From Quercus robur (taxonomy: Eukaryota > Streptophyta > Magnoliopsida > Fagales > Fagaceae), in NCBI RefSeq assembly GCF_932294415.1, contig NC_065536.1, forward strand, positions 12,513,974-12,577,973: a DNA stretch of 64,000 bases. Direction: 5' to 3'. Shown here piece after piece: positions 1-64,000 of the stretch. The position numbers and the translations under genes are program-made. The notes below the pieces were generated by a model, which was not told the origin of the DNA, ran no database searches, and saw only the letters and a list, made by a program, of their open reading frames with translations. How positions within the stretch are numbered: position 1 is the first letter of the stretch; each line of letters begins with the position of its first letter.

Positions 1-3000
1 ATACAAACATATGCAGCTCTTGGCTACTAAGAGCCTCTTGCTGCTGTTGCTGTTATGGATTTTTCTTGCTTTTAGTAGTTGTCGACGAGAAGTACTCTGG
101 ATTGGGCACTGGGTATGGTACAGTCTGCGTAGGATAAAGCTGGGACCTCGGTTAAGAAACGGTCTGAGTCGTTGGTGCACAATCCTCTTTGAAATTTGAT
201 GGTTTTGTGGTTGGACCAGTTCATAGTTTTCACTGATGATAATGGAATTCTGAGGATGACAAATGCATTCCACATGGATGCCCATCCTTGCAATGATCGG
301 AGCCTTTTCTCCGCCAGTTTTACTAGTCCAATTAGAGATTTTACATGAAACTTCAACAAGATTCTGATCACCTTGAAGCAAGTCTCGAAATTCCTGCTGC
401 AATTGGCTATGAGGTACACCATAAAACCACAGATGACCACACTCCAAATTATCAAAGAGTCTTTGCCTGAGCAATCGCTTATGACCATTGATGAAAATGT
501 CGACAACACAAATATAACTGTATGTATCTGTATCCCTCATCCCATCTAGACAAAAAGCTAGACACAGGGCAAATGTTGAAAATTCTGGACCAATCCAGAA
601 TGATATGGAACCATTGACACTCTGATGGTTGAACTTCTTTGGAATCTCATTTCCTGGTAATATAATCTGATATTCGCATCTAGTGTCATCTTCAACATAA
701 TTTTGTGACACATTTATAGGGTCGTAGAAGTCAGTTTGAATGATAGAAAACTCAGTGGGGGAGAGCCTAGTAGATGATTGTGAATCCAGTAATATGTCAC
801 CTTTCACACCTAAACATGTCATAATTTTTGGAAGCCTTAACATTCTTCCAAACTGCATGCAATTAGGATATTCAAGAAATTGGCATTTAGCAAATCTAGT
901 GAAGTATTGGAAAGGTAACAAAAAATATTTTGTATAAAGAGAGAGAGATACCTGAAGCAATAATTTTTGTATTGAATGTGAATCTAACGAGAAGCAGTTT
1001 GATGCATCTACTTCTCTTACACTTTCTGGAAGCTTTGGAATTTTCTCAACAAACATACAATCCCTAATTTCAAGCCAATGTAACGAATTAAATCTATTAA
1101 TGCTTTCTGGGAGGCTAATATCTTTGCTCCATATGGATAAACGTTTCAGCGAGGGTGGGCAACAAGAAGTCAAAATGAAATCTATTTCTTCACAATTTTT
1201 AGAACAACAAAGAAATAGGAAATTCAAGCTCCGAAACCCATAATTGGAAAATCCACCATAGCTCAGTGCTTGTCTACTTATCTCCACGTCCTTTGGAAAT
1301 TCGACGCCACCAAAAAGATAGAGTAGGTGAAGATGCTGCAATTTATAGATGCTACTTGGAAGATAAATGGAGCAAAAATTGGAACTTAGGTATAATTGCT
1401 CGAGCCCAATGAGATTCCCAAATGATGGTGGCAACTCTCTAATAGCAGTGTCAAACAAATCTAGAACCTTTAAACCATCCATTTCTTGCGGAATATTGGG
1501 AAACTTCTCAAGCCTTATGCAACCAAAAAGGCGAAAATATTTTAGAGATTTCATCATGAGGGAGCTTGGCAGAATTTGAAGTTCACTACAATCTGTGAGG
1601 TCCCACTTTTCAAGCTTATCAAGACGTCCAACCGACTCATGAACTTCGACTAAATTTCTACATTCACGAAGATCCAATTTCTTTATGTTTGGGGTGGTGA
1701 TCAATAAGTCAGGCAATTTTCTAATGTAATGACAGTGACTGACATTCATATATGCCAAGCTTCTCAGCTGTGTCCATGGGGAAAAAAAGCCAAATCAAAA
1801 TTTGGCCAAAACAGAATTTTCTTTATTGAGAACAAACTTTAAAATAGGAGTAAAACTTATTTTCTTTTTCCACTTTGTACCTTAATTTCCCCAATTAATT
1901 AAATTCAATTATGTGGTCATACATATCAATGAATTATAAGCTTGAATTTTAACTTCTTTAGAAAAAATAGCATTGTTTTTGTTGCATTGGTTAATACAAA
2001 AATGTGAATGAATTCAATTGTAAAATCTAAGGTACAACACCAAAAGATAATACCTCAAGAAAAAGTTATCAGTTTTGCCTTTAAGATATAGTTTATTAAA
2101 GGAATAAGCTATAAATAAATAAAAATTATTATACCTCTAGAAGCTTGTCCAATATAATGTGACTTTGTGGCACATTGAATGCAATGAGTCTGTGAGGACA
2201 AAAAGTGGATGGCAGGGAAGAGAAAGGAAATCTGGGCTAATCAATCAACCGTAATCCATTGGGAAGATATTAAAGGTCTCCACAAAAATGTACATTATCA
2301 ACTATAAGGAATTTGAGATTTTTCATCCGTTGAAGACATTTAGCTTCTAATTTCATCTTTGTTGGTCCTGGCGAGCGTGACATTATGCCTCAAATTTTTT
2401 CTGACCCCTAGTTGGAAAAAGCAATGAGTGAATTAAATTATACCCAAAAAAAAAAAAAATTTCATCTACCCAACAAACAAAAGGGAGAAGAAGGTGAAGG
2501 GAATTAACTTATACCATATTTTCAATTACTACTTCAAGAACATCCTCATAACACCATAGCCTACTACGTCTTCCAAGCATTTGCAGGGATTCTTGTCGAA
2601 CAATTTCCCTACCCATTTGTTGTACCAAGTCATGCATAGACAGTGCATTATATTCACTTAAAGTAATGAGTGACTTATCAACAAGTTTCTGAATACCAAA
2701 AAGTGGGTATAAATTGCAAGCATTTAGTATATCTACAACATAATTCTTGTCAAGTCCCTTGAAGAAACATGCAATATCAAGGAAAATATCCTTTTCATTT
2801 TCATCCAATCCTTCATAACTTATTTGGAGTATTTTATGAATATCATTGTTAGGAATCCTTTCATACTTAGATAATGCACTTTTCCATTCTTGCGTAGTTC
2901 TTCCATACAATTCAGCACCCATTATTTCTAGAGCTAATGGAAGGCCTTTCGCGTAATGAATAGCTTGGTATGCAAGTTCCAAATAATCTTCTTTAAGTTT

Positions 3001-4812
3001 GTTTCCATGGCAAGCATGCATACTAAAGAGTTCAAGAGCTTCGTCATTATCTAATTCCTTTACCTCATAGGTTGAACAACCTTTTCCAAGAGTAGCTAGC
3101 AAGTGTTTGTCTCTTGTTGTGATAATGATTCTACTTCCAAAGGCAAACCAATCACATCCTCCAAGCAAATTTTCTACCTGAACCCATTTATCCACATCAT
3201 CGATAACTAAAAGAATCCTCTTACAAGAAAGTCTTTCCTTTATCACATTGATTCCTCAAAATTTGTTTCCCACCTTCAAATTTTTATCCCCTAAGATCTC
3301 AAAAAGAAGTGTCTCTTGTAGTTCAATTACACTAGCATTTGTCCCTGACTTTTCTTTAATATTCTCTAGATAACTAAATCCTTCAAAACGATCACAAATT
3401 CTATTAAAAATAGCTTTTGCAATTGTTGTCTTACCTATTCCACTAGGGCCATATATCCCGATCATGTGAATATCATTCGACTCAATATCTGAAAGTATGG
3501 TCTTTACACGATAATTTACTCCAACCGGGTATCGAGCAACAAATAATGGTGTGCAATTTAATTTAGAATTTGAGATCTCCTCAACAATTCCTTGAATAAA
3601 TTCTACACCTATCATTCAGAGAGCATATACGTATGCGATGAGTTTGAATCTAAAATAAAAATAAGAAGGGATAAAATGGTGGGGCCCACACTTGAATTTA
3701 TTGGTAAGATAATTTAAGTATAATTTTTTGTTTTGCAATCCATAAAATAGTGGGGCCCACACTTGAATTTATTATTTGGCTAATATTTTCTAAATACAGT
3801 TTTCCAAAAACTGTATCCTATTTTCCTGATTTAGAATAGGATTTTAAAAATGACTAAAGGGGTATTTTAAGTATACAGAAAATGTTTTTAATGACATAGT
3901 TGTAAATAAATTGAAAACAATAGACTCCACTTAACTCTTTTACCTCTTGAACTTATCTTTATCCCAAAAAGAATTCTTTATACTGTTTTGAAAACAAAAA
4001 CAAAAATTCTCCTACCACCAATCAAGCCCTTAATGTGTATAAAAATTACTAAGTATTTTTTTAGCACCAAAAAAAAAAAAGTTTTTAATTTTTTAGATAC
4101 ATAGTTGTTTAAATTTTTGATAAATTTGTTTAAAGGTAATTCAATAACTTCAAAATTAAAATAAATAAATAAATAAATAAAAAAGACAAGACATCTGACG
4201 ATGTTCCCCTAAATTTTTCTAATCAGGGTAAAAAATTTAGCAATAAAATTCAGAAATCAGCGGTCATCACAAAGCCATTAAAACTAAGAAATCAGCACAA
4301 GAATGGTCATTGAATACATACCCATACTGGTAATGCCAACCAGATATATTGCCAGCTTCAGTTAGAGCTTCTCTCCACCTTTGAACCTTGTTGTTATCCT
4401 TGACTTTTCCATGCTCAGCCAGTGCTTCCCCGAATTTTCCCTTTTGGTTACGAACTTCTGATGGATCCACATTGTAGAAAACCGGCCGCACCAACTGATC
4501 ATTCTTCTTACACTCAACAATCTTGGCAAGTTCATCCAAACACCAAGCGGAGGATGCATAATTTTCAGAGAAAACGACAATTGAAATTGTTGAACTCTCT
4601 ATGGTTTTGAGAAGTTGGGCAGAAATTTGTTCTCCTCTTGGGAGATTATCATCGATGAAGGTGCGAATACCCCGCCGAACCAAAGCGTTATACAAGTGGC
4701 CTATAAAACCAAGGCGGGTATCTTCACCTCTAAAACTCAAGAAGACGTCAAAGTTCATGGGTCGGTGGGTGAAAGAGGAAGATGAGACTTCATTGCCGGT
4801 CACAAGAGACAT
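1..4812 (-). pseudogene. TIR-NB-LRR (TNL) disease-resistance gene with nonsense codons; 3' end outside the window
   Basis: TNLs are intracellular immune receptors. Exon 1 (4812-4322) encodes a TIR domain with FDVFLSFRGEDTR and WCLDELAKI, ending at a GG|GTATG donor; the ATG at 4810-4812 lies just before VSSSSFTH, as in related genes. Exon 2 (about 3612-2515) holds the NB-ARC: P-loop GPSGIGKTT (3450-3424), kinase-2 LLVIDDVD, GSRIIITTRD, GLPLAL and an MHD motif. Exon 3 (2407-2135) and exon 4 (1767-952, 272 open codons) carry LRRs. Exon 5 (895 to below 1) is an open post-LRR (C-JID-like) region running off the edge. In-frame stops lie at 3256-3258 (TGA between P-loop and kinase-2), and in exon 3 at 2390-2392, 2270-2272 and 2237-2239. 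Phases at the exon 1/2 and 4/5 junctions do not fit simple splicing. Probably a recent pseudogene; a short TIR/TN product from exons 1-2 is possible. Confidence 0.88.
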
Positions 4813-5793
4813 GGGAGATATAGGAATTGATGGTTGGGATGACCTGAAAGGAAGAGGAGAAACTGAGAAAGAAAGAAATGGGATTTGGAATTGGAAGAGA
4901 CGACTGACGAGAGGAGTAGTCAGTTTGCAAAGAAAAGGAGCGTCTGGACGCGTGTTTAAGCTGTCTAAGCACACCGTTCATGACTTTTTATTCTATGATC
5001 AATTCTCAAATCACATATGATAATGTCAGCTTGGAAAAAAAAAGGGTGTAAAATAAATACCCAAGTTAAAAATGTTTTTGTTTTTCAAAAAAAGAAATAT
5101 TAAAAATGTTTCTTTGCTCTCAAAAAAAAAGTTCAACACGTTTTAAAAAATTGGCTTATCTCCCTTATTGTGGAACCTCTTGGAAATTTGGGAACAACAT
5201 GAGAGAATGTATCTGTTTGTTGGAAATTTTTTCTTTTTATTTTTTGATAAATGTTAATGGATGCTATAAGTCCATTTGTTAATAGGCCAATTTTAGAAAT
5301 TTTTTTATGCGAAAAGAAAAAAAAAGCAATTGACTTTTTAGACTGCTTTTTATATTTCTTATAAAATTAATATTAAAATTTTCTTGGAATGATTTATTAA
5401 CAAATGACATCCTAAAAATTTATTCAAATTAGCAAATCAATAAAGTGCTCATCCAAACGTAACTATGTTTGTCAAACATACGTGGCTACATGGTGTTGAT
5501 GAAGCCATCTGCTGTAATACTAATACCTTCAGTTCTTTTAATTTTCAAATAATATTTGAAAATTTAAAAAAAAAAAAATTGATAATTTGTTCAACTCAAA
5601 GCCCCACTAACAGAAGAAGTGTCATTACTCTTTAATCTTGTAAGGTTTCTTCCATCTAACTAGTCAAGCATGGCATATCTGGGTACACTTTCCAAAAGCA
5701 CCTTACAGCTGAATTCTTTCTTCAAATCCTAGTCCTCCAAAATCAAGAAAAAAAATGTTTTGCTATAATACAGATTCTTCTTAATCCCTTCTT

Positions 5794-5855
5794 AAGAATT
5801 AGCTTTCAATTGTTTCTCGAAAAAAAAAAAAAAGGAGAAGAATTAGCTTTCAATT
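5794..5855. repeat. 18-bp direct repeats around a short oligo(A) insert
   Basis: The 18-mer AAGAATTAGCTTTCAATT occurs at 5794-5811 and again at 5838-5855. Between them lie 8 bases, 14 A residues and GGAG. A target-site duplication around a tiny A-rich insert is the signature of extreme 5'-truncated LINE-mediated retroposition; slippage or gap repair would be alternatives. A similar structure occurs at 40447-40497. Confidence 0.5.
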
Positions 5856-7549
5856 TATATGGTACACCGGGTACCTTAACTATATTTTAGCTCAGTTATT
5901 GCATTGAACAACATTGCATATCTTCCATGATCCTCATGTACAAAGACCCAAAATTTCAACACTATGTTTCATGGGTTCTAAAGAACCACATATGCCCTTG
6001 TTCATGTTCTCCTTGGTCAAAGAAGACCTTTTTTTCCTCACTGCATTAGCATCAACTATATACTGAATAGGATGTTCTAATTGCTCTACGACTCAAAATC
6101 CTCCATTTGATAGGTCCAAATTTTGCAATAATTCAGAGGTTCTAAAATCCTTTTTATGGAATTGCATTCAAGAAAGAGAGTATCAGATTGTTTCCAATCT
6201 TTATATTTCAAGTAGCCTCTCTAATGCTAATACCTTCACTTCCTCCAAATTCACTGAAACCTTGCAGTCTTGTTCACTAGAGTAACGGCACCAATAGTGG
6301 GAGAGAGATTGAGTTGGTTAGTTAGTTAGGTAGTGACAATGGAGAAGTGGTTTTGAGTGGTATTGATAAGGAGAGAGATGGGAGGGGCAGAGAGAAATGG
6401 GTTTTGGGTGAAGAGGCACTGAGGCAGGAGTAGTAGGAGGGATCTGATGGGAGATTAGTGGAAAAGAAGAGAGGTAGGGTGGGGAATTGAGGAGTATGGA
6501 GAGGAGAGAGAGAGAGAGGGGAAGTGCAGTGGTTTTGAGGGAGTGGGGAAGAGAGAAGGGATGACCATGCCAAGGGAATGTGGACATTCTTGAAAAATGT
6601 AAATACTGGTGTCCACATTTTATATATGGTGTGCAAGTATGTGGACACTGTTAGATGTGAAGTAATAAGCAGTTTATTTATTTTTTGATAAAGCCAAAAG
6701 GAAGGGTTGGTACAAGCTTTTATTGCAAGACCAAGAGATATTCATATACAATTTAGAAGGAAATTTAGCTATAGAACCCTAACCTAAGTTAGTATCCTGT
6801 TATGAGCAGCAAAAATACACACGCAGCCCCTGCTTTGGCAAGTCAGAACTCAGAAGCATCTTCCACTATCACTTTTATTCATCATGGAAGCTTTTTCTCC
6901 TCCGTGCAGATATCTTCCAATACATTACTTGCAATCAAGAGGACAAGGAGGGAGAATTCTTTAAGCATAGCTATGAAAAGAACCTTTTTTTTTTAAATGC
7001 AAAACATCCAGCAGTCTTCTTTGCCTAATGTATCACAACGGAAGAAACTAGAAACAGTTTTTGAAATTTTTCCTCCAACTTGGAGAAGTTTTCCAAATGG
7101 TGATCACCAATTGCCAATTTTCAGGAGCTGTGCACACCCAGACAGACCCCTCTGGTGTTTGATCTCTGGTGTTTGATCTTAAGCTTGCAATGCCTGAGCT
7201 GTTACAAAAGCACTGGAGTACCTGCAAAATAGAGGCTTAGAGAGCATTAGGAAAGATTGCATAGAGCTATCTTTTTCACAATTTATAAAATCTGGTTGCT
7301 TAAATAAATCACTATTAAGAAAGTGTATTAGAAAGAAAGATCAATAATTTTTTGCCTTCTAGGTCTATACCAATTAGTAACCATCCAAACTTCCCCTGAC
7401 TACTCAGTACTCGCATGTTTTGACAACATATGGATTCTCCTCAATTGCTTCTTTTATCTCTTCCTTGATGACTCTCTGAACTTTTTAACGGCATGCTGAG
7501 GTTTATGAAGTCAAAGATTTTCATTTCTTCTCTGATGAGATATTTTGAA

Positions 7550-7690
7550 TACCCTAGTTGGACATTGCATATCCTCAATTATCATTAATCCCCATTAGAA
7601 AGGCATTATTGTCGTTCTCCATTTTTATGTTCAAACAACTTGATCTGCCATTCCGACTTTCATTACCATAAATCAAGCATAGGTCACAAA
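7550..7690. repeat. Segment shared with 37610-37750 (same orientation)
   Basis: Both copies contain GGCATTATTGT, CAAACAACTTGATCT, then TTTCATTACCATAAATCAAGCA in the same order and spacing, with scattered substitutions. I recognise no coding potential. The copy at 37.6 kb lies about 3.7 kb downstream of the second TNL, and this copy lies about 1.3 kb downstream of a TNL first-exon relic. It may therefore be part of an old duplicated TNL block. Confidence 0.65.
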
Positions 7691-8844
7691 AAACAATTTA
7701 GGAACATTTAGCAAAGTCATCAAAAAAATGCATATATGATTGCATAAATACTAACAAACATATCCCACATTTGTGAATATGATTTCACAACTGTCTTTCA
7801 TTCTTAGTGCCACCTGAATAACAAAAGCACCAGAATACAGTAAATACCTCTAATTATCTCCTCACGCCCTGATAAGCCTCCCCATTTTTTTTCCATTTTT
7901 ATGGTAAGTCATGTGCTAGCTAATAAGCCTTGCCAAAATCTGACACGTTTTGATGGTACACAAATACCATTATATTGAGAACTACATGAAACCCACAAAT
8001 AATTTAACCCAAACATGGATGCCACTTAATCTGCATAAAAATAATCAGAGGTCATTACCATCGAAATATGTTGTCCTACAATTAAAATAGGAATAGACTC
8101 ATATCGAACTACAAGGAATAATAAAATAAAGTGATTCACATTTTGATAAAGATCAAGATTTATTCTAAACTTCCAGCAGAACCCACAGCATCTACATCTT
8201 AACTTAATGAATGAAACTTCAAAAATAATTTTATTCATATACATGCCTTCCCATGCCTTTTTCAATGTGTTAACACCTCAAGCCCATGTTCAGGTAAGAC
8301 AAGAAAAACTATAGGAGAATATCATGCTTTGTTTTGTTTAACAATCCAAAGTTTTGCAACAATTTGATACGATTCTAAGGAAGGAACAAAATATAATTTA
8401 TAAAATGAAATAAAACACACACACACACACAAAAAAAAGAAAAAAAGATTGCACTTAAGTTTATCTAACACTGAAGAGAGAGGAAAATAGATTGTGGCAT
8501 ATATACTGTAAAGAGTACTCTTAAAAGAGCAATCTTGCTTAGCTTTGACAAATATAATTTCTGACAACCGCAATGTCCACGTTTGTTCAATCATTACATT
8601 CCAAACATAGTTATAATGCTGACAAATGCCAGTTGGGAGTGGAGTGAGTTGACAAGAACTGAGAATATCACTCTTAAAAAGTGGAGAGACATAAGCTGAA
8701 GTCCATCTTTTCCCGTAACCAAATGCGTTACAGTTAAAGTTGTTAAACAGATACAAAGAATTTTCACAAATAAAAACTGAGTAATCACAAATATATATAC
8801 CATAGAATCATTGAAACTCATAAAATACATTATACATACTTGAT

Positions 8845-8945
8845 GTTTGAAAGAGGAAGAGGAAGTTGAAGATGAGACTCCTTTGCTGTTCATAAGAGCT
8901 AATAACGGGGATTGAATTCATGAGAAGATCTGAAAGGAGTATGTA
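8845..8945 (-). pseudogene. Relic of a TNL first exon (leader plus first codons of TIR)
   Basis: On the minus strand, ATG at 8891-8893 is followed by codons for MNSKGVSSSTSSSSFKHQ. This matches the start of the two TNLs here (VSSSSFTH and SSSSFTHQ), and the preceding leader (CTTTCAGATCTTCTCATG) matches the leader of the TNL at 46 kb. Similarity stops after KHQ, where the TIR domain should begin, so only about 100 bp of a third TNL copy remain. Confidence 0.65.
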
Positions 8946-9098
8946 ACTTTGAGAAGATAACTTTTCTTTTTCCTTTTCTTCTTTTAATAAAGTAGGATTG
9001 AAATTGAATGCTTTGATCGATGATTTTCGTTGCTAAATAACCCTAAAATTCTAAGTATTTCGTTAGTTGTCCTGTTACGAAACAATTTGTAATAATAG

Positions 9099-9253
9099 CA
9101 TCTCGAGTTTCTTAAACTCGAGATCCAATTTAAAAATCGAGCTTTTAAGACTCGTTTTTGTTGTTTTTCAGTTGCTGACATGGCGAAAGTTTCCACTTGG
9201 ATAGCAAGTTTATAAAACTCGATTTTGGAAATCGAGTTTTATAAACTCGCTTT
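9099..9253. repeat. CTCGAG-type palindrome array (left)
   Basis: There are three imperfect palindromes: ATCTCGAGTTTCTTAAACTCGAGAT at about 9100-9124 (CTCGAG on both arms), a shorter one at about 9137-9155, and a 47-bp one at about 9207-9253 centred on CTCGATTTTGGAAATCGAG. Read in reverse complement, about 9030-9160 aligns by eye with 36520-36620, including flanking non-palindromic sequence (AAATTGTTT and ACTAAC). The two arrays are therefore inverted copies and are candidate element termini. Confidence 0.75.
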
Positions 9254-9289
9254 CGCTTTAACGCTTTTTTCCCTTACCACTTAAAACAA

Positions 9290-9529
9290 TCTACAGAGAC
9301 CCGTTCAAAATCTCTCAATCTCAGACACCGCTCTCTCAAACTCTCTCAAACTCTTCCCCTCACTGTGGAAATTTCAAAATCAACTCACTCTCTCAAACTC
9401 TGTCAAACTCGCCGTGCGGAAGGTGGTTCTCCCATTGAGACTCAGCCACCGAAACTGAGTTCTGCTCCCATTGACAGTGAGGCACTCAAAGTCAGTACTG
9501 CTCCCATTGAACCACCGTGCGCCTAAGGT
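9290..9529 (+). promoter_or_regulatory. Possible non-coding first exon (5' leader) of the PMD gene
   Basis: Just inside the left palindrome array lies a CT-rich stretch (repeated CTCTCAAACTCT). It ends in CCTAAG|GTACTC at 9529/9530, a usable splice donor. Plant genes of this type often have a CT-rich leader with a long 5' intron. The next plausible exon is the first coding exon at 13551, which would leave a 4-kb intron. This is inference: no transcript evidence is visible and a closer leader is possible. Confidence 0.35.
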
Positions 9530-9761
9530 ACTCTCTCTTTCTCGAACTCCAATCTTAGGTTTTGGAGTTTCATGATGTTTCCTATTTCGTTTTTCAATTT
9601 CAGATCTTTCTGGGTTTTGGTTGTTCATGTCATTTCAGTGAATGCATGTATATTATTCTGTTTGGTTGTTTGGGAAATTAATGTTAGCAAAACTGATTGA
9701 GCATTTGATTGGGTTTCATTAGTTTAAAAAGTGTTAATATCTGGATTACATTGATATTTAA

Positions 9762-9846
9762 TCTAGTTTGTTGGGGTTTCATTTGATTTGTTTGTGGGTT
9801 TTGTTTGATTTGTTTGTGGGTTTTGTTTGATTTGTTTGTGTATCTT
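9762..9846 (+). repeat. Short tandem repeat (22-bp unit)
   Basis: About three copies of GGGTTTTGTTTGATTTGTTTGT follow each other within the presumed PMD 5' intron. This is a minor satellite with no visible function. Confidence 0.6.
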
Positions 9847-10726
9847 GTTTCATGGTATTTTCACTGATTTGTTTTGGGTTTGTTTTAATTTTCTGATTGT
9901 ATTTTCGTTTGTGGGTTTGTAAAGCAAATTATGGGTTTGATGAAATGGTTCTATGAACGGTGTATGAGTTGTGAAGTAATAAGTGAGAATATTCATTTGA
10001 AAAAAATGAGAACTTACACCTGAAAAATAATGGAAGGAAATGGAGTCAACAAAACAATACATCTAAGAATTTTTTTTTATTGGGTTAAAAATACTCAAAT
10101 CAAGCCAAGGAACGAAAGATAAAAAAATATTAGTTGAAGAAGAGGATTATACCTGTGTTTGGAGTGTTTGGACCAAGAGCGATTCTGTGTTTTGCATCTC
10201 AGGATGAACCGGAACCTATGGATCTTATATAACATTGGTCCACAAATCTGTTTTCTGCAATTACATTTTTAATTTTAATTTATATTTACTTATCTGGGGG
10301 AAGGGAGGGAAAAAAAGAAGAAGAGGACGAGGATTATAAAAAAGTCTTTTTCAATTCTTAACCACCCAAAGGTTAGGAACCTCATGTGTAACTAAACATT
10401 AAGAAGTTGATGCATTCGGGTGATTGTGCAGAGGTAACACTAAGCTGAAATTAGAAGTTAGAAGTTAGAAGTTAGAAGTTAGCTGTCCACACTTACTGCA
10501 CCACCAACAACATAAAATTTAGAAGTCAAACACCATCAAAGAAATCTTAAAAAGTGGGAAACAGAGTCACACCTGCAGACTTTTGAAAATAAAGTTTGAT
10601 AACTACAGATCCAATGCTACAAAAACAAAAGCAGAAAGTTATAAATCTTAAATATGTATGATAAGATTGTACAAAAAAATAATAGTAGACAATATAATTA
10701 GCCCAATAAACTCAAAGAGATGGTAC

Positions 10727-10795
10727 CAGAAGAGAATGTAGAGCTGTTTCAGCTTGATTTCCAAGGAAATACTGCAGAGCCATAGCAGCATGCTC
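10727..10795 (-). pseudogene. Isolated 23-codon exon of an unrecognised host gene
   Basis: On the minus strand a 69-bp open segment, framed by a TTGCAG acceptor and a CTG|GTACC donor, encodes EHAAMALQYFLGNQAETALH plus SLL. It is alanine- and leucine-rich and helix-like. I do not recognise the family. No adjoining exon is evident, so it is probably a captured fragment like the HYP1-type exon 850 bp away. Confidence 0.35.
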
Positions 10796-11560
10796 CTGCA
10801 ATAGGAAAATGCTAAAATAAGTAGGAAGTTTTAACCACCTGAACTAGGAGATGATTGTCAAGATTTTTCTAACATCATTGTATCTGCAAAGAAAAGAAAT
10901 AACTGAAATACATTTTCACTGGCCTACATAATCACTGAAAACATTTTCTTGATCTATATAAATATTTAAAGTCCATTATGCTCCAACCCTTCATCTGAAA
11001 CTCTTTATTCCGCCCCCTACTCCACATATTTTAAATACAATGCTATAACTCACTACTTCATTCGGGAAAGAATTAAAACTATATTGGACACACACACACA
11101 CTATAAGTATCTATCAAAATGGGCATAGGGGACAAAAACTTGGCAAGATTCAAAAGGTAGGGTAGTCGGATTACCCGTAAAGTAACCAGAGTTGTAAAAT
11201 GTTACCACTATCCTTTCTTTTTCTCTTTCTTTGATAAGTATCTCTCTTTTCTTTTCTTGACAAATTAAGAAATTTTATTAGAACAGAAACGAATTCAGCA
11301 AATAGCATGTAATTTCTACATCCTATAAAGTGATCACATTTGAAAATTTAAAAAAGCAATAAAATCCAAGAAAAAAACACAACAGATTATTGCCTAAAGC
11401 ATGCAGCCAGTTTTATCATTATCCCTTCATATATTAGCCAAAAAGGCATAGCCAGATGGGTGGAAATATATTAAGAACTATCTGTCAAACAAAAAATCCA
11501 TAAATAGAAAATATCATTCTTCTGTAAGTTTCACTTTCTGGAATTATTTGTGCTAGCCTT

Positions 11561-11606
<46 letters not shown>

Positions 11607-11645
11607 CTAAGGTAGAATTTTCAAAGGTGGAAAATTAGTCTCACC

Positions 11646-11921
11646 TGTGCTGGGACCGCAACAGCTAGCCTTGCAGGAATATTCTTGGGATCAAGGATGA
11701 GGGAAAGCTGATATAAAACTGATCCAGAAAATACCGTTGCAAAGAAAATGTTCCATATTGTAAACCAAAGGACTTTGTTACATGCACTCTTTTCTATATC
11801 ACTATGAGAAACATATCCTTGAATAGATGAAAGCAACTCCATTATAGGAGGCACTATTTTCAGAAACAACTGAAGAATAAGACTGGGAAGGTATCCTGTA
11901 ACTACTTCACTAACAAATGTT
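11646..11921 (-). pseudogene. Lone exon of an OSCA/HYP1-type (DUF221/RSN1_7TM) channel
   Basis: This 276-bp segment has a GGGCAG acceptor and a CACAG|GTGAG donor and is open in one frame. It begins [20 protein letters not shown] and continues with [36 protein letters not shown] and AVPAQ. These are hallmarks of the transmembrane core of CSC1-like/HYP1 hyperosmolality-gated cation channels. It covers two to three membrane segments of a protein that normally has about 700 residues. I find no neighbouring exons on either side. It lies antisense within the presumed PMD 5' intron, so it is a captured or duplicated fragment, not a gene. Confidence 0.8.
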
Positions 11922-13551
11922 CTGCCCAAAAAAAATCATAAAATTAGTACTCTGTCACCAATAGATTAAATAAAACAGGCATTAGATTTTCTCATGAAAA
12001 CATTATAATAATAACAAATTAGATTCCTCTTGATTTTTAAGTTGCATATGGGCAATTAATAATATCACCAAATCACCCCAAATATTCAATAAAATATCAG
12101 CCAAAACCACTGCAGTTTTCATCCCCCATGCCCCATGCCCAATGGTCATTTATTTTGCATGACAAAGATTATGCAATATGATAAGTTGATATATCATTCA
12201 ATGATAACTAAAACTTAAGACTTGAAACTCTCATGCTCTTCAATCTTACCAATCTCATAGCAAGCTAAATAAGTGCAATCTCCTCCTTTAAATAACACAT
12301 TAGAGATAATAAAATGAAGTTAAGCCTCTCAAGGACAGACATACAAGGGGGCACCATTTCAATGTTTGTGTACCTGAGCCCCCCAGAACTAATTACACCG
12401 ACAAAAAATTTCTCCCATCCCCTTGAAATTTTCTGTATCAAGACTGCTTCAGTTTGACATAAGATGCTACAGACACCTAAACAAAGTCCCTTTACAGGAT
12501 GTATAATTTATATAACGAAGCAGCTTTACTCAAATTTTCATCAAAGGTGCCTTCTCTCAGTGTTGTAGGGTTAAGCAGAACCAGTAAAGAAGTGTGCATT
12601 AAATTTTAGAAAGTGGAATGTAGACCATGCAGTTCAGTAAAGAGCCTTCATTTATCAAAATAATATACCCAGCCACTCTATTTAGTGATTCTGAACTCAA
12701 ATTTAATCTGAATGACAATATTTATTATTTAAAAAGTACACAGACTGGGAACTCTGAGTAGATATCCTTAATTAATAAGAGGAAGCATTACATGGGAGAA
12801 GTACAATCATACGCCTATGAGGAAGAGTCCTGTAGAATTAAGAAAGTCATTTACTAATTACATAGAAAGTCCGGCCAACTCTCAAGCTGTCTCTTTACAG
12901 CAATAGGGCTTAGATAGGGCCTTCATTGTTGTTTTGACTACTTTAGTGAACATAAGATCAAGGGGGAATCAAGTAACCAAGTTCCTTTCAGTCAATGGCA
13001 AAAGCCAGTAAGCCACGTACAACTAAAGCTAAAATGTACTACAAAAACCAGATTCTTATTTGTGTGGTGGCAACACCATAGATATGCAAAATTCAACTAT
13101 TTTAGACGTCTAAATATCCATTTATGGACTTCAATCTAGTTATTACAATTCAATAAGGGGAAGAATCATTCTGAACCATTGTTCAACCAATTGATAAGTG
13201 GCAGGAAACATGATACTCACACAGTCCATATATGTTCAACCAATTGATAAATAAGCATGCTAAAAGTTCATAACCAACACAAAGCAGAATTAATGAAAGT
13301 AGTCATTTTATTTGGTACAGAATTCAATTTCTTTTAATTGTAAAAGTTTACAAAATTATTCCAACTCCAAAAAATTCATTATGTTTTTTTCTAACTTACC
13401 AATTCTAATTTCTTTGATTGCGTAAACATCATCGATTTGCATGTTTTTTGGTATGATTGCGAACTTACGTTTTTTGAAGAAAATTCTATTTTACAGTAGC
13501 ACTCCTTTGCCCCTACACTATTAATGATCTCACAGTTGCATTGTTTGCAGT

Positions 13552-16509
13552 ATGGAGCCTCGGATTGATGAGGAGTTAGAGGTCTTGGACCCCGGTCCGC
13601 GTGAGAGGTCATTGTTGACACGACAGCCATATCATCGATCAGAGGCCATTTGGAATGGCGAGGTGAAATTTCTAGTTCTAACAACTGCTTTAATATTTAC
13701 GTTGTCTTTGATTGTTAGTTAGCAAGTTCTTTCAATGTTGTATTTCTAGTTCTAACAACCGCTATAATTTTGATCGATTTTGTAGGACTCGGGCCCACTT
13801 ACGTGCCGTGGTCGCACTAAGGAGATGGCAAACATTCAGATGCAAGATAATCGAGTCATTGATATTATCAAATTGCTAAGGCTAGAAGGATTGTTTAGAG
13901 CCCCTTCAAGAGAGATAGACAATTGCCTAATATCGGCCCTAGTTGAGCGATGGCGGCCGGAGACTCATTCTTTCCATCTTCCACATGGTGAGATGACAAT
14001 CACCCTAGAAGATGTGGAGGTAATTTTTGGACTTCCGATAGACGGTGACGTCTTGGTTGGGCCGACTGCTGTGGTGGATGATGGGGGTTGGAGGCGATTG
14101 TGTACGGAGTTGCTAGGTTTTAGTCCGCCGAATGACAATAAAACATTGGTGGGGCAAAGAATTCTCATCAGCCGACTTGTTGAGGCCGTTGCAGCGCCAT
14201 TGCCTCATGACGCAACGGAGATGCAGATACACCGGTATGCCCGGTGCTATATGTTAGCGCTAATAGGGGACAAACTTTTCATGGACAAGTCAGGAGATAG
14301 GGTGCATTTGATGTTCCTGGACTTCATGCGTAACCTTCGTGATCCGCCACATTATAGCTGGGGTAGTGGTTGCCTGGCCTGGTTATATAGGGAGTTGTGT
14401 CGGGCAAGCGAGAAAGGGGCATCGCAGATTGGTGGGGCGTGCACCTTGGTCCAGTATTGGGCATGGGCAAGGTTGCCATTCTTGTGCCCGAGGATAGAGC
14501 CCCCACCTGGATGTGATTATGGCCCATGGCCATATGCTCCACTTGCATTTAAGTAAGTCTTTTCTTGATACCAAGTGTGTTCTGCAATGTACATTTTTGT
14601 GTAACTAAATTGTATTATTGTTCTTATGTTTTTTGCTTGCTTGTAATTGTAGGTGGGTGCGGGTGCCAAGCCCGAAGAGTAGACCATCCAGCATGGCCTT
14701 GGTCCACTATCGCGAGCTATTAGTTACAATGCAGCCAGAGCAGGTAATAATATTCAAAAAATTTGTTTGGTTATGATCATTTTCGTTAATAATATGATTG
14801 CTTCATCCTTTAACATATCTTTTGTTATAATTTTAGTTTTTTTACCCTTTATATATGTATTTTCCCTTGTTTCACATTTGAAGATGCTATGATAATTGTT
14901 TTTTTTTTTTCTATCGTAGATTGTGTGGCAGCCATACGAGGCACACTTCAGCCACCTTCCTGAGTTCTGCGTTGCAGGGAGGGATATGTGGACAGCAAGG
15001 GTGCCGCTTCTGTGTTTTTGCATAGTAGAGAGACACCACCCAGACCGTGTCCTTCGACAGTTTGGCTTGGCGCAGGAGCGGCCTGACCATGTTGTCTACG
15101 ATGATAGGCTGCATAAAATCGACTTACGTGGGAAGGTGGAAAGGAATTGGAGGGAGGAGCATGGACCGTATATCATTTCTTGGGAAATGAGACGACAACA
15201 AGTTTGTCGTGCACCTCCTCAGATTGGTGAGATGCCCCGCAATCATGCCTATTACGTCTGGTACCGTCCGGTCACTCGAAAGTATGTCGACCGCAACAGC
15301 GCTAAATTAGATATTATGGTAATGTGTTCTACTTACATTTGATTGCCTACTTCGTTTTACTTGAGTACATGTATGAACATAAAATCAATTTCTATGAATT
15401 TCTCAGCAAATCTGGTTTGCTTTGACTGACATGTAATGAAATAGTTTTTGATACATATAGTATTCTAATAGAACTGTTAGTTTTGAGTAGATTCATAAGT
15501 CTTATATTATTCATTCATTAATTGATACATAAATGATGTTGGTTCTTTCTCCGTTTCAGATTCAAAGCCATTTAGCGCTGTTGGCGATGCTTCCTGAAGG
15601 CAGCCAAGCTCACAACCATGTCCGGCGTATCCTAAATAATGTGGCTGGCCTTGGTGGTGGTCCTGCAGTAAATGAGCATGCAAACAATGGGGATGAGACT
15701 GAACTAGCAGCTGCTGCAACCCCAAGCACAAGTGCAGCACCCGTAAGTACACCGACCCGTGGTCATCGTGCTACTACAAGCCCAAGCACAAGCGCAGCTA
15801 GGGGTCGTCTTCGGCCTGCTACAGCAACCCCAAGCACAAGTGCAGTTAGGGGCCGTGGTTGGCGTGCAACAACCCCTCGGGTTGTAACTACTCTTGAGAT
15901 GCCTCCACCCATCCCGCAAGCATCTCTTCAACATGAGGTCCCTTCACCCATCCCATATGTATCTCCTCAGCCCGAGGTCCCTTCACCCAGCCCACCTTCG
16001 CAGCCCAATTTCGATGTCAGTATTGACCAAAATGTGACCCCTCCTATACTCCCCGAGACACCCTCATACCCACACACTGGCTCTAGTGCACCCACTCCTG
16101 GCCTCTACATAGAGCAGGATTACCCACCTACCACATCCTCATCTGACCCTCTAGGATCTCCGGTTGGGATTGACACTGTAGAGCCACATATTGATGTACC
16201 GGACCTTAATCCCCCTCATCAGGCCTCACCCCCACGAGGTAGACCGCAACGCAGTAGAAGAGCACCCACGTGTGGGACAGGTGGACACAAAATAGGACAC
16301 CGAGGCCCCGCTATGGTATGATAACTTTAATTTGAATGTAATAATATATTTTCTACTTCACTTTACTCTTACCATTATGGAGAATATTGATTGCATGCAT
16401 GTAATGGAATTTGCAGCACGATGATGACCCTAAGGTTGATGCCCCGCAGCCTCCTCCCCCACACAAACATTACACGAGGGCTAAAAAACACAAAATTGGT
16501 GAACCTTGA
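13552..16509 (+). CDS. Plant mobile domain (PMD; MAIN-like) protein, five coding exons, 738 residues
   Basis: The exons are 13552-13662, 13786-14552, 14653-14743, 14920-15318, 15560-16315 and 16417-16509; the second and third share a split codon, and all junctions are GT-AG with matching phase. The start Met gives MEPRIDEELEVLDPGPRERS, and HRSEAIWNGE and DSGPLTCRGR follow, the usual N-terminus of MAIN-like proteins. The PMD core includes LLRLEGLFRAP, ALVERWRPETHSFHLP, GEMTITLEDVEVIFGLPIDG, WGSGCLAWLYRELCRAS and LVQYWAWARLPFL. The tail from about residue 410 is Pro/Ser/Thr-rich with repeated ATPSTSA units and a basic end. PMD genes occur both as host genes (MAIN, MAIL1) and as cargo of Mutator and gypsy elements. 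Here the gene sits just inside a CTCGAG array and is intact, so recent mobility is plausible. The biochemical function is unknown. Confidence 0.9.
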
Positions 16510-16861
16510 GTAAGTGCCTTGAAAATTATGTTTCATACTTTACATATTAGAAACTTTAGGATTTTAATTGACTTTCAATACATTACCATTGTAGTAAATG
16601 TTATTTTCCCTCATTTGATGATGTATGCAAATTTCTATTTATGTGTTATTCCAGGGTGGAAGTTACATTTTTGAGTTTGAAAATTTCTTAGATCTTCAAG
16701 TTTGTCGAGAGTTTGTGGGTAAGTCTCAACTATTATGCACATTACTTATTTCAAGCTTGTTGACCTATAATTATGTGTTGTCAATCTAGTTCAAAGGTTT
16801 AGACATTCTATTAGGTCAGTGTAGTTGATATGGATCTTCCCCTTTGTAAATGCATGAAGCA

Positions 16862-16919
16862 GAATAGACATTCTGTTTGGTAGTGGTCCACCTCTTGAGT
16901 TTGTAGTTTAAGGCATCTT
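16862..16919 (+). repeat. 58-bp perfect direct repeat, left copy
   Basis: The sequence starts GAATAGACATTCTGTTTGGT and ends TTTAAGGCATCTT. It is identical, base for base, to 21270-21327. This left copy is the 3' end of an intron plus the first 7 bases of the first VPS8 exon (AAG|GCATCTT), so it is native VPS8 sequence. Confidence 0.95.
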
Positions 16920-19900
16920 CATTGAGTGATATTACTGAACTTGTGGAAGAGAGAATTGGGCAATTGGAGAGCAGGAGGATTAGTAAGAGAGCGGAGAAGA
17001 AATCCTGGGCTGCTTCTATGAAGCCATTGGAGTTAGCTGAGGAGCTTGAGAAGAAGCATGCTTCTACTGGTTTGCATTGGGAAGAGGGTGCAGCTGCTCA
17101 GCCAATGAGGCTTGAGGGCGTACGAAGAGGATCAACCACATTAGGATACTTTGATCTTGATGCGGATAATGCTATTACAAGGACCATTTCTTCTCAGGCA
17201 TTCAGGAGAGATCATGGTTCCCCTCAAGCTTTGGCTGTTCATACTAATTATATTGCAATTGGAATGTCAAAAGGGGTCATTCTTGTTGTGCCCAGTAAAT
17301 ATTCCGGTTATAATGCTGACCACATGGATCCAAAGGTTACTTTTGCATCAATCTGCTTATATTGCTCTTACTTGTTAGCCTTTCATGTTCCTTCAGGATT
17401 CTATGTTTCTATATGTTATTTGTTCATCTTTTGGTTGAAACTTGAATAGATTCCAGGAAATATATTTTGGGTGTAATTAGAATCAAGGGAGAATGTTGTG
17501 CATGTGCCCTTTAAAATAATAGTCAATTCCTGGTGTCATCTTTGCTGAATTGCTTAAGTATCAACTTAATTGCTTATTTCAATCTCTAAAATGCTCCAAT
17601 GAATTTCACACAAAACAGCAGTACATACTTGATTTTGTACAGGATGACTTCCATACACAAATAACTTGATATTATTGAAAAGAAACACAATGTATCAGCT
17701 TTAAAAATTAAAAAAGAAAAACCTTTGGTGTGCGTACTTAGTATGAGTATATTCTGTAAGGATGACTTATATACATAAATATAATGTGCATACTTAGCAT
17801 GAGTGTGTTGGTACTTCCTCAACAAAGTTCTTATTCAGATATGCCCTTAGTATATGGTTATCCGTTAAGATACCATTGATTGGTAATATCTAAATTTCTT
17901 CTGTTACAGAAATCGAACATGTTAAGTGAGGAATTTGGCTTTTTATGGTAATTTCAGTATGCAAACATCTGGATGCTTAATTAAATTGTGAAGCTTCTAA
18001 GTACATTTGCTTTTGCTATGAGCCACGTTGTAGTTACGACAGAAATAACTTTACTCAATAAACCATGCTGTTTATGTTCCAGATGTCGATGCTCGGTCTG
18101 CAAGGGGATAGGTCTCATGCCCCTGTAACTTCCATGCGCTTTAATCAGCAAGGGGACCTGCTCTTAGCTGGTTATGGTGATGGTCATATAACTGTTTGGG
18201 ATGTGCAGAGATCATCATCAGCAAAAGTTATTACTGGAGAGCATACAGCACCAGTTGTACATACGTTATTTCTGGGGCAGGATTCTCAGGTTACTCGTCA
18301 ATTTAAAGCAGTTACTGGTGATAGTAAGGGTCTCGTTCTGTTGCATGCTTTCTCAGTTGTTCCCTTGCTCAATAGGTTCTCCATCAAAACCCAGGTAAAA
18401 CGTTAGTATGCATCAATATGTGATTTATGATTGTGGCACTATGTATAATATGCTTGTGAGTTGACATCATCTCCAAACTAATGATCATATTGTTACTTGA
18501 AATAGTGTCTTCTTGATGGACAAAAAACGGGAATTGTGCTATCAGCTTCACCGGTCCTTTTTGATGAATTCTCTGGAGGTGCTTCCCTGTCCTCTCAGGG
18601 AAACAATGCAGTTTCATCCAGCAGTCTTGGTAGTATGATGGGAGGTGTAGTAGGTGGAGATGCTGGCTGGAAACTCTTTAATGAAGGCTCTTCTTTAGCT
18701 GAAGAAGGTGTGGTCATATTTGTCACCCATCAAACTGCTCTGGTGGTATGAAGCCCTCAAATGATTGCACAAATTCCATGTACCTTTTGTCTTGTGAATT
18801 GATGTTGTTCTTCTTAGTGGTTATATCTTGTTCAGAATGTGTTAAAGCCACATTTGCATGTTACAGGTAAGGCTTACTCCTACTTTGGAAGTCTATTCGC
18901 AGCTTTCTAAGCCAGATGGGGTTCAAGAGGGTTCTATGCCTTATACTGCGTGGAAATGCATGACACAATCACGCAGTTTGCCTAGTGGTATGCATTGAGT
19001 GAATTTTGGGCATTTATGTTGAGATATTTCATCTTTCTAAGATATGAATTTGTTACAGAAAACGTACCTGTAGAAGCATCAGAGAGAGTCTACTTGCTCG
19101 CAATTGCTTGGGACCGAAAAGTTCAGGTTGCAAAGTTAATCAAATTAGAGCTAAAAGTATATGGGAAATGGTCTCTTGACAATGCAGCTATAGGTGTGGC
19201 TTGGTTGGATGATCAGGTACGTATTTAGTTATTCATATATTGTTGATTTGTCTTTTGTTGTATTTAAATAGTGTTATTTAGGTTGGGTGCCTAGTAAATA
19301 ATTGTAAATGCTTTGCATGTAATGAGATTTTTGTACTTGACCAGATACTGGTTGTTCTTACATCAACTGGACAACTCTGTCTGTTTGCTAAGGATGGAAC
19401 TATGATTCACCAAACAAGTTTTTCTCTGGATGGTTATGGTGGAGATGATCTTGTTGCATACCATACCCACTTTATTAATATCTATGGAAATCCTGAGAAA
19501 GCTTTTCACAATTGCATAGCTGTAAGAGGAGCTTCAGTATACATCCTTGGTCCTATGCATCTTGCTGTTTCTCGCCTTCTCCCATGGAAGGAACAGATTC
19601 AGGTTCTGTGGAAAGCGGGTGATTGGATGGGTGCACTGAACATGTCAATGACACTTTATGATGGCCAGGCGCATGGTGTTATTGACCTTCCTAGAACCTT
19701 GGATGCTGTACAGGAGGCCATAATGCCCTACCTTGTGGAGTTGCTTTTGTCATATGTAGATGAAGTATTTTCTTATATTTTGGTGGCATTTTGCAACCAA
19801 GTTGAGAAAATGGAACCACTGGACAACCCAAATAGTAGAAGCAGTTCTGTGCACTCTGAAATAAAAGAGCAATACACTTGTGTTGGTGGAGTTGCTGTGG

Positions 19901-20987
19901 AATTCTGTGTTCATATCAAGAGGACTGACATCCTTTTTGATGAAATTTTCTCCAAGTTTGTGGCGGTACAACAGAGAGGTATCATTACATCTCTGAGTCT
20001 TCTTGTGTTGAATGCTTCAATTACTACGCAGTTTGATCTTTGATGTCCAGGTTGAAGTTCATTTTTTAAGTGAAACTTGGTAACTCAATTTGTGATAGCC
20101 GTAACTACATAACATGAGGCTAGAAAGTTTAACAAACTTTGAAGGTCAGACTGTTTGCTTAGAGAGCTTTCCTTGTGATGAAGTTTTTCTAATGCTATAT
20201 TCTATTTTACCTTCGCCTTTTAAGATTGGGTTTGTTACTAGGAAGGGTGCAAGTGTTATTCAGCTCTCCTAGCACCTTGAGAGTGATGTATTCTGTGTTG
20301 ACACTTTGCTAGTACAAAATTAGGTTGAGTTAGTGTCTGCTGTGGTCTAATTGCTTGTGAAGTGTGTGTATTCTATATATATATATATATAGCAGCCCTT
20401 CACTTGCGATAATTTTTCCATATTAGCAGTCCTTAGACATTACTCTTTCGGTGATTTACCTTTTGTTTCATTACATTTTTCAGACACATTTTTGGAGCTT
20501 TTGGAACCATATATATTGAAGGACATGCTTGGATCACTGCCTCCTGAGGTATAGCTTGATGTCCCAGTGCTTAGCCTTATTGGCAGCTTAATCATAAATT
20601 CTGATATTTCTTTTTCTTTTTTCGTTTTATTTTGTTAGATTATGCAAGCACTTGTAGAACATTACAGCAGCAAAGGATGGTTACAACGAGTTGAACAATG
20701 CGTCCTTCACATGGATATCTGTTCTTTGGATTTCAATCAGGTCTTACCTTCAAAACCTTTGTTAATCATTTTTGTTGTTGGAGTAAATTTATTTGTTATG
20801 ATTTATTGACTTGATTGGATAATGATTATTATTTTTCCTTGTAGGTTGTTAGGTTATGTAGAGAGCATGGATTATATGGTGCTCTGGTGTATCTCTTCAA
20901 TAAAGGATTGGATGATTTTAGGGCTCCTTTAGAGGAGCTGTTGGTGGTCTTGCGAAATAGTCAAAAGGAGAGTGCTGCTGCCCTTGG
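16913..20987 (+). pseudogene. VPS8: Nine-exon fragment of VPS8 (CORVET/vacuolar sorting subunit), both ends missing
   Basis: VPS8 is the CORVET-specific subunit for endosomal tethering. Exons are 16913-17335, 18083-18394, 18506-18745, 18867-18987, 19059-19216, 19345-19978, 20484-20548, 20639-20740 and 20845-20987. All are open and phase-compatible, giving about 732 codons. Diagnostic stretches include GLHWEEGAAAQPMRLEGVRR, QQGDLLLAGYGDGHITVWDV (WD40), AGDWMGALNMSMTLYDGQAH, HIKRTDILFDEIFSKFVAVQ and LYGALVYLFNKGLDDF. The N-terminal several hundred residues and everything after SAAALG are missing: upstream DNA is unrelated, and 130 bp after the last donor is a MITE and a duplicated breakpoint. 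Exon 1 uses a GTTACT donor. It is a transduplicated, non-full-length copy with little decay, hence young. Transcription from the PMD side could give an antisense-free VPS8 fragment; a dominant product is possible but unproven. Confidence 0.93.
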
Positions 20988-21114
20988 GTATGTATAATGT
21001 GTTCCTTGTATTCTTATTCATTGAATATGGAAGATTTTTTAATATCATGTTCTCATTCTAGTTTGCTTCTCTTCTATGAATGTTGTCATGTCAATATTTA
21101 AAAATTGATTGGAT

Positions 21115-21269
21115 TTAGGGTCTGTTTGGGATCTGCTTATTTTGCTGAAACTGAAAACTTTTTGCTGAAAGTACTGTAGATAAAGGTAAAAGTTAGCTAA
21201 AATAGTATAGTGGGACTCATGAATAGTACCAAAAAGTGCAGTGGGGCCTATGAATAGTGTAGTGGGGCC
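21115..21269 (+). mobile_element. Half of a MITE (GGGTCTGTTTGGGATCTGCT family), cut at its 3' side
   Basis: The segment begins TTAGGGTCTGTTTGGGATCT and continues through TTTTGCTGAAAGTACTGTAG and repeated AGTGGGGCCYATGAATAGT motifs. It then switches abruptly, at GGGGCC|GAATAG, to the duplicated VPS8 intron end. The expected other half is absent. AT-shifted relatives of the same family lie in the opposite orientation at 47 kb. The superfamily is not certain (hAT-like by general look). Confidence 0.6.
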
Positions 21270-21327
21270 GAATAGACATTCTGTTTGGTAGTGGTCCACC
21301 TCTTGAGTTTGTAGTTTAAGGCATCTT
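21270..21327 (+). repeat. 58-bp perfect direct repeat, right copy
   Basis: This is identical to 16862-16919. It carries the 3' end of the intron and the first 7 bases of the first VPS8 exon, but no exon follows. It starts inside a truncated MITE (sharing the microhomology GAATAG) and ends before unrelated AT-rich DNA. It marks a rearrangement breakpoint, not a transposon end. Confidence 0.9.
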
Positions 21328-21688
21328 ATATATTTTTTGTAGACGTATATCTCAATTCTAATTCAGCTTTAGTTTAATCGAGATCTACTCTTGCTTTGGT
21401 TTATGACAAATATGATGCTCAAGAAATTTCTTAATATGATAAGCATTGGTTAATTTTTGTGCTAAACAAAGTTTGATTTGCATGTTTTAGGAATAATTCT
21501 ATAAATCAGTATTGTTCTTTACTGGATGCTTCCATTTAAAGATATAGAAAACCTTGGATTGGTGATGCAATCCCTTATCCACATTACAAACTTCACTGGA
21601 AAACCAGTAGCTATCAAGCACATGGTAATAAAATTCCAATTTACAGAGTCATAAGCTTTCCTTAGGTCTGCTTTAATAGCACATCTAC
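21328..21688. other. Gene-less spacer
   Basis: AT-rich DNA without a recognisable gene, repeat or motif, between the VPS8 breakpoint and a LINE remnant. Confidence 0.5.
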
Positions 21689-22250
21689 CTAGACCACAGC
21701 ATACCTATTACTTGAGAAAGGAGGCTTCGGAGTTACCTTAGGATTAGTAACCTTCACTTGAGCTTGCTTTCTCCTTGAATTATCAGTCTTCACTGCATCT
21801 ACAACCTCCTTAGCCATAGGAACCCATCGTCTCTTAGTCATCCTCTTTGGATCAACCATTTCAGTATTACCACAATTGGCAGCAGAGTGTCCAAAAAATT
21901 TGCATTTTGGACACTTCATAGGGATCCATGGGTACTCAATCCCAACAAGAAATTAATTACCATTCCCCATATCAACTTAAATCTCCCTAGGAAACTCAGC
22001 CTCCAGATCAACATCCACAAAAACCTGAGTAAAACTGAGCCTTTGATTCACTTTAGTTACAATATCAGTGTACAAAGGCCTTTCAACCCCACTGGCCACA
22101 TGCCCTAAACAAATGTGATTCTAGTACTCCACAGGGAGATGAAAATTTTTATCCAAATAGGAATTTTCCTTAAAGAAAGATCAAGAAATTGCATTCTTGG
22201 CTGCCACTTACGCAAGAAGATGGATTTGTTTGCATTTTGTGTCTCCCGCA
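21689..22250 (-). mobile_element. L1-type LINE remnant, ORF1 (DUF4283 plus zinc knuckle)
   Basis: On the minus strand the tail encodes IEYPWIPMKCPKCKFFGHSA and NCG, the CX2CX4HX4C-type knuckle of plant L1 ORF1 proteins. It is preceded by HVASGVERPLYTDIVTKVNQ and FVDVDLEAEFPREI, typical of the DUF4283 region, and by LRKWQPRMQFLDLSLRKIPI in another frame. Two in-frame stops (TAA) and one frameshift break it. No endonuclease or RT follows, so only about 560 bp survive. Confidence 0.75.
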
Positions 22251-22785
22251 TGAATACCCCTTCTTTACACTCAGGTGCATTCACACAAGCTATTCTACAT
22301 TCCTCTAGTATTACTTTCTAGCATTTTTCCCTAGAGCTGTCAAAACTTCTGCAGAATGAATGCTTTAGTAGCATATTTTTAATCTATAGGCATGTGCAAT
22401 ATTGAAATAAGTGCATATAAAGTGCCCACATTCTGGTTTTTGGTTATATATTGACCTTATAGCCCCTAGATAAAGATAATCTGACATGTCTGTTTCCCAA
22501 GCTTGATGAGTCTCTTAGGCTAAGATCTGGATGTATGTGTTTGACTCTGATTAGAATCAATGCCTAGCTTGAACACTTTATTTTTGAAAACCTTAGGCCA
22601 AATCCTAGCCAAACATACATTGTTTCAGGTTGGGTTAGTTGAAACTTAACGATTGTTGTTCATATCATTTAAAAGTATGGTTTTACCAGTATGAGACAAA
22701 GGTGTGCTCAAGTATTGAAGTTTTCAAGGTTGAAATGGACCTGAAATCAGGGATTGTGCTTAATGTAATCTTCTTTATGTGCCAG

Positions 22786-23033
22786 ATCGAATAGAGGATG
22801 CAAACTGGCATCTCAACAAATTTGAACGTGCTGGGAAGACACATGCAAAGGCTTCAAAATTGGAGGTTTCAAGGAGTGCAAATGGTTCACAGCAGAGTGT
22901 TGCTGCATCACCAAATGAAGAGATGATGGAAATTTCTAGGGACTGTTCTTCTACAGAAACAAATCTGTTTCACATGGTCTCATTCCAACAAGAAAATTTT
23001 GTTCAGACCAACTCCACCGGAGAAGAAATATGA
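22786..23033 (+). pseudogene. Terminal exon of an unrecognised host gene
   Basis: After a strong acceptor (TATGTGCCAG|ATCG) an open segment encodes DRIEDANWHLNKFERAGKTH and a Ser-rich tail (SRSANGSQQSVAASPNEEMM), ending in GEEI and TGA. The lack of stops, the acceptor and the biased composition suggest a genuine last exon. I do not recognise the family. No upstream exon is evident in the preceding 400 bp, so it may be another captured fragment. Confidence 0.4.
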
Positions 23034-23900
23034 TACTATCCTTTGGTAAGTTTTTTCTTGGCTATGTTATGTCTAGTGTCTAGTATAAAGTAAAAGAAAG
23101 AGATAAGAGAATCTTCTTTTCAGGAATAAGCAATAACTTTCTTACAAAAACTTCATGCTACCTAATCCTTTTGCTTTGCTTTCATTACAGAAAAAAATAA
23201 AAATAAAAAAATTTAAAAACTACCTAAATAACTTAATGCTACTAACCTCTCTCCAATCATTTAGCACTTATGTGCCTCAATTTTCTGAATGTAAAAGTTT
23301 GTGAAGTTCTTGTTTTAGCTAGTGGATAAATATATTCATGAGTTTTTTGATAACAGCTTCATTTTATTTTATTTTTTAAAAGCATTTGGGCCTCTTCCAG
23401 TTCAAAAATAGCTTTTCTAAACATCTGTAACAAATAATGGAAACAATTATTATATCGATAGTTAATATGTATTGTTATTACATTTTACATGCTATTATAA
23501 AACTCATTTATGGTTCATATTTTGTTCAGTTATGACAAGGGAGCCTCACAGGAGGCTGTATGTCATGGGATTCCTTTTGTCTGTTATTAATCATTTGCTA
23601 CTAGGCTGTAGCATTAGCTCTTCAACTCTCTTCTCTTCATGCTCTGATAATGAGCATATCTAAGCCTGTTCATCCACAATATGGAGAGTTTCTGGATTTC
23701 CTTTTATCTCAAACTTTTCCCCTTTTATCTTATTTTGTTTGTAATATTAGTGTCTCAAAATGTTTCTTCAGTGCAATAACTTTGTTGTGGAACTCATTGG
23801 GATAAAATGGTCAACCTAAGCATTCTGGTCCACCTAGCTGGTTGTCAACCAAGTAGTGAAGTGCTGAATTGGCTTAGGTGCATTGATACTGTGCACTGAA
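23034..23900. other. Gene-less stretch
   Basis: AT-rich sequence that may include 3' untranslated DNA of the preceding exon. I see no open frame of significance and no clear repeat. Confidence 0.4.
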
Positions 23901-23924
23901 AGCAATGTTTATAATTATTCTACA

Positions 23925-24027
23925 ATGCTTATAAGAAAGGGTGGAGGGTAAGATTGCTGGTTCAAACCCACTACTAGGTGCATTTGTAAACTCACCAATA
24001 ATAATAAAAAAAAAAGAAAAAAAAAAG
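23925..24027 (+). mobile_element. tRNA-derived SINE-like 3' part with A-rich tail
   Basis: A B-box-like GCTGGTTCAAACCCACT at about 23960 is followed by TAGGTGCATTTGTAAACTCA and an (AAT)/A-rich tail ending near 24027. This is how plant tRNA-derived SINEs end. I cannot define the 5' end or target duplications. Confidence 0.4.
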
Positions 24028-24438
24028 CTTTTATATTGCTAACTACAAATGAATTTGAATATATAGAGTTATATATCTTTATTATTTTGTTTTTGAGAAA
24101 CTAGAGCACAAATATCTGATTGTTTTGAGCCATTACTAATAGTTACAAGAGCAAAAATATTTCTTTTCCCCATTTATGTCTTTTCCTCTTGCAAATTTAT
24201 TCATTCCTAAACACTATATAGATGCACATTATACATCCTTGCTAGAGTTCACAATTTTCCAGACTAGCTAAGTTAGAATCCTGGCTATATTATTTTTCAG
24301 TTTTACTTTTACCTAAAACAGAATTGGCCGGTGGTGGGGTACATGTTTGGGCTGAATAACCCCAAGTTGTCTTTAATCAGGGTTGTGAGAAGGTCTTTCC
24401 AAGCATCATGTTAAATATAAACATAGGAAACATCAATC

Positions 24439-24452
24439 TGTTCTTAAAATGT

Positions 24453-24494
<42 letters not shown>

Positions 24495-24616
24495 TAAGTC
24501 ACAGCATCCTGTGGGTCATGAACCTACAGCCATGCCATCCTCCCAGTTTTTCCTGGGAGGAGGTAATATATGAGCTAAAGCTAATTGGTTTACGATACAT
24601 GAATTTGTTCTAAAAT
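24439..24616 (-). mobile_element. SINE with 40-base poly(A) tail and target-site duplication
   Basis: The plus strand shows 40 T at 24454-24493, then about 110 bp that in reverse complement read AGCTTTAGCTCATATATTAC (A-box-like) and GTAGGTTCATGACCC (B-box-like), and end in the A tail. Flanks TGTTCTTAAAAT (24439-24450) and TGTTCTAAAAT (24606-24616) look like a target-site duplication with one base difference. The long unbroken A tail suggests a fairly recent insertion. Confidence 0.65.
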
Positions 24617-25236
24617 TAGATCAATGAAATCTAGGGAAGTTGAATTAGTTGCAGGCTATAATGTAGAATATGCATGGGATGCGATCCTTAATAGTCCACT
24701 GTTGGCAGAAGCCAATGTCCTGGGGTCACGGGGACTCATTCTGACTGAAACAAGGGGTGGGTCTTTACCAACTTAAAAATATTCGATTTTAGGGAAACCA
24801 AAAAACATGAGTGCCTAGGACAAGCCTTTTTGAAAACTCAAGTGATAAGTTTTATTAAGAAATAGACATATGTAGCCCAAGTACACAGGAAGTATACAAT
24901 AAGTAACTCTAAAGGTTCAATGATCAATAAAATCTAATAAGTTGGAAAATGAAAATAATCCTGCTGCTGTCATTGGTCATCCATTCAATTGTGGTTCCTC
25001 AAAACACCAATCTCAAATCTAAAGTGGTCGCTTCACACCTCTCAAAGCTTCTAAATTTCCTTTCTAGACAATTGTTAAGTTTTCTTACCTTACGTGTTTT
25101 GGACTTGTAATAGCCTTATCATGCAATTTTGTAGAATGTGCTACTACGTTTGTGTTAGTTATGTTAGTTATGCTCTTAAGCATTTCACATTTTAAGGTCG
25201 GTAACTTTTCTTCGCTAATGGTTTTATCTTGCACAG
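24617..25236. other. Gene-less stretch
   Basis: No supported gene or repeat. The sequence from 25080 onward becomes the pyrimidine-richer intron preceding the next exon-like segment. Confidence 0.4.
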
Positions 25237-25459
25237 AAGAAGAGAATGGAGAAACCCAATCTGGACGAATTGTAGCACGATGTTACCAGTCGTGCAGTCA
25301 AATTCATCGACTACGGCATGATGGGTGATGGTTCCAAGTCTGAAAACAAAAAAGAATTCAACACAAGTTGTTTAGGGAATTTCGCGAAGAATTTGGTCAG
25401 GAAGAGCCTGGGCGAAGGTGTACTGTTCCCTCCAAATCAACTACTTCCTGTTTTTATTG
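25237..25459 (+). pseudogene. Exon-like remnant of an unrecognised host gene
   Basis: After TTGCACAG, one frame reads KKRMEKPNLDEL, a TAG stop at 25273-25275, then HDVTSRAVKFIDYGMMGDGS and LGNFAKNLVRKSLGEGVLFP followed by PNQLLPVFI before a possible GTAGGT donor. The continuous, protein-like composition on both sides of one stop suggests a decayed exon. I do not recognise the family and it may belong with the exon at 22786-23033. Confidence 0.35.
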
Positions 25460-25780
25460 TAGGTTAAAGCTTAGTCATTGCTTTTCGAGATCTTTTTTAT
25501 TGGGTTATTACTGTGACTTTTTTTATTACAATATTATGAGACAACAACTGTGGAATTTGGATGAGTATGATCTTCTATACAAGAAATACAAATTGTGCAA
25601 TTTGGATAAGTATCACGTATCAATTAATTATATTGCAGTGACCTCTATTTCGAAGCATACAATATATAGGCAAAGGAGAGTGATTGACCATTATATACAT
25701 ATTACTAATAGATTTGTAAAAAAAAAATAAAAAGTAAAAAATAAATTGCCACAGATTGAGAAAAATGGAAGAAATTTTGT

Positions 25781-26131
25781 TTTTTTTTGATAAGTAAGAA
25801 AGATATATATTAAAAGGTACCTCATGAAAACACAAGGCAGAACAGAGAATAAGACTGGAAACAAACAAAAAATAGAGACAATGAGATAACTGAAACAAGA
25901 AAACAAACGGAGACAACAAAGAGCATATTAATTACAGAGAAGATAACTACGGAACATAGGGATAGAATCACTAGAGGTGAGTCCCCAAGCCTTAGACCAA
26001 TCAATAAGAGAGCCACTAAAATAAGCGAGCAACTAGTCATCGGACTTGTCCCTATCCTGAAAAGTACGCCAATTACGCTCCCTCCAAATACACCACAATA
26101 GGCACACCGGAAGTAGATAAAAATGGAACAA
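25781..26131 (-). mobile_element. L1-type LINE, extreme 3' end
   Basis: The minus strand encodes LWCIWRERNWRTFQDRDKSD, then LLAYFSGSLIDWSKAWGLTS and SSDSIPMF, the conserved C-terminal tail of plant L1 reverse-transcriptase polyproteins. A short 3' UTR and an A-rich end (T run at about 25779-25787 on the plus strand) follow. It is a 5'-truncated insertion of about 350 bp. It is a different copy from the ORF1 remnant at 21.7 kb. Confidence 0.8.
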
Positions 26132-26946
26132 TTATTACTAAAGAATAGACTAACTTCTACGGGTAAAAACCTAAAACGCGGGGGTTTTTTTATTTAAATT
26201 TTTTTTCCTTTAAAGATAAAATTGTAAAATCATGGAGAAAATTGCTTGTAAATAATAGGCAAAATTTTAGGAATAAAAATACCGGGTAAAAATGTTTTTT
26301 TTTCCTCTTCTGTTTAAAGTTATAATTATAAAATCATATCCAAAATGGCTTCTAAATAATAGGCAAACTTTTAGGAATAAAATTACCTAAACATGGGTTT
26401 TAAATTTTTTTTTTTTTTTTTGCTTGAAATTGTAAAAAAATTATCAACGCAACGTTCAAGGATCACAATTGATTAACTGAAACAATAAAAGTAATGCATT
26501 TATTTTTCACCAAAACTCTATTGGATATTGTTATCCTTAAACATAGCAATTTATCCTTAACAATATTGCACAACTCCAAAATCCTGAATCTCAACCGTGG
26601 AACATAATAACGAATGTTAAAAAATAAATGTAAAACACAAAGATAATTTAGGATTCTAAAATCCTAAAACATTTTATTTATTTATTTTACTTGTAAATAA
26701 TGGGAAACTGTGCTGGTTAGTAGGCCATTTTTATTGAGAATCTGAAATCCTAAAATTTATTCCATACTTATTGCATTATTATGTAATAACTAAATTATTT
26801 TGATTTTTCTTATTGCATGGAAGACCTATTGCATAAATTTGTTTTAAACTTTATTCCTTTAACTTCCCAAATGCAGGTCCTTTATGGGCTAGAGTCTGTA
26901 GGTCTGTTATGGGCTGGACTATGAAGGTCCTTTAAATTTTATGATT
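26132..26946. other. Gene-less AT-rich stretch
   Basis: There are three loosely repeated blocks of the form ...ATAATAGGCAAAATTTTAGGAATAAAA followed by T runs (about 26250-26430), an internal low-grade tandem duplication. No gene is visible. Confidence 0.45.
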
Positions 26947-27285
26947 GTTTTCCTGGTCGATGCATGTTCTGGCGCTCATGCATACGGTGCTGAAGCAAAT
27001 GCATCTTCTGCATCGAATGTTGACGAGCTTCATCAAGAAATCTCAGTTCGTTCAGCAGTAGTCATAATTCCATTGATTATTGTGTGGACACACACACATA
27101 TTCCTTGGAGTATTTTCAAGAAAATCCAAAGAGGATGTACAAGAGAAGAAGATGTTGCTGGAAAAGCTACAAGTCAAAATGAATGAAGCAGAAGCAAAGG
27201 CCAACAAGCTTAAAGTGTCATTGGAGAATCTATGTGGTATACTAACAAGGTTTTTACGAACTATATTTTGTTTTTATTATAAATA
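26947..27285 (+). repeat. Inverted repeat, left arm (339 bp), holding a host exon fragment
   Basis: This arm starts TTTTCCTGGTCGATGCATG and ends TTTTATTATAAATA. It is about 95% identical by eye to the reverse complement of 28672-29010. It encodes YGAEANASSASNVDELHQEI and then, after an apparent intron, KKMLLEKLQVKMNEAEAKAN plus KLKVSLENLC, a predicted coiled coil ending at a G|GTATAC donor. I do not recognise the parent gene. Confidence 0.85.
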
Positions 27286-27288
27286 AAT

Positions 27289-28059
27289 GTGAACAAGTTG
27301 AGATCTGCTGGGTGTAGAGTGAAAATATGGATTGTAGATTGGTTTGCCCAGCTAACCAATAAGATGGGAGGTCAGTTGAGGAAAATTGATGTTGTTGGGC
27401 GCTACCTCATTCAGATTTGGAAGGCCGTTGGGATGGATACTGATGGAGGGAAGGTGGAGTTTCTGCGGTCGTGGAACGATAAACCGAATCAAGCTCATGA
27501 GTACTAGCCTCTTGTGATGGATATAGCACAAAGGAATACGGTTTCAAGGATAAAAACGTGAATTATGGTATGATGATTATTATTATTATTACTTTAATAT
27601 GCTGGTGATGTAGTCGTTATTTTTACTTCTATTATATTTTGCTGCAGGTGTCGTCACATTATGGGTCGAAGTGATGAGGACGAGTTCACTGCAGCACAAA
27701 TGTTCTACCCACGCATGCAATGTGCTTATGTGTGGTCTTTATTTGTTTTGCTTACTCGTAATTTACAAACATGTTACCCAGTTTACAACAAGGTCAGGAG
27801 AAGATGTCGAAAAGTGATCCACTATCTTCAACTTTTATGGAAGATGACGAGGTAGGGTGCATGTATAGGGGTATCAAATTGCCATATAGGGGGCTACATA
27901 CTGTTTTCTTTATTAGTTGCGCATAGCATAATGATACTGAAATCAACACCTAAATTCCTTAACTCTGTGCTCTACCATCTTTGTTCTGTCTATTTGTAGC
28001 GTGTAAGAGAACAGTTCAAGCATGACAATAATGCAAAAGATCTTTTGAAAAGGGTTAAG
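27289..28059 (+). pseudogene. Tyrosyl-tRNA synthetase (cytosolic type) pseudogene, internally deleted
   Basis: TyrRS charges tRNA-Tyr. Piece 1 (27289-27560) encodes NKLRSAGCRVKIWIVDWFAQ, then LTNKMGG, IWKAVGMDTDGGKVEFLRS and, after a TAG, PLVMDIA. Piece 2 (from 27648) has HIMGRSDEDEFTAAQMFYPR. Piece 3 (27788-27851) has QQGQEKMSKSDPLSSTFMED, which includes the class I KMSKS signature. Piece 4 (28000-28059) has RVREQFKHDNNAKDLLKRVK, the catalytic-domain end. The segment between pieces 2 and 3 (the tRNA/Tyr-binding helices) is missing and the N-terminus with the HIGH-type motif is absent. Introns are retained, so it came from a DNA-level duplication, not retroposition. It lies between two inverted arms. 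Confidence 0.85.
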
Positions 28060-28154
28060 GTATGGTTGATTGGCTTTTAAAATTAATTTCTTTTAATAAT
28101 GCGTTTTGAAAATGTTAAGAGTGAGAATTAGCAGTTGCACATATAAATCGTGCC

Positions 28155-28275
28155 TTGAATCAAGCCTTGCTCTAGTGGTCTGAATTAGCAGTTGCACTAG
28201 TGGTCAAGCCTTGTTGCAATGACAAGTGCCTTTCACCAAAAGAGGTTGTGGGTTCAACCTTAACCACTGAAAAAC
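28155..28275 (+). mobile_element. Possible SINE-like tRNA-derived segment
   Basis: TTGCTCTAGTGGT (A-box-like) occurs near 28168, its partner GCACTAGTGGTCAAGCCTTG follows, and GGTTGTGGGTTCAACCTTAACCAC (B-box-like) is near 28245. The internal duplication of AATTAGCAGTTGCAC (28127 and 28183) suggests a rearranged copy. No tail or target duplication is defined. Confidence 0.35.
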
Positions 28276-28426
28276 CCCACAAATATAACTAAGTTTTGTG
28301 CACTTAGTACTACGACGTTGCAGCCAGTTGTATTCCTTCATTGAGAAACATAGTCGTTTTAGGTAAGTATTAGATTCAATGTTTTTAAAAAAAAAACTAT
28401 TATGACATACATATTCAAAATTTCAA

Positions 28427-28671
28427 TTGCATTGGGTTTTGATTAGAATGATTGCGTTATTTGTAGGCACAGATATCACTGTTATATCAAACCTCTGGAA
28501 GCATTGGAAGGTGAAGAGTCCAGGAAAAGAAGGCAGACCGCTTCTTCATCATGCAGGGCTTGTTCAAGCTTTATCAGATCATGTTCTACTTTTTCCTACG
28601 ATATATTTCCCATCGTCTGATTGCGCTCTAACATACCCTTATGGAAGAAAAATGTCTTCAATGATTGGAAT
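28427..28671 (+). other. Open stretch of unknown origin inside the inverted-repeat spacer
   Basis: One frame reads GTDITVISNLWKHWKVKSPG, then GLVQALSDHVLLFPTIYFPS without stops for about 80 codons. I do not recognise it. It could be another captured exon or chance. Confidence 0.2.
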
Positions 28672-29010
28672 TATTTATAATAAAAACAAAATATGAAATG
28701 TAAAAACCTTGTTAGTATACCGCATAGATTCTCCAATGACACTTTAAGCTTGTTGGCCTTTGCTTCTGCTTCATTCATTCTGACTTGTAGCTTTTCCAGC
28801 AACATCTTCTTCTCTTGTACCTCCTCTATGTATTTTCTAGAAAATACTCCAACGAATATGTGTGTGTGTCCACACAATAATCAATGGAATTATGACTACT
28901 GCTGAACGAACTGAGATTTCTTGATGAAGCTCGTCAACATTCGATGCAGAAGATGCATTTGCTTCAGCACCGTATGCATGAGCGCCAAAACATGCATCGA
29001 CCAGGGAAAA
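28672..29010 (-). repeat. Inverted repeat, right arm (339 bp)
   Basis: This is the reverse complement of 26947-27285 with a few substitutions (for example ATTCGTTGG for ATTCCTTGG, and AGAAAATACATAGAGGAGG for AGAAAATCCAAAGAGGATG). The two arms face each other across 1386 bp containing the TyrRS pseudogene. A transcript across the locus could fold into a long near-perfect hairpin. Confidence 0.85.
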
Positions 29011-29608
29011 ATTGATAAAGACATAAATAATGTAAGTTGGATTTACATTTGATAAAGACATACATAATGAATGATAGATTTTTGTTTTTTGCATTATATG
29101 GGAAATGTGATAAAATTATTCTGTTTGTGATTTGTATTAGGTACCATCATGACGATTTCAAAGGACCGAGTAAAGCCATCCCCAATGCCTGACAGTTGGA
29201 AGTTAAAAGGGTGGATAACTTTCTTTTCCGTGCCATTTCTTAGTGTGATTGCAAATTTTGTATAGAGCGAACAATGTATTGAGATGTGGATATTTAAGCC
29301 TTGATTGGCAGGAATTTTATGTTTTGTATAGAGAGAACTATGTAGTTGATACATTTTTTGGATCAAAACCTTGTGTCTCTATTTGGTTATTTGGAGTTAA
29401 GATCATTTCACTATATTGTGAAAAGCACTCATTTGGTGTTATGGAGTGGAATAGTTTATTCAATGCAATGCATCTATAGGTTACTCATATTTAATAGTTT
29501 ATTCAGAAGTTTTTCCCTTAAACAGTTATAAAAAGCTCATTTGTAGAGAAGAACAACAATTGTGACCTTTAAAATTTTTAAATACATAAAATAAACAAAT
29601 TTAAATTT
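29011..29608. other. Spacer before the right-hand palindrome satellite
   Basis: There is no supported gene. A short internal duplication (TTTTGTATAGAGCGAACAATGTA near 29255 and TTTTGTATAGAGAGAACTATGTA near 29323) is visible. Confidence 0.45.
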
Positions 29609-30184
29609 CCAGTGGAACTCGAGTCTATGAAACTCGAGTTCCACTGGTGCCTCTCTGACTAAACAGAGCAAAACGGAGGAAAAAAAATTCCAGTGGAACT
29701 CGAGTCTATAAAACTCGCGAACCATCTGGAACTCGAGTTTCATAGACTCGAGTTCCACTGGAAATTTTTTTTTTCCCCCTTGGTTTTGCTCTGTTTACTC
29801 AGAGAGGCCCAATAGGGTGCTCTGTTTTTTCCAGTGGAACTCGAGTTTCATAGACTCGAGTTCCACTGGAAAAAATTTTTCCCTTGGTTTTGCTCTGTTT
29901 ACTCAGAGAGGCCCAATAGGATGCTCTGTTTTTTCCAGTGGAACTCGAGTTTCACTGGAAAAATTTTTTTCTACGTTTTGCTCTGTTTACTCAGAGAGGT
30001 CCAAGAGGCTTGCTCTGTTTTCCTCTGTTTTTCCCAGTGGAACTCGAGTTTTATAGACTCGAGTTCCAGTAGGAAATTTTTTCTCCTGGTTTTGCTCTGT
30101 TTACTCAGAGAGGTCCAAGAGGCTTGCTCTGTTTTCCTCTGTTTTTTCCAGTAGAACTCGAGTTTCATAGACTCGAGTTCTATG
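29609..30184. repeat. Satellite of seven CTCGAG palindromes
   Basis: Palindromes of up to 39 bp with arms CCAGTGGAACTCGAG sit at about 29609-29647, 29690-29728, 29726-29761, 29831-29869, 29935-29959 (shortened), 30034-30070 and 30148-30184. They are separated by a conserved linker containing TTTTGCTCTGTTTACTCAGA and GAGGYCCAA. The period is about 100-115 bp. The linker is inverted in the first unit, so orientation flips between about 29690 and 29760. It lies about 0.6 kb beyond the 3' end of the Mutator transposase gene. Confidence 0.9.
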
Positions 30185-30816
30185 GAAATTTTTTTTTTTT
30201 TTTGTTTTGCTCTGTTTTCCTCTGCTCATTCCAGGAATCATTCACTGGGGAATTTTTTCTTTCATTTTTCCTGGTTATGCAGACAAACCAGAAACTGAAA
30301 CGTGTGCAAGCACCAGGTGAGAAGCAAAGATAAACAAACTACGAATATAATCCATAAACCCTCATTTAGAGGCAAAGAAGCTAAGAATGTAAATACACGT
30401 ACATTACATCAAACGAAACTACTGAAACTTCTACGCTCTCTGTATAAACATGGTTTTACAATGCAAAATGCAGTTACATCGCAAGAAAAGGCATTCTCAA
30501 TATCAACATCCTAAACATGCCCAACCACGCTTAATTTGCAGTTCTAACCATACTATTGAAATCACAATCTTCATAGGCATACATTCAATAGAGATTTACA
30601 AGTACATTCAACAAAAACCAAAAAGTTCACATAGACCCAATACAACGTAGTCACTTTTCCTAACATCGGCTGTCCACACAACAAAAACATCGTCCTTGGA
30701 AGCATGCCTGAAAAACGTAGAGTAATCACATTAGGGGAAAAGATAGTAAACATTAGGTCAACATAGAATGAACAACAAATATTTAACCGATGTATAAGTA
30801 TTTGCCATCTACCTAC
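30185..30816. other. 3' flank of the transposase gene
   Basis: This is AT-rich DNA between the satellite and the transposase stop codon. It probably holds the transposase 3' UTR or internal element sequence. No other gene is visible. Confidence 0.45.
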
Positions 30817-33606
30817 CTAGTGTGGAACATGACCGCTTGTGGAAGCGCCACGGGACTGCGGACATTTTCTGCGGTTATGCCCGGAAGCATGACACAGTCC
30901 ACATGTCTGCTTGGACTGACTCTCTATCAAATCTGCATCCTCCCTCCGCCATCCCGGTTCTCGAACCTTATTCCTCACTCCATCCATCTCATTCCTTATT
31001 CTCGACTTCACTGGTCGACCTTTGGCCCGCAACAATGCTGGATTAGGCAACCACTTTGGCCCTATGGGATCCCTCCACAAAGCCATCGACTTAGGAACCA
31101 CAAATGCATGCTCATAAGTGTTAATGGCATTGTTCAAACCATAACACGGGTGAATAAATGTGGTCGAATCAATATTTAAATAGTCACATACTCTGATTGC
31201 ATGTGAACACGGGATCCCTATGTTTTGCCATTTCCCACAACTGCATGTTCTTTCCTGTAACCGAACTTCATAACTGTGGTTTCCCCCTCCTGCACTACAC
31301 GTGTTGATTTGGGTAACTATTTGAAATATCAGCTCTTCATTGCTAAATGGCTTGAGATAATGTTTCTCAGATTTGCTCTTATTCTCATCCCACTTGGAGA
31401 AGGCATATTTACTCCATTTCTTACCCTCTGAGAACTCAAAAAGGTATTCTTTGCGACGGTCGTGGAAATAACTGACAAGTTTGTTCCAAGTGAACTCAAC
31501 CAACGCGGCAATAGGAAGGCCCCGTGCACCTTTCAATACACCATTGAAGCACTCTGATATATTGGTTGTCATTGCCCCAAAACGTCTCCCACCATCATGT
31601 GACTGGGTCCACATATCCACTGACTCGCCCATTAGGTATGTGTATGGAAGATAATCTTGATTCTTTTCCTTGCCATCCTTCCCCATCAACATCTTCTTAT
31701 TTCTAATGGCCTCAATTTCCGCCTGCTTAATGGTCTCCATTATGGAGGTAAATTTCACTGCCTGACTAGCATATCCAGCTTTCAACGCCGCTGACTTCAG
31801 AGTCGAGTTCTGAAAATGTGTGTTAAAGTTGCTAGCAACATGTCGAAGGCAATATCTATGAAATACCAGTGCTCTTCCATCATCCCTTCTAGGCCAGTTT
31901 GCAATGGCGTTTTTGATACCGAGATGTCGGTCAGAAATTATGCAAATGCCTTCGTTAGGTATCACGCGGCCAATCGCATCTCTGAGACATTGTAAAAACC
32001 ACCTCCAACTAGACCCTGACTCAGAATCCACAATAGCAAAGGCAAGAGGGAATACCTTGTTGTTAGCGTCGGTTGCCATTGCAACCAACAACTTTCCCTG
32101 ATATTTACCATACAGATGAGTCCCATCAATACTGATAACCGGCTTGCAATATTTGAATCCATCAATGCTTGGACCGAAAGACCAAAACACATAATTCAAA
32201 AATACTGTGTCATCTTCACAGGTGGATGTGGTACGATAGAACACCTGGGTAGTCGGATCCTGATCAATATATGCCATTAGCAACTTTTGCAACCTTTGAT
32301 AAGACTCTTCCCAATTCCCAAACATCTTCTCAATCGCCTTTTGTTTCGCATCCCACACCTTGTAGTAAGAAGGCTTTTGTCCCTCATATTTCGACTCTAT
32401 CATAGATCTGAGATGCTTAATTGGGGTAGTGTGATCCTCACATAACTTCTTAAGGATGTCATCTGCAATAAATTTACAACTCATCATTCTACCATCATTT
32501 CGCACCCCAGTCCGTATACACGTGTGAGGACCCTTGTACACGGTGACTATCCATAGATTGTGGAACTTGGGCTTCTTGACTACGCAGACATACCACGTGC
32601 ATGACTCATCAACGCATTTCGCACAAAGTTTTGTCGTGGTTGACCTACTGATCAAAAAATGTTTGTTTTCCTTGAGGGCACACTTTGTTAATACGCGTTG
32701 CACCTCCATTTTATTGGCAAAAGTCAAGCCTTTGCACAAATTCATCCCCTCAATCCAACTAGACACAAATGGTGTCTCAATATGTGAAGGATCAACAAAA
32801 TTTTCCCAAGTATTTTCATAAAATGACAAGGCAGGTGGTGAGTACACAGGGATTGTGTCCGTAATGTTTTGGACACTAAGAACATTGTATGCATCAGGTT
32901 GACTACCGTCCAGTGTCTCATCGTCATCAATGTCCCTCTCAAAGTCCCTAAAGTCCCCTTGTTCAATCCTGTCTTCAATCTCATCTCTATCGCCAAAATC
33001 TTCACCATTAATGGCAATATTTTCATCAACATAGTCATCATCATCATCCTGATCCTCGTCCTCATCATCATAATCATCATCATTCTCATCCTCATCCTCA
33101 TCCTCATGATCATCATCATCATCATCGGCATGAACATCTTCATCGGCATGAACATCAGCATGCTCTACATGTGTAAAATACTGGTATTGAGCATCTGGAA
33201 CTGTAACTTGTAAACTTGTTTGTGTTTGTTGGATTTCCTCAATACCAACTTCTGCACGTGGCTCCAACTGTATGTACAACTCAATGTTAGTTACTTCAGG
33301 TATTCTCTCCAACTTGTCAAACATGATCTTCACATGTTTGTCTGATTCTATCGCCATGTACTTGTAATTAATCCGGTGCTTCAGGATTTCATTTGGCATG
33401 CGATAAGTAATGTGTATGTTGTGCACAGCAGGGTTCTCACACAACTCTTCCATAACCATCATCTTCAATTGATCAAGGGTCTTCAACCTACCATCAATTT
33501 GGGTATAATAGGTCTTTATACCCGGCCCTTCAAATGGCAATCCCTTGTTCGCATTGGCATTCTTCAACGAACCACCGTGGTATATGATTATATCAATTTC
33601 AGGCAT
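30817..33606 (-). CDS. Mutator-like (MULE) transposase, single-exon, 929 residues, apparently intact
   Basis: A DDE transposase that cuts and pastes elements by their termini. Residues 1-115 form an N-terminal fold beginning MPEIDIIIYHGGS (possibly PB1-like). Residues 151-195 are an extreme Asp/Glu tract. Residues 280-360 are a MuDR-type zinc-binding region (KCVDESCTWYV and HTC). The MULE catalytic core has D494 (ISIDGTHLYGKYQG), D559 (IISDRHLGIKNAI), the FHRYCLRH signature (C586, H589) and probable E685 (TNISECFN). The SWIM finger is C788-C790-C800-H802, and the C-terminal zinc knuckle is C902-C905-H910-C915. No stops, frameshifts or introns are needed. Length and domain order are those of full-length plant MULE transposases. 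Neighbouring CTCGAG arrays may be its element termini. A domesticated (MUSTANG-like) gene is an alternative, but the repeat-rich context favours a transposon. Confidence 0.93.
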   Translation of the reverse strand: MPEIDIIIYHGGSLKNANANKGLPFEGPGIKTYYTQIDGRLKTLDQLKMMVMEELCENPAVHNIHITYRMPNEILKHRINYKYMAIESDKHVKIMFDKLERIPEVTNIELYIQLEPRAEVGIEEIQQTQTSLQVTVPDAQYQYFTHVEHADVHADEDVHADDDDDDHEDEDEDENDDDYDDEDEDQDDDDDYVDENIAINGEDFGDRDEIEDRIEQGDFRDFERDIDDDETLDGSQPDAYNVLSVQNITDTIPVYSPPALSFYENTWENFVDPSHIETPFVSSWIEGMNLCKGLTFANKMEVQRVLTKCALKENKHFLISRSTTTKLCAKCVDESCTWYVCVVKKPKFHNLWIVTVYKGPHTCIRTGVRNDGRMMSCKFIADDILKKLCEDHTTPIKHLRSMIESKYEGQKPSYYKVWDAKQKAIEKMFGNWEESYQRLQKLLMAYIDQDPTTQVFYRTTSTCEDDTVFLNYVFWSFGPSIDGFKYCKPVISIDGTHLYGKYQGKLLVAMATDANNKVFPLAFAIVDSESGSSWRWFLQCLRDAIGRVIPNEGICIISDRHLGIKNAIANWPRRDDGRALVFHRYCLRHVASNFNTHFQNSTLKSAALKAGYASQAVKFTSIMETIKQAEIEAIRNKKMLMGKDGKEKNQDYLPYTYLMGESVDMWTQSHDGGRRFGAMTTNISECFNGVLKGARGLPIAALVEFTWNKLVSYFHDRRKEYLFEFSEGKKWSKYAFSKWDENKSKSEKHYLKPFSNEELIFQIVTQINTCSAGGGNHSYEVRLQERTCSCGKWQNIGIPCSHAIRVCDYLNIDSTTFIHPCYGLNNAINTYEHAFVVPKSMALWRDPIGPKWLPNPALLRAKGRPVKSRIRNEMDGVRNKVREPGWRREDADLIESQSKQTCGLCHASGHNRRKCPQSRGASTSGHVPH

Positions 33607-34559
33607 TGTGAACCTGTTACAGTCAAGTTACTATGTTAGTTAACAAATCCATCTATCCTTCCTATATACAAGAGGCTAATTACAGCAACATGGTATGAGA
33701 GGTAAACACATGTAAAGCAAAAGATAATTGCAAACGCAATTTTTTTTAACACATACAAAATTGCAAAACATAATGGGGGACTAAATAATTGCAAAAGATA
33801 TATCATTGTAACACAAACACAGCCACATGGATGTAGTTTCCAGTGTCATGTAATACTTGCATTTTTTTCCCTTTACATTCTATGAGGAGCTGTAACATTT
33901 TCTTTGATCTTTTAAGATTCTCAATCATAATTTTATTACCTGTTACTAACTTATCATAATCAAGGGCTGTTACATTGGAAGGCTTGGTTTATCTTCATTT
34001 TTTCATGAGGATAATTTTCTTCTTCTTTATCATTATAGATGAGAGAAGACTGTAACTGCCCCTCTCTAGGTTACTATTACAGGCTTAAAAGGTTAGAAAA
34101 AGGTTCCCTAAGCAATTGTTTTTAGAGAATAGCACAAATACTCAAGTGCCAGATGAACCCTTCTGTGTCACAGGCTCAAGGACACATCCAAGAATTCAAT
34201 TTAGGGAAATTGTGGAAAGATGTGTTTCATCTCTCAATAAATTGATCAAGAGGGTAGACTGTATCTTTTCACCCACAGTTTGTACCATAGTGATGCAGCC
34301 TGAATAAGGCAGCAAAGATGACGTGTTTGCTGTAAACAGCAGATAAAGGCTATAAGGCAGAAAAGGGAGTCAGTAACCCCAGAAATAAGATTAATTTTCT
34401 GTCAAAAATAGCCAGTTTTCTTCAGATTATTACTTATTTATAAGAGAAGCAATGCCTGACTAGTCAAAGACACATAATAAATGCTAGACAGCTGACAATA
34501 CATTTAGAGATTGGAGCATCAAGTGGAATTATGCTGATGTAGGATACAAGAGTCATAGA
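33607..34559. other. 5' flank of the transposase gene
   Basis: This is AT-rich DNA that should include the transposase promoter and leader. I recognise no specific signal. No other gene is visible. Confidence 0.45.
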
Positions 34560-35364
34560 TAAACTTGAAGAGGCAGTAAGTGATTTTTCAGTTTATTCTT
34601 GATTTCAAAATGTGGTTGATGGTTTTGAATGGACTTTTTTTGGAGTGTATGATCCTAATGCAGATGCAAATAGATAGCAGCTTTGGGAAGAATGGGCAAG
34701 GGTATATAGTTGGTTGGTGCATAGGGGAGGCTTTCAACATAATTCCTTTTCCAAGCAAAAGGATGAGCTTTAAGAACAATGGTAAGGATGTGGCATTTTT
34801 CTGGAGTTTATTTCAGAACATAGCCTAATGGACTTACCATTGGAGGAAGGTGTTTAAACTTGGTCAAACGATCATGGTCACCCATCAATGCCCAGGTTGG
34901 ACAAATGTTTGATCTCACTAGCTTTGGAAGAACAATTTCACTATTTGAATCAGAGATTTCTTCAAAGATCATATTCAAACTGTTTTCCCATGTTACTTGA
35001 TGGTAATGATATCAACAAGGGCAAGGGCTTATTTACATTTGAAAATATGCGGTTAAGAACTAAGGGCTTTGTGGATAAAGTGAGAAATTGGTGGGGGAGT
35101 TATCACTACCATGGGTCTCTTAGTTATATATTGGCTTCGAAACTCAACTCCTTGGAAGACAATATGAGAAATAGGAGTAAGGAGACTTTTGGAGATGTGA
35201 CAGTATGGAAGAAACATTTATTGGTGCTAAATGAATGGAGGAAGAGGGATGCCTGATTGTTGAAGTTTCTTTTATTCCAAAAAATATCGGGGCTTCAGAT
35301 GCTAAAGATTATAGGCCGATCAGCCTTATTGGTGGCGTCTATAAGATTGTGGCTAAAGTGCTAA
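34560..35364 (+). mobile_element. L1-type LINE remnant, endonuclease end to start of RT
   Basis: Pieces on the plus strand are AFNIIPFPSKRM (from the GDFNVIRFPSE-type endonuclease motif), HPSMPRLDKCLISLALEEQF, then RLRTKGFVDKVRNWWGSYHY and a linker. The last piece is ISFIPKNIGASDAKDYRPIS plus LIGGVYKIVAKVL, the start of the plant L1 reverse transcriptase. It is broken by stops and frame changes and lacks most of the RT. It inserted upstream of the Mutator transposase, on the side toward the 36.3 kb palindrome array. Confidence 0.85.
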
Positions 35365-35420
35365 CTACATCAATTACCTTAAATACCTTAAATAAATGCC
35401 TACATCAATTACCTTAAATA
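35365..35420. repeat. 21-bp direct repeat at a junction between two retroelement fragments
   Basis: CTACATCAATTACCTTAAAT(A) occurs at 35365-35385 and 35400-35420, exactly where the LINE piece ends and a Copia gag fossil begins. It may be a footprint of the joining event. Confidence 0.7.
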
Positions 35421-35770
35421 AATTAAATGGTTTAAATTATTTAGTTTGGACACACGCTATGATTTGAAGCAACATAAGCGATATTGAGAGGAATATATGA
35501 TTACTACATTACTGTCTGCCTTAGATTCTGATCTACATGGTTTTAAAGAGCAGATTCTTTCTAGTGAAACCCTCACTTCAGCTGCCAATGTTAATTCTCA
35601 TTATTGTGCTCATGCTTAGGCCAAGGTTCTATTGAGACAACCATAGTCTTTTGCTTTAGTTTCTAGCATTGGAGGTTGTAATAGCTTCTAGTGGTAATGG
35701 TTGTAATGGTGGATGTGGTGACAACAAGTGCTCATTTGGTGGTATGAATTGTACTAAACGTTATTGTTGG
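35421..35770 (+). mobile_element. Copia-type LTR retroelement fossil (gag part only)
   Basis: The plus strand has the start of a Copia gag (LNGLNYLVWT-like), a middle gag helix region and a Gly/Cys-rich zinc-knuckle-like end. It is a small broken fragment with several breaks and no LTRs, pol or flanking duplications visible. Confidence 0.6.
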
Positions 35771-36250
35771 GTGAATTAGTAATAAATCAAAGAAAATATA
35801 ACAAATAATATATAGCTCAAATGACATGCAAGCCAATAAAAACATGGAATTGAAATCAACAACAAAAAGATACTACAAGAAGAACATCTTATATTAGGAA
35901 AAAACATGGAGTCATTGGAAAACCCATAAAGTCATTGGGAAGTTCTCTTAGTGGCAAAACCCATACACAACTAATACCCAACTACAATAACAATCAAATC
36001 AAAAAACCCATACCTGAAATATGAAATTCTTGAGAGGGAAGAGCAGTGAGAGAGGCAATGTGGTGAGTGAGAGTGAGAGGTGTGAGAGTTAGTGAGGCTA
36101 AGTGTATGGGTGAGAGTTGAGGATGCTTTGTTTTTGGGTGAGAGTTTGAAGATACTGAGTGTGGACTGAATAATCTATTCTCAGGAAATACCTTTCAAAA
36201 CTACTGTTATCTGTTTTTGACTGTGGACGGAATAGAGTTGTAAAATAGTT
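35771..36250. other. Gene-less stretch before the palindrome array
   Basis: AT-rich DNA followed by a purine-rich GAGTGAGAGG block near 36040-36120, resembling in reverse complement the CT-rich leader inside the left array at 9.3 kb. It could be the matching end-internal region of a related element. No gene is visible. Confidence 0.4.
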
Positions 36251-36580
36251 CCACCAGAACTCGAGTCTTATAGACTCGAGTTCTGTTCAAAGTTAACTAC
36301 ATTGTTTGGATAAGTAAATCTCGAGTCTTATAGACTCGGTTTGCGCCACGAAAAACTCGAGTCTATAAGACTCGAGATCCCTTGAAATTATTATTATTCT
36401 TATAATTAAATCTCGAGTCTTATAGACTCGGTTTGTGCCAAGCAAAACTCGAGTCTTTAAGACTCGAGATCCGCGTGGCAAATTTTGCCACCTTAGCAGT
36501 GCAGAACTAATGGAAAGCGAGTTTATGAGACTCGGTTTTTAAGTTGAATCTCGAGTTTCAAAAACTCGAGATGTTAGTTT
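36251..36580. repeat. CTCGAG palindrome array (right)
   Basis: Palindromes GAACTCGAGTCTTATAGACT... (36257-36283) and related units near 36318, 36355, 36411, 36445, 36518 and 36548-36572 contain CTCGAGTCTTATAGACTCG or close variants. The block AAATCTCGAGTCTTATAGAC with GGTTTGYGCCA is itself duplicated. The outer part (36520-36620) matches the reverse complement of 9030-9160. This places it as a possible right terminus to the left array at 9.1 kb. Confidence 0.85.
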
Positions 36581-36834
36581 TCTAAATTGTTTGAAAACGT
36601 GCCTAACTAACTAATTTGAATGGTTGAACGAATCTGATTTGCACAATACCTCTTTGATCGATGTCTTAAAGGTTGAAAATTTCCCTATGGATACAGGCTA
36701 AATGTGAAATGGCCCAATAAAATCGTTGATATGACCCGGTAGAAATTTCAGTATTCATTGTGGCCCATGAACGAATTTACAATGAAGGGAACGGAGCCAA
36801 TTTTCCGAACAATAAAAATAGAATTTGAAAAATG

Positions 36835-36867
<33 letters not shown>

Positions 36868-37609
36868 TATATTGATGCTCCTGTGTTTTTGTTTTTGCTT
36901 CTTTTTTTTTCCCAAAGTTTTACGCTTAACCCAATTCAGGGTTTATTAAATTTCCCATTCAAGTTTCAAAACTAATTAGGGATATCAAAAAATAAAACCA
37001 AAATACAATCCAACCAAATTATTATACAAAATTCAATCAGCATTTTGAAAAAACAAATACAATAATTGAGGATCTGATGTCTTTGGTAGCCTATTTCAAT
37101 TGTTTTTTTTTTCAAGGAAATTTGCCATTAAAATATGAAATAAATAATTTTTTGTTTACAGTATTATAAAGTACTAAAAATATAATTTGTGATCTAAAAA
37201 AACAAAACACAAATGGATTACTAGTTATACTTTTTTTTTTTTTTTGGGTGAAAGATTATTAGTTATGTTATGTACCTTTCATTCTCCAAAATTTAACCTC
37301 TCAGAAATCTTATTGGTAGACTCATTTTACCATATCACCTACATATCCCACCATTACATGCTTATATCAATCATGATAATTGCCCCTCTTTTCTTTTTCT
37401 TTTTTTCTCTTTTGATAGAATGATAATCACCACCTTAAGCATTTTAAGTTGCCCAAATGCAATCATACAACTTCGTTTTGCACATCCCTAATTTTTGCTT
37501 AAGGATTAATATCATAAAATTTAATGTACAAGGGGTCTTTTTGCCATTCACTCAAAACCCAAGAGGTCTTTTTGCAATCTGGCCTTAGCATTTACATTTT
37601 GAGAAGATT

Positions 37610-37750
37610 TTGAGACTCCGAAGCTGGATATTGCATAATCCCAATTACAATCAATACCCATTCAAAGGGCATTATTGTTGATCCCTAATTTTACGTCCAA
37701 ACAACTTGATCTATCATTCCAACTTTCATTACCATAAATCAAGCACAAAT
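37610..37750. repeat. Segment shared with 7550-7690
   Basis: Same order of blocks as at 7.55 kb: GGCATTATTGTTG, CAAACAACTTGATCTATCAT and TTTCATTACCATAAATCAAG. The orientation is the same. It is likely an old duplicated non-coding part of the TNL neighbourhood. Confidence 0.65.
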
Positions 37751-40446
37751 CAGATCCATTCTTTGTATAAACCTCCATTTGGACACTCATTCAAAATGTC
37801 ATTTTTTTAATGAGAGCTACTAAAAAATTGTCCTTTTCAATGTTCATTGATAAATATGAATTATGTTCTACAACCTATGTTACCTACTAACATTTTATTT
37901 ACTTCATGATGACAGTGTTAACAACCTATGTAACTCAGTAACATTTTATTTAGTTCATGACAATAGTGTTAACATCATTCATCAAGGAAAAAAATATATG
38001 TGAAGTAGGAAAAGTGTGCATGTGCACATCTGTGCTGTGGGGTACTCTTTAATGACAATCAGAGGAAATGAAACAGGAAAATCCTTTATCCTAGCAACAT
38101 TATTGATGAGAAAGCACTGCACCTTGATACAAGTTATCCAAAGATATCATCAATGGTCACTGTTGGGTAAATTTCATCACCAGTGAAGCCATTCCAAATG
38201 GGGAGATCCTTTATTTCCGAGTAATCTTCATTAAGCTTAAATTTTGATCTTCTAGTACATCTTTGCCACTCATGATGCCAAATCTTTTACTGCATGATGC
38301 AACCATCCAGGACAAACCTTGAGCATTGCATGTAGGACCAATCTTATTCCTTCTGTGTGATTACTCTAACTCAAGGTTAATATAATAGCAGTCCATGAGA
38401 ATCACTACTAGCAAATATTGGTCATCCTCTTCACCTACAACTTCAAAATAACTCCCATTACATGCAAGAATTTATTCTAAAAGGCACCAAAGCAAAATTG
38501 GAACAATTATATTGTTTCATATAGTTACAAAATCAATCTCCAACATTACTTGAAATGGGGAGATTTCAGAGTTTTTAAACGACACTTTCAAGAAAACTAA
38601 ATGCAGTAATTGCATTATCATGAAATTAAAACTTATGACAACACTAATTAGTCAAAGTTTTTACATTAACTTATACTAGTGTAGTTTTTGCTTGGCCTTC
38701 ATCTATAATTATGCAGATGGTCATAAAATATCTATCAAGTCATAAATTGAATGTACCAATCCTTTCAATCTATAGGTAATGTTGAGAGAGAGGGAGAGAG
38801 AGAGAGAGAAAGAGATCATCAGTCCCAGCTCATGGTCCTCAATGTCCAATGAGTGACTTTAGTAATTTTGCCTTTCATTGGTGTTGCCATTTCCATATAT
38901 CAAAAACAAATATTTGAAATTTGGGAGAGTTCTATTATGGTATGTTTATTCATGAGATCTTAATTTGAAACTTATGAGAGTTATATGAAATTTTACACCT
39001 TCAGAAGAATTCTAAAAAAGAGTAAATATGGGGAAAATCTCACCAAATGCTGCAGCCTGTTATAGGCTTGTGAAAAGAAAATCTCACTGGCACCATTACA
39101 TGCAACCAATCTTGAACCACTTGGTTATACCCTCCAACAGAAGCTGGATTTCCATTAATCAAGCAGAAATAAGCATAATTTTTAGTTCTATGACATCAGA
39201 CTTTGGATAGTAATGACAGAAAATGACAGATGCAACTAAAAGAATGTTGATATATTAAGGTAAGGAACAACACAATGAAATATGAATATATAAGCAGGCA
39301 ATAATATTCTTTGAATTATTTGGGAAGCTCTCAATTCTGAAACAGAAATTATACCAATCATCAAATTGGGGTCTTCATTGTTGAAATTTGCATTGCATGA
39401 AGAAATTTTGCATCTTCATTAGAAATCCCTTCAACATATATAACAGCAATTTGTAACCAACTCGGAACAGATTAATTTCTATGAGACCAAGCATCATGAT
39501 GCAATTGGATTTTTCTATAAAGTATAAGTAGCACAATAGAACAACAAAATAATCTAAAGATACAAGAGTGGATAAGTGACAATTCACCTTGGTATAAGAA
39601 TCCTAGACATAATCTCAGTGATTACCATTTCTCCTATTTCATCCCAAGATAACCCACTCTATTGAAAAACCTTTATGTCATTATATTGCCTTTTCAAATG
39701 TTTGTATCTATGCCTGAGAGCATTTAACCATTTCAGTCCCATTGAACATCTTGACCATTTCAGTCCAAGCTTCGGCAACGAGTCCATGACCTACTTTATT
39801 CCCTCCAAGTACCTGTTTTCATGACAAATCAATGAGGTAATGATCCATTGTTGATGTCGAGCTCATTCTCAGACATTCACTATCGGGAATGATAAATCTG
39901 TTGGGTCCCAATAATCTTATTATGGAGATAACTATTCATTCATCAAAACATTTCAAAGTTCTCTTTGCTTGAATGCACTTAACTTGCTGGGACAAGGCTA
40001 TTCATTGTAATACCTAATTGGTGATTAGCTTTATTCATTAAAAGCAGATGATACTTCTTGAAATACACATCACCACATGCTAAAACATAACCAATATAAT
40101 TTAAATCAGTCATACTGCATTTAGATCTTATCTAGTTAATAAAGCAACAAATTAAAAAAAAAAATTACAATTACTTCTAGAAACAATCAGAAAGGAAAAA
40201 AGAACATCAAGACCAGTTCAATCAATCATGAATTTGCAAAGTCAAATTCCTTGTACTCATTTCTCTATAACAATTTTCTTTTGCCTTTTTTTGTGTTATT
40301 GGGCAGGGGGATTAAAAATGTTAATTTTTCCCATAATAAAGACAAGTTTACAAAACATGCATTATCATTAGGTACTAGTTATGTCATAATTGGCTTAGGT
40401 TACAATAAACTATAAACATATTACTGATCCTTGTGCAAAGAAGACA

Positions 40447-40497
40447 ACAGTTGACTAGCCATTAAAAAAAAAAAAAAAAACAGTTGACTAGCCATTA
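40447..40497. repeat. 18-bp direct repeats around a pure oligo(A)
   Basis: ACAGTTGACTAGCCATTA occurs at 40447-40464 and 40480-40497, with nothing but about 15 A residues between. This looks like a retroposition target duplication that received only a poly(A) tail. It parallels the structure at 5794-5855. Confidence 0.6.
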
Positions 40498-41367
40498 GTA
40501 TATAGATTTTGGAGATGCTAAAAGGCCATATTTCTTCAAAATATATTAAACTCTTGTGGGAAAAGAGTCCATCTATGTTTGACGTGACTCATAATAAGAA
40601 ATTGGGTGGGGGGTGGTGGGGGGGGTGTTTGGTAGCTCATGACTCTATCTTGTTTGTTTTAAGCATGCTTTCTAGTTTAATAATAATAAAGAAATAAATA
40701 AATAAAACTATTGCATAACCAAATTTATCACTACCCACAGCAGGATCAATATAAGCATAATCCTAATATCAACATTTCAATGCCAATGAGAAATGCAAAA
40801 TTATGACATGATATAAAAACACACCTATATTCAATTCTTGAATAGCATGATATCACCAATATCCACCAAAGAAAGGTTCTAGCAATGAGTTCTAAGGCAA
40901 ACATCTTAAACAAAAACCTTTTTCTTTTTCTCTTTTTTTTAATCACAATGATCCTCCAGGGAGTGTCAATCATTAACATTTTCTATAAATTTCACCACTG
41001 CTGCTGCCTTGTTCATCATCAATGGTCCTCTAGGGTGTGCCAACCTGTAAGTTTTTAAATAATTAAATCAAATTCCCGAATTATTTTTTTTTTTCTTTCC
41101 TACTTTTCGGGTAGAGAGGAAAAATAAAAGGAGACGGCCTTATAGTTAAGAGCTCCTGTGCTCCACATACATTGACTGCAAGCTATTGACCATATTGAAG
41201 AAAACAAACCCAAATCATACCAAAAACAGAATTGTTGCACCTTAATGAAGGTTAAGCAATCAAAGAAATTATAACCAGTGAGGTATGTTCTAAATATTTC
41301 AATGTAATAACAACCGCAAAAGATATCGAACAAAGACATACAAAGGAAAACAGTTTCAGTGTAATAA

Positions 41368-44300
41368 TAGTACCTTGCCTTGTTTCTTCAAAATTTGATC
41401 AAGAGGTTCTCCTTTTCTTTGACTGTGGATACTGATCACCAGTGGTTGAGTCAAATTCCAAGCCCAAGTCAGACCCATATTCACATCCATTGAAAGCCTT
41501 GAATTAGAAACCGAGGATGACCCGCCACCATTCATAGCACTTGAGATAATCTGACTTTCCAAATTGCTCGAATGCACTGAAACTGGTCCTGCTGAATATG
41601 TGGAGCCCACCTCCTTAGGACACCGACAACAGGTTTGAGCTCTACACAAACATTTGCAGCACCTTGCTACCAGGGATCTTTTTTGTTGCTGATTTTTCTT
41701 GCTTTTAGTAATGGTTGAAGAGAAGTACTTGGGGTTGGCCACAGGGTACTACGGTACTGGGTATTGTACAGTCTACGCAGGATAAAATTTGGACCTTTGA
41801 AAAGAGATGGTCTAAGCCGTTGATGCACATTTCTCTTTGAAATTCGACGGCCTCGGGTTTGGATACAATAGTTGTCATGAAAGATACTGGATTTTTGAGG
41901 CTGAGGACAAATGCATTGTACATGGACTCCTATCCATTTAATATTAGGACAATAATTGGATGGATTATCGGGAGAGGTTTCACAGAAGATCTCAACAAGA
42001 TTCTGATCACCAAGATTGAAGCCCTCAAATAGTTCCTGCAATGAGCTACAAGAAAAACACATGCGCTCCTCATCTTCAAATTCATCAATCATGCTGTTTT
42101 CGGTCGTTCGTTTACTACCATTGATGGAAATGATAGTATGATAATAAAAATTCCAATCAGATTGTTCAAAATGAACACAGAGAGCAATTGTTGGAAATTC
42201 CGGACCAATTAAGAATGATATTAAATTTCCATTCTTTTGATGGTTGAAAAAATTTGGAATCTCATTCTTGACATAGTTGCTAAATGGGAAAGCACGGGAT
42301 ACTGTGCTTGTCACACCTAAACATGGTGGTAGATTTGGTGGAACTCCTATCAATTCTCGAAACTGCATGCAAGTAACGAATTCATCAAATTACATCTTCG
42401 CAAATCAAGTCCTGTAGTATTTGGAAGGTAACAAAAACTGTTTCTAAATTAGTTTAAGTTTAAGAGAGATACCCGATGAAAGATTGATTTTTTATTTTTG
42501 TTGATGGAACGATGACAAAGAGGCCGAATTAATACCTCTGAATATCTTAAACTTCGTGGAAGCCTAGGAATTTCTTGAAACTCATCATCGTGAATTAGAA
42601 TATGAAGCGAATGTAATCTCTCACATCTGCTTATGCTTTTTGGGAGGGTAACAACTTTGCTACCGGAGATGTCTAGTTTTTCCAATGTGACGGGGCAACA
42701 ATAATTCAAAATAAAATCTATTTCTGATTGATTATCAAGGTAATTAAGACCTAGGTATTTCAAGTTTGGAAAAACATATTTGGAAAAAGCCTCCCAGAGA
42801 ATTGCACAGTGGCTGTCTATCAATCTCCACGTCCTTTGCAAATATCAAATTGCCCCAAAGAGAGAGTGTCTCTATATGTTGTAAATTATAGATGCTACCT
42901 GGAAGATGACTTAACAGGTCTAAAATCGTTCCAATACGCAACTCCTTAAGCCCAATCAAATTTCCAAATGACAGACGTTGAAATTTCGGCAGGACAGTAC
43001 CAAAGTATTTAAAGTAGCCCGAGTAGGCGGTGTAGCTCTTCATCAAGAAACTGCTCGGAGTAGTTTGAAGGCTAAAGCAAAGCCCAAAGCTATCCCCCAC
43101 ATCAAGCTTATCAAGACGCCCCACAGAGTTTGCAATCTCAACTAAATTGTTACACCCACTAAGATCCAATTTCTTTATGTTTGGACACATTGATAAGTCA
43201 GGTATTTTCCTAATCAATGGACAACCACTGAAGCCCACATGTGTCACGAATTCAAATGCACGAATCTGTTGAAGAAAAAAAAAAATTGAAACTTAGAATA
43301 TGTTTTAATCTTTAAAGAAGTATTTATTAAAAAATTAAAAATTAGAAATAAAAACTTTAAAAATATATAATAATTTACAAATAAATACTAATGACCATAC
43401 CTGCATTAATGGCTCCACTATTCAGTTACGAGGCATTCTGAGCACAAATAGTTTTTTAGGACAAAAATTGGATGGCAATGAAGAAAAAGGATATGTATCC
43501 CAATCAAGCAATCTTAATTCATTGGGAAGATATTCAAGGCCTCCATGAAAATGTACATTATGAATTATTAGGAATCTCAGATTTTTCATCTTACGAAATA
43601 TTTGTGCCTCTAATTGCACCGTTGTTGATTTTGATTCAGGTGATTGTACCATTATGCCTCGAATTTTATCCGATCCCTAATTGAACAAAGGGGTAAGTAA
43701 ATCACCAGAAAAGAAATAACACTTATTAAATTTTAGACAAAAACCACATTAAGAATTTTGAATTTTCTTACACATTAAAAGGTATAAAAAAATGTGATTA
43801 CGACTTTCATGTGAGAAAAATGGAGAAAATGAATCAAAACAATTTTACCATGTCTTCAATTAGTACATCAAGAGCCTCCGCATAATTCCATAGTCTGCTA
43901 TGTTGTCCGGGGTTTCCTTGTGATTCTTGTCGAACAATTTCCCTACCCATTTTTTGTAGCAAGTCATGCATCCGCAATGTATTCCCTTCATTAGTCAAAA
44001 GACACTTCTCAATAAGTTTTTGAATACCAGATTCAGGGTATAAATCGCAAGTGCCTAGTATATCTACAACCTCATCATAATCGTATCCCTTGAAGAAACA
44101 TGCAATATCAAGGAAAATATGTTTTTCGGTTTCGTCTAATCCATCATAACTTATTTGCAGTATTTTTTGAATATCTCTACTAGGCATTCTTTCATACTTA
44201 TTTAAGGTACTTTCCCATTGAAGTTTATTTCTTCCATACAAATCAGCACCCATTACTACTAGAGCTAGTGGAAGGCCTTTAGCATAGTCTATAACTTCGT

Positions 44301-46045
44301 TCACAAGTTTCGAACAATCCTCATTTGGTTTGTTGCTTTGAAAGGCATGCTTGCTAAAGAGTTCAATAGATTCATTTTCATCTAATTCCTTAACTTGATA
44401 GGTTGAGACACCATTTCCAAAAGTATCTATCAAGCTTTTTCCTTTTGTTGTCATAATTATTCTACTTCCAGAAGCGAAGCAATCATATTTTCCAAGCAAT
44501 TTTTTTATCTGGTCCAAATTATCCACATCATCAAGAATGATAAGAATCCTCTTTTGGCAAAGAATTTTATTTATCATGTTGGTTCCTCCACATTCATTAT
44601 GCACCTTCAAACTCCTATCACCTAAGACCTCAGAAATAAATGTCTCTTGTAAGTGGATTATGCCTTTTGTTATTGCCTGCTCTCTAACATTCTCTAGAAA
44701 AAATTTCACTTCAAAATGATATGAAATTCTATTATAAATAGCTTTTGCAATTGTAGTTTTGCCTACTCCCCCAAAGCCATAAATCCCTACTATGCTAATA
44801 TCATCATTTGATTCAATATTTGAAGATTTTAAAACATCCTCTACGCGAGAATTTATTTCAACTGGATATTCAGCAACAGATTATGGCATCTGATTGAATA
44901 TAGACTTTGAGATATCTTCAACAATGTTTTGGACAAGTTCAGATTCATCGCGGCTGCCATTCACAAACCATTTAACACATGTAAATGAAATTAGAGCGTA
45001 AGCTAAATAAGTAAGCTAAAATCATAATTGAAGTATATATCCAAAACCGATAGAAAACTAATTAAAATAAAGTATAACTTTGCACTATCTCATCTAAATT
45101 TTAAATTTGTTTGTCAAGTAAATTATTAGGTGTAAAAATCAAAGAGTCTATATTGAATTTTAATAGGAGTTTAATTTTGTGGCATGTATTCTATCTAATT
45201 TTTTAATTTTTGTGGCAAGTGAATTATTAGGTGCAATTAAATTATAAATCATATGTGTGTGTGTATATATATATATGTATAAAAAATAAAATAAAAACCA
45301 TTACAAATTTTAAAAATGTATAGTTAAAAAAATGTGTAAATTAAAACTACTTATAATTCAAACTTCTTTTCAAAAAAATTAAAATTAAAATTAAAATTTG
45401 AATCATGTATTTATGATTATTTTTAATTGTAACATGCATATCACAGAATTACACACTGTAAACTTTAATGGTGATCACAAAAACAATTAAAATTTTTTAA
45501 GAACTTGCATATAAAAAAAAAATAAAACTCCTTAAGAACAACTGACAAGAGAAATCACTAAGTAAATACAGATTTTTGGAGTAGTCCCAACCAGAGAGAA
45601 CGGCTGCTTCACATAGAGCTTCCCTCCACCTTTGTATCTTCTTTTTATCATTAAATTTTTCTTCATGCAAAGTTAATGCTTCCCCAAACTTTCCTTCTTG
45701 TTCACCAACTTCTGATGGATCCACCTTGTAAAAAACCGGTTTCACTAATTGCTTATTTTTTCTAAACTCAACAATCTTAGCAAGTTCATCCAAACACCAA
45801 GGGGAGGAAGTATGGTTTTCAGAAAATACAATTATTGACGAGGCTGAGTTCTCAATGGTTTTGAGAAGTTCTACAAAAATTTCTTCTCCTCTGGGTAGAT
45901 CATTATCGATGAATGTGTAAATACCTCTCTGACACAAAGCCGTGTACAAATGGCTTATAAAACCATGATGGGTATTTTCACCTCTAAAACTCAAGAAGAC
46001 ATCCAAGTTTTTGGGTTGGTGGGTGAAAGAGGAAGATGAGGCCAT
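41368..46045 (-). pseudogene. TIR-NB-LRR gene, broken by nonsense codons and frameshifts
   Basis: Exon 1 (46045-45570) encodes a TIR domain from MASSSSFTHQPKNLDVFLSF to LSGWDYSKN. Exon 2 (44953-43849) encodes NB-ARC with GFGGVGKTTIAKA, ILIILDDVD, GSRIIMTTKGK, GLPLAL and MHDLLQKMGREIV. Exon 3 (43676-43401) and exon 4 (43265-42473) carry LRRs. Exon 5 (42411-about 41375) is the post-LRR C-JID-like region with an extra tail. Breaks are a TAA at 44881-44883 before the P-loop, TGA at 43422-43424 in exon 3, one extra base in the T run of exon 4 (about 42784-42788), TAA at 42390-42392, and a frame change near 41690. Overall architecture and exon phases match the TNL at 1-4812, so they are tandem paralogues. 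It is a pseudogene; a TIR-only product is conceivable. Confidence 0.9.
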
Positions 46046-47002
46046 TGGGATTTAAGGTAGAAAGATGAGAAGATCTGTAGGAAGGAGAAGGAGAGCTGGG
46101 ATTTACGAATAGACGGATGAGAAGATCTGAGGGGAGGAGAAGGAGAGCTGTGGAAGGGTTTGTAAATATAATTGAAGTGAAAAAGGAATTAGGAAGAGGG
46201 TGACTGAATGCAACCAAGAGGAGACTCTAATATAGTCCTAAGACCATCATCAAGTTAAAAGAGGGGAAACCGAAATCCAGAGGAAAGAAGAAAACTTTTT
46301 TTGTTCATGTTAGTATTTTTTTTTTTTTTTTTTGGCCTAGTACTTCATGTAACCATGTAAGTACTTAATCAAACTGTGAGCATGCATTTACCCGTAGGGG
46401 AAATTTTTTTTTCATCTTCTATTCTTTTTAAAATATACAATATAAGTAGATATCGTTATTCCTAAATATTATTCAATTTAACAACAAATTTATCAAAAAA
46501 TATTTTATTAAGAGATGTTTTTAAAATATTTGTTAATAAATATTTTAAAAAATAATTTTATAGAAAAATAGCTAATTCTTTTTATAAAATTTTATTTATA
46601 CATACATATATTTTTTAAATTGATGATTGATAAACGGTCTAAAGCATTCAAGAAACGGATTCATCAAAAATATAAATGTTAAGTTGCGAGAGGGACCTAC
46701 ACGTTTTTGCTTTTTCTGAAAAAGTAGCTATCTTTAGTCAGTGCTCACTCAGATTTGAGATATCATCAAGTAAAGTTTTCTCTTTCTTACAGATTTCCCC
46801 TCTTTTTCCTTGAGATTGCCAAAGTCAGTTCTATTATGCACACGTCATCAGATTTTCCCCCCTTTATTTTCTCGACGTACACTCATTTTTATCGAAACTT
46901 TCTCCCTAACTTTCTCCCTCTCTCTCACATGGTCTCGTCATAGATCCACTGCAACAAATAAGTGAGTCTCTCCTGATATGAAGTTAGCGTTTGATATGTT
47001 TG
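46046..47002. other. Upstream region of the second TNL
   Basis: A purine-rich leader (46050-46200) precedes the ATG and contains two near copies of GATGAGAAGATCTG (46064 and 46107). Beyond it the DNA is AT-rich with a T run at 46317-46335. I identify no TATA box or element with confidence. Confidence 0.45.
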
Positions 47003-47583
47003 TAGTTTATTTTACTATTCAGTTTATTTTTATTTTTATTTATAAATTTTATTATAATTTTTTATATTATTTATTGATCCTACTATATTATTTCAACTAA
47101 TTTTTACTTTTATCTATAATACTTTTAATAAAAAATTTTAATTTCAATAAAATAAGTAGATTTTAAATAGACCCAAAATCTCCCTTAGAGTGAGTAAAAT
47201 ACTATTATGATTATATTTAAATAGAAAAATCACACTAATATGATTCATTTTTAAGTAAAATGGTCTAGTTAATGTGTGTTCTAATGGCACACACTAATGT
47301 AATTGACATGCTTATTATTTATTTTACTATTCAGTTTATTTTTATTATTATTTATGGATCTTATTATATTTTTTTTATACTATTCATAGATCCTACTATA
47401 TTATTTCAACTAACTTTTACTTTGATCTATAATACTTTTAGTAAAAAATTTCAATTTCAACAAAATAAGTAGATTTTAAATAGATCCAAAATCTCGCTTG
47501 GAATGAGTAAGATACTATTATGATTATATTTATATAGAAAAATCACACTAATATGAGTCATTTTTAAGTAAAAGGGTCCAGTT
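47003..47583. repeat. Direct duplication of about 260 bp, AT-decayed MITE copies
   Basis: 47003-47275 and 47315-47583 align block by block, from TTTACTATTCAGTTTATTTT to CACTAATATGA and TCATTTTTAAGTAAAA. Both contain the reverse complement of the MITE seen at 21115-21269, but with many C-to-T and G-to-A differences (for example AAGTAGATTTTAAATAGA where the other has AAGCAGATCCCAAACAGA). This is typical of deamination of methylated cytosines in silenced repeats. Confidence 0.7.
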
Positions 47584-48433
47584 GGGCACTATCTATTTTT
47601 GAAAATATTTTCTTAAGAATTGAAAAAACTGTTCAATATTTTTTTAATTTTCAAAAACTTTTATCCAAAAATAAAAATTAGTCTGTGCTCTAGGCACACA
47701 TTAACAAAATTCTAACAAAATTCATTATATAAATTTTACGTATAATTTTATTATACATAATTTGATGTGACTGACGTAACACTCTTTCACGTTAATAATA
47801 AAAGGCATAAGCGTGCAACACATGGAACGAGGGTGAGTGATTAATCCATGCAAGAGGAGACTTTGATGTAGTCTTGCTTTTGGGGTGGCCAGTAAACTTT
47901 TTAAACTTTTTTGTTTTTTTGAGAATAACTTTTTAAACTTTTCAAAGTCACACTTTTACATTGCAATATCTTGGAACTTTCTGCGTGAACCCAAAATAAC
48001 TCTTTGAAGTGAACATTATTACAACCGTACCTGCCTTTTTTTTGGTAGAAACAACAGTACCTATCTTTTTTTTCTTTTTTTTGGTAGAAACAACCGTACC
48101 TGTCACTGCGATCACATTTCACATTGCAAAATGTATTCCTCACGCGTAAAATGGGCCCTTATATAAAATTCGACCTTATTGTGAATTCATTTTCTGAAAA
48201 TAGTACACAAATTCAACCTTATTGTGAATTCATTTTATGAGAATAGTACACAGTTAATTGGATTCAGTCAGTTGAAGTTGAGTTGTAACTTCCACACACT
48301 TCTTCTTACCCAAAAAAAAACTTTACACACTTCCCATATAATAAATGAAAATATTAAAGTTATAATCTACTTTAATAATAAATTAAAATATTAAAGTTAT
48401 TATATATTTTACTATAAAGCATAAATTAATGTG
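47584..48433. other. Gene-less AT-rich stretch
   Basis: It contains small duplications: TTTTTTTTGGTAGAAACAAC with GTACCT (48030 and 48076), and ATTCAACCTTATTGTGAATTC-like blocks near 48170 and 48200. No gene is visible. Confidence 0.5.
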
Positions 48434-49588
48434 AGTAGACATCATAAAATGGGTCATAATTTTCTGACCCGATCCTACCTGAAAAATACATGATCTAAAC
48501 TCAATTTTTTTTACCCGAAGCAAAAACAAGTTAACTCATGACCCAACCCATGTTTTTTGCGGGTCAACCCAACCCGACCTGAACCATTTTTTAAAACCTT
48601 TTTTTTGTAAAAAAAAAATATATATATATATATATATTGGTTTAATTGTTTGGTGTGAGCTTTAAGAAAACAATTGAGATATTTATATAACTGCATATAA
48701 ATTAATTGAAAGATGAATGGTTGAGCATTCTGTAATGAGTAAAGTTTTTTAAATATCAAATAGTAAAGTACATGCCAAAATAATCTGATTACAATAGAGT
48801 TAAAAACATAAATTTAAAATTGTAGACATGTGTGAGAAACATTCACAAGTGTGAAAATGATGAATCCAAAGTATCAAATAGCATAAATTATGAATGCTTA
48901 GACCTATTTTTTAACAATTTATGTCCAAAATAAATGATTTTTCAAAATAAATTTTGCTATTTCCTAGACTGTGTGTTGCTTAACTATGATATGATATTCA
49001 TAAAAGAGACCATGTATAAATAAATAAACAATCAAACTTTAATACATATCTCAAATTAAAATAGAGTACCAACCACGATTGATAATAGATTATAAAATTA
49101 ATTTTTAAGATTGTAAATTTCTTATATTTCTTTATTCTTTGTCAAATGAGTTATCCAATAAGTCATTTGTAATTTTGTTTTAAATTTTGTGATATTGATA
49201 TTATGTAGAAATAAAACTTGTGTATTTTTTTTTACTTATTTTTGTGTTATTTTGTTTTAGATAGCAATGATAGGATTTGTATAATTTCAAAATTATTGAA
49301 TAAGTATTAATAAGTTTAATTGATTTCATTCTTGATATAAATGGTGAATTCAAAGTAATGCATTTTACATCAAGTAATTTGTTGCATAACTTTCCAAATG
49401 GCAAATACATGTTATTTTCTTTATTAAAAAAAAATCATGTGAAAGGTACGAGTCAACCTGACCCAACCCAACCCGCAACCCGATTGACTTGAACCCGTTT
49501 TTAACCTGCTTAAAATGACCCCTTTTTTAACCCACAACCCGATTGACCCGACTCGAATCCCACCAACCCACCCGTTTTTCCATGTCTA
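48434..49588. mobile_element. Possible non-autonomous element with GGGT-rich ends
   Basis: The left end TAGACATCATAAAATGGGTC and the reverse complement of the right end TAGACATGGAAAAACGGGTG resemble each other. Both ends lead into repeated GGGTCGGGT/AACCCGACC motifs. Such ends resemble plant hAT-type elements. I see no convincing 8-bp target duplication, so boundaries and class are uncertain. Inside is AT-rich DNA with a TA tract at 48619-48638. Confidence 0.4.
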
Positions 49589-50396
49589 GTGATAATGAAT
49601 GTGATTGATGAATTCTTAAAATATAATAAATGAGCCCTAAAGCTAAAACCATAAATTCAACATTTTTGTTAAAATGGGCCTTGAATCCAACCTTGACCCT
49701 GACACAAATTAAGGGTAGATCAAAGTAATAGATGTACTAACAAAAAAAAAAAAAAAAAGAGTAATATATGTAAATTTTTCTTAAAAAGTCGTAATATATA
49801 GGACTGAGATCGGGCCGGGTCAGGTTAGTTTCATGGCCACTCATAGCCCGACCCAATAAAAATTGAGTCTACCAAAGAAGAACTCAACCTAACTTGAAAT
49901 TTCGAGTCTTGGGTGGGGTCAGTTTATTGGGTATCGGGTCAAGTTTCTCTCTCCTTTTTTTTAAAATTTTAAATGTGGTGGTCGGGTCAGGTTAAGATTC
50001 TTCCACTTGATTCTACATTTGAACAGACAATTTTGCAAAGCACTAGTTCAATGGATATGTATGTTTCAATTCATATACTTTTAAGAATGCAAATGTGTTT
50101 TTCTAAGAAATTATGAGACTATTTTGGAGGTCACAAGCTCTAGATTATGCAAGGCTAAATCACAGCACTGTTTCCTTCATCAATTTACTATTATTAGATT
50201 AATTTAATTTTTGTGACACATAATGAATGGCCAAATTTAAAATAGGATTCAAATTTGAAATCAAGATTTAATTGAGGAAGACAAGACTCAAAAGGTAACT
50301 TTAATTTTCAAAAGGTTTGCATTAGGAAAATTCAAAAGACGATTATCATTGGCAAATAATTTATGAAACATTCTCAGTTAAGAAGAAAAAATATAT
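49589..50396. other. Gene-less stretch with a second GGGTC-rich fragment
   Basis: At about 49811-50000 there are GGGCCGGGTCAGGTTAG, TAGCCCGACCC and GTCGGGTCAGGTTAAG, apparently a decayed piece of a GGGTCGGG-type element. The rest is AT-rich without visible features. Confidence 0.4.
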
Positions 50397-50791
50397 TAGG
50401 AATAAAGATAAAGTTTAGCTACAAAATTGGTTGTAGTCTAAGACTACAACCTTATTCAATAAAATAAATATTACTATATATTTTGAAAATCTAACCTTTG
50501 AATTACATGTTCTTTACGCTCTTAATTCACATGTCAAATTTTGTGTCAATTAAACATTATTTACCATATGATCTATAAGCTCAAATTTTATGCATAATTT
50601 TAAACTACAAAAACTTGCAATTTAAACAATTTATTGATGATATAGCTATTGATCTTTAATTTTCTAATATAAAAAAAAAATGCGATCTAATGATGGATTT
50701 GTTAAAATTTACCTTCAATAAAAAGATATTGAATAAGGTTGTATACTTAGGCTACAACCAATTTTATAGCTAAATTTTGTCCTAGGAATAA
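50397..50791. mobile_element. Mutator-type MITE, 377 bp, with 9-bp target-site duplications
   Basis: The 9-mer TAGGAATAA lies at 50397-50405 and 50783-50791. Between them, 50406-50782 has terminal inverted repeats of about 54 bp: AGATAAAGTTTAGCTACAAA on the left and GGACAAAATTTAGCTATAAA at the right end read in reverse. Both continue through TTGGTTGTAG and ACAACCTTATTCAATA. A 9-bp duplication is the Mutator superfamily norm. There is no coding capacity, so it needs a transposase supplied in trans. Confidence 0.85.
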
Positions 50792-51127
50792 TTATTTTAG
50801 AACTCTATATTCGGAATATAACATCATAACTTTTTTCTTCTTAAATATATATGTCCATAAATGAGAAATATTACTCCTTAACTTGCTCCTGTCTTTTTTA
50901 CCCTTCTTTGACGAGTTACAATGCTTTATACATTGAAGCAAATATCATATATCCTTAAATACATTAAGTTCTTTCCATTTAAACAGATTTATTTAGTTTC
51001 ATTTCCTATTTGTGATAACGGAAATTTTCGTTTTAATGCATTTTCAACCAAATTTATGGCTTTGGTTTCTAATCTCTACTATAATTAATTAATAGCTTTT
51101 TAAATTTCACTTATTTCTATTTCAAAT

Positions 51128-51172
<45 letters not shown>

Positions 51173-51181
51173 TTTGGGATA
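50792..51181. repeat. AT-rich spacer ending in a (TC)n microsatellite
   Basis: No gene is visible. A run of about 20 TC/CT units occupies 51131-51169 and directly abuts the truncated LTR remnant. Confidence 0.6.
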
Positions 51182-54100
51182 GATCCTGCAGTACACTCGA
51201 TTCCAACTTTACACATAAACATACTTTGAGCAAGTCTGAAACATGACTTAACGTTTTAATCATGGTTTGCCAACATTACAAAATGAAGTTGTAATACATT
51301 AGTTCCTGACCATGAGCGGCCTGAACGGTCATGACAGTCTCCAACATACGTCAAATGCTCGAATCATCCGAAGTAGAAGGTGGAGGAACAGCAGCAGCAG
51401 CGGCCGGATTGACGGACACCTCAGCAGTAGTATCATCTATAGTAGAGCGAAGAGGAGGTGCGACACTTGAAGACTCAACCCTAGGGCATTTACAGCTTAC
51501 TCTCATCTGAGCAGCCCTCTGCCTAAGAAAGGTGGCACCTATAGGAGTTATAATATAAACAGGCTCAAATGTAGGAAAGTCTTCTAACCCTAAATGTAAC
51601 AAAATCCGATGAATAAAAACCGAAAGAAAAGAGCATGAGAAGAAGAACTACTCCTATGAACCTCAATCAAAGAACGAATGAAAAGATGAGGAAAACTCAT
51701 AGGAGCGTTTGTGACAAGGGCATACAAAAACGCACATCTCTCTAAAGGAATGGTGTGCAGATGAGAGATAGGCCAAATGGAATGGCAAGAGACCTGAAAG
51801 AAAAGATAGTGAATCTCAGTCAACTCAAGAGACGTGATCCGAGAATCAGAACCCCATTGGATAGAAGTACCAGTAATATATTACATGACGTCATCTAGGG
51901 GAAGAGACTCATCGTAGGGATAAACAGGATGTTGGACCAGTGGCACCCCAAGAGCATCAGCCACTACTGTAGGAGTAATGACATACTCTTCACCCCGTAT
52001 CTAACTCTTCATTTGAGTGTTGGAATCATAGACGTGGACAGAGAGGTTCGAGTAAAACTCTCTAATCAAGGTAGCCGAAGATGGATGATCAATATCCATC
52101 AATGGTAACCAGCCCCTACGCTCAAAGTTTCTCCTAATTTCAGGATCAAGTTCATCTAAAAGAACCTTTCTCTCAACCCAAACAAATCTAAGAAGGTTCA
52201 ACTTCTAAAAAGTTTCCTGGTTTTTCTCACTAAGGAACATCTCACTATCAAAGGTGGGGGTGGAAGAAGAAGAGGAAGTCCTATGGGCTCTAATCTTCCT
52301 AACCATGATGCTAAGGTAGGAAAGATAGACAGAAAAGAGACAAAGGACAAAACCAAAGCAAAAAAAACCAAGGGCAGACCGCAAGTTAGCACAGAAATAT
52401 AGAAAAGAACAATTCTATATGATGCATGAACAATAACAACACATGATGCATACTCTAATGTAGTGAGAATGAGTTCAATTTTACTTTAGAACCACAAAAT
52501 TGGCTTGGGCATAGAGTTTATATCAAAAATCCCAACTTCTGAAAATCCACTTTCGAAAAACTCAACAATTTGATCAATTGATCATTACACAATATAGATA
52601 ACTGAATATAATGATCAAATTAATCAACCCAACAAGCCAATTTCATCACAATATGCTCAATTAAACAAATTCCCAATTCAATTAGTTTCAAGCCCTAGAA
52701 AATTTAATTTTTCCCAAATCAACAAATTGATCAAATTAATTCACCAAGATCAGTTTTATATCATCTCACAACAAAAACCTAATGATCAATTTTGAAAGAA
52801 AAGGTTGAAATCAACAGAAACCCCAAATTTAGATAAGTTCAAAATTTCCCAAAACGCATGACAAAAATGCATGAAACTTGAAAATAAATGAAAAAGGAGG
52901 GGCAAAAGTGTCTTATCGGTCTTAGAAGACAAAAACCTTGCAACAAGTTTGAGGGAAAACGATAAAAAAATTGAACTTGAATCCTTGACCAATCGAAGAG
53001 AGAAAGAAAGAGTTTTTGAAAAAGTTTGAAAGTGATAGAACACGTGAAAACTCAAAGTTTTTAAAAAACTCTCTAAGCAATTTTCGATTGATCAAAAATT
53101 ACATTCGATTGATCCAGAAGCAATCGAGCAGCGATCGAAATGCTCAGATTCAAACCAAAATTTATTTGCATTTTTGATCGGTCGAGAAAGAGGTTCAATC
53201 GATCGAAAATCAGGAAAATTTTTTTTTTTGAAAAACAGAACAATTTTAAGAAGAAACTCCTCAAAGCATAGTATTTTGTGAATAGCATGAGTATGAGATG
53301 AAATGCTTTTAAAAAACAGTTGTATTAAACCCAGATCTCCAAAAATTAAGATTTTCAATCAATTTTCCTTAAATTCTCAAACTTGAAACACATTTTGTAT
53401 TAAACTCAAGGAATTTTCAATCTCGGATGGCCAAAACAAAACAACACACAATAACATGTACAAAGTTTAGTAAAGAGTATCTTGTGCAGTGTATGCAACT
53501 AGTAAAAACTTGAGATACATGTGAGGTGATATGTGAATAGAAATCAATCACAATTTCTACAAAATTCATCACATAAGTTTGAAAGTGACTATCACCTAAA
53601 GAGTTACATCATATAACTCCCACATCTCCTAGAATAAAAGCTTGCAATCATATAAGTTTCTTGATTTGCCTCATAATGTACACACCAATTTTATTTTATT
53701 TGAAATTTATTCAGATAGCCAAGATAATATACACACCAATTTTATTTCAATTTGAATTTTATTATAAGCCGAGACTACACCATATGTTCTTTTTGTGCAT
53801 GTGCTACACTTTCTCGAGTACAAAATCTTACGATATGCACTAAGGTGTTCATGATTGACTAATAAACAGTAGTAAGATAATTATTTATGTCTTTCTCTTA
53901 GGATTTTTTAGCTCTTACAATCAAAAATATGTGACTTCAAAATCAAGATTATGCGATCAAAAACTATAAACAGCTTCTCACACAACATGCACTACAAAAC
54001 TCAAACTAGTAAAGTGCAAAAAAATAAGCTCATCCAAGCTAAATAAGGTACATAAACATATTATGTAAAGATAAATTGGCCAACCTTGATTTCAAATCCA

Positions 54101-57041
54101 AGAAAAATAATGCAAAACACGTTTTACTTCCCTTTTCCTTTTTTTTTTTTTATTTATTGAAAAAAATAATAAAAACAACCTCGAATGAAATGCATGAATG
54201 TTATGCAATGTAGATCTTAGAAAACAAAGAAAACAAAAACAACAAAGAAGAATGGTCACAAAGAGAAAAGCGATGAAGCACAAGGACCACGTCAGAAAGA
54301 CTCAATTAGATTGAGCCTTTTACATCCAAAACTTTTTATATGCAACTTTAGCATTGGAGTTATTATTCACATTAGAATGATTACCAACTCCAGGATTGGA
54401 ATAAGGGTTTAAAACCTTTACTAACTCACCAATAAGTTCCATAGGATCTTGTGCTTGAGGCACAGGTACTTTTGGCTTATTTGCTCGCTTAGCAGCTTGC
54501 AATTTGAAAAAGTTTGGACGAATTTGCCCAGCCTTTCCACAAATATGACAAACCCATGCAGGCCTATCATGTAACTTATCCTTAGAAACGGTAGAATTCT
54601 TAGGTTTAGACTCTTTAAGATCAACCCTAATTTTCCTAGGAGGTGTAACTTCTACGGGTTTGACAATCTCACTTATAGGGGGCTCAAAAGAAGGAACAAA
54701 GTTTGTGGAATGTGGTTCAGGCACAGAGATGCTTCTTAGAAGACCTAAACCAATTTTTTCTTAAGGAAACTTTTGAACACTCAGCATATGATCAAGTTTG
54801 GAACTAGCAAACCTATTTGTTTGTTCTCTAACAACAGATAATTCATGTTCCAAATTCTTAACTTTATTAAGCAAAAGCATGTTCTCAGTCTTCACATTAT
54901 TCAACAATTCATTAGCATCAAACAGTCTCACAAGCAAATTTTTCTTATCAAGCTTAAGCGATGCAATTTTCTTTAAACCTAAATCAACACTCATAGCATC
55001 CTTTGCAGCAACTTTGCAAAGTCTATTATAGGCTTCTTTCAAATCTGCATCCTCAGAGAGTTCTCCATCAGAAGGGTTCTCTTCAACAGCAACACTTTCA
55101 TAAACTACAACAGTAGCAGTGAAAGCAATGAAGTTTCCATCCTCATCACTACTAGACTCATTTTCAAAAACTTCATCATCACTAAGGATTACAGCCATAG
55201 CCTTACCCTTAGACCTCAAGAATGTAGGACATTATGATTTCACATGACCATACCCTTGATAACCAAAACATTGTTGACCCATAAAATTATTAGAAGGTTG
55301 AGCTACTTTCTCTTTAAGTTTTTCAGTGTTGTTTACCTTAGTGAGATCATTCCTCCTAAAATTTCTAAATTCAACATTGTTCTTACCTTTTGCCCTTCTG
55401 TTGTTGTTCCTAAGAAAATTTCTAAAGTTCTTGGCAAGATAGGTAATTTCTGTAGCAGAGAGCTCTTCGTAAAATCCATCAACATCATCAACAAACTTAA
55501 GAGTCATTGATTTGGATTTGCTTGTCTTAGGTAGGTCCAACTCATAGGACTGAAGAGATCCTACAAGTTAATCAACAGAGATGGAGTCCATATTCTTGCT
55601 TTCAATGATGACAGTTACTTTGGGTCTAAAATCTTTAGTTAAAAATCTAAGTATCTTCCTAACAATTTTAGGTTGATCATAGATTTCACTCAAATTATAT
55701 ACATAATTAACAATATCATTAAGCTTAGCATAGAATTCATCAAAAGATTCATCATCAAACATCCTAATGCTTTCAAATGTCGTTGTTAATTGCTGCAACT
55801 TATTGATTTTAACTGCCTTTGTGCCTTTATGCACAGTTTGGAGAATATTCTATGCAGTGTGAGCAACTTCAACATTAGAGATTCTCTTGAATTCCTCCAT
55901 AGAAACAGCATTAAAAATAGCATTCATGGTTTTGCTATTAAAAGTGGCTTCTTCTTTCTGAGAAGTTTGTTACTCATTAACAGGAGTAGTGGCCTTCTCC
56001 CATCTGTATTTAACAGAGTTCTAGACTCTCTTGTCGATGGATTTCAGGAATGCTTTCATCCTTACTTTCCAATAAGCATAATTATTCCCATCAAAGTGAG
56101 GTGGAATAATTAGAGAGTGACTGTGTTCCATGACAACAGAGGTCAAGGATCAACTCTTAGATCAAAGGATTTACAAAAAAAGAGCTACCTACTTTGATAC
56201 CACTTGTACGTTTTTAGACCCCTTAAAACACAACCAGATTAACATAATAAATTAGCTAAGTGATTACTTAGTCAAATTATGCAAATCTAGGTTAACACAA
56301 TTATATCATATTATTGTAGAGTACGGAAAATAAATAACACAATGATATGATAATTTAGGAAAACCAAACCGGTAAAAAACCTAGGGAGGATTTAACGTAG
56401 CTATCCTTAAGGTAAAACAGATCCACTATGAAAGAATTGAAGTTTACACAATAGCGACTTAGACCACTAACATCCTATTGCAACCTCAAGTAGGAAACTT
56501 ACTACCACAACCACATGACAGCTCCGAGTCCACGGACTACTTCTTTCTTGGATTCACAGCAAGCACAAGCACTCCTGCTTTTATATCTTTAAGCTCTTGA
56601 AATAGCAACTAAATTGATTACCAAGCTCTCGACATCAATCTAGAGATTGGAAACCATAAGTATGCATGAAGGCAAACACCTCTAGATCTCACAAGAGATT
56701 CACACACACACAGCATAAAGAGCAATCTTAAAATGTGGCTAAGGTTTTTCCTTTTATACCTAGGGCAAAATATAAAACCCTACACGTCAAACGGACTTGG
56801 GCTGAGTTGGAAAATACTGCAGAAAAACAATCTGCACGAGTTTCGATTGATCAAGTCTAATTTTCGATCGATTGAGCCAGGCAGATTTACACAGTAAATC
56901 CTACAGTACACTCGATTCTAACTTTACACATAAATATACTTTGAGAAAGTCTAAAACAAAACTTAATGTTTTGATCATGGTTTGCTAACATTACAAAATG
57001 AAGTTCTAATACATTAGTTCCTAATTTCTTATAACCTAACA
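51182..57041 (-). mobile_element. Copia-like LTR retroelement fossil, non-autonomous, broken
   Basis: On the minus strand the 5' LTR spans about 57041-56205 (TGTTAGG to GTACA). A primer-binding site TGGTATCAAAG (56202-56192) follows, matching initiator-Met tRNA. A gag region with UBN2-type gag and a CX2CX4HX4C-like knuckle runs about 56150-54320. AT-rich DNA follows, then a second coding region (about 52390-51350) of the putative plant transposon protein type. Next is a 3' LTR remnant at 51305-51182 matching the first 120 bp or so of the 5' LTR. No pol domain is recognisable. Both coding regions are interrupted several times. The LTR remnant differs from its partner at roughly one base in ten, so the insertion is old. 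Confidence 0.8.
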
Positions 57042-58317
57042 CTTCCTAACATAGACACAAGTAAGTCCACTTGCTGTCATATATGCATTGAAAGATGTAA
57101 GGGTACAACACATGAAATGCAATGTTATAGCTTCAATCTAGTTTTGTTTTGGCAAAATATAGATTGAAATTGCATTTCATCAACAATGAAAACCATAAAT
57201 CCCGCTACAATCAACCCTGACTATGCTATAAACTTACTATCCTATATTTTATGAATAACATGTCCCAAGCCTGAAGTAATGAGGTTTGTGATATCTCCAA
57301 TTATTATATAATCAATCCCCAATATCTCCAAGGTGTTATTATCAAACTACATGCCACACTCATCACTTCCTATATATATGATGCGTGTCTCTCTTTCATA
57401 TAGAGATAGTATTTGTTCTGATATTAGTAGAGTAAGTTAAAAACTGATTCAGTTTCATTATATTTGTTATAACTGTTCAACATGCCACACTAATCACTTC
57501 CTCTCTTTCTCTCTGTTTTTTTGACCGAGCCATGTGCTGCGACCATTTTGGGCTTATCTCCACATTTTATTTAGGCTTTCTCTTAACGTTTTTTTTTTTT
57601 TTTTTTTTTGGTGGGCCTAAATTGCAAAAACCCATTAGAATATAAGACAGTTCCAGTGTTTCTGCTTTATTTTAAAAGATAATAATGCCCTCCTTTTAAT
57701 TTTTTGTAACAAGCACTTTATCTCCGTTAGTCTTTTGTAAGATGAGAGAAAAAAAAAAATTACCTATTTATTTTGTATCCAAACCCAAACTAAATTGACC
57801 TTAATTCTTTTATCAAAATAAATAAATTGACCTTAATACCCGCCAAACTTTGTTAAGAAGTACAAATGTCAGTCATTTTATATTTTATTATTCAAATTGT
57901 TATGTAATTTGCTCCTTTGACTTATAAAAAAAATACATCTATACATATAGATGTATAGATGTATAATTTGCTCCTTTGATTAAGTGAATTTTTTTAAATA
58001 TTTAAATAGTAATTAAATAATTTTTTTAACATTTTATATTACATTTTTTTTGTTGGTTTAAAAATTGCTCTTCTTATCCTCCGAGAAGAAAAATTGTTGA
58101 GTTTTTTTTTTTTTTTTTTTTTTAAAGGAATGTTAAGTTTTTAATTTAAGTGTTATTAAAATCTATTTTTCAAATTTCTTAACCCAAAAAAAAAATCTCA
58201 TTTAAAAATTAAGAAAATTGGTTGTGAGCTTTTAGTCGGCATAGAATCCGACAGTTAAGTGGAATTTGGAGTAAGGTGGTGAATCTGGTGGTGTGGTTGG
58301 TTGGTTTTGTCGAGTGA

Positions 58318-58350
<33 letters not shown>

Positions 58351-58922
58351 ATTCCTTTTGACAATTTTGGGTTTGTCTAGCACACTCTTTTTAGTAAAAG
58401 CTATTTTATTTTTTTTAATATACTTTTTCACAATTTTTTTAATGTAGAGAGAAATATAGTTTAGGAAATAAGTAAAGTACTTTTTTCCCCAAAAGGTAAG
58501 AACATTAATTTATTAAAGTCCCTAGAAACTAGAAAGCCACAGTTTACCCCCCAAAAAAAGCAATTGAAAAGCAAAAATGAAAAAGGTTCCCTTAAAGAAT
58601 CGCTTACAATTACACAACACTGTTTTGGTACCCAAACGAAGGGAAAAACCACAAATTTAGGTTCCCTTCACATTCCTAAGGACACTCGTTCTGGATTTCC
58701 TATTCTACTACCATCTGTGTTAAGTGGATTGTTTTGTGTGTGAGCTCCTGCATAGACACGATGGATTGTCTAAAAATGTAGCCATTTCTGCAAAGTCATA
58801 GTTGTCAAATTCCAAATGGATAAAAAAATTATAAAAAAAAAAAAAAAAGTGTTCCATGGGACTTCTGGAACATTATGCTTGTAGTGTTTGAAAGATTTTG
58901 TTAACACCATATTCAGTGAGGA

Positions 58923-58962
<40 letters not shown>

Positions 58963-60182
58963 TACATATATATAAGAAAGAGAGGAGGGACTGAAAGCGA
59001 TAGTCAAAAGAAACGAGGTACTTTAGTCTTTGGATATAATTTCATTTTCATGAATAGCTAAAATAAAATGTCAAAATGAAAATTCAAAACTTAAAAGAGC
59101 AAACAAAAAATTGAATCAAACATGAATAGCAAAAACAAAATTTTAAAACATAAATGGCCAATTTAAAAAGGAATTAAACACGAAAGCCCAAAATAAAATT
59201 GTGAGTCGTAGAGGAACAAAAGGAAAACAACTCCGAATTTTAAGAGCCAAAATGTAATTTATTAATTTTTCATTGTTTTATCTATATATTTAATAATCTA
59301 TTCATTTTGAGAGAAGTCTTGGCCACCGGCCATCATCTAAAAAGTAAGGATTAAGGACACTGAATAGGACAACGCTGGTTTTATGCAACATAATTAATAT
59401 TTACTAAAAGCATCCAATTAGCCTCCACTCTTTTGTTTTTAACTAATCATTTTTAAATATATCCATTCGCTAGACTCAATATTTATTTTCTCCATCTATC
59501 AAAATATTATTTCCTTGGTTTTTTTTTTATCTTTCTCTTTACATTTTTCTCTCACTTTGTCTTTGCTAATGCACACTTCAACTCCACTATGCTGCACTGC
59601 ACCGCGCACCTTTGCTAATGTCACTACCCACACCTGCAACCAACTACTACCAATTCCATATCCAATCCATAGTCGATTAACTAGTGCAATGCTAATGCTT
59701 CTAGGATCTAGCATCCAAACCAAAGTCTCACGTCTACTACTCAAGTATACAGTGCAAGCAGCATACTGTTTACTGAACTTAGATCTAGATGACATGAACC
59801 GACACAATTTTTTACATCCTTGATCATAAACGATATACCGTTTAACAAATAGGGTAACTTTTGACATATTAGGTAGTTAAGGATAAATTGTTTGGTTGTT
59901 CTTAGCCCAAATTATGGCAGAAATGACAAATAGGTTATATGTGTATTGGGTGCAAACAACACCCTCTTCGCCATTTCAGCATGAATTTTGCTTATAATAA
60001 AGGAGATGAGTAGATGAAATTTACAAACATAAATCCAAACCCATCTATGAAACAGTGTGTAAGAAAAGAAGAAACTTATATCTTGGTAGTCACAGTTTAT
60101 AAGCATAAGCCCAAACCACCTAAAAAGATGATTTAAACTAGAAAAGACATACTGAAAGTTCAAATAGCATATAAAACACCAA
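57042..60182. other. Gene-less region between two LTR elements
   Basis: AT-rich, with long T runs near 57589 and 58103, a CT tract at 58320-58346, a TA tract at 58926-58953 and an A run near 58833. A short duplication ATACATCTATACATATAGAT with GTATAATTTGCTCCTTTGA occurs near 57905-57980. No coding region is supported. Confidence 0.5.
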
Positions 60183-61202
60183 TGAATATTTAGACCCCCA
60201 AATACAAAATTACCAACACAAGCTTATAATCAAACAATATATGTGCGGAATATGAAATATAAGCTATATCCAAATTGGTAACACACTCTAAATCATAATT
60301 AATTATAAACACAACAGCAATTAAAAGGTAAAGAGAAAGGAAAGAGAGATGCAAATACAAAGATAACATGGCGATGTGTTATCGAAGAGGAAACCGAAGT
60401 ACTCGACAAAAAATCTCTCAGTTGCCCTCCAAGCGGTCAATAATCTATTAGAGAATGAAGTTGGGATATATGAATAACAGAAGACCCTCCAAGCCTAATC
60501 TACCTAGTGCACCTAAGCCCTCCAAGCTTTTTGCACCAACAGGGTTACGCCGAACCTTGTCGTCTCTAACTTACCGGATTCCGCAATAAACCCATTGCAT
60601 CAACCAAATGAATTGGTCCTCTCTGAATTGCTTCCCAAGCACCAAAACACCTCCTCACTGATATGGGTATGGTGAGATAAGGATTTGGCAAATGTACCTC
60701 TCAAGTATATGTTAATGGAAAGGGTGAGAGTAGATGAATTTGGAGAATCAAATGATAAAGATTATGGATAAGTCAATCTTGTTTTCTCTCTCAAAATTCT
60801 CACTGGAAGTTCTCTTTATTTCATGGGTATAAGGGTGTTTATAGTTGAGTGTATGAGGAATGCGAAAAGTCAATTTTTATTAAACAGGGCATTCTGGCAA
60901 CTCAACCTTGCTACTGGAACGAGTCGCGAGCTATTTGCTTAGTCGGATTAGAAGTTTTGTCCTGTAGTGCTCCAGTTGTCGTGACCCTTCAGCTCCCCTA
61001 CATGCTTCACACATGTGTCATTTTGGTGACTTGCTAGTTGTGAGACTCCTTTGAATTGCACACATCTTGAGTTATCTTCACACTTTCTCATATACTACCC
61101 TTACATAAATCCCACCTAAATACAGGGTATCTAATTGCTAAATTACAAGTAAATTTGGCATGGAATAAAGCCAACACATGATTAAATAAATTCAACCTTA
61201 CA

Positions 61203-61900
61203 ATCTCTCCCTTTGGCTATTCCGTGACAAAACTATAAAACAGACTCTAGACTTAACATGTGAGTTGAGAACAGCTGACAAAACTCACTCACACATAACT
61301 CTAGAAACTGTGAAACTCTTGAATCATAAGAATAAGTTTTTCCTGAAAACAATAACACAAGACGATCATTGTAAGCAGAAGTCTTGAAATGCATTTGGAG
61401 CAAGCACAATGCGATCAAGTAGTAAAGACAAAAGCAATAAAGCATAACTTGACCAAACAAGAACAATCACTATAAATAGTGATCACAATGATCATTCACA
61501 TAAGGAATGAACATCCGGACATGCAAGCTAATAAGCTCAATGCAAAGTATCGTTTGCATGTCCAACACTCAACCGATACAAAAATCCAAAATAGTTGCAT
61601 CAAGGATATAAAATCCAACAAGGGCACAAGAGTGATGTACTAAAGAAAATGCATAACACTAACTAAAAGTACTAAGCTACAAAGCAAAGGTACATACAAA
61701 AGTACTAAATATGAACTAAAAGATATAAACCACTGTACTTAACAAAGTGCTATGGAAACCTATAATTGAAACAAGTTCCAAACATAAACACCATAAACCA
61801 TAAACAATATAAACTAAAAGAGTTTAAAGTTTCTTCCCCTCAAAATGATGCTCCCCCTCAAGAGCTACTAATACTCCATATCTCCCTCTTTTTGACCGGA
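61203..61900 (-). other. Non-coding internal end of the LTR element
   Basis: This lies between the accessory frame and the polypurine tract. It is A-rich on the plus strand, with no coding region, as expected for the 3' internal flank of such elements. Confidence 0.5.
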
Positions 61901-62703
61901 ATGGCCAAAGGGCTAGGGCTGTGCAGTGAAGCTGTCAAACTTGGCTGAAAGCAAATTAATCTGTTCTTGGATAGTAGTCAGCTTGTCAGATTGCTCATTT
62001 TGGACGTCTCGCAGGCTGTCAATCCTCTCAAGGATGATCTGAAATGCATTTGGAGGTACTTCAGAAGATGTTGAAGCTCTGCTCCTTTTTCCACAGCTTC
62101 GTGAGCTTGAGGGTTGTCCTTTTGCTTTTGTCTCGGTGTCCATAAGTTGTCCTTGTGCTTGATCACCCTCTTCTTCATCACTGAGGAGACGAACTTTGAT
62201 CCGTGCAATAGTTAGAACATTTATAGCTAGAGGAATAGGCATGAGACTGATATTTTGAGGAATTGCCACACCTTTTACACGAAAGAGCCTCATGAGAAGA
62301 TTAGGGAGAATCAGCTTTGCCCTTGAAGTTGTCCTAGTTTCATTAGCACTGATGGAGAAGGCATGAACACTAATATCAATGTAAGTGTTCTCCCGAAGCT
62401 CCATGAGAAAAATGGCTCTAGCATTACTGATGGTGGTCATCTTCTTCACCGGGTATAGGATGAACATCATAATGTATGTAAGACATCTAAGATTCAATGG
62501 AAAAGCAGTTGTGTTGAGACATCTTCCTTCTCGAACACCACTGATTGAGATTGAACCATTTCAATGGAAAGCATTCTGTCTTTGAAGTGCGTGAAATCAT
62601 GTTCTAGATCCTCAAAGCCCAGAACATCATCAATATCCTCCAAGTCAATGGTGAACTCATGGCCTTTAATCCAACAATTGATTTCATCCTCTCGTAAAAT
62701 GGC

Positions 62704-63599
62704 ATTGGCATTAGGAATGGCAACGGGTCGGGTTTGGGCCGGGTTTTTTCATACCTGGACCCGACCCGTGGGTTTGTCCTAGAAACCCGGACCCGGCTTA
62801 TTTATTAAATGGATTTTACTCTTAACCCCGAGCCCGCCCCGTCGGGCCCCGTCCCCTCATGCCCAGCCAAGCCCAAAATCAGAACCACAAACTTCCATTT
62901 ATGATTTTTCGGCCCAAAATCACAAACACAAACACAAATCCAAACTCAATCACAAACATAAACACAGAAATCCCAAACACAAATGTCAGATCTGTGATTT
63001 TCCCTTTCAAAATCACACACAAACACAAACTCACATTGAGACGAACTGAACCCAAAAAAAAAGGAAAAAAAATGGAGATTGAGGTGGAGCGAGGCCGTGA
63101 GGCCATAGGCGAGGAAGATGAGAGGGGCAGAGAGCTATGTCTGACAACCTGTGTTTAACTGCTTGTGGGCTTGTGGCCGTGTGAGTGAGAGAGCTGAGAG
63201 ATGAAGAGGGAGAGGCGATCGTGTGAGATAGAGTGAGTGAGATTGTGAGCTAGAGATGAAAGGCAGACTGGCAGAGGTGTGCTAAAGAGATGAAAGGTGG
63301 AGATGTAAGGCTGTGAGGTATGAGGTGAAATGAAATGAGGGTGAGAAGAAACTTAGGGTTAGTTATAGCTATATATAGAGGGGGGTTTTTGTAATTTCAG
63401 GGTACCGGGTTATATCCAGGTCGAGTTTCGGATTTTTTTTATAAAACCTGGACTCGACTGGACTCGCTTCGGGTTTTTTTTTAAAAAAAACCTATATCTG
63501 ACTCTATTTCTAATCAGACCGGGTAAAACCCGACCCATTAGGGTCGGGTCGAGCCGGGTACCCGCGGGTCGGGCAGAAATTGCCATCCCTAATTGGCAT
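62704..63599. mobile_element. hAT-type non-autonomous element, 880 bp, with perfect 8-bp target duplication
   Basis: ATTGGCAT lies at 62704-62711 and 63592-63599. The element (62712-63591) begins TAGGAATGGCAACGGGTCGG and, read from the other side, TAGGGATGGCAATTTCTGCC. Both ends carry dense GGGTCGGGT/CCCGACCC repeats. An 8-bp duplication and TAGGG-TGGCAA ends are typical of plant hAT elements. It has no transposase. It interrupts the coding region of the surrounding LTR element, so it is younger than that element. Confidence 0.9.
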
Positions 63600-64000
63600 A
63601 GAACTCACGAATCAAGGGTTCACACACCCCAAGGAGATCAACAAGGAGCTTGTCCCAGCCTCTATCTTGAAAAAAACCTGGGATAAAATAGTCCTTCAAA
63701 TCAACCAAGTCCACAAATCGCTCTTCGATGATTGGAGCCTTCTCGAAAAACTGATTGTATCGTTCAAAGTGTTGGATAGAGTGGAATCGAGTATTGTCCA
63801 TTTTCTTCCTTTTGTCAGCACGATGTGCAGTGGTCTTCTTCTTTGGATTCATCTGCAAAAACATAATAGCAAAGACCAAAAAACAGAGCACAACATATGG
63901 TAACCAAAATAATTAGTAACAAGTTAGTAGCAATGAAATGGACTTAGAATAAGGCTTTAAAGCATAATTTAGTAGCAACTTGACATGAGAGAACATATAG

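Follow-up and report, generated by a model that had tools for sequence, protein, structure and literature searches.

Does the block of some 27.6 kb that lies between two inverted arrays of CTCGAG palindromes in Quercus robur represent one composite Mutator-like element (MULE), or several related elements that happen to lie together? The block belongs to a stretch of 64,000 nucleotides of contig NC_065536.1, referred to here as the window, and a preliminary description placed it at 9020-36680, proposing a single composite element and naming nested elements as the simpler rival. The composite block stands, with its exact limits moved slightly inside, to 9022 and 36652. This insertion of 27,631 bp (window 9022-36652) is very probably one giant, potentially autonomous MULE, and its family appears to move in units that measure up to some 30 kb.

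Limits of the element and its empty site

The features that define the limits, together with an internal array, are the following:
9012-9021, no strand: left copy of the target-site duplication TTTGATCGAT, single copy at the empty site
9022-9281, plus strand: left terminal inverted repeat, beginning GATTTTCGTTGC, about 63% identical to the right end
29603-30217, no strand: palindrome array (CTCGAGT) inside the element and not one of its ends
36393-36652, minus strand: right terminal inverted repeat, containing CTCGAGT palindromes; sequence of its outer end GAGGTATTGTGC
36653-36662, no strand: right copy of the target-site duplication TTTGATCGAT, perfect over 10 bp

Long terminal inverted repeats, which characterise MULEs, are present over about 260 bp; they are imperfect and score far above shuffled sequences. 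A tip-anchored alignment of both ends gave 175 identical columns out of 278 (63%) across 260 bp. The first 210 bp score 124, against a maximum of 12 among 1000 dinucleotide shuffles. In a self-comparison, 9080-9226 matched the reverse complement of the right end (36592-36445) at 73% over 150 columns (E 2.7e-14), and the observed score of the non-palindromic first 79 bp alone was reached by 2/2000 shuffles, which bears out the earlier observation that the arrays are homologous in reverse complement, non-palindromic bases included. The block contains 24 of the 26 CTCGAG sites of the window, arranged in three arrays.

The 10-bp target duplication was found where it had been expected, outside the homology and within the anticipated 9-11 bp. 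When the window flanks are joined, they match C3:12871976-12872471 (98%, 493/494 bases) with an uninterrupted junction, and at this empty site the whole block is absent and one target copy remains. The joined flanks also match C3:30149690-30150148 at 86%, the junction sequence having been read at C3:12871976-12872471 only. An empty site had been sought in related haplotypes; the one found is not an allele but a paralogous stretch of the same contig, about 0.32 Mb downstream, and the TNL region that flanks the block is itself duplicated.

A family of paired ends

Genome copies sharing both ends, for which a search had been proposed, do exist: end pairs of this type are tabulated at 24 places and lie 4.8-41 kb apart, one of them spanning 41 kb. 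The definition of MULEs includes a target-site duplication of 8-11 bp (as given in PMC6446971). Beside the 10 bp of the window, perfect duplications of 9-11 bp occur at 15/24 end pairs, and duplications of 9 bp or more with no more than one mismatch at 21/24, compared with 0/552 non-cognate pairings. The other three pairs are C1:11.2 and C39:6.7, each with a match of 8/10, and C37:19.1, where no target duplication was seen. Among the 15 pairs over 18 kb, the one-mismatch duplication is present in 12/15, a near-complete transposase match in 12/15, and both in 10/15; C37:60.3 has no transposase match, that of C37:1.3 is partial and that of C1:11.2 is split.

Most genome searches scored 40 candidates, so that counts are lower bounds and absence weighs less than presence. 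The right-end loci comprised L009-L037 (n=29; L038 overlaps L026), with L029, L030, L034, L035 and L037 unpaired, and the left-end loci L039-L068 (n=30), with L062-L067 unpaired. Full end-to-end sequence was compared for two large copies, the window and C2:93.03; the lengths of the others were taken from where their ends lie, and insertions of later date may be counted in them. Older copies carry extra sequence near 35775 and have middle cargo of their own, which amounts to about 6 kb in C1:24.2.

The sister copy at C2:93.03 Mb measures 24.1 kb, lies at a different site with its own target duplication, TAAAAAGCC, and is collinear with the window except for deletions, with 145 differences in 23,199 compared columns. 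It contains the PMD gene, the VPS8 pieces, the TyrRS region and the transposase in the same order as the window. Because this sister carries all four with a duplication of its own, the reading of the block as two or more nested or adjacent MULEs, whose unrelated ends face each other by chance, is rejected as very improbable, even though the third CTCGAGT array and a 349-bp inverted repeat (26938-29019) do lie inside the block. Judged on the pairing of the outer end types at 24 places, most with credible duplications, and on the absence of the whole block from the empty site, the block is not a composite of two MULEs; moreover, comparison with the outer ends gives the internal array a score of 38-44, whereas the outer ends score 104 against each other. 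An alternative in which the internal array (29.6-30.2 kb) forms the left end of a transposase element of 7 kb was discarded as well, because this array is far less like the outer ends than these are like each other and C2:93.03 keeps the outer pair. Neither of the findings named beforehand as contrary was seen, namely the 9.1-kb end paired differently near the PMD gene, or host fragments without the ends in an orthologous haplotype. The 10-bp duplication, the ends paired genome-wide and the empty site uphold one composite Mutator element.

Element genes and captured host segments

Inside the ends, the following features were recognised:
10022-10472, no strand: segment A, first part; source C40:4177697-4178852, 97-98%
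10480-10851, no strand: segment B; source C35:11987975-11988344, 99%
10849-13183, minus strand: segment D, with an OSCA/HYP1 (RSN1_7TM) exon at 11624-11935; source C3:64954411-64956733, 99%
13196-13286, no strand: remainder of segment A, separated by later captures
13786-16321, plus strand: PMD (plant mobile domain) gene, by Pfam; exon-like frames 13786-14556, 14920-15342 and possibly 15533-16321
16859-16919, no strand: 61-bp element sequence, left of the VPS8 capture
16918-21258, plus strand: segment F, a VPS8 fragment with introns; closest source among the matches listed C39:540146-544352, 97.8-99.2%
21267-21327, no strand: 61-bp duplication, right of the VPS8 capture
21526-23689, no strand: segment C; source C1:4653576-4657538, about 98%
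23759-25074, plus strand: segment E; source C4:75862925-75865743, 96-99%, with a nad1-like stretch in the source
26938-29019, no strand: cargo of older date, with TyrRS exons enclosed by a 349-bp inverted repeat (95%)
30817-33606, minus strand: MULE transposase, 929-aa open frame with DBD_Tnp_Mut, MULE and SWIM domains, by Pfam
33842-35367, no strand: segment G; source C41:36820526-36822052, 98%

The intact transposase of the preliminary description is confirmed by this open frame, which contains the MULE-type domain PF10551 (E 5.5e-17, 62.5 bits against a cut-off of 27.6) in addition to DBD_Tnp_Mut and SWIM. With a dN/dS of 0.36, frame controls having been run, the frame looks constrained. 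Among the relatives used for comparison, C5:60.3 has one stop in the transposase and one in PMD.

The PMD gene, regarded earlier as cargo, is indeed present, with Pfam matches of 1.5e-49 and 1.2e-18, but its role has to be revised. It has at least 42 genome matches, occurs in 15/15 end pairs over 18 kb (16 large copies counting the window) and also matches in a diverged subfamily at 82-89%. Its dN/dS is 0.25 for frames 1-2, 1.25 for the third frame (no constraint) and 0.54 for all three together; exons 1-2 look constrained, here too with frame controls. Since PMD recurs in all large pairs and in the diverged subfamily, with a dN/dS of 0.25, it is probably a gene of the element, and its capture as cargo is unlikely.

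About 12.6 kb of the 27.6 kb derives from seven host segments, which match their best source loci, among the matches listed, at 96-99% on seven chromosomes. The VPS8, TyrRS and HYP1-type channel fragments described earlier were all recovered, by Pfam for VPS8, by RSN1_7TM (6.2e-25) for the channel exon and by solved TyrRS chains (best E 2.2e-30) for TyrRS, whose exons lie at 27283-27507 with a weaker second stretch near 27762-27926. The genome matches listed did not include the source gene of TyrRS, and two open frames of segment C gave no Pfam match. Every one of the seven segments recurs at another site in one or more further elements, and the cargo was therefore already aboard when the unit moved.

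As judged from the copies compared, this cargo goes back to no fewer than seven separate captures rather than to a single one. Across 21 elements the distribution of segments is nested, with 0/21 segment pairs in conflict, a pattern free of conflict in 0/5000 shuffles; 19/21 pairs could be ordered, B/C and D/E being the two without order. This first matrix left out three tabulated pairs (C2:97.8, C37:22.5, C38:44.6) and C2:95.6, and including these four, two of which were scored as unknown, left the nested result the same. One repair event can bring together clustered fragments of several chromosomes, and a gathering of all host segments at once in a single complex event could in principle give such a block; however, it is highly unlikely here, as intermediates survive (A only; A+B+C; then G; then D+E; then F) and sister elements show the sites of C, E and F as they were before capture.

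The junctions examined show 2-6-bp microhomology, filler or the 61-bp duplication, which fits gap repair: the VPS8 segment has the 61-bp duplication plus filler, segment E has 3- and 4-bp microhomology with 512 bp replaced, and one edge of segment C has 6-bp microhomology. The element's own MULE transposase would catalyse transposition at the palindrome-rich ends; a break within the element, repaired by copying an unlinked locus through template switching or gap filling, would yield a capture, and the enlarged element would then transpose anew. PMD may aid the element, perhaps against silencing.

Spread of the large copies by segmental duplication or ectopic recombination rather than as whole units is very improbable, for although the flanking TNL region is itself duplicated, as the empty-site paralog shows, the 16 bases outside the ends vary from copy to copy, 21/24 pairs have their own edge duplication, and 26/28 distinct non-window right-end loci lose their homology to the window at 36652-36660, the other two, L035 and L037, at 36621.

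Significance and comparison with known systems

Cut-and-paste transposition is thought to be less efficient above several kb, and Pack-MULEs are described as small and dependent on other elements (in the account of PMC6431247). The ten insertions over 18 kb with both a credible duplication and a near-complete transposase match widen the size range of MULEs. Since intermediates are kept in sister copies, the family constitutes a stepwise record of gene capture, with pre-capture sites, source loci and junctions, which makes the mechanism of gene capture by MULEs directly testable; the conserved stand-alone PMD is a test case for the proposed use of PMD proteins by transposons against host silencing. 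The oak MULE may be autonomous and may still be active, as judged from sequence-level constraint and low divergence. It is possible, though doubtful, that it represents an autonomous giant lineage enlarged through successive repair events that copy unlinked loci and in part overwrite earlier sequence, with the seven captures being datable; its size would be tolerated because of a conserved stand-alone PMD acting as an accessory, counter-silencing factor, and PMD would have joined this MULE independently of the fusions in grasses and Amborella.

Like Pack-MULEs, the oak element has MULE ends around intron-bearing host gene fragments (VPS8, OSCA/HYP1 and others with source loci), and its junction microhomology and filler resemble the gap-filling model outlined for Pack-TIRs (PMC8277862). 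However, Pack-MULEs are non-autonomous, whereas the oak element carries a transposase with a 929-aa open frame; those of Jiang et al. 2004, as summarised in a review of giant transposons, include none above a 7-kb element, most being of 1-2 kb (PMC6431247). The large Mutavine elements of grapevine, of which Mutavine-1 has 17.7 kb and Mutavine-18 16.2 kb, share a MuDR-type transposase, inverted ends, multiple copies and, in some families, 9-bp duplications (as reported in PMC2528002), while the oak units reach 24-30 kb and have a separate PMD gene and graded host captures. The Abermu MULEs of barley and its relatives combine a transposase with an oppositely oriented extra ORF and mostly 9-bp duplications; the barley element has 8.2 kb and the Brachypodium coordinates extend to about 15 kb, against 24-30 kb in oak, and the passages on Abermu give the origin of the extra ORF as unknown and do not describe graded host captures (PMC9168764). 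The association of PMD with a MULE is itself shared with previously described PMD-carrying MULEs; in grasses and Amborella, PMD-C is fused to the transposase, according to PMC5418596, whereas in oak PMD (plus strand) and the transposase (minus strand) are separate genes on opposite strands.

Boundaries, target site and paired ends of the insertion

The block at 9022-36652 (27,631 bp) is a Mutator element, notable for its size and for its preserved record of stepwise capture. The preliminary description had proposed that this 27.6-kb block may be one composite Mutator element carrying host gene pieces; the observation is real and the interpretation correct in substance, as borne out by a target duplication, an empty site and paired ends elsewhere in the genome. 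The limits were set by flank comparison:

9012-9021 and 36653-36662: target-site duplication, TTTGATCGAT
9022: element start, GATTTTCG
36652: element end

The duplication lies outside the end homology on both sides, where the preliminary description had suggested looking for it. Homology to the window ends at 36652-36660 in 26 of 28 distinct right-end copies outside the window, and at 36621 in the other two (L035 and L037). A query joining the two flanks matched the same contig, C3, at 12871976-12872471 (493 of 494 bases, 98%) and at 30149690-30150148 (all 494 bases, 86%). At the former, the junction reads through the target once, with no gap. The flanking region has a second copy about 0.32 Mb downstream, where this locus lies; it is a paralogous empty site within the duplicated flank, not an allele. 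The proposed check for an empty site found a single uninterrupted target, although not an allelic one. By eye, the left flank (8700-9021) may resemble a TNL first exon immediately outside the insertion.

In the self-comparison of the window, 9080-9226 aligned with the reverse complement 36592-36445 (150 columns, 73%, E 2.7e-14), and alignment from the outer tips over 260 bp gave 175 identical columns of 278. Over its first 210 bp this alignment scored 124, against a maximum of 12 in 1000 dinucleotide shuffles; when it was confined to the outermost 79 bp, which are non-palindromic, 2 of 2000 shuffles matched or exceeded its score. The ends are therefore alike beyond their CTCGAG palindromes, in agreement with the proposed homology of the 9.1-kb array to the reverse-complemented 36.5-kb array, non-palindromic bases included. 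A third CTCGAGT array lies within the element (29603-30217); of the 26 CTCGAG sites in the window, 24 fall in one of these three arrays.

Other copies sharing both ends were sought by right-end and left-end genome searches, pairing partners on one contig and matching strand. The 24 tabulated pairs span 4,782-41,256 bp, 15 of them exceeding 18 kb. Perfect 9-11-bp target duplications occur at 15/24; when a single mismatch is allowed across 9 bp or more, the count is 21/24 cognate pairs versus 0/552 non-cognate combinations, the exceptions being C1:11.2 and C39:6.7 (8/10 each) and C37:19.1 (no duplication). The tabulation excludes C2:95.6 (left end incomplete), right ends lacking a tabulated left end at C6:25.9 (two), C41:13.1 and C4:82.0 (one each), and five partnerless left-end loci (L063-L067). 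At C37:19102263-19104984 (L026/L038), the copy lacking a duplication, two ends of the right type face each other across about 74 bp, and a PMD piece follows the second.

The large units read end to end were the window and C2:93027332-93051434, a 24.1-kb sister with its own target duplication, TAAAAAGCC. Its order (left end, PMD, VPS8, TyrRS region, transposase, right end) is that of the window, with deletions, and the two differ at 145 of 23,199 compared columns (0.625%). The 6.1-kb derivative at C4:40.2 (target duplication CGTATTACGC) fuses window 13461 to 34949 through a short filler copying nearby bases. Several older copies (e.g. L013, L015-L021) carry about 215 extra bp, edged by a 7-bp repeat, at window ~35772-35778; the five youngest copies, which carry segment D, lack it, as if by a single deletion.

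Transposase and PMD genes

30817-33606, minus strand: transposase open frame, 929 aa, with DBD_Tnp_Mut, MULE and SWIM domains

The transposase frame is likewise open in the C2:93 sister (99.5% to the window's). Among the 15 pairs exceeding 18 kb, 12 show a near-complete match, frame openness having been read in the window and C2:93; the gene is split in C1:11.2, partial in C37:1.3 and without a match in C37:60.3. Computed against one diverged member (C5:60.3 Mb), transposase dN/dS was 0.36, with shifted-frame controls of 1.32 and 1.57; the C5:60.3 relatives compared have one stop in the transposase and one in the second PMD frame. A second subfamily (C5:60.29-60.31 Mb, C40:23.14, C2:59.63, C39:50.90, C4:49.26, C38:4.05, C38:49.25), with transposase matches of 87-90%, also pairs PMD and transposase, with only ~3.5-9 kb between the two matches.

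The plant mobile domain (PMD) gene, recognised by Pfam at E 1.5e-49 and 1.2e-18, has 42 genome matches. They include every one of the 15 pairs exceeding 18 kb, together with C2:95.6, at 91-100%, besides a diverged set mostly at 82-89%. Against the same C5:60.3 member, frames 1 and 2 gave dN/dS of 0.20 and 0.45 (0.25 jointly; shifted-frame controls 0.99-2.40). The third frame is perhaps non-coding as drawn, since its value is 1.25 while one shifted frame there gives 0.57; the three frames together give 0.54. Given this spread and the dN/dS of frames 1-2, PMD, initially regarded as cargo, is best read as a gene belonging to the element.

Captured host segments and the order of capture

The best source locus of each of the seven segments lies outside the transposon family:

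Segment A: C40:4.178 Mb, 97-98% (weaker neighbour C40:4.189 Mb)
Segment B: C35:11.988 Mb, 99%
Segment C: C1:4.654-4.658 Mb, about 98%
Segment D, with OSCA/HYP1 exon: C3:64.95 Mb, 99%
Segment E: C4:75.863-75.866 Mb, 96-99%
Segment F, VPS8: closest C39:0.540-0.544 Mb, 97.8-99.2%; second homologous locus C37:49.956 Mb, 95.9-97.7%
Segment G: C41:36.82 Mb, 98%

These loci are the putative donors of segments totalling, by coordinates, 12,596 of 27,631 bp (46%). The segment E source contains a nad1-like frame (E 2.1e-7), which points to a probable nuclear copy of mitochondrial DNA there. The two VPS8-like loci (L073 on C39, 0.54 Mb; L074 on C37, 49.96 Mb) are 81-95% homologous outside the captured stretch, and L073 lacks ~141-145 bp still present in the element. 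TyrRS lies within an older stretch common to older copies, and genome searches did not find its source. A 349-bp inverted repeat (95%; 26938-27286 and 28671-29019) flanks the TyrRS fragment; older copies show matches to it too.

At the VPS8 site, the C2:94.0 sister has uninterrupted element sequence, the pre-capture state. The window's left junction, read against the C37 locus, shows a 2-bp overlap; the right, against the C39 locus, has a short filler copying nearby bases and then a 61-bp stretch of element sequence for the second time. At the E site, 512 bp kept in the C3:18.7 sister are replaced by source DNA in the window, with 3 and 4 shared bases at the edges. Segment C shares 6 bp at its left edge with the pre-capture state in C1:24.2, and the window's segment C lacks source sequence that C3:18.7 still borders. 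Captures may have arisen through break repair with template switching, with which the overlaps, filler, 61-bp duplication and replacement are compatible.

Segment presence over 21 elements is nested: 0/21 segment pairs conflict, and 0/5000 shuffles were conflict-free, with deleted arms coded as unknown and a shuffle that ignores relatedness among elements. After four elements were added (two as unknown), conflict was still absent and 19/21 pairs were ordered, giving A, then B and C in either order, then G, then D and E in either order, then F. The cargo was already aboard when the window copy moved, since every segment recurs in one or more other elements inserted elsewhere.

Comparison with known elements

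PMD was originally described from a rice MULE; grasses and Amborella have PMD-C fused to MULE transposases, and an anti-silencing role has been proposed for PMD (PMC5418596, PMC8616336). Grapevine MULEs reach 17.7 kb (PMC2528002), and a giant-transposon review gives at most 7 kb for the first Pack-MULE survey (PMC6431247). No MULE measuring 24-30 kb and bearing PMD as a separate gene appeared among the matches listed in open-licence literature. As to mechanism, the junction traits fit the gap-filling model of Pack-TIRs, as outlined in PMC8277862.
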